Shown here: positions 1-34,276 of the stretch, one piece after another
How the letters are laid out: each line of letters starts with the position of its first letter
Numbering within the stretch: the stretch's first letter is position 1
Assembly: GCA_021786375.1 (NCBI GenBank)
Contig: JAJYNL010000091.1
Coordinates: 1 to 34,276, forward strand
Length of the DNA stretch: 34,276 bases
DNA from: Actinomycetes bacterium
GTDB lineage: Bacteria > Actinomycetota > Acidimicrobiia > Acidimicrobiales > Acidimicrobiaceae
Direction: 5' to 3'
Position numbers and translations under genes: made by a program
Notes under the pieces: model-generated
What the model was told of the DNA's origin: nothing
Database searches by the model: none
The model's input: the letters and a program-made list of their open reading frames with translations, nothing else

Positions 1-1
1 C

Positions 2-481
2 GCTCTTCCCCACCTGAACGCCCCGGTGGTCGGGATCGCCGCCACCCCGTACGTTCCCGCAGTGCCTCCCGCCCAGCCTGCTCCGGTCGGCAAGGGGTAC
101 TGGCTGGTGGCCAAAGACGGCGGAGTCTTCAGCTTCGGCGATGCCAACTTCTACGGCTCCATGGGGGGCAAGACCCTGAACGCCCCGGTGGTGGGGATGG
201 TGCCCACTCCCGACGGCCATGGCTACTGGCTGGTGGCCGCCGACGGCGGAGTCTTCAGCTTCGGCGATGCCAACTTCTACGGCTCCATGGGGGGCAAGAC
301 CCTGAACGCCCCGGTGGTGGGGATGGCGACCACGCCCGACGGCAAGGGGTACTGGCTGGTGGCCAAAGACGGCGGAGTCTTCAGCTTCGGCGATGCCAAC
401 TTCTACGGCTCCATGGGGGGCAAGACCCTGAACGCCCCGGTGGTGGACGGCACCTCGGTGGGCATCACCAGCGTCGCATAG
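2..481 (+). CDS. Tandem-repeat (GYWLVA-type) protein, 5' truncated by window edge
   Basis: The reading frame is open from base 2, where it already encodes repeat sequence ([11 protein letters not shown]), to a TAG at 479-481, so the gene starts upstream of the window. The visible part is a short proline/alanine linker, then 42-residue units beginning [17 protein letters not shown] and containing [17 protein letters not shown]. Two units are complete and a third breaks off after NAPVV, ending [11 protein letters not shown]. Such repeats are common at the C-termini of secreted or cell-surface proteins of Acidimicrobiia and other Actinobacteria; their function is not established. No enzymatic domain is visible in this fragment. 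A strong terminator follows at 528-565. The family assignment is by repeat pattern only. Confidence 0.8.
95..446 (+). repeat. 126-bp in-frame tandem repeats coding for GYWLVA units
   Basis: Units start at 95, 221 and 347, with a spacing of exactly 126 bases (42 codons). The core from the GGCGGAGTC of one unit to the GTGGTGGGGATGG is identical in the two full copies. Differences cluster in the codons for KD/AD and for the linker between units. This suggests recent expansion or gene conversion. Confidence 0.9.
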
Positions 482-527
482 CGGAGTGCAAAGCCGGCCG
501 GCCAAGCTTGGCCGAAGGCATCGAACT

Positions 528-565
528 GATCGGCCGGCCCCTTTCCGGGGGCTGGCCGATCTTTT
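528..565 (+). terminator. Rho-independent terminator after repeat-protein gene
   Basis: GATCGGCC at 528-535 pairs with GGCCGATC at 554-561. The stem continues inward through G-T and four G-C pairs to a small loop, and is followed by TTTT at 562-565. Confidence 0.85.
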
Positions 566-742
566 CCCCGTGGGTCCGGACCGAACGCCGCTGGTGGAAG
601 CGGCCGGCTCTGCATGCGGGTGACAGCGGGGAAAGCCGCCCATTACCGAAGCCCTTGCGTGGCTTTACCTTCCCATAACTCTTGGTTCGTAGGTTGGAAT
701 CCAACAAGCAGGCAAGCGAGAGAAAAGCTAAAAGGGAGAACG

Positions 743-919
743 ATGGGCTGGCTGGTTTTGAATTTGGTCTTCGGTGTCTTTGCGACTCTGCTGATCCTTG
801 GAATCCTCTCGGCGGGGATGCGCCTCGAGTACGGCAAGCGTTCCGAGCGCGGCAATGCCTCCGCTCAGGTGGTCGAGACGAGGGCCACGGACAGGGAGGC
901 GGACAAGGTAGCTGCGTAG
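743..919 (+). CDS. Small single-pass membrane protein, copy A
   Basis: The gene encodes 58 residues starting MGWLVLNLVFGVFATLL. One hydrophobic helix covers about residues 2-24, followed by a basic stretch (RLEYGKRSERG) and a charged, poorly conserved tail ending DKVAA. The ATG at 743 has AGGGAGA six to seven bases upstream. It sits alone between terminators at 528-565 and 941-975, so it is probably monocistronic. The copy at 1107 is nearly identical through residue 37 and then diverges. I do not recognise the family and cannot assign a function. By hydropathy it should be an N-in or N-out single-span membrane peptide with a cytoplasmic basic anchor. Confidence 0.75.
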   Translation: MGWLVLNLVFGVFATLLILGILSAGMRLEYGKRSERGNASAQVVETRATDREADKVAA

Positions 920-940
920 CAGACCTAGCCGCAAAGAAGG

Positions 941-975
941 GGAAAGCCGGTCCGAAAGGACCGGCTTTCCTTATT
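941..975 (+). terminator. Rho-independent terminator with GAAA tetraloop
   Basis: A perfect 13-bp stem: 941-953 pairs with 958-970 around a GAAA loop at 954-957. TTATT follows. It closes the transcript of the small membrane protein gene at 743-919. Confidence 0.93.
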
Positions 976-1106
976 CCAAACGGAGCTTTGCCGCGCCGAA
1001 TTCTTATTACCGAACCGCCTGGGTGGCTTTACCATCTGTTGACTCCTCGTTCGTAGGTTGGAATCCAACAAGCAGGCAAGCGAGAGAAAAGCCAATAGGG
1101 AGAACG

Positions 1107-1280
1107 ATGGGCTGGCTGGTTTTGAATTTGGCCTTCGGTGTCTTTGCGACTCTGCTGATCCTTGTAATCCTCTCGGCGGGGATGCGCCTCGAGTACGGCA
1201 AGCGTTCCGAGCGCGGAAGGGCGCCCCGGGTGGCCGAGGCCGAGCCGAGCGAGCGGGAGCCCGCAAGGGCTGCGGCCTAG
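1107..1280 (+). CDS. Small single-pass membrane protein, copy B
   Basis: The gene encodes 57 residues starting MGWLVLNLAFGVFATLL. It is the paralogue of the gene at 743-919, differing at only two positions in the first 37 residues (V9A and G20V). The C-terminal tail (RAPRVAEAEPSEREP...) is unrelated to that of copy A. The ATG at 1107 has AGGGAGA just upstream. The duplicated leader sits in front of it and a terminator sits behind at 1302-1339, so it is again a one-gene unit. The conserved helix plus YGKRSERG anchor and the free tail suggest that the membrane part is functional and the tail is weakly constrained. Function unknown. Confidence 0.75.
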   Translation: MGWLVLNLAFGVFATLLILVILSAGMRLEYGKRSERGRAPRVAEAEPSEREPARAAA

Positions 1281-1301
1281 GCGATACGCGGACCCGGAGG
1301 C

Positions 1302-1339
1302 AAGGGGCCGGCCCGATGCGGCCGGCCCTTTCCTGTCTT
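1302..1339 (+). terminator. Rho-independent terminator after copy B
   Basis: GGGCCGGCC at 1305-1313 pairs perfectly with GGCCGGCCC at 1320-1328, extended by AAG/TTT. A pyrimidine-rich TTTCCTGTCTTT follows. Confidence 0.8.
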
Positions 1340-1426
1340 TAGGAATCCTCAGGCTCGACTCATGGTTTCCAAATGTGGGAAAGGTAACTTTTCACTTCGA
1401 CAGCAGTTTGCCGGAGGAGGCCGTCA

Positions 1427-1582
1427 GTGCGCTGGATTTTGCTGAACATTCCATTCGTTCTATTCGTGGTTGGCCTGGCAGGGGCACTCGCGGCCATGTG
1501 GGTGTTGCAGGGCAGGCGCAAGGAGGCGATTCCCGCGGCGGTATTTTTCGCGGAGGAGAAGTCCAGCTCGGCCAAGAGCTAG
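1427..1582 (+). CDS. Small membrane protein with GTG start (51 residues)
   Basis: A short frame from GTG 1427 to TAG 1580-1582 encodes 51 residues: MRWILLNIPFVLFVVGLAGAL, then AAMWVLQGRRKEAIPAA, then an acidic/serine tail EEKSSSAKS. One clear transmembrane helix covers about residues 3-26, followed by a QGRRK positive anchor, the same architecture as the two small proteins upstream, although sequence identity is low. GGAGGAGG at 1413-1420 lies six bases before the GTG, an almost ideal ribosome binding site that strongly supports this start. It converges with the SDR gene (ends 1599). Family and function are not recognised. Confidence 0.6.
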   Translation: MRWILLNIPFVLFVVGLAGALAAMWVLQGRRKEAIPAAVFFAEEKSSSAKS

Positions 1583-1598
1583 GCAGGTGCGCCTGGAC

Positions 1599-2318
1599 TT
1601 ACCAGAGCAGGCGGTATCCGCCGTCCAAGGGTATGACCGCCCCGGTGAGCATGGCCGAGCCCTCCCCGGCCAGAAACGCGCACAGCTCCGCAATGTCACG
1701 AGGCTGCACCAGGCGCCGAGCCGGGGTGTGAGTGACCGCCCCAGCTGATAGCGCGTCGTAGCCGGGGAGCCGGGTCGCCCCGCCCGCCTCCATCAGCCCC
1801 GCCTCGATCGCATTCACCCGGGTCGTGGGTGCGAGCTCGACGGCGAGATAACGGACCGCTGCTTCCATGGCCGCCTTGGCCATTCCCACCGCTGTGTAGG
1901 CGGGGACTGCTCGCGAAGCTCCGGTGGAGGAGATGGCCACCGCCGATCGGGGGGCGAGTGTGCAGGCGGCCGCGGCAAGCGGAATGGCGGTGGCGCGCAT
2001 GGTCCAGTTGAGATGGTGCTCGGTCAGCTCCGTGGCCTCGCGCATCACGCCGGCGGCGGACGCCACGACCAAGACCTCCACCTCGCCGATTTCGGCGAGC
2101 AGGCCCTGGCAAAGGGCGGTGGCATCGCCTTCGCGATCCAGGCGGTGCCGCACCAGCCACGCCCGGGTGCCCGCCTGTTCGACTGCCGAGGCGGCCTTCT
2201 CCGCCTCGGACTCGTGGCGCAGGTACTGGATGGCCACGGAATAGCCGTCCGCGGCCAGTCTCGCCGCGCAGGCGGCGCCGACCCGGCTCGATCCTCCCAA
2301 GACCACCGCCCAGCTCAC
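1599..2318 (-). CDS. SDR oxidoreductase, FabL-like (enoyl-ACP reductase type)
   Basis: The gene encodes 239 residues from a GTG at 2318, chosen because a GGGGGTGAGG ribosome binding site lies just upstream and the first strand (SWAVVLGG) starts there. The nucleotide-binding loop is GGSSRVG at residues 8-14. The catalytic pair is Tyr141 and Lys148 in YTAVGMAKAAMEAAVRYLAVE, with six residues between them rather than the usual three. That Y-x6-K spacing and the LDGGYRLLW end are typical of FabL/FabI-like enoyl-ACP reductases. The likely reaction is NAD(P)H-dependent reduction of an enoyl thioester. It is transcribed divergently from tusA. A role in supplying octanoyl chains for lipoate is possible but unsupported. 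Confidence 0.75.
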   Translation of the reverse strand: MSWAVVLGGSSRVGAACAARLAADGYSVAIQYLRHESEAEKAASAVEQAGTRAWLVRHRLDREGDATALCQGLLAEIGEVEVLVVASAAGVMREATELTEHHLNWTMRATAIPLAAAACTLAPRSAVAISSTGASRAVPAYTAVGMAKAAMEAAVRYLAVELAPTTRVNAIEAGLMEAGGATRLPGYDALSAGAVTHTPARRLVQPRDIAELCAFLAGEGSAMLTGAVIPLDGGYRLLW

Positions 2319-2394
2319 GCCAACCTCACCCCCGTCATATCCCGCCCGGTAGAGCGGGATTCCCCTGGTTGCGACGCGATTTGCCGTTATGCGG

Positions 2395-2423
2395 TTGACG
2401 CGCCCCCTTGGTCCTGTTACCAT
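2395..2423 (+). promoter_or_regulatory. Putative sigma-70 type promoter of the sHdr cluster
   Basis: TTGACG at 2395-2400 and TACCAT at 2418-2423 are separated by exactly 17 bases, about 110 bases upstream of the tusA start. The -10 matches consensus at four of six positions. It lies in the 216-base intergenic region shared with the divergent SDR gene. Confidence 0.5.
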
Positions 2424-2431
2424 ACTCTCCA

Positions 2432-2483
2432 ATCCGGTATATGCACGTATTCGCAAGTAGATGAATCGCCTTTATATCCGGAT
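2432..2483. promoter_or_regulatory. Imperfect inverted repeat just downstream of the promoter, possible operator
   Basis: ATCCGGTATAT at 2432-2442 and ATATCCGGAT at 2474-2483 form an interrupted inverted repeat sharing ATCCGG arms. Position relative to the proposed -10 would suit a repressor site. ArsR at 20054-20404 is the nearest candidate regulator. This is speculative; the arms could instead fold in the 5' UTR. Confidence 0.3.
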
Positions 2484-2534
2484 CGACCGAGCATCGGGGG
2501 GTGCTGGTCACTTCAATCTGGGGGGATTGAAAAT

Positions 2535-2774
2535 ATGGACGACGTCTTGGCCTCGCGCGTTCTCGATTGCCAAGGGCTTCAGTGCCCGCTTCCAGTTGTA
2601 AAGACCGCGCAGGAGTTCAAGAAGCTCGAGGTCGGGGAGACCTTGGAGCTTCTTGCCACCGACCCCGGTGTCGAGCCCGACATGCGTGCCTGGACCAACC
2701 GGACCGGGAATGAGCTCGTAAAGATCGAGCGGGTGGGCGACGTCTTCCACGTTCTTCTCCGGCGCGCCAAGTAG
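2535..2774 (+). CDS. tusA: TusA-family sulfur carrier
   Basis: The gene encodes 79 residues, the usual TusA length. The signature LDCQGLQCPLPVVKT is at residues 10-24; Cys17 in the CPLP motif is the expected persulfide-carrying cysteine, and Cys12 is an extra one. TusA moves sulfane sulfur between proteins in the cytoplasm. As first gene of the sHdr cluster, followed by a DsrE3-type gene, it is placed as in other sHdr operons, where TusA-DsrE pairs feed sulfur to the Hdr-like complex. Start ATG 2535 is preceded by GGGGGGATT. The same 13-base leader ATCTGGGGGGATT recurs before the next gene. A single promoter at 2395-2423 probably drives the run. Confidence 0.93.
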   Translation: MDDVLASRVLDCQGLQCPLPVVKTAQEFKKLEVGETLELLATDPGVEPDMRAWTNRTGNELVKIERVGDVFHVLLRRAK

Positions 2775-2836
2775 CCGAGCCGACTCGCCCCGGACGGGGT
2801 GTTTCGCGCCAAATCAATAGTACAAACACACGCAAC

Positions 2837-2849
2837 ATCTGGGGGGATT
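2837..2849 (+). promoter_or_regulatory. Repeated translation-initiation leader (ATCTGGGGGGATT)
   Basis: The 13 bases ATCTGGGGGGATT occur at 2516-2528 before tusA and again here before the dsrE gene, six and four bases from the respective starts. It contains the ribosome binding site. An unusual G6 core recurs before dsrE_2 (about 18191-18196). Confidence 0.55.
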
Positions 2850-2853
2850 CATC

Positions 2854-3240
2854 GTGTGGAGCAATGACGACGGCGAAGGCCGTATTCTTTACGTGCAAAC
2901 CCACGGGGTGAACGACCCCGGCCGATCCGCGACACCTTTCTTCCTCGCCGCCTCTGCGGCGGCGATGGAGGTCGAGGTGGGGATCTACTTCACCATGTAC
3001 GGCCCCACCCTCCTGCAGAAGGAGGTGGTCGACAAGATCGGGCCCAAGGGCGATCGCGGACAGCGACTCTCCTATTTCATCAAGCAGGCCACCGACCTCG
3101 GCGTCCGCCTCTTCGTCTGCCAGCCCAGCCTGGATTTGAACGATCTGGCCATTGAAGACCTCATCGACGACGTCGAGATGATCGGCGGCGCGGCATTCAA
3201 CGACCTCGCCATGTCGGCCGATGCGGTGATCTCCTTCTAG
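2854..3240 (+). CDS. dsrE3: DsrE3-type sulfurtransferase
   Basis: The gene encodes 128 residues from a GTG at 2854, fixed by the GGGGGGATT just upstream. The fold signature is that of the DsrE family: an N-terminal strand (ILYVQTHG), a GIYFTMYGP segment at residues 43-51, and a conserved cysteine, Cys89, in LGVRLFVCQPSLDL. In sHdr organisms DsrE3A-type proteins exchange sulfur with TusA and pass it toward the Hdr-like complex. The 78-base gap to tusA contains no clear terminator, and only two bases separate it from shdrC1. A second, more distant DsrE-family gene closes the cluster at 18204. The subgroup DsrE3 is inferred from context and the single conserved Cys. Confidence 0.82.
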   Translation: MWSNDDGEGRILYVQTHGVNDPGRSATPFFLAASAAAMEVEVGIYFTMYGPTLLQKEVVDKIGPKGDRGQRLSYFIKQATDLGVRLFVCQPSLDLNDLAIEDLIDDVEMIGGAAFNDLAMSADAVISF

Positions 3241-3242
3241 CC

Positions 3243-3962
3243 ATGGCCAACGTGACTGCGCACCCCTATCTCAAGCTCGCCGATCCGGCAGGATTTGCGG
3301 AGGTCCCCTTCGACGAGAAGAAGCGCCTTATCGACAAGGTCGTGGCGGATCCACGCTTCCCCCACTACCTGTACGGCTGCTATGAGTGCGGCATCTGCGT
3401 GGCGGCCTGCCCCTCGGCGCGCTTCTATGACTTCTCTCCCAGGCGCATAGCCCAGGCCGCCGCCCGCCTCGATATCGAGCTGATGTTCCAGCAGATGGAG
3501 GAGGACATCTGGGAGTGCTCCCAGTGCTTCTCCTGCCTGCGCTGTCCGCGTGGCAACAACCCGGGAGGCGTAATCACCGTGATGCGTGAGGTGGCGGTAA
3601 AAGAGGGCCTGCACTCCGCCAAGAGCGCGCTGGAGGGGTACTCCCGCATCATCTACAAGATCATGTCCACCGGGACCCAGGTCTCGCCCGACATGCTGCA
3701 GCCGGATGCGTTTCCCGACTGGGGGCCCGAGGTCAAGGACGTCTCGGAGAACCTGGCCCTCTGGCGCCGGGCACTTCCGCCCGAGACCCATCACACCACC
3801 ACCACCGGCTGGGAGGTGGCGGACTCCACCATCCTTGAGCTCTACGTCATCTGGCTGGAGACCGGGGCGCTGGAAATGATCCGCGAAGTCGACGCCGGCA
3901 TCCACATGATCCTCGAGGAGATCATGGAGGAGCGGCTGGAAGAGGAGGGAATCGAGCTATGA
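3243..3962 (+). CDS. shdrC1: sHdrC1, [4Fe-4S] electron-transfer subunit
   Basis: The gene encodes 239 residues. Two iron-sulfur motifs are visible: C46-x2-C49-x2-C52-x3-C56 followed by P, and C92-x2-C95-x2-C98-x2-C101 followed by PRGNNPGG. The shortened last spacing of the second motif is seen directly; ECSQCFSCLRCP is a form typical of HdrC1. The protein is soluble and should carry electrons between HdrB1 and HdrA in the sulfur-oxidizing complex. ATG 3243 follows the dsrE stop by two bases, and the end overlaps shdrB1 by ATGA (3959-3962), so translation is probably coupled. The acidic C-terminus (EEIMEERLEEEGIEL) has no recognisable domain. Confidence 0.92.
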   Translation: MANVTAHPYLKLADPAGFAEVPFDEKKRLIDKVVADPRFPHYLYGCYECGICVAACPSARFYDFSPRRIAQAAARLDIELMFQQMEEDIWECSQCFSCLRCPRGNNPGGVITVMREVAVKEGLHSAKSALEGYSRIIYKIMSTGTQVSPDMLQPDAFPDWGPEVKDVSENLALWRRALPPETHHTTTTGWEVADSTILELYVIWLETGALEMIREVDAGIHMILEEIMEERLEEEGIEL

Positions 3963-5146
3963 GCGATGCGGTTGCCGTCATACTGTCCAAGAAGAGCAGC
4001 TTCGAGCGCGAGCCCGACAGGCGCAGCGCCGACTTCCACGAGGAGCTTTTCGCGCTCGAGGCGGCGGGCGAGCTGATCGTCCAACGCGTCTCGGACGACT
4101 ACGTGAACGTGCCGACCAAGTACGGCATCCCCAAGAAGATCCAGCGGGGGCACCTCTGGCACCACAAGTCCTGTGGGCAGTGCGGCCACATTCCCGGCTA
4201 TTCGACCTCCATCTTCTGGATCATGCGCAAGCTCGGCTACGACTACAACGATCCGCGCGACCAGACCTCCTGCACCGCGTGGAACTACTACGCCAGCGCC
4301 ACCTCCAACCAGGCGGCCCAGGCGGCCGTGGCGTTGCGCAACTTCGCGGCGGCGTATGAGACCGGGTACTTCCCGCTCATCCACTGCGGCACCTCCTACG
4401 GGCACTACAAGGAGGTGCGCAACGAGCTCCTGCACCAGCCCGAGCTGCGCGCCCAGGTGCGCAAGGTGCTGGGCAAACTGGGCAAGGAGATGGTGATCCC
4501 CGAAGAGATCGTCCACTACTCGGAATGGCTCTACGCGATGCGGGACGAGATCGCGGCCAACTCGATTCTCGACCTCTCCAAGGTGGCGGTCACGGTCCAT
4601 CCCGCCTGCCACTATTACAAGCTGGTCGAAGGTGACGCCATCTATGACCCCGACGTCTGGCACGGCCAGCGTACGGCGGCGGTCTCCGGCCTGGTGCAGG
4701 CGCTCGGGGCCGAGCTCAAGACCTATTCCACCTTCTTCGATTGCTGCGGCTTCGGCTTCCGCCACATCCTGGTGCAGCGCGACTTCACGCGCTCCTTCGC
4801 CACCCTGCGCAAGATCGAAGTGATGCGGGAGGAGGCCAATCCCGACGTGGTTCTCACCCACGACACCGGCTGTGTCACCGCCCTGGACAAGAGCCAGTTC
4901 GCCACTCGCGCTCACGACCGCAACGTGGGCGTCCCGGTCATGTCCGAGGCGCAGTTCGCCGCGCTCTCCATGGGAGCCCATCCCTTCAAGGTGTGCCAGC
5001 TGCACTGGCACTCCACCGACTTCCGTCCGCTGCTCGAGAAGATGGGCATCGACCACGAGAAGGCCTGGGCGGAGTTCCAGGAGGACTTGAAGCGCCTGGA
5101 GTCGGGCGAGCAGCAGTACCTGACCTGGGCCGATACGGGCGTATAG
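3959..5146 (+). CDS. shdrB1: sHdrB1, CCG-domain subunit
   Basis: The gene encodes 395 residues. The C-terminal CCG-type half has C217, C262-C263 (DCCGFGF) and C305 (HDTGCVTALD), the ligands expected for a noncubane iron-sulfur site. The N-terminal half has C72 and C75 (KSCGQCGH), C105 and C143, but its CC pair is reduced to a single Cys (TSCTAW), so that half is atypical. In canonical heterodisulfide reductase HdrB is the disulfide-cleaving subunit; in sHdr it is thought to bind sulfane sulfur on the way to sulfite. It overlaps shdrC1 by four bases and is followed 47 bases later by shdrA. The length exceeds classical HdrB (about 300), with an N-terminal extension of about 65 residues. Confidence 0.9.
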   Translation: MSDAVAVILSKKSSFEREPDRRSADFHEELFALEAAGELIVQRVSDDYVNVPTKYGIPKKIQRGHLWHHKSCGQCGHIPGYSTSIFWIMRKLGYDYNDPRDQTSCTAWNYYASATSNQAAQAAVALRNFAAAYETGYFPLIHCGTSYGHYKEVRNELLHQPELRAQVRKVLGKLGKEMVIPEEIVHYSEWLYAMRDEIAANSILDLSKVAVTVHPACHYYKLVEGDAIYDPDVWHGQRTAAVSGLVQALGAELKTYSTFFDCCGFGFRHILVQRDFTRSFATLRKIEVMREEANPDVVLTHDTGCVTALDKSQFATRAHDRNVGVPVMSEAQFAALSMGAHPFKVCQLHWHSTDFRPLLEKMGIDHEKAWAEFQEDLKRLESGEQQYLTWADTGV

Positions 5147-5193
5147 CGCGTAGAGCTTGGTGGCAAGAACGAAGAAAGGAATAGGGAGCGAAA

Positions 5194-6255
5194 TTGGCTA
5201 GCTCTACTGTGGCGGTGATCGGCGGCGGCCCGGCCGGGTTGGCGGCGGCGGCCTCCGCGGCCTCGGTCGGCGCGGACGTGGTGATCATCGAGAAGCTTGG
5301 CTTCTTGGGCGGGAGACCGATCGAGGAGAACTACGCCTCGATAACCCCGTACCTGCGTAGCGCCGAGGAGGCGATGGGCGAGGTCATCGCCGGCACTCTC
5401 GCCTATCCCGCAGTGTCGGTGCGCCTCAACACCACCGTCACCGGCTGTACCGGCGAGCCGGGGGACTTCACCCTGGCGCTGGATGGGCCGGGCGGCGCGG
5501 AGAGCATCGAGGTCGCCTCCGTGGTGGTCGCCACCGGCTTCCAGCATTTCGACCCGGGCCGCGAGACCCAGCTCTATGGCTACTACGAGTTCGACGACGT
5601 CATCGCGCTGCAGGACCTGGAGGCGATGCTGAAGGAGGGCCGGGTGACGCGACCCTCCAACGGCGAGGAGCCCAAGCGTGTCTGCTTCATCCAGTGCGTC
5701 GGCTCACGCGACCGCCAGATCGGCAATGAGTACTGTTCCAAAGTCTGCTGCGGAGTCGCCTCCAAGGAGGCCACCGAGGTGCGCCTGGCCGTACCAGGCG
5801 TCGAGGTATTCATCTTCTACATCGACATGCGCATGTACGGGTACTGGGAGACCCAGATCTACTGGCCGGCCCAGGAGAAGCACCATGTCCAGTACATCAA
5901 GGGGATCATCACCGAGGTGCTGCCCAAGGACGGGAGACTGCTGGTGCGCGGCGAGGACACCACCATGGGAAGGCCGATGGAGGTTCCCATGGACCTGGTG
6001 GTGCTCTCGGTCGGCATGGAGCCGAGCCCGGGCACACGCAAGATGGCCGAGGTGCTCGGGATCGAGCAGAACCGCTTCGGATTCATTGAGGCGCCCAAGG
6101 GACCACTCGACACGGTCGCGACTTCGCGCGCGGGAATATTCGCCGCCGGCGCATCACTCGGCCCGGCCGACCTGGAGGACTGCTCCTCCAGTGGCGGCTT
6201 CGCCGGAGCACGGGCGGCGGCGGTGGCGCTTTCGGCTCGAGGGGCCCTGCGCTGA
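5194..6255 (+). CDS. shdrA: sHdrA, FAD and [4Fe-4S] subunit
   Basis: The gene encodes 353 residues from a TTG at 5194, chosen because AGGGAGCG precedes it and the FAD-binding strand starts at once (VAVIGGGPAGLAA, residues 6-18). A cysteine cluster C164, C168, C181, C185-C186 (QCVGSRD to YCSKVCCG) is the HdrA-type iron-sulfur motif. The C-terminal FAD contact is GIFAAGASLGPADLEDC. Length matches sHdrA, which lacks the extra ferredoxin domains of methanogen HdrA. It would accept electrons from the oxidized sulfur substrate and pass them to the downstream carrier. It lies in the conserved C1-B1-A-hyp order; hyp starts at the last base of its stop codon region (6255). Confidence 0.92.
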   Translation: MASSTVAVIGGGPAGLAAAASAASVGADVVIIEKLGFLGGRPIEENYASITPYLRSAEEAMGEVIAGTLAYPAVSVRLNTTVTGCTGEPGDFTLALDGPGGAESIEVASVVVATGFQHFDPGRETQLYGYYEFDDVIALQDLEAMLKEGRVTRPSNGEEPKRVCFIQCVGSRDRQIGNEYCSKVCCGVASKEATEVRLAVPGVEVFIFYIDMRMYGYWETQIYWPAQEKHHVQYIKGIITEVLPKDGRLLVRGEDTTMGRPMEVPMDLVVLSVGMEPSPGTRKMAEVLGIEQNRFGFIEAPKGPLDTVATSRAGIFAAGASLGPADLEDCSSSGGFAGARAAAVALSARGALR

Positions 6256-7004
6256 TGGCCATCGCGGGTTTTGCCGTGCGCAGCCAGCCCGCTGATCTCG
6301 AGGCGGCGGCGGAGTTCCATGCCGCGGTTGCCGAGAAGCTGGAACCGGGCGAGTGGGAGGCGATGGTCGCCGATCTGGCGGCCAAGTCGGCCAGGGTGCA
6401 GGGCGCTTTCGCCCGCCTGGCCGCAGGCGATGCCGGCGCGGGGAATGAGCTCCTGGGCGAGACTTTTGCCACCCGACGCCGTCTGCGGGACATATCCGCC
6501 ACTGTCCCGGAGTCCGAGCTTGCCGCCGCGCTTGCCGCCTTGGCCGATGTCTCGGTCAACCCGGGCCTGCGTGCTGCAGCTTTCGCGGATGCGCTTGCCG
6601 GAGCCGGTCAAGGCCTAAGCGACCTGGCCTGGGAGCTCATGCACTTCCTGGAGCCGGAGTTGGTCTGCCTGGCCAGCGCGTGGGTTTGGAACCCGGAGAC
6701 CGAAACGGGAGCGCTCAAGCTCCTGCTGGAGGAGGAGTACGACCTCTTCGGCACGGACGCCCCTGACTCCTACGGGCGGCTTTCCTTCGCCTCGGGCTAC
6801 GTGGCGCATGCCGCGCGGGCCGCGGGAATGCTGGGGGACGGCCCGCTCGTCTTCGAGCTGGACGTCTTGCTGGCCGGAGTATACGGCGTCTACATGGGCA
6901 CGGTCCTCGCCATGCGCATGACCAAGGAGTTCAACAAGATTCTGCCGCCGCTCGGCCAGCTGATGCGAAAGCTGCTCGGGCTGCGGAACGCTGAGAGGAG
7001 CTAG
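6255..7004 (+). CDS. Hyp, conserved sHdr cluster protein of unknown function
   Basis: The gene encodes 249 residues, mostly alanine-rich and predicted helical, without cysteine-based cofactor motifs: the only Cys is in LVCLASAWVW. The middle part (YGRLSFASGYVAHAARAAGML) and the C-terminus (MGTVLAMRMTKEFNKILPPLGQLMRKLLGL) look most ordered. In sHdr operons a hypothetical gene always follows hdrA, and this gene has that place, so I identify it by synteny. An assembly or structural role has been suggested for such proteins but is not established. The ATG at 6255 overlaps the shdrA stop (TGATGG), implying coupled translation. Five bases separate it from the next gene. Confidence 0.75.
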   Translation: MAIAGFAVRSQPADLEAAAEFHAAVAEKLEPGEWEAMVADLAAKSARVQGAFARLAAGDAGAGNELLGETFATRRRLRDISATVPESELAAALAALADVSVNPGLRAAAFADALAGAGQGLSDLAWELMHFLEPELVCLASAWVWNPETETGALKLLLEEEYDLFGTDAPDSYGRLSFASGYVAHAARAAGMLGDGPLVFELDVLLAGVYGVYMGTVLAMRMTKEFNKILPPLGQLMRKLLGLRNAERS

Positions 7005-7009
7005 CGAAG

Positions 7010-8326
7010 ATGCCGGTCGGAGGCAAAAAGCAGGCGCCGGTGGTGGTGGAGTTGGCCGAGGCAACGGTGATCTCCCCCGCATCGGGGCGGGAGTGGGACG
7101 TCTCGGGCAGCTGGAACCGGATGTTCGAGTCCCGCGTGCTCACCGATTACAGCTACGAGGGACTGGGTCGTATCGCCGCCCTTTCCGGAGGCGAGAGCCT
7201 GGAGTACTGCTACGGCTGTGGCAAGTGCGTGCCGGTCTGCCCGGTGGACCTGGTTTCGGAGTATGGGCCGCGCAAGATCCACCGCAAGGTGCAGACCGGG
7301 CTGGACCTGTTCACCTCCGACGAGCTCTGGAAGTGCACGACCTGTGCCAACTGCCTGAGGGTCTGCCCCAAGGGGGTGAACATGATCGAGATCATGCCCG
7401 CGGTGCGCGAGAAGGCCATCGACTCCGGCAGCGTCCCCGACGAGCTTTCCCAGGTCTTCGAGAAGACATTCCGCTACGGCAACGCCATGGGGGAGAACCC
7501 GCGCCGCCGGCACGCCTGGACCAAGGGCGCGGGCGTCGAGGTGCCGGTTCTGGCGAGTGACCCCCGCGAGGTCGACGTCCTGTTCTACGTGGAGGACTAC
7601 TGGAGCTACCACCCACGTGGCCAGCAGGCCGCCCAGGCCTTCTCGCGCCTGCTCACCCTGGCCGGCGTGGATTTCGCCATCCTCGGGGCGGAGGAGAAGA
7701 CCATTGGCGATTCCCAGCGCCTGGCCGGTGAGAAGGGCCTGTTCGAGGCGTTGATGGAGGACGTGGTGGGCACGCTCTCCAAGTACAGCTTCAACCGGAT
7801 CGTCACGCCCGACCCCCACGGCTACAACGCGCTTCGCAAGGAGTATCCAAAGTACGGGCACGAGTACCCGGTCCTCCACTACACCCAGCTGCTTGCCGAC
7901 CTGGTGGACAAGCTCCCACTCGTCAACTCCCTGGACAAGAAGGTCACCTTCCACGATCCCTGCTATCTGGGCCGCCACAACGGCGAGTACGACGCGCCCC
8001 GCAAGCTGATCGAAGCCATCCCCGGCGTGGAATTCGTGGAGATGGGGCGCTGCAAGGGGAACTCCTACTGCTGTGGAGGTGGAGGAGGAGGCATGTGGCT
8101 GGACGGCTTCAACTCCAATCACCTCTCTGAGCGCCTCTCCGAACGCCGTGTGCGCGAGGCCGCCGAGACCGGGGCGGAGATCCTGGCGGTGTGCTGTCCT
8201 TATGAGGTCTCCCGCTTCGAGGACGCCGCCAAGTCGACCGGTAATTCACACCTGGCCGTGATGGATATCGCCGAGATGCTGGACTATGCCACCGGCGGTC
8301 TTGCCACCCTGGGTTCAGGGGTCTAG
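7010..8326 (+). CDS. shdrB3: HdrC-HdrB fusion protein (sHdrB3-like)
   Basis: The gene encodes 438 residues. An N-terminal ferredoxin part has C67-x2-C70-x2-C73-x3-C77-P and C109-x2-C112-x2-C115-x3-C119-P. The rest is HdrD-like: an N-terminal CCG half without any cysteine (about 188-300), then C318 (HDPCYLGRHN), C354-C355 in YCCGGGGGGMW, and CCPYE at 395-399, where the canonical second Cys of CxxC is Glu. It replaces the separate hdrC2 and hdrB2 genes of the other sHdr layout. As I recall, B3 with etfAB and emo defines the second layout. It is clearly paralogous to the C-terminal 400 residues of the EMO protein at 14707 (shared WTKG, DPHxxNxLRxEYPxYG, HDPCYLGR). Probable role: electron relay between sHdrA/LbpA and Etf. 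Confidence 0.8.
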   Translation: MPVGGKKQAPVVVELAEATVISPASGREWDVSGSWNRMFESRVLTDYSYEGLGRIAALSGGESLEYCYGCGKCVPVCPVDLVSEYGPRKIHRKVQTGLDLFTSDELWKCTTCANCLRVCPKGVNMIEIMPAVREKAIDSGSVPDELSQVFEKTFRYGNAMGENPRRRHAWTKGAGVEVPVLASDPREVDVLFYVEDYWSYHPRGQQAAQAFSRLLTLAGVDFAILGAEEKTIGDSQRLAGEKGLFEALMEDVVGTLSKYSFNRIVTPDPHGYNALRKEYPKYGHEYPVLHYTQLLADLVDKLPLVNSLDKKVTFHDPCYLGRHNGEYDAPRKLIEAIPGVEFVEMGRCKGNSYCCGGGGGGMWLDGFNSNHLSERLSERRVREAAETGAEILAVCCPYEVSRFEDAAKSTGNSHLAVMDIAEMLDYATGGLATLGSGV

Positions 8327-9346
8327 ATGCCGGATAAGCTGCGTGTTCTCGACTTCGGGCCGGTCAGCCCTCTGCGCAGCCAGAGCATCTGGCATGCGTT
8401 GGCCGAGGCCGCCGGGGAGACCGGGCGCGCGACGCTCTCGTTCATGCGCCCGGCCGCACCCTACGTGGGGATCGGCATGCAGCGCTCCATAGCGGAGGTC
8501 GATCTTGACTACTGCCGCTCCGCCGGGTTGTCGGTGATCCGCCGCCGGGTGGGAGGCGGGCCGGTTTACCTCGATGCCCGCCAGCTCTTCTTCCAGGTAA
8601 GCATGCCCAGGCGATCCCTTCCGGCTTCGCGTGGAGAGGCCATCTCCGGCCTGCTCGGACCGCTCGCGCCGGCCTTTGCCGCCGCCGGCATAGACGCCTC
8701 GTTGGACGGCTCGGGGGAGCTATCCGCTTCCGGCGCCAAGGTCTGCGGCCATGGCGCCGGCGAGATAGGTGACGGGGTGGCGGTGGTAGGGAACCTGATC
8801 ACCGCCTTCAATTACACGCGGGCCGCCGGCATCTGCTGGACAGGTTCGGCCAGGGTCACCGAGCGGCTCGAGGCGCTGATGCGCCGTTGGGTCGGCTCTT
8901 TCCCCCACGACCTGGACGCCTCAGCCTTCGTGGCCGCGGCCCCGGTGGCCCTGGCCGAGGCTCTGGGGATGGAGGCGGAGGCGGGGGAGCTCGACAGCCG
9001 CGAGCAGCAGCTCATCCGGGCCTGGGACAACCAGCTCTCCGATCCCGCCTGGACCAGGGAAGGGGAGTTTCCTCCTCCGGCGCCCGGGGCACTGCGGGTG
9101 GTGAAGATCCGCTCCGGGGTGCACGCAATTTTTAGGACCACCTCGGGGCCGGGATTCTTCGCGACCGCGGAGTGGGGGCGCCTGACAGGCTTGGAACGCC
9201 TCGGGGAGGAGTGCCCGCCCGCGCTGGAGGGCGAAGAGGTACGTGCGGCTCTCGCCGCGCTGGCTGGCGCCGGCTGGCTGGATGAGTCGGAGCTGCGCGC
9301 CATTTCGCGCGCTGGGGTGATGGAAAGCGAGGGGGTGCGGGCATGA
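8327..9346 (+). CDS. LplA/LipM-family lipoate- or octanoyl-transfer enzyme
   Basis: The gene encodes 339 residues and starts directly after the shdrB3 stop. The LplA/LipB/LipM fold signature is RRRVGGGPVYLD at 72-83, and the catalytic lysine is Lys138 in SGAKVCGHGAG. Cys140 next to it is unusual. After about residue 215 there is a C-terminal part (DPAWTREGEFPPP ... GVHAIFRTT) resembling a degenerate LplA C-terminal domain, plus an extra ~60 residues. It could be a ligase for free lipoate/octanoate or an octanoyl transferase of LipM type; the sequence does not decide. It overlaps lbpA by four bases (ATGA 9343-9346), which points to LbpA as its substrate. Confidence 0.72.
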   Translation: MPDKLRVLDFGPVSPLRSQSIWHALAEAAGETGRATLSFMRPAAPYVGIGMQRSIAEVDLDYCRSAGLSVIRRRVGGGPVYLDARQLFFQVSMPRRSLPASRGEAISGLLGPLAPAFAAAGIDASLDGSGELSASGAKVCGHGAGEIGDGVAVVGNLITAFNYTRAAGICWTGSARVTERLEALMRRWVGSFPHDLDASAFVAAAPVALAEALGMEAEAGELDSREQQLIRAWDNQLSDPAWTREGEFPPPAPGALRVVKIRSGVHAIFRTTSGPGFFATAEWGRLTGLERLGEECPPALEGEEVRAALAALAGAGWLDESELRAISRAGVMESEGVRA

Positions 9347-9786
9347 AGCGCCTGAACGTCGAAGGCTACGAGTTGCGCGGCGATCTCTACTACGACGCCA
9401 AGGCCGACATGTGGCTATCCGTCGAGGACGGGTTGGCCCGGGTCGGCTACGACCCGCTGGGGCTGGAGATCAACGGAACCCTGGCCGCACTGGTTTTGGC
9501 TGAGCCAGGTCGCGAGGTGACCCGTGGCCAGGCGGCGGGTTCGCTGGAGGCGGAGAAGTTCGTCGGTCCGGTCACCGCCCCGGTCAGCGGGGTTGTCGAG
9601 GCGGTCAACCAGGAGGTCGTCGGCAACCTGGCGCGGATCTACGCCGACCCTTACGCCGCCTGGCTGCTGGCCATCCGCATGAGCGACCCTTCCGAGCTGG
9701 AGGAGCTGGTGACGGGGGACGCACTGAACGAGTCCTTTGCCCGACGCCTGCAGGCCTATCGTGCCCAAGGAGTCCTGGCGCGATGA
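9343..9786 (+). CDS. lbpA: Lipoate-binding protein LbpA (GcvH-like), copy 1
   Basis: The gene encodes 147 residues, GcvH-like. The predicted lipoylation site is Lys72 in LEAEKFVGPVTAPVSG, the hairpin turn position of lipoyl domains. In sHdr organisms LbpA is a dedicated lipoyl protein needed for sulfur oxidation, distinct from glycine cleavage H protein; no gcvP or gcvT is present in this window. It overlaps the ligase-family gene upstream and the radical SAM gene downstream by ATGA, placing it inside its own modification operon. The C-terminus (ALNESFARRLQAYRAQGVLAR) is longer than in classical GcvH. Two paralogues lie at 17245 and 17689; this copy has EKF where they have KW, so it is the most divergent. 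Confidence 0.87.
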   Translation: MKRLNVEGYELRGDLYYDAKADMWLSVEDGLARVGYDPLGLEINGTLAALVLAEPGREVTRGQAAGSLEAEKFVGPVTAPVSGVVEAVNQEVVGNLARIYADPYAAWLLAIRMSDPSELEELVTGDALNESFARRLQAYRAQGVLAR

Positions 9787-10754
9787 TCGCGCTCTCTCCC
9801 GCGGAGATCCGCTCGGCGAACTTCGACGAGACCTTCGAGTTCTACGCCCCGGGACTCAAGAGCTGGCAGACCAGTGAGTGGAAGCCCCTCAATCCCAGGC
9901 GCTTCCTGCCCGTTTCGGTGACCGGCTCGGCCTGCGCGCTTTCCTGCGACCACTGCCAGACCAAGGTCCTGCAGGGGATGCTCTCGGTTCCCCTCGGAGA
10001 GACGCTCTTCGATGTGGCCGCCCGGCTGAAGGCGGGTGGCAGCCAGGGGCTGCTGATCTCGGGTGGCTCCACCAAGAACGGTGGGGTGCCGCTGGAGCGC
10101 CACCTCCGCCACGTGCCCCGCATCAAGGAGGAGCTGGGCATGACGGTGATCGCGCATTCCGGGGTGGTCTCGCCACGCCTGGCCGAGGCGCTGGCGCACT
10201 CCGGCGTCGACGGGGTGATGCTCGACATCATCGGAGCGGACGAGACCATCCGCGACGTCTATCACCTGGACCTAACCGCCGCCGACTTCGATGCCTCGCT
10301 CTCGTTGCTTACCGGTGCCGGCCTGCGAATCATTCCCCATATCATCCTGGGGCTGCACTACGGCCGCTTCCTGGGCGAGCACGCCGCGCTGGAGATGATC
10401 AGCCGCTACCCGGTTTCCACCTTGATCCTGGTGGTGCTCACCCCTCTGGTCTCCACGCCAATGGAAAACGTGCAGCCGCCCTCGGTGGGGGAGATATCCG
10501 GCTTCTTCGCCGAGGCCCGTATCGCCATGCCCACCACCCGCATCAACCTGGGCTGCGCGCGCCCCATGGGGGGCGTGAAGTCCGAGATCGATGCGGCCGC
10601 GGTGGACCTGGGCCTGAACGGTATGGCCTATCCCTCCGAGGGGGCGATTGCCTATGCCGCCTCGCGCGGTCTCACCCCCAAGCTGTACGAGTGGTGCTGC
10701 TCGATGAGTTGGGCCGGGAGCATCGCCGACGGTCTGACCGAGGTGGCGGTATGA
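9783..10754 (+). CDS. Radical SAM lipoyl synthase-like protein (COG1856 type; one of the LipS1/LipS2 pair)
   Basis: The gene encodes 323 residues. The SAM iron-sulfur motif is C51-x3-C55-x2-C58 (SACALSCDHCQT). Family features include LLISGGSTKNGGVPLE, MLDIIGADETIRDVYHL, PHIILGLHYG and NLGCARPMGG near the C-terminus; this pattern is that of the uncharacterized biotin-synthase homologues of COG1856. In the sHdr lipoate assembly route two radical SAM enzymes, LipS1 and LipS2, together insert the two sulfurs into octanoyl-LbpA. The other member here is the gene at 11839. I cannot tell from sequence alone which carries which number. It overlaps lbpA and sLpl(AB) by four bases each, so the modification genes are translationally coupled to the acceptor. 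Confidence 0.8.
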   Translation: MIALSPAEIRSANFDETFEFYAPGLKSWQTSEWKPLNPRRFLPVSVTGSACALSCDHCQTKVLQGMLSVPLGETLFDVAARLKAGGSQGLLISGGSTKNGGVPLERHLRHVPRIKEELGMTVIAHSGVVSPRLAEALAHSGVDGVMLDIIGADETIRDVYHLDLTAADFDASLSLLTGAGLRIIPHIILGLHYGRFLGEHAALEMISRYPVSTLILVVLTPLVSTPMENVQPPSVGEISGFFAEARIAMPTTRINLGCARPMGGVKSEIDAAAVDLGLNGMAYPSEGAIAYAASRGLTPKLYEWCCSMSWAGSIADGLTEVAV

Positions 10755-11842
10755 GCGAAGTTCTCGCCCTGCATCGCGACGAGGGCGTCGAGGCCGCTTG
10801 GGGCCTGGCCTTTGACGAGGCCATGGCCCAGCTGGCCGGCCTCCCCGAGCTTCCCTCCGCACATCTGCGTCTGTACGACTACGCCGATCATGCTGTTCTG
10901 GTCGGGCGCTACCAGCGCCTGGAGGACGAGGTCGACCTGGACATGGCTCTGGCCCTGGGCGTTTCGGTCAATCGCAGACCGACCGGCGGCGGGGCGATTC
11001 TCATGGGCCGTGAGCAGCTTGGCGTGGCGCTTGCGGTCCCCGTTGCCACCTTTGCCTCCCCTAGAGAGGGCATGGCCCGCTTCGCCGGAGGCGTGATCGC
11101 AGCGCTCGGGGAGCTTGGCGTCCGGGCCGAGTTGCGGGGGAAGAACGACATCGAGGTGGACGGGAGGAAGATCGCCGGGGTGGGTTTCTGCCAGAGCGGT
11201 GACGGCCTCCTCTTTCACGCCAGCGTCCTGGTCGATCTTGACACCGACCTGCTTCTCTCCCTGCTTCGCATTCCACTGGCCAAGTTGGCGGCGCACGGCA
11301 GCCGCGCGGTGGAAGAGAGGATCATCACCCTGTGCGCTCTCGGCGCCGGCCGTGACGCGCTCGAGCAGGCGCTGGCCGCTTCGTTCTCCACCATGCTCGG
11401 CCTTGAGGTGGCCGAGGGCGAGGGGCGTGAATGCCTGGAGCGCCGGGCCGCGATACTTGCCGAGGAGCGCTATGCCACCGAGGCCTGGCTCTTCGCACAA
11501 GGCGCAGCCGCGGCCGGGGAGCTGTCGGTGGAGCTGCGCAGTTCGCTCGGGATGCTGCGGGTCATTGCCGCCACGCAGGGGGACGTGATCAAGTCCGCGG
11601 TGCTGGCCGGGGATTTCAACGAGGTGACCCCCGAGCTGCGCTCATTGGAGGAGGCGCTGCGCTGGTCGGTGCTGGAGCCTGGAACGCTGGAGCGCCGGCT
11701 TGCCTCGATCCCGGGTCTTGCCCGGCTGGCCGGCCCGGCTGCGATCGCCCAGGCGCTGTGCGCCGCGCACGCCTCCCGGGCCGGGGCCGCAGGCCCCCGG
11801 CGCATCGGATCCTGCTACATACCGGAGGAGATAATCCTGTGA
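10751..11842 (+). CDS. slpl(AB): sLpl(AB), lipoate-protein ligase with C-terminal LplB domain
   Basis: The gene encodes 363 residues. The catalytic LplA domain (about 1-250) has RRPTGGGA at 75-82, the KND motif at 131-133 and GRKIAG at 138-143 with Lys140, the adenylate-binding lysine. From about 265 the sequence LGMLRVIAATQGDVIKSAVLAGDF matches the accessory LplB domain, in the A-B order. Such sLpl(AB) enzymes attach lipoate or octanoate to LbpA in sulfur oxidizers. It starts at ATG 10751 overlapping the radical SAM gene upstream, and its TGA overlaps the GTG of the next radical SAM gene (11839-11842). The first ligase-family gene at 8327 lacks a clear LplB domain, so the two probably have different tasks. 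Confidence 0.82.
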   Translation: MSEVLALHRDEGVEAAWGLAFDEAMAQLAGLPELPSAHLRLYDYADHAVLVGRYQRLEDEVDLDMALALGVSVNRRPTGGGAILMGREQLGVALAVPVATFASPREGMARFAGGVIAALGELGVRAELRGKNDIEVDGRKIAGVGFCQSGDGLLFHASVLVDLDTDLLLSLLRIPLAKLAAHGSRAVEERIITLCALGAGRDALEQALAASFSTMLGLEVAEGEGRECLERRAAILAEERYATEAWLFAQGAAAAGELSVELRSSLGMLRVIAATQGDVIKSAVLAGDFNEVTPELRSLEEALRWSVLEPGTLERRLASIPGLARLAGPAAIAQALCAAHASRAGAAGPRRIGSCYIPEEIIL

Positions 11843-12969
11843 GCTTGTTGGAGAACCCCACCCGCCCCGTCACGCTGCGGCGATCGGGCGAGAAGACGGA
11901 AGGGGCCCAGGTCTCCCCGGAGTGGGTGCGGATTTCGGCCGCCTCGGCCATAGCCTTGCAGTTCCGCTCCGGGCGCTTCTCGAGGGACTTCGCCTTCGGG
12001 GGCATCAACCTCCTCCTGAACTACGAGGACGGCTGCCGCAGCGACTGCTCATACTGCGGCCTGGCGCGCACCCGGCCCGGCGACTACGAGGACAAGTCCT
12101 TCATCCGGGTGGAGTGGCCGCTCTTCCGCACGGAAGAGCTGGTGGATCGCATGGCCGAGAAGGAATCGAGCCTCACCCGGCTGTGCATCTCCATGGTCAC
12201 GAGCCCGCTCGCCTACCGCGACACGGTCACCATCACCGAGGCAATCAGATCCAAGGTGTCCACTCCACTCTCGATCCTGGTCGCCCCGCCAACCCTGAAC
12301 CGGCGCAAGCTGGAGCACTTTGCCGAGATCGGCGTCGACATGATCGGGATCGGGCTCGACGCGGTTACCGAGGAGCTCTTTCGCAGGCACCGCAGCGAGG
12401 TTCCCGCGGGCGGGGCCGGGCTCTCCTGGGAGAAGTATTGGTCGGTGGTCAACGACTCGCGCGACATTTTCGGCCCGTGGAAGGTCAACTGCCACACGGT
12501 GGTGGGCCTGGGAGAGACCGACGCCGAGTTGATCGACCTCTTCTTCCGGCTACGCGAGAGGGAGATCTTCGCCTATCTCTTCTGCTTCAACCCGGAGCCC
12601 GACAGCAGGCTGGGCCAACACCCCAAGTCCTCCATTTCGAGGTGGAGGCGGATCCAGCTGGCCAAGCGGCTGATCGAGGAGAAGGGGTACCAGCCCAGGG
12701 CATTCGACTTCGACTCCGAGGGATCGCTTGTCAACATCGACGCGCCGCGCGAGGCGGTGGAGGACGTCGTGGAGGAGGGAATCGCCTTCATGACCGACGG
12801 CTGCCCCGGGGAGAGCGGTGAGCCGGGGTGCACGCGCCCCTATGGCTCCTACCGCCCCACCGAGAGCTTCAGGGACTTTCCCTTCCTGCCGGAGGGGCCT
12901 GACCTGGCGCTCATACGAGGAGAACTGGATCTGGATGGACTGATGGTGCAAGGAGGAAGTGGCCGATGA
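11839..12969 (+). CDS. Radical SAM lipoyl synthase-like protein (biotin-synthase-related; second of the LipS1/LipS2 pair)
   Basis: The gene encodes 376 residues from a GTG at 11839, chosen for its four-base overlap with the preceding stop; the frame is open further upstream, but that part reads as shadow of the ligase gene. The SAM cluster motif is C66-x3-C70-x2-C73 (GCRSDCSYCGL). C-terminal Cys322 and Cys331 in DGCPGESGEPGCTRP resemble the GCPxCxRP auxiliary-cluster motif of such enzymes, with an insertion between the cysteines. The enzyme is biotin-synthase-related but stands in a lipoate context with no biotin genes, so sulfur insertion into octanoyl-LbpA together with the gene at 9783 is the best reading. 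It overlaps etfB by ATGA. Confidence 0.8.
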   Translation: MSLLENPTRPVTLRRSGEKTEGAQVSPEWVRISAASAIALQFRSGRFSRDFAFGGINLLLNYEDGCRSDCSYCGLARTRPGDYEDKSFIRVEWPLFRTEELVDRMAEKESSLTRLCISMVTSPLAYRDTVTITEAIRSKVSTPLSILVAPPTLNRRKLEHFAEIGVDMIGIGLDAVTEELFRRHRSEVPAGGAGLSWEKYWSVVNDSRDIFGPWKVNCHTVVGLGETDAELIDLFFRLREREIFAYLFCFNPEPDSRLGQHPKSSISRWRRIQLAKRLIEEKGYQPRAFDFDSEGSLVNIDAPREAVEDVVEEGIAFMTDGCPGESGEPGCTRPYGSYRPTESFRDFPFLPEGPDLALIRGELDLDGLMVQGGSGR

Positions 12970-13733
12970 AGATCGTCGTGGCGATGCGACAAATCGCCGA
13001 CCTGGTGGAGGAGCTCGAGGTTGATGCCTCGGGCGCCGACATCGACCGGGAGTTCGTGAAGTTCGTCTCCAACGAGTGGGACGAGGCAGCCCTGGAGGAG
13101 GCGCTCTGCCTGAAAGAGGCCCACGGTGGGGAGGTGGTGGTGGTCGGTGTCGACGACGTCGACTTCGACCAGACCCTCTTTGGTGCGCTGGCCAAGGGAG
13201 CCGATCGCGCCGTGAAGCTGAGCTGCGGCTTCGAAGGCTGGATGCCCACTGCGGTTCGTGCGGAAATCCTGGCCCGCTGGCTGAAGGATGAGGCCTTCGA
13301 CCTGGTCCTCACGGGAGTTCAGGCCGCAGACGACCTGGACGGGCAGCTGGCCGGGGTGCTCGGCGCCCGCCTGGGCCTGCCGCACGCGGCAGTTGTTGTC
13401 GGGCTCGAGCCAGACGGGGAGGGCTTCAAGGTCACCCAGGAGCTCGGAGGCGGCGTGACGCTCACCTCTCATGCCACCGGGCCGCTGGTTCTCGGCATCC
13501 AGGCCGCACGGCAGGCTCCCCGCTATGTCCCGATCTCCCGCATCCGCCAGGCCATGTCCGCAGGGGGGATCGAGGAGGTCGAGGTGGAGGCGCCCCCTGC
13601 GCGCGCCCCCAGGGTTACCAGGCTCTTCGCCCCCGAGGCCAAGGGGCGCGCCGAGATGCTCGGCGACAAGCCGTCCGAGGTGGCGGCGCGCATTCTGGAG
13701 CTGATCCGCGCCAAGGGCGTCGGCGTTTCCTAG
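12966..13733 (+). CDS. etfB: Electron transfer flavoprotein beta subunit
   Basis: The gene encodes 255 residues, normal for EtfB. MKIVVAMRQIADL is the typical start, NEWDEAALEEAL follows, and GVQAADDLDGQLA at 117-129 is the nucleotide-binding motif (D-x-x-x-x-Q). It forms a heterodimer with EtfA at 13744, ten bases downstream. Position between the lipoate genes and the membrane EMO gene suggests that this Etf collects electrons from the sHdr/LbpA system rather than from acyl-CoA dehydrogenases. It overlaps the preceding gene by four bases. Whether it binds AMP or a second FAD, as in bifurcating Etfs, is not resolved by eye. Confidence 0.92.
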   Translation: MKIVVAMRQIADLVEELEVDASGADIDREFVKFVSNEWDEAALEEALCLKEAHGGEVVVVGVDDVDFDQTLFGALAKGADRAVKLSCGFEGWMPTAVRAEILARWLKDEAFDLVLTGVQAADDLDGQLAGVLGARLGLPHAAVVVGLEPDGEGFKVTQELGGGVTLTSHATGPLVLGIQAARQAPRYVPISRIRQAMSAGGIEEVEVEAPPARAPRVTRLFAPEAKGRAEMLGDKPSEVAARILELIRAKGVGVS

Positions 13734-13743
13734 GAGGATTGAA

Positions 13744-14703
13744 ATGGCAGAAAACGACGTCGTTGTCATAGCCGAGCGGGTGGTCGGCGGCCACCCGGAT
13801 GTCACCTTCGAGCTTCTCGGCAAAGCCAAGGAGATCGCCTCCGCCCTGGGTGGCGAGGTGCACTGCCTGGTGGTGGGGGATTCCGAAGGTCACGAGTGCC
13901 TGGGCGCCTCGGACCACCTGCACCTGGTGGAGGGTGAGCATCTCTGGCCCTACAACCCCCATGCCTGGGAGAGCGCGGTTTCGGCGCTCCTCTCCGAGCT
14001 GAAGCCGCGGTTGGTGCTGGCATCCACCGGGACGGTGGGGATCGACCTCTGTGGCGCATTGGCGGCCCAGTCAGGAGCAATGCTTGCCTCCTACGTGGTC
14101 GACCTCTCCCTAGAGGGCTCGTCGCTTGTGGCCGTGGCCCAGCTTTACGGAGGCAAGCTGATGGCCGAGTGCGATCTGGGCGAGGGCCCGGCCTTCGTCA
14201 CCGCGATCCCCGGCTCCTTTGCCGGCCTGGCGGCGCGGGTGGACGGGGTTGCCGATCCCATTGCGCACGGCCATGAGGGCGCCGAGGTGCGCATGCGCCA
14301 TGTGGCCCTGACCGAGCCGGAGAAGACCGGGGTGGACATCACCTCGGAGGAGGTGCTGGTATCGGTGGGCCGGGGAATCGGCGGCCAGTCCAACATCGAG
14401 CTGGCCCAGGAACTGGCCGAGGTGCTGGGAGCGGGCTTGTCGGCCTCGCGCCCGGTCATCGACCAGGGCTGGCTGCCCAAGGCCCATCAGGTAGGCAAGT
14501 CGGGCAAGAAGGTGAAGCCCAAGGTCTACCTGGCGCTCGGCATCTCGGGGGCGCCGGAGCACCTGGAGGGCATGAGGCAGGCCGAGCTGATCATCGCCTG
14601 CAACACCGATGCCACAGCCCCGATCTTCGAGGTGGCTCATTACGGGACCACGGCCGATCTCTTCGACCTGGTTCCCGAGATCCTGGACTTGATCGGGGGG
14701 TAG
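13744..14703 (+). CDS. etfA: Electron transfer flavoprotein alpha subunit
   Basis: The gene encodes 319 residues. The C-terminal FAD domain has GRGIGG at 209-214, SRPVID at 235-240, QVGKSGKKVKP at 249-259 and GISGAPEHLEGM at 266-277, ending DLFDLVPEILDLIGG. In most EtfA the fourth motif reads GISGAxQH; here Gln is replaced by Glu272, close to the flavin, which could alter its redox potential. The ribosome binding site is TAGGAGGATTGAA before ATG 13744. It is the partner of etfB upstream and followed three bases later by the EMO gene, so the three make an Etf to quinone module. Confidence 0.92.
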   Translation: MAENDVVVIAERVVGGHPDVTFELLGKAKEIASALGGEVHCLVVGDSEGHECLGASDHLHLVEGEHLWPYNPHAWESAVSALLSELKPRLVLASTGTVGIDLCGALAAQSGAMLASYVVDLSLEGSSLVAVAQLYGGKLMAECDLGEGPAFVTAIPGSFAGLAARVDGVADPIAHGHEGAEVRMRHVALTEPEKTGVDITSEEVLVSVGRGIGGQSNIELAQELAEVLGAGLSASRPVIDQGWLPKAHQVGKSGKKVKPKVYLALGISGAPEHLEGMRQAELIIACNTDATAPIFEVAHYGTTADLFDLVPEILDLIGG

Positions 14704-14706
14704 CGG

Positions 14707-16902
14707 ATGCTTTTGGCGGTGGTTGAGACCCGCAAGATCTTCGGGGGCACGACACATCTTGAGCGGGTCTTTTTCTATCTGCTCGCGCTGGTGGTGCTGG
14801 TCGTGTTCTTCGTGGGGCTTGGCCTCCGGGTGAAGAAGTACATGGCGGGGCGGCCGCTCGATGCGGGCCGCTTCCGTCGTGCGCGCGTGCCATTGGAGAA
14901 GCCGGGGGTATCGGCGCCTATTCCTCTCACCCAGACCGGGGTGGATATTGCCGCCAATCGCACCGTCAGCCGACGCAATCACGCTGTGGGCGGGGCCCAC
15001 CTGCTCCTCTTCTGGGGCTTCCTGGGGCTGCTGGCCGCGACCATCATCGTCGGCCTCGACTACGACGTCTACGGCAACCTCACCAGGATCTTCGGGGGCA
15101 AGGAGCTTTCCTTCTTCAAGGGGTGGTTCTACCTCGCCTACAACGCGGTCTTCGACACCGCCGGCCTGGCGGCGATCGTGGGTGCGGTGCTCTTGGCGGT
15201 GCGCCGGATCCGGGATTCCAAGTCCTCGGTGGAGCTGGACTACACCCGCGCCCAGAAGCCCAAGAGCGGATATTCCCGTGCGGCCATGACCGCGGGCGAT
15301 CACCTCTTCATCTTCGGGCTTATCTTCATCCTGGCCACCGGAATCCTGCTCCAGGGGCTGCGTATCGACGCGGCGGGCTTTCCTTCCTTCGAGCGCTGGA
15401 CCTGGCTGGGATATCTGGTCGCGGCGGGTTTCGGGGCGCTGGGCCTGCACGGCTCGACGGCCGTGACCGCGCACTTCTGGCTGTGGTGGGTGCACATCCT
15501 GACGGCGCTGGCCTTCGTTGCCTACCTTCCCTTCTCCAAGGCGCTGCACATGATCTCGGCTCCCGCCAACCTGATGGTGCGCGACCCGGGTAACACCCGC
15601 CGGCTCCCCCCGCCTCCCCCTGGTCACGCCGGATATCTGGACTTCTCCGACTTCACCTCCAAGGAGTTGCTCGGCTTCGACGCCTGCACCAAGTGCGGGC
15701 GCTGTCACTCGGTCTGCCCGGCCCGCACCGGAGGAGCGCCCCTTTCCCCGCGCGACCTCATCCTCGACCTGCGCCAGTATGCCGACCGCAAGCGCGGGAT
15801 CCCCATGGTCCTGGATTGGGAGGAGCGCCCCGATCAGAGCGGGCCCAAGAACCTGGAAGGGCGTCTGGCGGGAGAGGTGATCGAGCCGGCCACCCTCTGG
15901 TCCTGTACCACCTGCATGGCCTGCGTGGAGATCTGCCCGGTGGGCATAGAGCACGTCCCCACCATCGTCTCTTTGCGGCGTAGCCTGGTGGACGCGGGAG
16001 AGATGGATCCCACCCTGCAGGCGGCGCTGGAGAACATCGCCACCCAGGGCAACTCCTTTGGCAAGTCCTCGCGCATGCGGGCCCGTTGGACCAAGGGCCT
16101 CGAGGCGCCCATTCCCGACGCGCGCAAGGAGGAGGTCGAGTACCTCTGGTTCCTGGGGGACTTCGCCTCGTTCGACGAGCGTCTGCAGGAGATCTCCCGC
16201 ATGCTGGCCCGGGTGCTCACCTCCAACGGAATCAGCTTCGGGATTCTCTACGAGGACGAGCGCAACGCCGGCAACGACGTCCGCCGTGCCGGCGAGGAAG
16301 GCCTCTTCGAGATGCTGGTGGAGAAGAACATGGAGGCCTTCTCCAAGGCCAGCTTCCAGAAGATCTTCACCACCGACCCGCACAGCTTCAATACGCTGCG
16401 CAACGAGTATCCGGCCTATGGCCTGGACAAGCCGGTGATGCACTACTCGGAGCTGCTCGCCTCCCTGATCTCGCAGGGCCGTGTCTCGCTATCCGGCCTG
16501 GGCAAGAAGGTCACCTACCACGACCCCTGCTACCTGGGCCGCTACAACCGGGTCTTCGACGCTCCGCGCAGTGTGATCACCTCGGCCGGCTGCGACCTGG
16601 TGGAGATGCCGCGCAACCGCACCAACAGCTTTTGCTGTGGCGCCGGCGGTGGGCGGATCTGGATGGACGACTCGGTGTTGGAGGAGCGGCCCAGCCACAA
16701 CAGGATCCGTGAGGCCGCAGAGCTGGATGTCGGCTACTTCGTTGTGGCCTGCCCCAAGGACTACGCAATGTTCTCCGACGCCGTGAAGTCCACCGGCAAC
16801 GAGGGGCGCATGAAGGTGGTGGACATCGTCGAGCTATTTGCCGAGGCAAGCGGTGAGCTGGCTCTGGCGGGTTCGGCCCCGGAGGAGGCTCCCGAGTCAT
16901 GA
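14707..16902 (+). CDS. emo: Membrane Etf:quinone oxidoreductase (EMO), NarI-HdrC-HdrD fusion
   Basis: The gene encodes 731 residues. The N-terminus has about six transmembrane segments (near 20-42, 97-116, 147-166, 198-218, 232-250, 256-275) of NarI-like cytochrome b type, with histidines such as H98, H199, H256 and H263 available for heme. Then come two [4Fe-4S] motifs, C327/C330/C333/C337 and C400/C403/C406/C410. The HdrD-like part has C608 (HDPCYLGR), C643-C644 (CCGAGGG) and C682 in ACPKD, where the last Cys of CxxC is Asp. The N-terminal CCG half has no cysteine. Such proteins are annotated as HdrD-related iron-sulfur reductases; EMO passes Etf electrons to menaquinone. It follows etfA by three bases and is paralogous to the fusion protein at 7010. 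Confidence 0.87.
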   Translation: MLLAVVETRKIFGGTTHLERVFFYLLALVVLVVFFVGLGLRVKKYMAGRPLDAGRFRRARVPLEKPGVSAPIPLTQTGVDIAANRTVSRRNHAVGGAHLLLFWGFLGLLAATIIVGLDYDVYGNLTRIFGGKELSFFKGWFYLAYNAVFDTAGLAAIVGAVLLAVRRIRDSKSSVELDYTRAQKPKSGYSRAAMTAGDHLFIFGLIFILATGILLQGLRIDAAGFPSFERWTWLGYLVAAGFGALGLHGSTAVTAHFWLWWVHILTALAFVAYLPFSKALHMISAPANLMVRDPGNTRRLPPPPPGHAGYLDFSDFTSKELLGFDACTKCGRCHSVCPARTGGAPLSPRDLILDLRQYADRKRGIPMVLDWEERPDQSGPKNLEGRLAGEVIEPATLWSCTTCMACVEICPVGIEHVPTIVSLRRSLVDAGEMDPTLQAALENIATQGNSFGKSSRMRARWTKGLEAPIPDARKEEVEYLWFLGDFASFDERLQEISRMLARVLTSNGISFGILYEDERNAGNDVRRAGEEGLFEMLVEKNMEAFSKASFQKIFTTDPHSFNTLRNEYPAYGLDKPVMHYSELLASLISQGRVSLSGLGKKVTYHDPCYLGRYNRVFDAPRSVITSAGCDLVEMPRNRTNSFCCGAGGGRIWMDDSVLEERPSHNRIREAAELDVGYFVVACPKDYAMFSDAVKSTGNEGRMKVVDIVELFAEASGELALAGSAPEEAPES

Positions 16903-17195
16903 TCGAGGAAGCGACCTGCAACGCGGACGGCTTCACCGGCAGCCCCCGGCAGTTGATCGAGCACTTTGATTCGGCCCATCCCGAGCTGGTGGAAATCATC
17001 TCCGAAGGCGGGCGCTGGTACTACCGGGTTCGCTGCCCCGCGTGCAGTGAGAGCCACCAGCGCCAGATCCGCCGTGGTGCGGGAGCGGACTTCGCGGAGG
17101 AGTACCGGGAGGAGATCCGCGCCGTCGGCCTGGACATCCTGCTCGGGCATTACCTGGGAGAGCACGTCCTGGGTGGGGAGGAGGGCCCCGCCTAG
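16899..17195 (+). CDS. 98-residue protein of unknown function with CxxC
   Basis: The gene encodes 98 residues, starting with an ATGA overlap with emo. Visible features: Cys7, then H22 and H27 in LIEHFDSAHPEL, a strand-like EIISEGGRWYYRVRC, C46-x2-C49 (RCPACSE) and H53. The Cys/His pattern could bind one zinc or an iron-sulfur cluster. The middle part resembles the conserved core of small proteins that contact a nucleic acid or another protein through a zinc knuckle, but I do not recognise a family. The C-terminal half is helical (EEYREEIRAVGLDILLGHYLGEHV). Tight coupling to emo suggests a role in maturation or regulation of that electron-transfer module. Its stop codon lies inside a 20-base palindrome. 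Confidence 0.7.
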   Translation: MIEEATCNADGFTGSPRQLIEHFDSAHPELVEIISEGGRWYYRVRCPACSESHQRQIRRGAGADFAEEYREEIRAVGLDILLGHYLGEHVLGGEEGPA

Positions 17196-17203
17196 GCGGG
17201 GCC
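17184..17203. promoter_or_regulatory. Perfect 20-bp palindrome overlapping a stop codon
   Basis: GGCCCCGCCTAGGCGGGGCC is a perfect palindrome that can fold into an 8-bp stem with a CTAG loop, with the TAG of the 98-residue protein in the loop. No T-run follows, so it is not a classical terminator; it may be an mRNA processing or attenuation site between the EMO part and the distal lipoate genes. Confidence 0.55.
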
Positions 17204-17244
17204 GCCACTGAGGGGCCGGGGGGAGCCGGCCAAGGAGGGTGAAG

Positions 17245-17682
17245 TTGGCGACACTGAACGGGTGCAACATCCCGGAGGAGCTTTACTACGTGGTGGAGAA
17301 GCACGTCTGGGCGCGCCCGGACGGGGACGAGGTGGTGGTGGGCCTGACCGACGTGGCGCAGAACATGGCCAAGACCATCATCTCGGTCACGGCCAAGGGT
17401 GCCGGCAAGCCGATCAAGCGCGGCAAGAGCGTTGCCACGGTGGAGAGCGGCAAATGGGTGGGTCCGGTTCCCTCCCCGGTGGAAGGGCAGGTGGTCGCCA
17501 TCAATGCGGCCCTGGTGGCCCATCCGGGGCTGTTGAACAGCGACCCCTATGGGGAGGGCTGGATTGCACGCCTGGCCCCGGAGAACTGGGACGCCGACGC
17601 CGCCGAACTGGTCACCGGGAGCGATGGGGTGGCCCAATATCAGGCCTTCCTCGACTCCCAGGGGATCTCCTGCACGGAGTGA
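17245..17682 (+). CDS. lbpA: Lipoate-binding protein (GcvH-like), copy 2
   Basis: The gene encodes 145 residues from TTG 17245. AAGGAGG at 17232-17238 is six bases from this TTG but would overlap a GTG start at 17239, so TTG is preferred. It is GcvH-like, with start ATLNGCNIPEELYYVVEKHVW, and the lipoylation lysine is Lys70 in VESGKWVGPVPSPVEG. DPYGEGW near the C-terminus is typical of GcvH-like proteins. No glycine cleavage partners are present, so it is taken as an sHdr lipoyl carrier. It is more like the copy at 17689 (ESxKWVGP shared) than the copy at 9343. Whether it is charged by the same enzymes is unknown. Confidence 0.85.
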   Translation: MATLNGCNIPEELYYVVEKHVWARPDGDEVVVGLTDVAQNMAKTIISVTAKGAGKPIKRGKSVATVESGKWVGPVPSPVEGQVVAINAALVAHPGLLNSDPYGEGWIARLAPENWDADAAELVTGSDGVAQYQAFLDSQGISCTE

Positions 17683-17688
17683 TCGACG

Positions 17689-18138
17689 ATGGAGGTCTGG
17701 GCGGGGTGCGCATTTCCCGAGGACGTGGTCTACGACCTCGACAGCGACACATGGGTTCGCGAGCTCGGGGACGGCGTGGCTGAGGTGGGGATGACCGATG
17801 TCTCCCAGTCACGCTCCGGCCGGCTGGTCCAGATCGGATGGAAGGATTCCGGGCGCAGGGTGGTGCGGGGACGCCCCCTCTGTGTGATAGAGAGTGCCAA
17901 ATGGGTGGGGCCTATGCGCTCCCCGCTCACCGGTGTGCTGGTGGCTGACAACCGTCCCGCCTTCGAGGCGGACATCGCGGTCGCCAATCGCGACCCTTAC
18001 GGCCTGGGCTGGTTCGTCCGGATCGAGATGGAGTCGCCCCAGGAGTTGGCCGGGCTCGTGAAGGCGGGGGAGGCCTTCGAGCACTACCGGCGGATTATCG
18101 ACGAGACCGGCCTTCGCTGCTTCCGCTGCGCGGACTGA
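17689..18138 (+). CDS. lbpA: Lipoate-binding protein (GcvH-like), copy 3
   Basis: The gene encodes 149 residues from ATG 17689, six bases after the previous stop, with a weak GGAG upstream. The lipoylation site is Lys71 in IESAKWVGPMRSPLTG, and DPYGLGWFVRIE is conserved with copy 2. It carries extra cysteines: Cys7, Cys65 near the lysine loop, and a C-terminal pair in GLRCFRCAD. The CxxC at the end is absent from copy 1; copy 2 ends in a single Cys (ISCTE). The tandem arrangement with copy 2 points to duplication followed by divergence, perhaps giving carriers for different steps. The intergenic hairpin at 18158-18182 separates it from the DsrE_2 gene. Confidence 0.82.
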   Translation: MEVWAGCAFPEDVVYDLDSDTWVRELGDGVAEVGMTDVSQSRSGRLVQIGWKDSGRRVVRGRPLCVIESAKWVGPMRSPLTGVLVADNRPAFEADIAVANRDPYGLGWFVRIEMESPQELAGLVKAGEAFEHYRRIIDETGLRCFRCAD

Positions 18139-18157
18139 CAGGGCGGCTCGCATCAGG

Positions 18158-18182
18158 CTTTGCCGCAGTGTGTGTGGCAAAG
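18158..18182 (+). other. Intergenic hairpin between lbpA copy 3 and dsrE_2
   Basis: CTTTGCC at 18158-18164 pairs with GGCAAAG at 18176-18182 around an 11-base GT-rich loop. There is no T-run, so a weak attenuator or processing site is more likely than a full terminator. Confidence 0.4.
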
Positions 18183-18203
18183 GAGAAACAGGGGGGAAAG
18201 ACA

Positions 18204-18707
18204 ATGAGCGAGAATTCGGAGGATTTCTCAGGGGCCAAGAAAATGGCCATGATTTGCTGGAGCTCGGATCTGGACCGCGTTTGGCCGGTGCTGATACTGG
18301 CCACCACCGCGGCCGCCTCCGGGCTGGAGGTGGACGTCTTCTTCACCTTCTGGGGCCTGCGGGTATTGCAGCGTAACGAGGTGCGCACCACTGGAAACAA
18401 CTGGATGCAGAAGATGGAGTCGGTGGTTGACCGCGGCGGCACCGACCACCTGAAGCTGGGCAAGATCCACTTCGGGGGAGCCGGGACCAAGATGATCAAG
18501 ATGCTGGCCAAGGAGTACAAGGTTGCGAGCCCCAGCGAGCTGCTGGAGATGGCCATGGACCTGGGGGTTCGCCTGCATCCCTGTCAGATGACCATGGAGC
18601 TCTACGGGCTCTCCAAGGACGACTTCATCGACGGCCTGCAGACCCCGATCGGCGCGGCATCCTTTATCGATATGGCGGCCGAAGCCGACATATCGATGTT
18701 CATCTGA
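18204..18707 (+). CDS. DsrE_2-family (DsrE/DsrF/DrsH-like) protein
   Basis: The gene encodes 167 residues from ATG 18204, fixed by GGGGGGAAAGACA just upstream; a GTG at 18168 also opens the frame but has no ribosome binding site. Family signatures are KKMAMICWSSDLDRVWP, EVDVFFTFWGLRVL and LGVRLHPCQMTMELYGL with Cys127, the conserved cysteine of DsrE_2 proteins, plus Cys18. Family members near TusA and rhodanese genes are thought to handle sulfane sulfur; no transmembrane segment is obvious here. It closes the sHdr cluster, which opens with a different DsrE protein. The 1-base spacing to the next gene implies co-transcription. Confidence 0.85.
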   Translation: MSENSEDFSGAKKMAMICWSSDLDRVWPVLILATTAAASGLEVDVFFTFWGLRVLQRNEVRTTGNNWMQKMESVVDRGGTDHLKLGKIHFGGAGTKMIKMLAKEYKVASPSELLEMAMDLGVRLHPCQMTMELYGLSKDDFIDGLQTPIGAASFIDMAAEADISMFI

Positions 18708-18708
18708 A

Positions 18709-19377
18709 TTGGAACGCGCACCTGCCGCGGGGGTCGTGTGGCTCCTTGCCGAGGACGCCGCGGTGGTGCGCGCCGTCACGCGAGTGTGCGCAGAGGCAGG
18801 GGCCGGACTTTATCGGACCCCTCCACCGTTGAATACGCCCTGCGTCGCCCTCGCCGACGCCTCGGGCTCAGGCCCGGCCGATCTGGTTGCCTCGGTACGG
18901 GCAGCGCTGCCCGAGGCCTACCTGCTTGGCTTCATGGCGGCTCCCGACCCCGATGGGTGGCGAGCCGCCGAGCGCGCCGGCTTTGACGAGGTGGCGAGCC
19001 GCGGAGCCCTGGGGCCGTCGCTCAGGCGTGCGCTTTCCCGGCTGACGGAGGGTGGGGGAGTGAGGTCCTATGCCATCTGCGATGCCCAGGATGTGGCGGG
19101 ACGGATCGGCTTCCTACTGGAAACAGAAGTGCCGGGTCTGGGCAAGGTGTCGCTCTTCCGCGAGCAGGGACGCCTGGTCTGTCTCGGAACCTGCCCCCAT
19201 CAGGGGGCCCCTTTGGGGCGCGGGGAGATCGAGGACGGCGTGGTCACCTGCCCTGCCCACGGCAGTCGTTTCGACATCCTGACCGGCGAACGCGTAAGAG
19301 GGCCGAGCGACTTCGACGTCCCATGCCACGGCGCCTACGAGCAGGGCGGGAGAATCTGGGTGCTGAAGCGGCTGTAA
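18709..19377 (+). CDS. Degenerate receiver-like domain fused to a Rieske [2Fe-2S] domain
   Basis: The gene encodes 222 residues from a TTG at 18709, one base after the previous stop; a GTG at 18736 is an alternative. Residues 8-112 look like a response-regulator receiver fold: acidic pocket LLAEDAAVV, a VALAD strand with Asp50 at the phosphorylation position, a FMAAP strand, and GFDEVASRGALGPSLRRAL at the end, where the usual Lys is absent. Residues 119-222 are a Rieske domain: C162-x-H164 (CPHQG), then C181-x2-H184 (CPAHG), all four ligands present with a 16-residue gap. It may be a soluble ferredoxin serving the sHdr or an assembly enzyme, with a pseudo-receiver for docking. I know no named family with this layout. 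Confidence 0.7.
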   Translation: MERAPAAGVVWLLAEDAAVVRAVTRVCAEAGAGLYRTPPPLNTPCVALADASGSGPADLVASVRAALPEAYLLGFMAAPDPDGWRAAERAGFDEVASRGALGPSLRRALSRLTEGGGVRSYAICDAQDVAGRIGFLLETEVPGLGKVSLFREQGRLVCLGTCPHQGAPLGRGEIEDGVVTCPAHGSRFDILTGERVRGPSDFDVPCHGAYEQGGRIWVLKRL

Positions 19378-19870
19378 CCGGCAATCGCGACGCTACGCGG
19401 ACTCCGACTCGCCAGAAGGCCGGGCGTTCGCCTCCACCATGTCGGCGATGTTTCCGGAGCTCGATGCGGACGTGCTCGCCAACGACGCGGTCGCCGCGGT
19501 GGCGACCTTCATCAAAGGAGTTGGTATCCCTGCGCGGCCGGATTGCCAGCCCCGCTCGGGTGCCAGTCGCGGCGCCTGTGATTCAGGCCAGGTATTCGAG
19601 CACCGGGCCAGGGGTGGAGACCGAAGCAACGCCGGTGTCACCGGCGCGGTTTGCGGTCGTTTCCAAGGGCGAACTCACCCGATGCAAGTTTCCCGGATGC
19701 CCGTCCGGAGCCTGTATCCGGCTGGTCTTGCAGGACGGCCTGCCCGGCACGTTGACCGTCAGCACGGCCCCAGGGGAGCATCCGCCTTCGGGAGCGGGTG
19801 CCTCCGGAAAGTCATGCCCGCCAACGTGACGACCCGAGTTCTCCAGGGCAACTTCGAAGTTGGAGCGGGG
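19378..19870. other. Gene-poor stretch, no supportable gene
   Basis: Several overlapping open frames exist (for example 19439-19873 plus, 19393-19641 minus), but none shows a recognisable domain, a good ribosome binding site and consistent codon usage together. The short peptide ELTRCKFPGCPSGACIRLV in one frame looks protein-like and might be a remnant of a decayed gene. No terminator or tRNA is seen. Confidence 0.5.
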
Positions 19871-20122
19871 TGACGATCAGGATGTATTTCCGGGCCGCCG
19901 AGGGGACGCGGGATGGCTCGATGTGCCTCAGTCCGAGCCGAGCAGCCCATTTCGCCGCGCGATCTCTTCGCGTAGCACGCCGCGCAGCATGTCTACTGAC
20001 GATCAGGATGTATTTCCGGGCCGCCGAGGGGACGCGGGATGGCTCGATGTGCCTCAGTCCGAGCCGAGCAGCCCATTTCGCCGCGCGATCTCTTCGCGTA
20101 GCACGCCGCGCAGCATGTCTAC
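19871..20122. repeat. Perfect 126-bp tandem duplication at the 3' end of arsR
   Basis: Bases 19871-19996 and 19997-20122 are identical and adjacent, each starting TGACGATCAGGATG and ending CATGTCTAC. The right copy contains the last ~69 coding bases of arsR including its stop; the left copy is a non-functional duplicate downstream of the gene. Confidence 0.93.
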
Positions 20123-20404
20123 GGCTTCCACCAGGCGGGGGTAGCGAAGCGTGTAGAAGATGCTGTTCCCCTTGCGCTCGGTGTCCACCAGTCCCCGCGT
20201 GCGCAGTATTGCCAGGTGCTGGCTCACGTTTGCCTGAGGAAGCCCGAGAGTGGTGGAGATCTCACCTACGCTCATCGCGCCGTTGGAAAGCGCCCAGATG
20301 ACCATCAGCCGCTTGGGGTCGTTGAGGGCCATGCACATGTTGGAGACGAGTTCCTCCATCTCCAGGCGTACCTGATCCGTGAGCTCGTTCTGCACGGCTG
20401 ACAT
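20054..20404 (-). CDS. ArsR-family transcriptional regulator
   Basis: The gene encodes 116 residues. The winged helix-turn-helix is MSVGEISTTLGLPQANVSQHLAILRTRGLVDTERKGN, typical of ArsR/SmtB repressors. Only one cysteine (Cys24, SNMCMAL) is visible, so classical thiolate metal sensing is unlikely. ArsR-type repressors (sHdrR, SoxR) control sulfur oxidation genes elsewhere, usually through a cysteine pair; this one lacks the pair. It is the nearest regulator to the sHdr cluster, opposite in orientation, and divergent from the PIG-L gene with a 177-base shared upstream region. It may regulate itself, the PIG-L gene or the sHdr cluster. Its 3' end lies within the 126-bp duplication, and the coding frame is intact. 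Confidence 0.85.
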   Translation of the reverse strand: MSAVQNELTDQVRLEMEELVSNMCMALNDPKRLMVIWALSNGAMSVGEISTTLGLPQANVSQHLAILRTRGLVDTERKGNSIFYTLRYPRLVEAVDMLRGVLREEIARRNGLLGSD

Positions 20405-20581
20405 TCCCCGAGTCCCCCTTGCCCCACGATCGCGTCCCGGCGGAAAGCCCGGTGCCGCCCGGGCGAAACGCCAGTCATAATCACCTGCTTATCCGTGGCA
20501 TTCTAATAGCCTTTGCATGCGTGGGGCGGGGCCAAGGCCGGTTGCCCTGCTCCACTCAAGCTTGCCTACCAGGAGGATCCC

Positions 20582-21367
20582 GTGTCCACTCTTGTCACCT
20601 TCCATGCCCACCCCGACGACGAGTGCATGGTCACCGGGGGCACCATCGCCCGTGCCGCCGCCGAAGGGGATCGGGTTGTACTGGTGGTGGCCACCGCTGG
20701 AGAGATGGGGGAGTATCCCGAGGGATTCGTCTCCGGTCCGGAGGAGCTGGCCGTCGTCCGGCGCGAGGAGCTGGCCCGCTCGGCGGAAATCCTCGGCATT
20801 GCCCGCGTGGTGCATCTGGCCTACCGCGATTCGGGAATGGCCGGTACCGAGGCAAACCAGGATCCGCGTTGCTTCGCCCGCGCAGAGTTGAGCGAGGCCG
20901 CGCGCCGGCTGGCTACGATTCTGGACGAGGAGAACGCCGACGCCATCACGGTCTACGACTCGAACGGTGGCTATGGCCATCCCGACCATATCATGGTCCA
21001 CAGGGTGGGCCTTGCGGCGGCGAACATGGCGGGAGTGGGAGAGGTGTTCCAGGCGACCCTGAACCGTGACCACATGCTCGCCCTTATCGAGGCTGCCTCC
21101 AGGGAGTATCCGGAGTTGGTCCCTGGGGAGATGCGGGCCGAATTCGAGGGCGGCCCCTTCGGCACCCCGGAATCGGAGATCGACACCACCGTCGACGTGA
21201 GTCCCTATCTGGGAAAGAAGCTGGACTCGCTACGCGCGCACGCCAGCCAGATCGGAAGCACCGGGTTTGCCCTGCGCTTGCCGGAGGAGGCCTTCGCGGC
21301 GGCCTTTACCACCGAGTGGTTCATCTCGGGCAACGGAAGCGGCGCCCGGAGGAGCTGGATCTTCTGA
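20582..21367 (+). CDS. PIG-L family (LmbE-like) deacetylase
   Basis: The gene encodes 261 residues from GTG 20582, preceded by AGGAGG at 20571-20576. The zinc-site motif HPDDE is at 10-14 and GHPDH at 132-136, the two hallmarks of PIG-L/LmbE N-acetyl-sugar deacetylases. In Actinobacteria the members MshB and Mca act in mycothiol synthesis and in mycothiol-conjugate cleavage; the sequence does not decide between them. The C-terminus (AAFTTEWFISGNGSGARRSWIF) fits the family. It is divergent from arsR. The upstream region contains TCATAAT near 20474, a possible -10 without a clear -35. Confidence 0.82.
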   Translation: MSTLVTFHAHPDDECMVTGGTIARAAAEGDRVVLVVATAGEMGEYPEGFVSGPEELAVVRREELARSAEILGIARVVHLAYRDSGMAGTEANQDPRCFARAELSEAARRLATILDEENADAITVYDSNGGYGHPDHIMVHRVGLAAANMAGVGEVFQATLNRDHMLALIEAASREYPELVPGEMRAEFEGGPFGTPESEIDTTVDVSPYLGKKLDSLRAHASQIGSTGFALRLPEEAFAAAFTTEWFISGNGSGARRSWIF

Positions 21368-21370
21368 GGT

Positions 21371-23119
21371 TCAGGCCAGATGGCGGAGTCGCGCGCCGCC
21401 GCTTGGTGTGGTGAAGCGGTACTGGTGTGATCCGTTCAGGCTGAAGTCGTGGCTGACCCGGTTGCGCCCCCCGGCCTTGGCCTGATAGAGCGCCGAGTCC
21501 GCCAGTGCCATCAGCCGTTTTCCGGCATGTTCCGGATTGGCAAGTACGGAGGGGTCGAGGTCGGCCGTTGTCGCGACCCCGATGGAGATGGTCGCTTTCA
21601 AGTGGCCGTCTTCCGCCAGGCCCGCGGTATGGCTCTCGATCCGCTTGCGCAGCTTCTCCGCCGCGGCCAGCGCATTGGGGAGTGGGGTCTCGGGTAGAAA
21701 GACAACGAACTCCTCGCCCCCGTAGCGGCCGATAAGATCCGCGGTGCGCAGGCTGTTGCGCAGGCGCCGTCCCACCGCGCGCAGGACCAGGTCGCCGTTG
21801 AGGTGGCCGTAGGAGTCGTTGATTTCCTTGAAGTGATCGAGATCGACGAAGAGCAGCGCAGCGGGTGCCTCTCGCTTTATGCACTCGGCCAGGCTGCGGA
21901 GCATGCGTGACATGAAGGTGGCCCGGTTGGGCAGGCGGGTCAGGCCGTCGGTGTGGGCCAGGCTCTCGAGCCGCCGGAAGCGCGTCACCTGCGAGACCGC
22001 GGTGGCGCACTGGTCGGCGAAGTATTCCAGCGCCTCCACGTGGTATGGCTCGGGAAAGAGGCCGTTGACCGGCTCGTCGATGGAGATCAGCCCGATAAGG
22101 GCGCTTTCCTCGTCGTAGAGGGGTATGGTCAGGGAGTCGAGCGGGTGCCACATTCCCGGCTTCCAGTCCGGGCGGGCATCGGGTACGCTGAGAGCCGCCA
22201 ACAGCTCATCGGGGATGGGGAAGCGGGTGTGATCGAGCAGGTAGGAGCGGCTGATGCGTGCCTCGGGGCGCATCATCGGCGCGAAGTCCTCGAGGTCCAG
22301 CTCGTTGTCGAGCAGGTGGCGCACCTGCTCGGAGGAGATTCCGTAGGTGGCGCGCACCCTCAGCCGGCTTGAGCCGGGCTCGAGCAGCATGAGGCCCACT
22401 CGCGAGAAGCCACCCGCCTCGGCCATGGTGCGCACCATCTCCGAGAGCATGGCATCCAGCTGGATCTCGCGCTGCAGGGTGGTGCTGGCCTCGAAGAGCC
22501 GTGCCACCTGCTGGCGCTGTGCCTCCAGTATGCGCACCCTGGCCGCCGCCTCGCTGTTGGCCCGCACCAGTTTGAGCGCGATCGAACTCAGGCTGGCGAA
22601 GCTCTCGAGAACCAAGGCGGAATCGGGATCGGGAAGCTTGCCGTCGAGTGGGTCGTCCGGGTTGAGCAGCCCGATCAGGGTGCCGCCATCGCCGAGCAGT
22701 GGTGCGAAGAGCAGGGAGGCCGGGTGCCACTCTCCTGCGCCTCCGGCGCTGGCCGGGGTGGAGATGAAGTGAGGCGCCACCTCGGGGTCGGAGAGTAGCG
22801 GGCTGCGCCCGTCCAAGTAGACGACCCCGCCGATTCGCTCGCAGCCCGATTCGACACGCTGATACGCGGCAAGGGGGATCTTGTACCCGGCCGGCAGCTC
22901 CACCGGGGCCGCGCCGGGAAGGTTGGCGCCGGCGCGGGCGCGGAAGTTGGAGTCGGGCTCGAGGATGTAGATTATGCACCTTCCGAAGCCCAGGTGCTCA
23001 CAGACGCTGGTGGAGATCAGGTCGAGAAGCTCGCCCTCGTCGTGGCTGTCGGATATGGAGCGCGCCACGCCGAGCACTCCGCGCAGGCGTTCCAGGGCCT
23101 GTTTGGCGCTCCTTTCCAC
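21371..23119 (-). CDS. GAF-GAF-GGDEF diguanylate cyclase
   Basis: The frame is open to a TTG at 23155 (594 residues), but GAGAGAGG lies eight bases before a GTG at 23119, which I prefer (582 residues). With numbering from the TTG: GAF-like domain near 35-200, a short coiled linker, a second GAF near 215-395, then GGDEF from about 400. The active site is GGEEF at 479-483, and RTAD at 470-473 is the c-di-GMP inhibitory site, exactly five residues upstream. So it should make cyclic di-GMP with product feedback, under control of a small ligand or redox signal. It is cytosolic, without transmembrane segments. The gene ends three bases from the PIG-L stop (convergent). Confidence 0.88.
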   Translation of the reverse strand: MERSAKQALERLRGVLGVARSISDSHDEGELLDLISTSVCEHLGFGRCIIYILEPDSNFRARAGANLPGAAPVELPAGYKIPLAAYQRVESGCERIGGVVYLDGRSPLLSDPEVAPHFISTPASAGGAGEWHPASLLFAPLLGDGGTLIGLLNPDDPLDGKLPDPDSALVLESFASLSSIALKLVRANSEAAARVRILEAQRQQVARLFEASTTLQREIQLDAMLSEMVRTMAEAGGFSRVGLMLLEPGSSRLRVRATYGISSEQVRHLLDNELDLEDFAPMMRPEARISRSYLLDHTRFPIPDELLAALSVPDARPDWKPGMWHPLDSLTIPLYDEESALIGLISIDEPVNGLFPEPYHVEALEYFADQCATAVSQVTRFRRLESLAHTDGLTRLPNRATFMSRMLRSLAECIKREAPAALLFVDLDHFKEINDSYGHLNGDLVLRAVGRRLRNSLRTADLIGRYGGEEFVVFLPETPLPNALAAAEKLRKRIESHTAGLAEDGHLKATISIGVATTADLDPSVLANPEHAGKRLMALADSALYQAKAGGRNRVSHDFSLNGSHQYRFTTPSGGARLRHLA

Positions 23120-23270
23120 CTGACCTGCCTCTCTCTCGATCTTCGCCGGCTCCAACCCTCGTGGGGCAGGCGAAATATCGCCCGGAGCCGGTCTTGGGAT
23201 AGTTGTCGGCTGCGTAGGGCACGGACTTGAAGTTCCGGCAGTAGTGACAAAGCCGGACCCGGCCGACGGT

Positions 23271-25133
23271 TCAGGCGGAGGGGGCCTTGGCTCTCCTGCC
23301 CAAGCGACGTGCCGGCTTGCGCCCCCGGGGAAAGAGCTCGGCAGGTGCGTTTTCGACCAGGAAGCGCGCGGTGTTGATCAGGCCTACATGGGTGAGAGCC
23401 TGAGGGAAGTTACCGAGCATGCGGTGGGTCTCGGGATCGTACTCCTCGGAGAAGAGCCCGAGCTCGTTGCCGAGGGAGAGCAGGCCGTCGAAGCGGCTCT
23501 TGGCCTCCTGGAAGCGGCCCTGGGACACGAGGTTGTCCACCAGCCAGAAGCTGCAGGCCAGGAAGACGCCTTCCTGGCCGGGCAGGCCGTCGGTGTCTGC
23601 GTCGGTGGTTTCGTAACGCTTCACCAGACCGCGGGAGGAGAGGCGCTGGTCTATGGCCTCGACCGTGGCCACCATGCGCGGATCCTTGGCGTCGATGAAG
23701 CCGACCAGCGGCAGGCGCAGGAGCGAGGCGTCCAGGCGGTCCGAGTCGTAGTCCTGCACGAAGGTGCCCACCCCTTGGTGGAATCCCTTGGCCAGCACCG
23801 ATTCCCGGATCTCCTCGCGCACCTTGGTCCAGCGCTCGAGGGGCCCGGGCGCGCCATAGTTCTGGATCAGCTTGACCGCCCGATCGAAGACCACCCAGGC
23901 CATAACCTTGGAGTAGGTGAAGTGGCGCCTCGGGCCACGAACCTCCCATATGCCTTCGTCCGGCTCGTTCCAGCGGCCCTCGACGTACTCGATCACCGCG
24001 GTGAGAAGGGGCCAGAACTCCTCCAGGGGCTCGACCCCGGAGGTCTGGAAGCGGTAGAAGGCGTCCATCAGCTCGCCGTAGACGTCGAGCTGGAACTGCT
24101 CGGAGGCGGCGTTGCCCACTCGCACTGGGGCGGAGCCGAGGTATCCGGGCAGCCAATTGAGGGTGTACTCGGGGATCAGGCGCTCACCCCCGATGCCGTA
24201 CATGATCTGCAGCTGGGTGGGGTCGCCGGAGGCGGCGCGCAGCAGCCACTTGATCCAAGCGGATGCCTCGCGCTCGAAGCCGTCCACCAGCAGCGCGTCC
24301 AGGGTGAAGGCCGCGTCGCGCAGCCAGCAGTAGCGGTAGTCCCAGTTGCGGACCCCGCCTATCTCCTCGGGTAGAGAGGTGGTGGGGGCAGCGACGATCC
24401 CGCCTGTGGGGCCGTAGGTGAGGGCCTTCAGGGTGATGATGGAACGCTCCACCACCTCCTGGTACTCGGCGCAATTCTCGGTGCAATGGCGCATGTAGCC
24501 GTGCCAGAACGAGAGGCAGGCCTCGAGAGCCTCCGAGGGGTCGTGCAGGCGGGGAAGCGGGCTGGTGGAGTCGTAGTAGACCATGCTCACCGAATGGCGC
24601 TCACCCTCAGCGACGGTGAAGCTCGCGCGGGTGCTGAAATCCTTGCCGGTCAGTTTCATGGTCGAGCCGACGAGGAGGGAATTTGGTCCGAGCACCATGA
24701 TGAGCTGGTCCCCGTTGCGACGTACCCAGGGCACGCTCCTGCCGTAGTCGAAGCGCACCTTCATCACCATCTCCATCTCCACTTGGCCTTTGACGCCTTC
24801 CACGATGCGGTGGACGGTGGGGTGGGAGTTGCGGGGGGGCATGAAGTCGATCAAGCGCACCACGCCTGTGGCGGTTTCGAAGTAGGTGGTCAGCACCAGG
24901 CTGCGTTCCAGGTAGCGGTGGTGAGAGTCCAGAACCTCGCCGGCCGGGTGGATCTGCCAGTGGCCGTGGTCATTGTGGCCCACCAGGGCGGCGAAACAGG
25001 CGCCGGAGTCGAAACGGGGGAGGCAGAGCCAGTCAATGGAGCCTTCGCGGTTCACCAGCGCCGCGGTGTGTAGATCCCCGATGATTCCATAGCTCTCGAT
25101 TGGCCGGTTGCTCACGTACTCGACCTTAGCCAT
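23271..25133 (-). CDS. GH15 family glycosidase (glucoamylase/trehalase-like)
   Basis: The gene encodes 620 residues from ATG 25133; a GTG 33 bases upstream would add 11 residues without a ribosome binding site. The opening YGIIGDLHTAALVNREGSIDWLCLPRFDS is the standard beginning of bacterial GH15 proteins. The catalytic region has RNWDYRYCWLRDAAF at 262-276, and near the C-terminus a CSFWLVDNLV block. Actinobacterial relatives include trehalase and glucan hydrolases; the substrate cannot be read from sequence. No signal peptide is seen, so it is probably cytoplasmic, acting on trehalose or glycogen-derived glucans. It shares a direction and a 39-base spacing with the metallopeptidase gene upstream. 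Confidence 0.87.
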   Translation of the reverse strand: MAKVEYVSNRPIESYGIIGDLHTAALVNREGSIDWLCLPRFDSGACFAALVGHNDHGHWQIHPAGEVLDSHHRYLERSLVLTTYFETATGVVRLIDFMPPRNSHPTVHRIVEGVKGQVEMEMVMKVRFDYGRSVPWVRRNGDQLIMVLGPNSLLVGSTMKLTGKDFSTRASFTVAEGERHSVSMVYYDSTSPLPRLHDPSEALEACLSFWHGYMRHCTENCAEYQEVVERSIITLKALTYGPTGGIVAAPTTSLPEEIGGVRNWDYRYCWLRDAAFTLDALLVDGFEREASAWIKWLLRAASGDPTQLQIMYGIGGERLIPEYTLNWLPGYLGSAPVRVGNAASEQFQLDVYGELMDAFYRFQTSGVEPLEEFWPLLTAVIEYVEGRWNEPDEGIWEVRGPRRHFTYSKVMAWVVFDRAVKLIQNYGAPGPLERWTKVREEIRESVLAKGFHQGVGTFVQDYDSDRLDASLLRLPLVGFIDAKDPRMVATVEAIDQRLSSRGLVKRYETTDADTDGLPGQEGVFLACSFWLVDNLVSQGRFQEAKSRFDGLLSLGNELGLFSEEYDPETHRMLGNFPQALTHVGLINTARFLVENAPAELFPRGRKPARRLGRRAKAPSA

Positions 25134-25172
25134 TCCCGGCACTCTTGAGAGGGCGGACCAGGCCACGGAGGT

Positions 25173-25889
25173 CTAAAGCAACCATCCGGGCAGGGAGCGG
25201 CCGGCTTGGGAGAGTTCCCGGTCGAGCCGGGCCGCCCCGGGCATGATCTCCTCGAGGCGTTTCCAGAACCCGGGCGCGTGGTTCATCTCCGCCAGGTGTG
25301 CCAGCTCGTGTGCAAGGACGTAGTCGGCCAGGTGCGGCTCCAGAAAGGCGGTGCGCACGTTGACGCTGATCACGCCCTTGGCCGAGCAGCTTCCCCAGCG
25401 GGTGCGCTGGGAGCGAAGGGCCACCCTGGACGGGGTCAGGCGGTGCGGCTCGCCCATGGCCCGCAGACGGCTCTCCGCCCAAGGCCGGAGATGTCCTGCC
25501 AGCCAGGTGAGCAGGGCCCGCTTGGCGGCCTCCGAGCCGGCGCCCTCGCTGCGCACCAGGATCAGCCCCTCGCCTTGGATCCGGACCACTGGACCGCGCA
25601 CGGCCGAGCCGGGCTGCAGATGGAAGCTCTCGCCCGTGGCGGGGAGATGGAGGGTGCGGGGCAGACCGGTCTGACCCGCACCGGGGTAGCGCTCGGCCAT
25701 GCGCTGCCTGGCGGAGCGGATCCAATCCTCCCTCTCCGCGACCATGCGGGCGGCGAGAGCCGGATCGAACCCCAGGGGGACAACGACACTTACGCGCCCG
25801 TGCGCGTCGACGGTTATTCGTGCCCGGCGCGCCCGCGCCGAGACCCTTAGAACGTATCCGCCCGGCTCGGTGGGTATGGCGGGACTCAC
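25173..25889 (-). CDS. YgjP-like (DUF45) zinc metallopeptidase
   Basis: The gene encodes 238 residues from a GTG at 25889, although no good ribosome binding site precedes it, so the true start may be internal or the message leaderless. The family core is RSQRTRWGSCSAKG at 159-172, followed by DYVLAHELAHL with HELAH at 194-198 and H204 in MNHAPGFW, the gluzincin zinc site. YgjP/M48-like proteins of this type are usually small soluble peptidases of unknown substrate. The gene lies just upstream of the GH15 gene. The N-terminus (YVLRVSARARRARITVDAHGRVSVVVP) is the usual YgjP beta domain. Confidence 0.85.
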   Translation of the reverse strand: MSPAIPTEPGGYVLRVSARARRARITVDAHGRVSVVVPLGFDPALAARMVAEREDWIRSARQRMAERYPGAGQTGLPRTLHLPATGESFHLQPGSAVRGPVVRIQGEGLILVRSEGAGSEAAKRALLTWLAGHLRPWAESRLRAMGEPHRLTPSRVALRSQRTRWGSCSAKGVISVNVRTAFLEPHLADYVLAHELAHLAEMNHAPGFWKRLEEIMPGAARLDRELSQAGRSLPGWLL

Positions 25890-26007
25890 GCCAAGGAGGC
25901 TAGCCGCCGGTGCGCCTGGGATGGGGATCTGGTTTCCGGCAAATAACTGAGTGTATGCTTAGTTTCCGTTCGCGTCCGTAGATGGGACCCATACCCAAGG
26001 GGTGATG

Positions 26008-27183
26008 ATGGCTGGTAAGCGGCAAGGCCCGGAGGAGCTGTTCGACATCGATTCGCTGCTCACCGACGAGGAGCGCGAGATGCGCGCCGTGGTCCGCAAG
26101 TGGGTCGACAAGCGGGTGAAGCCCGAGGTGGCGGAGTGGTTCGAGAGGGGCGAGATCCCGGCCCGTGAGCTCGCGCTGGAGTTGGGAGAGCTTGGAGTGC
26201 TCGGAATGCACCTCGACGGCTACGGTTGCGCGGGCACCAGCGCGGTTGCCTACGGCCTGGCCTGCACCGAACTCGAGGCCGGCGACTCCGGCATCCGGTC
26301 CCTGGTCAGTGTGCAGGGCTCCCTGGCCATGAAGGCGATCCACGCCTTCGGCTCCGAGGAGCAGAAGAACCAGTGGCTTCCGCGGATGGCCTCCGGCGAG
26401 GTAATCGGCTGCTTCGGCCTCACCGAGCCCGACTTCGGCTCCAACCCGGGAGGTATGCGCACCTCGGCCAAGCGTGACGGTTCGGACTGGATCCTGAACG
26501 GCACCAAGATGTGGATCACCAACGGCAACGTCGCCGGCGTGGCGGTGGTCTGGGCTCAGACCGACGAGGGCATCAAGGGATTCATCGTCCCCTCCGGAAC
26601 CCCCGGCTTCAGCGCCAACCTCATCCATCGCAAGCTCTCTTTGCGCGCCTCGGTCACCTCGGAGCTGGTGCTGGACAACGTGCGCCTGCCGGCGGACGCG
26701 GCGCTTCCGGGCGTCTCCAGCCTGCGTGGCCCGCTTACCTGTCTCTCCGAGGCCCGCTTCGGAATCATCTTCGGCGCGATGGGAGCCGCGCGGGACTGTC
26801 TGGAGTCCACCATCGACTACGGGGTGGGGCGAGTCCAGTTTGACCGGCCCATCGCCGGCTACCAGCTGACCCAGAAGAAGTACGCCGAGATGGCCCTCGA
26901 GTTCGGCAAGGGGATGCTACTCGCCCTGCACCTCGGCCGGCTGAAGGACCGGGGGACGCTCCGGCCGGAGCAGGTGAGCGCCGGCAAGATGAACAACACC
27001 CGCCAGGCGCTGGAGATCGCGCGCGAGTGCCGCTCGATCATGGGCGCCAACGGCGTGACGCTCGAGTATCCCGTGATCAGGCACATGAACAACCTGGAGA
27101 GTGTCTACACCTACGAGGGCACCTACGAGATGCACACGCTGGTGGTGGGAGAGGCCCTCACCGGGCTGGGCGCCTTCAGGTAG
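26008..27183 (+). CDS. gcdH: Glutaryl-CoA dehydrogenase-like acyl-CoA dehydrogenase
   Basis: The gene encodes 391 residues; of GTG 26002, ATG 26005 and ATG 26008 the last is preferred because AAGGGG at 25997-26002 is five bases away. Signatures are CFGLTEPDFGSNPGGM, GTKMWITNG, KLSLRASVTSELVLDNV and the ending TYEGTYEMHTL, where the Glu of YEGT is the catalytic base. ELEAGDSGIRSLVSVQ resembles the glutaryl-CoA binding segment with its Glu and Arg. The expected reaction is oxidative decarboxylation of glutaryl-CoA to crotonyl-CoA, with electrons going to an Etf. A TetR regulator follows and a 3-hydroxyacyl-CoA dehydrogenase converges on it, consistent with lysine or aromatic breakdown. Confidence 0.85.
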   Translation: MAGKRQGPEELFDIDSLLTDEEREMRAVVRKWVDKRVKPEVAEWFERGEIPARELALELGELGVLGMHLDGYGCAGTSAVAYGLACTELEAGDSGIRSLVSVQGSLAMKAIHAFGSEEQKNQWLPRMASGEVIGCFGLTEPDFGSNPGGMRTSAKRDGSDWILNGTKMWITNGNVAGVAVVWAQTDEGIKGFIVPSGTPGFSANLIHRKLSLRASVTSELVLDNVRLPADAALPGVSSLRGPLTCLSEARFGIIFGAMGAARDCLESTIDYGVGRVQFDRPIAGYQLTQKKYAEMALEFGKGMLLALHLGRLKDRGTLRPEQVSAGKMNNTRQALEIARECRSIMGANGVTLEYPVIRHMNNLESVYTYEGTYEMHTLVVGEALTGLGAFR

Positions 27184-27226
27184 TCCGCCGAGCGGCTCCA
27201 CGGAGGCGTTGGAAAGGTTTGTAATA

Positions 27227-27856
27227 GTGCCAGAAGCGACGCCCTCTCGGCGAGAAGGGTCCATGGCGCCGGTAGCCAGGATCCGCCCCGGCATCGAAGG
27301 GATACTGGAGGCATCGGTGGCCGAGTTCTTCGAGAAGGGCTACGGGGGTACCACCGTGCGCATGATCGCAGCCCGTGCGGGCGTGACCGTGGCGGCCCTG
27401 TATCACCACTTCGCCTCCAAGCACGAAGTGCTGCTCACGGTGATGCGCCAGGTGATGGGGGACCTGCTCGAGGGTTCCGCGGAGGCTCTCGCGGGGGCTG
27501 ACGAGGATGCCAAGGCGCGCTTTTCGGCCTTCGTGGCCAACCACGTCTCCTACCACGTCAGCCATCTGCGCTTCGGATTCGTCGCCAACTCCGAGCTGCG
27601 CTCGCTGGAGGGGGGAAGCCGCGCGGAGATCGTGGCCCTGCGAGACGAGTACGAGCAGCGGCTTGTGAGCGTCGTCACCCAGGGCGGCGCGACCGGGGAG
27701 TTCCAGGTGAGGGACCCCAAGCTCGCCGCGCGCGCGGTGATCGCCATGTGCACGGCGGTCTCCGGCTGGTTCGACCCCCGCGGACCCATGACCGCCGAGC
27801 AGGTCAAAGCCGAGGTTGGGCTACTCGCGCTCAACCTGGTGGGCGCCGGGGCTTAG
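27227..27856 (+). CDS. TetR-family transcriptional regulator
   Basis: The gene encodes 209 residues from GTG 27227, behind GGAAAGG; an ATG at 27263 behind AAGGG is an alternative start. The DNA-binding helix-turn-helix is TTVRMIAARAGVTVAALYHHFASKHEVL. The ligand-binding part (ANHVSYHVSHLRFGFVANSELRSLEGG) resembles the C-terminal domain of TetR regulators of acyl-CoA metabolism (KstR2/PaaR type). It follows gcdH by 43 bases in the same direction, so it may be co-transcribed and control that gene in response to an acyl-CoA. The opposite gene downstream ends ten bases away. Confidence 0.85.
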   Translation: MPEATPSRREGSMAPVARIRPGIEGILEASVAEFFEKGYGGTTVRMIAARAGVTVAALYHHFASKHEVLLTVMRQVMGDLLEGSAEALAGADEDAKARFSAFVANHVSYHVSHLRFGFVANSELRSLEGGSRAEIVALRDEYEQRLVSVVTQGGATGEFQVRDPKLAARAVIAMCTAVSGWFDPRGPMTAEQVKAEVGLLALNLVGAGA

Positions 27857-27866
27857 CGCAGGCTGC

Positions 27867-28700
27867 TTACCAGCGGTAGAAGCCCTCGCCGCTCTTTTTC
27901 CCCAGCTTGCCTTGGGCGACCATCTCGCGCAGGAGACTGGGAGGGGTGAAGCGCTCGCCGTAGGTCTGGGACAGATGCTCGGCGATGGCCAGGCGCACGT
28001 CCAGGCCAACCAGGTCCCCTAGGCGGAGCGGGCCCATCGGGTAGCCGTATCCGAGCGTCATCGCCTTGTCGATGTCTTCGGGGGATGCGATCCCCTCCTC
28101 GACCATACGTATGGCCTCGAGTCCCAGCAGTACTCCCAGGCGGGAGCTGGCGAAGCCCGGGGCGTCCCTGACCACGATCGGCTCCTTGCCGATCCCGCGC
28201 GCCACCTCCACAGCCGCCTCCACCGCGTCGGCGCTGCTGCCTTCTCCCACCACCACTTCGACCAGCTTCATCGACCAGACCGGGTTGAAGAAGTGCATTC
28301 CTACGAAGCCTGCCGGGGCTGAGAGACCTTTGGCGAGCGCGGTGATGGATATGGCCGAGGTATTGGAGGCCAGGTGGCGAGGCGAGAGCGCCTCCGCCTC
28401 GGCCAGCACGGCTCGCTTCAGCTCGAGTTTCTCGGGTACCGACTCGATGATCCAGTCCAGGCCCTCGGGCAGCTCGGCCGCAGATGAGTGGAAGGAGAGG
28501 CGGGATATGGCGGCGTCCGCCTCGGCCTGAGTGAGCTTTCCGCGGCTCACTCCCGAGGAGACGACCTCGCCCAGGCGGTCACGGGCCTTGTCGCGCTGGG
28601 TGTCGTCGGGCTCGACGACCAGTGCGTCCCAGCCCGAGGTGGCCACCGCGTGAGCGATCCCCACGCCCATGGTTCCGGCTCCGATGATCCCGATACGCAC
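27867..28700 (-). CDS. 3-hydroxyacyl-CoA dehydrogenase
   Basis: The gene encodes 277 residues from GTG 28700, behind AGGGAGG. Although the frame is open much further upstream, the Rossmann motif GIIGAGTMG starts at residue 4, which fixes the start. The catalytic region GMHFFNPVWSMKLVEVV contains the His, followed by DAPGFASSRLGVLLGLEAIRM. The C-terminal domain has MTLGYGYPMGPLRLGDLVGLD and ends GKKSGEGFYRW, the usual ending of short HbdA/PaaH-type enzymes. It oxidizes 3-hydroxybutyryl-type CoA esters with NAD(P). It lies next to gcdH and its TetR gene and is a likely downstream step of the same degradation route. Confidence 0.92.
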   Translation of the reverse strand: MRIGIIGAGTMGVGIAHAVATSGWDALVVEPDDTQRDKARDRLGEVVSSGVSRGKLTQAEADAAISRLSFHSSAAELPEGLDWIIESVPEKLELKRAVLAEAEALSPRHLASNTSAISITALAKGLSAPAGFVGMHFFNPVWSMKLVEVVVGEGSSADAVEAAVEVARGIGKEPIVVRDAPGFASSRLGVLLGLEAIRMVEEGIASPEDIDKAMTLGYGYPMGPLRLGDLVGLDVRLAIAEHLSQTYGERFTPPSLLREMVAQGKLGKKSGEGFYRW

Positions 28701-29417
28701 CTGGTGCCTCCCTGTCGGTTCTTCCCCCGCCGAGATGTTAGCAAGCAGGAGCGCCGGCGTCCCAGCCGGGGCGTGACCGGCCGTGGAGCGGGGGCCCGCA
28801 ATCGCAGCCGGCCCGGCGCGGGTTGGTTTCCGTGGCGAAGTGGGTGGGGAGATTCTGATGCGATCCGGCAGCTCGCCCACCGGTGATGCCCACCGGGTCC
28901 CGCGGAGGGCGTGGACGTCCCGGGGACCGCTGTCAGCCCGGGTGATGGGCTTTGCCGTCGCGGCGTTACGGCCCCGAGGTACGCCCGTTTTGGGGGAGGA
29001 AATGCCACCGAAGCGCTGCCGGGGGCCATGGTGGATCCGGGCCGGAATCGCCAGGAGCGGGTCCGCCCGCTGCCGGTGGCTGGTCACCTGGCGTGCATGA
29101 TCGCGGGGGCCTCTTCGGTTTTGGCAAGAGTCGAGGCGACGATGCGGGTAGAATTTCTGCCCGGGCGGGGCCTCGGGCTCCGTCGTCGCGTTGGCGCCGG
29201 GCTCTTTCGGCTCGGGGCGCCATACCGTCCTTGGAATCCCGTACCAGCCGCGGACCATCAAGGGCCAGGCGGAGGCGCCCGCGCGAGCAATATGCAAGAC
29301 GAGGCGGACCCGGGCGCCCGCAGGGCCCGTCGAATCGCAACGGGGAAGAGTCTTGGGCACTGCAGGCAGGCGAGTTGGGGCGGCGGCTTACGCGGCTGCG
29401 GACGAGGCGAGCGCACG
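28701..29417. other. Intergenic region between divergent genes, no supportable gene
   Basis: About 717 bases between the 3-hydroxyacyl-CoA dehydrogenase start and the ClC start. Open frames cover it only because of high GC, for example the upstream extension of the ClC frame to 28911; none has a recognisable domain. GC-rich inverted repeats occur around 28880-28960. It should hold two divergent promoters, which I could not place. Confidence 0.5.
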
Positions 29418-30818
29418 ATGAGCCGGCATGCCAAGCGCCACCCACAAGGGTTCAAGGGCCGCTTCCACTCCTATCCCACCACAACCCGCCACCTGATCCT
29501 GGCCGTGATGGTCGGGGTGGTGGCCGGAGTGGGCGCCATCGTCTTCTACGAGGCGCTGCTCATCGCCACCCACATCTTCATGCACGTCCTGGCGGGATAT
29601 GAGGTGCCCACCCCGGCAGGGGAAGGCAACTCGGCCGGCTCTGCCCACTACGTGCGCGCCTGGGCCATACCTCTGGTGGTCGCCCTGGGCGGAATCATCT
29701 CCGGACTCGTCGTCTTCACCTGGGCGCCCGAGGCCGAGGGGCACGGCACCGACGCTGCCATCAGCGCCATCCATCACAATCCCCGCGGTATCCGCCTGCG
29801 CACGGTGATCGTGAAGATCTTCGCCTCGGCGGTGACCATCGGCTCCGGAGGCTCGGGCGGTCGAGAGGGCCCGACCGCCCAGATCTCGGCGGGCTTCGGC
29901 TCGCTGCTTTCCCGCATGCTCGACCTCTCCGAGGAGGACGCCCGCGTGGCGGTCTCGATCGGGGTCGGCTCGGGAATCGGAGCGATCTTCTCCTCGCCGC
30001 TCGGCGGGGCCATCCTGGCTTCGGAGATCATCTACCGTGAGGACTTCGAGCCTGAGGCGCTGCTGCCCGGCTTCGTGGCCTCGGTGATCGCCTTCCTCAT
30101 CTTCGCCTCGGCGCTCGGCTTCCAGCCGATCTTCTCCATCCCCTCCATCCGGAACTTCGACTCTCCGATGCAGCTCGTTTATTTCGCGCTTCTGGGGCTG
30201 ATCGCCGGGTTGGTGGGGGTCCTGTACTCCAAGAGCTTCTACGGGATGATCGCGCTGAACCGGCGGATGCCGTTCACGCGCAAGCTGCGCCCGGCCCTGG
30301 GCGGGCTGCTGGTGGGCCTGATGGCCCTGGCCGCTCCCGAGGTGCTAGGAACCGGATACGGCTGGGTGCAGAAGGCTCTCTCCGCCCCGACCTTGGACAG
30401 CATCCCTCTCGCCGTGGTGCTTCTCCTGCCCTTCCTGCGCATCCTGGCCACCTCCTTTTCCATCGGCTCGGGTGGCTCCGGAGGCGTGTTCGGCCCGGGC
30501 ATGGTGATCGGAGCCTTCACCGGCGCGGCTGTCTGGCGCCTCGGCGAGCTCTTCCTGCCCTCCATGCCGCACTCTCCGGCCAGTTTCGTGGTGGTGGGCA
30601 TGATGGCCTGCTTCGGTGCCATCTCGAGAGCCCCGATCGCGGTGATGGTGATGGTGGTGGAGATGACCGGGAACCTGGACGCACTCACCCCGGCCATCCT
30701 GGCCGTGGCGCTCGCCACCTACGTTGTGCGTTCCTTCGATGCCAGCATCTACCAGGCCCAGTTGCACAACCGGGCTGAATTCCGCGCCCTGCGCAAGCGG
30801 AAGGGCCTGGCCTACTGA
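29418..30818 (+). CDS. ClC-family chloride channel/transporter
   Basis: The gene encodes 466 residues from ATG 29418, with GAGG about ten bases upstream; the frame is open upstream but the protein-like part begins here. About ten membrane helices. The selectivity motif GSGGSGGREGP at 142-152 carries the gating Glu150, and a second motif, GSGGSGGVFGPGMVIGAFTG, lies near residue 360. The motif with Glu is typical of ClC proteins that exchange or conduct chloride. No C-terminal CBS or TrkA domain follows. Its last seven bases overlap the minus-strand thioredoxin reductase gene. Confidence 0.88.
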   Translation: MSRHAKRHPQGFKGRFHSYPTTTRHLILAVMVGVVAGVGAIVFYEALLIATHIFMHVLAGYEVPTPAGEGNSAGSAHYVRAWAIPLVVALGGIISGLVVFTWAPEAEGHGTDAAISAIHHNPRGIRLRTVIVKIFASAVTIGSGGSGGREGPTAQISAGFGSLLSRMLDLSEEDARVAVSIGVGSGIGAIFSSPLGGAILASEIIYREDFEPEALLPGFVASVIAFLIFASALGFQPIFSIPSIRNFDSPMQLVYFALLGLIAGLVGVLYSKSFYGMIALNRRMPFTRKLRPALGGLLVGLMALAAPEVLGTGYGWVQKALSAPTLDSIPLAVVLLLPFLRILATSFSIGSGGSGGVFGPGMVIGAFTGAAVWRLGELFLPSMPHSPASFVVVGMMACFGAISRAPIAVMVMVVEMTGNLDALTPAILAVALATYVVRSFDASIYQAQLHNRAEFRALRKRKGLAY

Positions 30819-32002
30819 GCCTGGCTGTTCAGGTAGGCCCGCACCATCAGGGCTACGGCGGCGCCTTCGCCGACCGCGGAGGCAATCTGCTTGGTGCTTC
30901 CCTCGCGGACGTCGCCGGCCGCGAAGACTCCCGCCAGGTTGGTCTCCAGCGTCTGGCGCGTGGCGACGAATCCGGCCCCGCCCAAGTCGAGGGTTCCCTC
31001 GACGAACCCGCTGTTGGGCGTGAGCCCGATAAAGATGAAGGCGCCGTCAGCTTCGATGCGTTCGATACCTTTGGGAGTCTCCACCTCCACCGCATCGAGG
31101 CGGCCGTCGGCATCGGCGAGGAACTTCCTGACCTTGGTGGAGGTGCGCACCTCGAAGCGGGGGTCGTTGATGACCCGCTCCTGCAGGACGGCGGAGGCTG
31201 TCAGGTTCGGCAGGTCCTGTAGTACGGTGATCTTCTCGGCGAACTGAGAGAGGAAGAGCCCTTCCTCGAGACCCGAGTTCCCGCCGCCGATCACCACCAG
31301 GTCCTTGGCTCCGCGGTAGAAGGGGCCGTCACAGGTGGCGCAGAAGTGGATTCCCGCCCCGATCAGGTCCTCCTCGCCGGGGACGTCCAGGCGCCGATAG
31401 GTCGATCCGGTGGCCACCACCACGGCCTTGGCCCGATAGGTCTCCCCCTGATCGGTGTTCACGGCGAGCAGGCCGTCGTCCTCACGGCTGATGCGGCGAA
31501 CCTGCACTCCCGAGAGCATCTCCACGCCGTAGCGGCGGGCATGCTCCACGTAGCGCGAGGCGAGTTCGCCGCCGCTTATCCCCTCCGGGAAGCCCGGATA
31601 GTTCTCCACCCTCTCGGTTGCGCCGGCCTGTCCGCCCAGGGCCCCCTTGTCGAGTACCAAGGTGTCGATGCCTTCCCGCGCGGCGTAGATGGCGCTGGTC
31701 AGACCGGCGGGCCCCGCCCCGACCACGATCAGCTCCCAGAGTGACTTCGAGGCGGTGATCTCCAGCTTGAGCGTCGCGGCGATCTCGGAATTGTCGGGCT
31801 CGATAAGGATGGAGCCGTCGGGGAACTCGATCACCGGGATGATCAACTTCCCGCCGTTGCGTTCCATCACCTCACGGTGCGCCGCTTGGTCCTGCTCGAC
31901 GTCGATGAACCGATAGGGGACCCTCTGGTCCGCGAGGAACTGCTTTGCCCTCTTGCAATCCGGGCACCAATTCGCCCCCAAAATCCTGACGACCTCTGCC
32001 AT
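30812..32002 (-). CDS. Glutaredoxin-thioredoxin reductase fusion
   Basis: The gene encodes 396 residues from ATG 32002 behind GGAGG. The N-terminal ~80 residues are a glutaredoxin/mycoredoxin-like domain with the active site WCPDC (C13, C16). From about 88 the sequence is a complete thioredoxin reductase: GAGPAG at 95-100, the active disulfide CATC at 221-224, NADPH-binding GGGNSG, and the C-terminal GVFAAGDVR. Fusion of donor and acceptor in one chain is plausible as an internal electron relay from NADPH to a thiol substrate. Actinobacteria use mycothiol, so mycoredoxin-type chemistry fits. It is convergent with the ClC gene, overlapping by seven bases. Confidence 0.88.
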   Translation of the reverse strand: MAEVVRILGANWCPDCKRAKQFLADQRVPYRFIDVEQDQAAHREVMERNGGKLIIPVIEFPDGSILIEPDNSEIAATLKLEITASKSLWELIVVGAGPAGLTSAIYAAREGIDTLVLDKGALGGQAGATERVENYPGFPEGISGGELASRYVEHARRYGVEMLSGVQVRRISREDDGLLAVNTDQGETYRAKAVVVATGSTYRRLDVPGEEDLIGAGIHFCATCDGPFYRGAKDLVVIGGGNSGLEEGLFLSQFAEKITVLQDLPNLTASAVLQERVINDPRFEVRTSTKVRKFLADADGRLDAVEVETPKGIERIEADGAFIFIGLTPNSGFVEGTLDLGGAGFVATRQTLETNLAGVFAAGDVREGSTKQIASAVGEGAAVALMVRAYLNSQAQ

Positions 32003-32570
32003 CTGTGACCTCCAGAACTCTCTGTGTCAAGAACCATTCGGAGGGCGATTCATTCCGCGGATCTTCCCCGGGAGACTCCGCGCGCTCGTAGTTGGCGTGG
32101 CCGAAGTGGCGCAATCACCTCTGCCGGGTCGCGCCTGCGGCCGCTCTCGGGATCCTTGCATTATGAGAGTTACGCCCTCGATCAATGCCGGGTGACGATG
32201 AAGTCGACCGAGACGGTGGATCCCGAGCACACCCACCCCTGGGCTGCTTACAGATTGCGCCGGCAATCCAAGTCGGCGGTGCAATCTTGGCGGGGGCGAT
32301 TCATCATGGTCGGATACCTGGTCGGTCCTCTGCCTCGTCCTCTTGGCCTGAGGGCCACCTATGCACGGGCGTCTTCGGCCGACCGGAAGCCGAATCTCGA
32401 CCGCCAGGTGCCGTGCGCCGCCGTGGCAGCGGTGCCTCCGTTCCCGCCGGGGCCATGATCCTCAGCCTGGCGGGAGGCCCGCCCGCTGAAAGACCTTCCG
32501 GCACAAGGGCGACCTTGCTCCTGCTGCCGGCGAGCCGATTGCCGGGGAATCACGTCCCCGGCCGCAGGCG
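32003..32570. other. Intergenic region, no supportable gene
   Basis: About 568 bases between the thioredoxin reductase start and the EamA stop. The open frames in it (such as 32024-32458) have no recognisable domain and an arginine-rich composition typical of shadow frames. A hairpin lies near its right end. Confidence 0.5.
32541..32562 (-). terminator. Hairpin downstream of the EamA transporter gene
   Basis: GCCGGGGA at 32541-32548 pairs perfectly with TCCCCGGC at 32555-32562 around a 6-base loop, nine bases after the EamA stop on the minus strand. No T-run is present, so terminator function is uncertain. Confidence 0.45.
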
Positions 32571-33401
32571 TCAGACGGCGCTGACCACCACCACCGAGGC
32601 CAGTGTCAACGCCGCTCCGGCCAGCTGCACCCGGTTCAGCCGTTCCTTGTTGATGACCGCGGCGAGTAAGGCGGTGGTCAGCGGATAGGTCGAGCCGAGT
32701 GCCCCCACGATGGCCAGGTTGCCCAGCCGGGACGAGAGTGCGAAGAGGCCGTTGGCGCTGACGTCCATGATCCCCACTGCGGCCAGCCTGGCCCCGTCCC
32801 TTGCCCCCGGGATGGTACGGTCACGTCGGAGGAGTGCAACTGCACCCATCAGTACGAAGCTGGTCAGGCGCTGCACGAAGAGGGTGGAGAGCACCCCGGC
32901 GGGAGCGGACTGGGCGAGCGCGACGTAGGCGGAGCCGAAGCCGACCGCGGCAAGAGTGGAGAGGCCGATGACCTTCAGGTTGGCCCGGCTGAAGCGTTCG
33001 TGGTGGCCGGAGGAGACGACGGCAACACCGAGGATGCAGCCCAGTAGTCCGATGAGCTGCAGGGGAGAGGGCCTCTCACCTAGGGCTACTCCCACCATCA
33101 CTGGCACCACGCCGCCGGTTGCGGAGACCGGGCCGACGATGCCCATCGGTCCGATGGAGAGCGCGCGGTAGTAGAGGCTGAGCGCGAGTGGTCCGACGAC
33201 TCCGGCCATGACCGCCCAGATCAGGCGGCCCTGGAAGTGCAGGCTGAAGGTGGCCAGCCCCGCGATGGCAACCGCGATCAGTGCGGCGCTCTGGGAGAAG
33301 AGGACGGTCAGGTAGGGGACATAGCGCTTGGCGAGCATGCCACCACCGAAGTCGGCACTGCCCCATACGACCGCGGACAGTACCGCCAGCAGCTCTCCCA
33401 T
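32571..33401 (-). CDS. EamA/DMT-family transporter
   Basis: The gene encodes 276 residues with about ten hydrophobic helices in two repeats of five, the EamA design. The first begins MGELLAVLSAVVWGSADFGGG, the second LKVIGLSTLAAVGFGSAYVAL. Typical helix-end motifs include SATGGVVPVMVGVALGERPS and GSTYPLTTALLAAVINKERLN. The substrate is not predictable; relatives export amino acids or other metabolites. A hairpin follows the stop, and the hydrolase gene lies upstream, 123 bases away, in the same direction. Confidence 0.85.
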   Translation of the reverse strand: MGELLAVLSAVVWGSADFGGGMLAKRYVPYLTVLFSQSAALIAVAIAGLATFSLHFQGRLIWAVMAGVVGPLALSLYYRALSIGPMGIVGPVSATGGVVPVMVGVALGERPSPLQLIGLLGCILGVAVVSSGHHERFSRANLKVIGLSTLAAVGFGSAYVALAQSAPAGVLSTLFVQRLTSFVLMGAVALLRRDRTIPGARDGARLAAVGIMDVSANGLFALSSRLGNLAIVGALGSTYPLTTALLAAVINKERLNRVQLAGAALTLASVVVVSAV

Positions 33402-33524
33402 CCCAGCCTTCCGCGGCGAAACCTATCGGGCGCCTCCACAGCCGCTGCGGCCGGTGCCCCAGGGCCGGATGCCCGGCCCTCGAACAACCGTAGCCGCCCT
33501 GCGAGGCGGGCAGGTTCGACTGTG

Positions 33525-34115
33525 TTAGGCGGTCGTCGAGCCGATTCCGGCCACTTCGGTGATCCAGACCCCCAGGCGGGTGGCCACTGCTTGGGAGATG
33601 GCGTGGCCGCCCGGGTCCCGTACAGCGGTCACCTGGGCGCCGGAGGCGGTGGCGAGGTACTCCCAGGTGCGCGAGATAAGCTCCGGGGGCATGACCGCGT
33701 CGCGCTCCCCTGGGGCGACCATCACCTTGGTTCCGGCCAGTCGGCCCGGCGTCACCGGGACGCCGGCGTCGAAGGGCACGGTCCCGTAGAGGATTGCCGC
33801 ACCCGTATAGCGGGAGGGATCGTCGAGGATCAGGCCACCCGTGAAGGCGGCCCCACCAGAGAAGCCCACCAGCACGACCGGGTGGTCGGCGGCAATGCCG
33901 GAGAGCCAGGCGGAGAACCAGTCCATGGTCTGGCGGAGGGATTCCGGGCGGGGGCGGCCGATCCCGTGGTTGGCGAACCAGGCGTACCCATCGCCCTCGG
34001 CGATGGGTACGCGCAGCGCCGCGTAGGACGCTTGGCGGGGAAGGACCGAGGCCAGGGGCAGGATCCCCGTCTCGTCGGAGCCGTTGCAGATGAGTGAGCA
34101 GTAGCGAGCACTCAC
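33525..34115 (-). CDS. Alpha/beta hydrolase (phospholipase/carboxylesterase type)
   Basis: The gene encodes 196 residues from GTG 34115, behind AAGGGG. The nucleophile elbow is GFSGG at 84-88 with Ser86, and the likely acid and base are Asp139 (GERDAVMPP) and His171 (GGHAIS). Length and motifs fit small cytoplasmic carboxylesterases. An ester substrate cannot be named. It is transcribed toward the EamA gene and may share its message. Confidence 0.8.
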   Translation of the reverse strand: MSARYCSLICNGSDETGILPLASVLPRQASYAALRVPIAEGDGYAWFANHGIGRPRPESLRQTMDWFSAWLSGIAADHPVVLVGFSGGAAFTGGLILDDPSRYTGAAILYGTVPFDAGVPVTPGRLAGTKVMVAPGERDAVMPPELISRTWEYLATASGAQVTAVRDPGGHAISQAVATRLGVWITEVAGIGSTTA

Positions 34116-34276
34116 GCTGCACCCCTTCTCGGGGTTCCGCCCCTGTTCCCAGGATTGGTTCTGGCCTCACCGGGAACGGCCTTGCATGACTGCAAAGGTC
34201 TTACGTTTCCTCCTCTCCGGCACCGGATGATCTGGCGTCGGAGCCGAGTCCCCCACCGCTGCCGGCGGGACTGGCG

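Follow-up and report, generated by a model that had tools for sequence, protein, structure and literature searches.

Type II sHdr has been defined as shdrC1B1A-Hyp-B3 and etfAB lying together in one syntenic cluster (PMC11582611). The corresponding arrangement, termed 'Group III', was reported in eLife in 2018 from Actinobacteria and Firmicutes; its loci encode EtfBA together with two or three LbpAs (PMC6067878). Since this main published description speaks of Group III and hdr-like genes, word searches for sHdr understate what is known. The type I system of Hyphomicrobium denitrificans also has LbpA, LipS1/S2 and sLpl(AB) genes (PMC10332631). LbpA proteins are marked by two strictly conserved cysteines near the N- and C-terminus, some archaeal LbpAs excepted (PMC6067878).

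We analyzed a stretch of DNA of 34,276 nucleotides, referred to as the window, and found a cluster made up of 20 consecutive plus-strand genes at 2535–19377. Conserved-residue counts, other than those for the LplA1 and Lpl2 motifs, the cysteines of LbpA_a and the 98-aa protein, are based on complete proteins only; the near copies L002 and L003 were left out, as were L056–L062.

2535..2774, +, TusA sulfur carrier (PF01206, 76.7 bits; Cys17 in 43/43 rows)
2854..3240, +, DsrE-like sulfurtransferase (PF13686/PF02635; Cys89 in 46/46)
3243..3962, +, sHdrC1, two 4Fe-4S ferredoxin-type subunit (HdrC models, Fer4_8; eight Cys conserved)
3959..5146, +, sHdrB1, CCG subunit (HdrB models, CCG)
5194..6255, +, sHdrA flavoprotein (PDB 6TJR match; tree)
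6255..7004, +, Hyp, protein of the sHdr cluster (no match to a protein family; same position in relatives)
7010..8326, +, sHdrB3, fused ferredoxin and CCG protein, a C2-B2 fusion (Fer4 + CCG)
8327..9346, +, LplA1, ligase fold with altered active site: E131, K138, C140, H142 (PF21948, 64.2 bits)
9343..9786, +, LbpA_a, GcvH-like lipoyl protein with Lys72 and no Cys (GCV_H, 72.6 bits)
9783..10754, +, LipS1 lipoyl synthase (NF053742, 221 bits, below its cut-off of 230)
10751..11842, +, Lpl2, sLpl(AB)-like lipoate:protein ligase with GKND motif (PF21948, 107.1 bits)
11839..12969, +, LipS2 lipoyl synthase (NF053743, 197.7 bits, below its cut-off of 270)
12966..13733, +, EtfB (PF01012; closest solved relative 1O94, 124.1 bits)
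13744..14703, +, EtfA (PF00766 + PF01012)
14707..16902, +, EMO, membrane Etf:(mena)quinone oxidoreductase, EtfD relative (PDB 9OJN, 259.2 bits)
16899..17195, +, 98-aa zinc-finger-like protein with two CxxC...HxxxxH-type motifs (without family hit)
17239..17682, +, LbpA_b, lipoyl protein bearing Cys near both termini (GCV_H, 115.9 bits)
17689..18138, +, LbpA_c, lipoyl protein bearing Cys near both termini (GCV_H, 88.8 bits)
18204..18707, +, DsrE2 sulfur carrier (PF13686, 151.1 bits; Cys127 in 12/12)
18709..19377, +, Rieske [2Fe-2S] domain protein, family match in the Rieske domain only and not in the N-terminal half (PF00355, 45.6 bits)

All genes named in the preliminary description, from TusA to EMO, were recovered on the plus strand in the order given there, with matching family hits except for Hyp. 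Its list was incomplete, as the cluster has two ligase-fold genes, three LbpA/GcvH-like genes, the 98-aa gene and DsrE2. The end of the cluster at 19377, which is the end of the Rieske-domain gene, also agreed; the start had been placed at 2395, but TusA begins at 2535. Before TusA lies a minus-strand gene at 1599–2456, SDR-like as judged from sequence only. The overlapping starts reported earlier were seen at 8 of the 19 junctions, which overlap by 1–4 bp with the starts chosen here. The gene order is not due to chance, because the same order recurs in the actinobacterial loci retrieved with the B3 protein as query; in one scan, all or part of the cluster turned up at 52 actinobacterial loci.

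By family hits and gene order the window has C1-B1-A-Hyp-B3 and EtfAB in one syntenic cluster, as type II is defined. With type II or 'Group III' loci it further shares the two or three LbpAs, the lipoate assembly genes and the occurrence in Actinobacteria, and nothing in their descriptions (PMC6067878, PMC11582611) excludes membership; what the window adds is an LbpA without Cys, a ligase-like gene with altered active site, and the genes for the 98-aa and Rieske proteins. The cluster is thus of an already described kind and not a new type. The earlier view that such clusters with an Etf output had hardly been described from actinobacteria found no support, Group III with EtfBA in Actinobacteria being already contained in PMC6067878, whereas the claim that the sHdr cluster is complete and includes Etf and a membrane-bound Etf:quinone oxidoreductase is borne out by the type II definition and by the matches to 6TJR and EtfD. 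Type I differs in having separate C2 and B2, in place of which the window has the fused B3 plus EtfAB and EMO (PMC11582611). The window very probably carries a complete sulfur-oxidation cluster of the type II sHdr-LbpA kind, from an actinobacterium that by gene tree probably belongs to the Acidimicrobiaceae. The actinobacterial origin proposed before agrees with the gene trees, in which the window HdrA groups with Actinomycetota MAGs and one Acidimicrobiaceae MAG. Since several groups of actinobacteria carry the cluster, cytoplasmic sHdr sulfur oxidation via Etf to the quinone pool would not be confined to a few acidophiles. In the accessible portions of the published type II sHdr descriptions we did not find the module behavior, the Cys-less LbpA_a, the LplA1 active-site change or the match of EMO to EtfD with the D1 ligands missing, all described below.

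The sHdrA protein matches the Hyphomicrobium sHdrA structure (PDB 6TJR) with 276.8 bits over residues 6–341, a full-length homology, and methanogen HdrA with 184.4 bits over residues 104–343 only. In the tree it falls with 6TJR (split support 98/95) and not with the methanogen-type clade, the placement that had been named beforehand as refuting for sHdrA and B1; 6TJR is the one type I sequence in this tree and sits on a long branch, and the L028 row is a paralogue of that locus' sHdrA. Plasmids searched for sHdrA references yielded two distant matches. The A, B and C subunits of methanogen HdrABC are distantly homologous to the window's proteins. However, HdrA here comprises 353 aa without extra domains, and B1 has Ser146 for Cys81 (S146 in 46/46) and Asp302 for Cys231 of HdrB. 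B1 C305, at the place of the bridging Cys234, is likewise present in 46/46, and we propose C217, C262, C263 and C305 as the putative catalytic site. B3 is a paralogue of the soluble part of EMO (39% identity over 407 aa). Of the three, only B1 keeps a bridging cysteine of the Hdr type, and B3 and EMO appear to be units for electron transfer.

Downstream of the core, LplA1-LbpA_a-LipS1-Lpl2-LipS2 behaves as one module. All 26 clusters whose sequence could be read across the module had it intact, and in all six genomes with LipS1 whose sHdr cluster is without the module it was found together elsewhere in the genome; in a seventh such genome, G099, four module genes were seen together. LbpA_a-level matches occurred in 9/9 LipS1-bearing and 0/7 LipS1-less genomes, so that seven genomes were without both, in tests of 16 and 20 genomes that are mostly MAGs of unestablished completeness. 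LipS1, LipS2 and a lipoate:protein ligase are encoded together as in the sLpl(AB)-LipS1/S2 pathway, LipS1 and LipS2 being best hits under the NCBIfam cut-offs. Of the LipS1-less genomes, five of seven had LipA above cut-off (G011 gave a partial match, G013 a 25-bit match only). The LplA1 profile found another ligase-fold match in six of the seven (best E 6.7e-38 to 1.5e-65; none in G009); matches in the nine LipS1-bearing genomes were stronger (5.8e-84 or better). LipS1-less genomes therefore need not be ligase-less; the motif was readable in only two of their 11 ligase loci.

The preliminary description had not noticed that one LbpA is unlike the others. LbpA_b (C9, K72 and C145 in 30/30) and LbpA_c (C7, K71, C144 and C147 in 15/15) carry the two terminal cysteines of LbpA proteins. 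LbpA_a keeps the lipoyl lysine K72 in 33/33, but the terminal pair is absent in all 33, of which 27 have no Cys and six have one or two inner ones. We propose that LbpA_a is a scaffold or relay carrier of the lipoyl-assembly module and not a sulfur carrier. Lpl2, LipS1 and LipS2 would build up lipoyl on LbpA_a, and LplA1, a ligase turned acyltransferase by the change of Asn-Asp to x-Glu plus Cys140/His142, would hand it to LbpA_b and LbpA_c. That LbpA_a and LplA1 form such an unrecognised relay is put forward tentatively, as a minority expectation. The idea resembles the GcvH/LipM/LipL relay of Bacillus subtilis as recounted in PMC6067878 and PMC10332631, in which a GcvH-like carrier is modified first and a ligase-fold enzyme then passes the acyl group on to the lipoyl domains in use; the window differs in also encoding LipS1/S2 and an Lpl, and acyl transfer by LplA1 is putative. 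Which of the LbpAs is the sulfur carrier and which takes part in assembly is a testable point raised by the comparison. In a Calditrichota MAG the gene immediately before Lpl-LipS1-LipS2 encodes an LbpA that lacks the terminal Cys pair, which suggests that the relay may not be confined to Actinomycetota.

LplA1 may also be an ordinary lipoate:protein ligase with neutral active-site changes, a quite plausible reading that falls somewhat short of an even chance. Its model (pLDDT 92.5) has a predicted ligase fold with 3R07 as top Foldseek match (E 1.2e-17), Lys138 is present in 33/33, and the solved ligase 1VQZ also has a cysteine at the place of Cys140. On the other hand the Asn-Asp motif is lost in 31 of 33 rows, while it is kept in 30 of 31 aligned Lpl2 rows, one of which (L022) is a foreign ligase. 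Glu131, Cys140 and His142 each occur in 30/33, and Asp at 131 occurs in three rows, exactly those that have Ser at 140. The 33 rows were left from 36 after removal of L009, L015 and L017, another ligase with intact Asn-Asp motif; in the 36 no Cys reached 95%. An identity with LipL or LipM is not claimed, Cys140 (30/33) beside Lys138 being a candidate only.

A serious alternative, although not the more likely one, is that LbpA_a is a third, redundant sulfur-carrying LbpA placed among the lipoate genes by chance. It is GcvH/LbpA-like and keeps its lipoyl lysine, published clusters contain two or three LbpAs (PMC6067878), and in G024 a match to the LbpA_a profile lacking the terminal Cys pair adjoins TusA, LipS1 being absent from the part of the locus that was covered. 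Against this stand the missing cysteines, the restriction of LbpA_a-level matches to LipS1-bearing genomes among the 16, and the fact that LbpA_a remains with LipS1 where the module sits outside the sHdr cluster. LbpA_a also forms a branch apart from LbpA_b/c (support 100/98), in a tree of 53 of the 79 LbpA rows with a long-branch warning and without GcvH, to which LbpA_a could be closer than to LbpA_b/c. At E≤1e-33 the LbpA_a profile matched 10 of 396 genomes of the phylum, namely the five that have sHdrB1 and five of one genus without it, in which a two-Cys LbpA adjoins LipS1 and ligase. Because of these five and G024, the profile score alone does not separate the LbpA classes; both cases also speak against the scaffold reading.

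EMO matches the mycobacterial EtfD structure (PDB 9OJN), which links beta-oxidation to menaquinone (PMC13083937). Both share the membrane heme b domain (His78/241 of EtfD, H98 and H281 of EMO), two cubane clusters and the His-ligated noncubane D2 (His583, corresponding to H559). The eight cubane cysteines as well as H559, C608, C643, C644 and C682 are present in 32/32, so that the D2–D4 ligands are kept; those of the linear [3Fe-4S] cluster D1 are not. At the D1 ligand Cys584 EMO has S560 (Ser in 21, Thr in 10 and Ala in one of 32), and no conserved Cys was found between 410 and 608 in the alignment of relatives. Lacking ligands for D1, EMO is expected to receive electrons from Etf at D2; for EtfD itself the authors of that work left this point open (PMC13083937). 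EtfAB and EMO might serve fatty-acid oxidation and merely adjoin sHdr, given the resemblance to EtfD and an acyl-CoA-dehydrogenase-like frame at 26002–27183, again a name taken from the letters alone. We consider this very unlikely, as EtfB-EtfA-EMO directly follows B3 or the lipoate module in the relatives long enough to show it, with the same placement in Calditrichota and Chloroherpetonaceae, and etfAB belongs to the type II definition, while EMO by gene context goes with sHdr and differs in this from EtfD with its beta-oxidation role. EtfB is closest to 1O94, followed at a distance by 5OL2 (64 bits) and 6FAH (60 bits). We take 1O94 to be a non-bifurcating Etf and the other two to be bifurcating.

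In the route that we favor, TusA, DsrE and DsrE2 would pass sulfane sulfur to the cysteine-bearing carriers LbpA_b and LbpA_c, for which the LplA1-to-LipS2 module would supply the cofactor step. There it would be oxidized by the sHdr core (C1-B1-A-Hyp-B3), with sulfite as the most likely product and the C-terminal noncubane Fe-S site in B1 as the place of reaction. Electrons would flow from C1, A and B3 to EtfAB and through EMO (cluster D2, D3, D4, heme b) to menaquinone. We infer every reaction, its direction and its product (sulfite); gene content, order, conserved ligands and module behavior were observed directly. That the complex instead reduces disulfides or persulfides, with quinol or Etf as electron source, is highly improbable given its TusA/DsrE/LbpA company, although the methanogen Hdr homologues are reductases and sequence cannot tell direction. 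The Hyphomicrobium homologue, moreover, oxidizes thiosulfate, forming sulfite (PMC10332631).

A search for sulfite-handling genes elsewhere in the genome did not show a dedicated sulfite oxidation route: aprA reached 30.8 bits against a cut-off of 641.75, and a generic sulfite-oxidase-fold gene and a 27.6-bit NIR_SIR match at a contig edge were detected. SoxY gave no match, nor did the controls. The TusA gene is the sole TusA match in the assembly, and RuBisCO is present. The 98-aa protein was modeled with pLDDT 91.4, yet no PDB fold match was obtained at E≤0.001, and some clusters reading past EMO (e.g. L037, L039, L048) gave no tblastn match to its gene. Its residues C7, H22, H27, C46, C49, H84 and H89 are conserved in 25/25 rows, as are the Rieske ligands C162, H164, C181 and H184 in eight aligned rows.

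Twenty consecutive genes on the + strand span 2535-19377 of the window, and 8 of their 19 junctions are overlaps of 1-4 bp. By Pfam and NCBIfam they encode TusA, DsrE, HdrC-, HdrB- and HdrA-like proteins, a ferredoxin-CCG fusion (B3), LipS1, LipS2, two ligase-fold proteins (LplA1 and Lpl2), three GcvH-like proteins (LbpA_a, LbpA_b and LbpA_c), EtfB, EtfA, DsrE2, a Rieske protein and an Fe-S/CCG protein with a membrane part (EMO), while Hyp matched no family in either collection. The source assembly (window contig C23) comprises 2.83 Mb in 119 contigs and is 95.3% complete. Type II sHdr is defined in PMC11582611 as C1-B1-A-Hyp-B3 plus etfAB within one cluster, and the window has both together. 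The gene content and this class assignment bear out the complete sHdr cluster with Etf and EMO proposed in the preliminary description. Its sHdrA is likewise of sHdr rather than methanogen type: the Hyphomicrobium structure 6TJR was matched over the full length with 276.8 bits, as against 184.4 bits, mainly over residues 104-343, for methanogen HdrA. In a 51-row tree, which has long branches and contains only one type I reference, 6TJR and the type II rows fall together, separated from methanogen HdrA (98/95). An actinobacterial sHdr with Etf had been thought little described. However, a 2018 eLife paper (PMC6067878) already describes, in Actinobacteria and Firmicutes, a Group III that has EtfBA and either two or three LbpAs. 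The cluster is real, complete and of a known kind, and the part worth following lies in the details of its lipoate module and Fe-S proteins.

A single scan of genome contigs with B3 returned 61 loci. Seven of these (L056-L062) gave only Etf/EMO-like tblastn matches, except L061, a B3-like piece at a contig end; the remaining 54 (L002-L055) contain B3 plus more genes of the window-type cluster. Apart from L052 (Calditrichota) and L053 (Chloroherpetonaceae), these 54 loci are from Actinomycetota (52). A sample of 396 genomes from the phylum contained five with an sHdrB1 match at E<=1e-60, that of the window among them. A more distant sHdr-like cluster, with a B1 41% identical, is present in genome G024 of the same phylum (L152, L156). 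At L028 the main sHdr cluster is preceded by an extra HdrA-HdrA-B3-like set (70-4700).

Directly after B3 we found LplA1 in 39 of the 54 loci and EtfB in 15 (13 actinobacterial, 2 others). The order LplA1-LbpA_a-LipS1-Lpl2-LipS2 is intact in all 26 loci readable from LplA1 to EtfB. Six of the 13 actinobacterial genomes lacking the module in the cluster carry LipS1 elsewhere, each time with all five module genes together. In an additional genome, G099, LplA1-LbpA_a-LipS1-Lpl2 lie about 106 kb from sHdrB1, the locus stopping inside Lpl2. LipS1 was absent at E<=0.001 from the other seven of the 13, which include the isolate Ferrithrix thermotolerans. Their best matches to the LbpA_a profile (4.5e-19 to 2.2e-30) score about as well as the window's own LbpA_b (2.0e-28); the nine LipS1-bearing genomes in the same test reached 3.1e-42 or better. 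The genomes compared are mostly MAGs and may be incomplete. One internal TGA occurs within the LipS1 match of L077 (G019, the genome of the Paraconexibacter antarcticus locus L050).

LbpA_a retains Lys72 in 33/33 rows. A pair of N- and C-terminal Cys is, according to PMC6067878, a strict LbpA feature with some archaea excepted; it is kept in LbpA_b (30/30) and LbpA_c (15/15) but missing from LbpA_a in 33/33, of which 27 are wholly Cys-free. In a tree confined to LbpA proteins (53 of the 79 available rows) and returned with a long-branch warning, LbpA_a falls on one side of a branch (100/98), joined by a protein from Calditrichota with a single inner Cys and with Lpl-LipS1-LipS2 directly downstream. 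In the phylum sample the LbpA_a profile at E<=1e-33 also matched L157-L161, from five genomes of a single genus that lack an sHdrB1 match at E<=1e-60; there a two-Cys LbpA adjoins LipS1 and a ligase. In G024, TusA is adjoined by an LbpA without the terminal pair. Both cases count against a simple LbpA_a rule. G024 also encodes a second LbpA with an N-terminal Cys.

The predicted fold of LplA1 (pLDDT 92.5) is that of a lipoate:protein ligase, with archaeal 3R07 as first match. Lys138 is invariant. Of the 31 rows aligned for Lpl2, 30 carry an Asn-Asp motif that 31/33 LplA1 rows have lost. Glu131, Cys140 and His142 each occur in 30/33 rows; Asp131 and Ser140 are found in the same three. These altered active-site residues suggest that LplA1 may catalyze a changed reaction.

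EMO matched the mycobacterial EtfD structure 9OJN with 259.2 bits. Of the EtfD ligands given in PMC13083937, EMO retains in 32/32 sequences both heme ligands (as H98 and H281), all eight cubane Cys and, for cluster D2, the histidine (H559) along with C608, C643, C644 and C682. In contrast, the position of the D1 ligand Cys584 is S/T/A in EMO, and the alignment contains no conserved Cys between residues 410 and 608. B3 is 39% identical to the soluble part of EMO and shares its ligand pattern, with H270 in 49/50. The EtfD authors read a His-ligated noncubane cluster as non-catalytic. In B1, matched to HdrB by eye from printed alignments, C305 stands in place of the bridging Cys234, but Cys81 is replaced by S146 and Cys231 by D302, all three in 46/46. 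Because the noncubane sites of B3 and EMO are His-ligated and B1 keeps C305, B1 is the likeliest candidate for catalysis, with B3 and EMO resembling electron wires. EtfB is closest to 1O94, which speaks mildly against bifurcation.

RuBisCO is present in the genome, as is one sulfite-oxidase-fold gene; the genome search for aprA gave a best match far below cut-off, and a NIR_SIR match of 27.6 bits lies at a contig edge. A SoxY search gave no match in this genome, nor in the controls. Two further genes of the cluster are:

16899-17195, + strand: 98-aa protein with two CxxC...HxxxxH-type motifs, between EMO and LbpA_b
18709-19377, + strand: Rieske-domain protein, N-terminal half without assigned family, last gene of the cluster

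The 98-aa protein matched no Pfam or NCBIfam family and no PDB fold. It occurs in 24 relatives, some other relative clusters giving no match at all, and the first motif lacks its second Cys in the window copy. The Rieske-domain gene adjoins DsrE2 in several relatives too, once on the opposite strand (L019). At the contig edge, an open frame at window positions 1-481 contains tandem-like repeats, and at 30812-32002 on the - strand, going by sequence alone, a putative thioredoxin-reductase-like flavoprotein appears fused to a glutaredoxin-like stretch.
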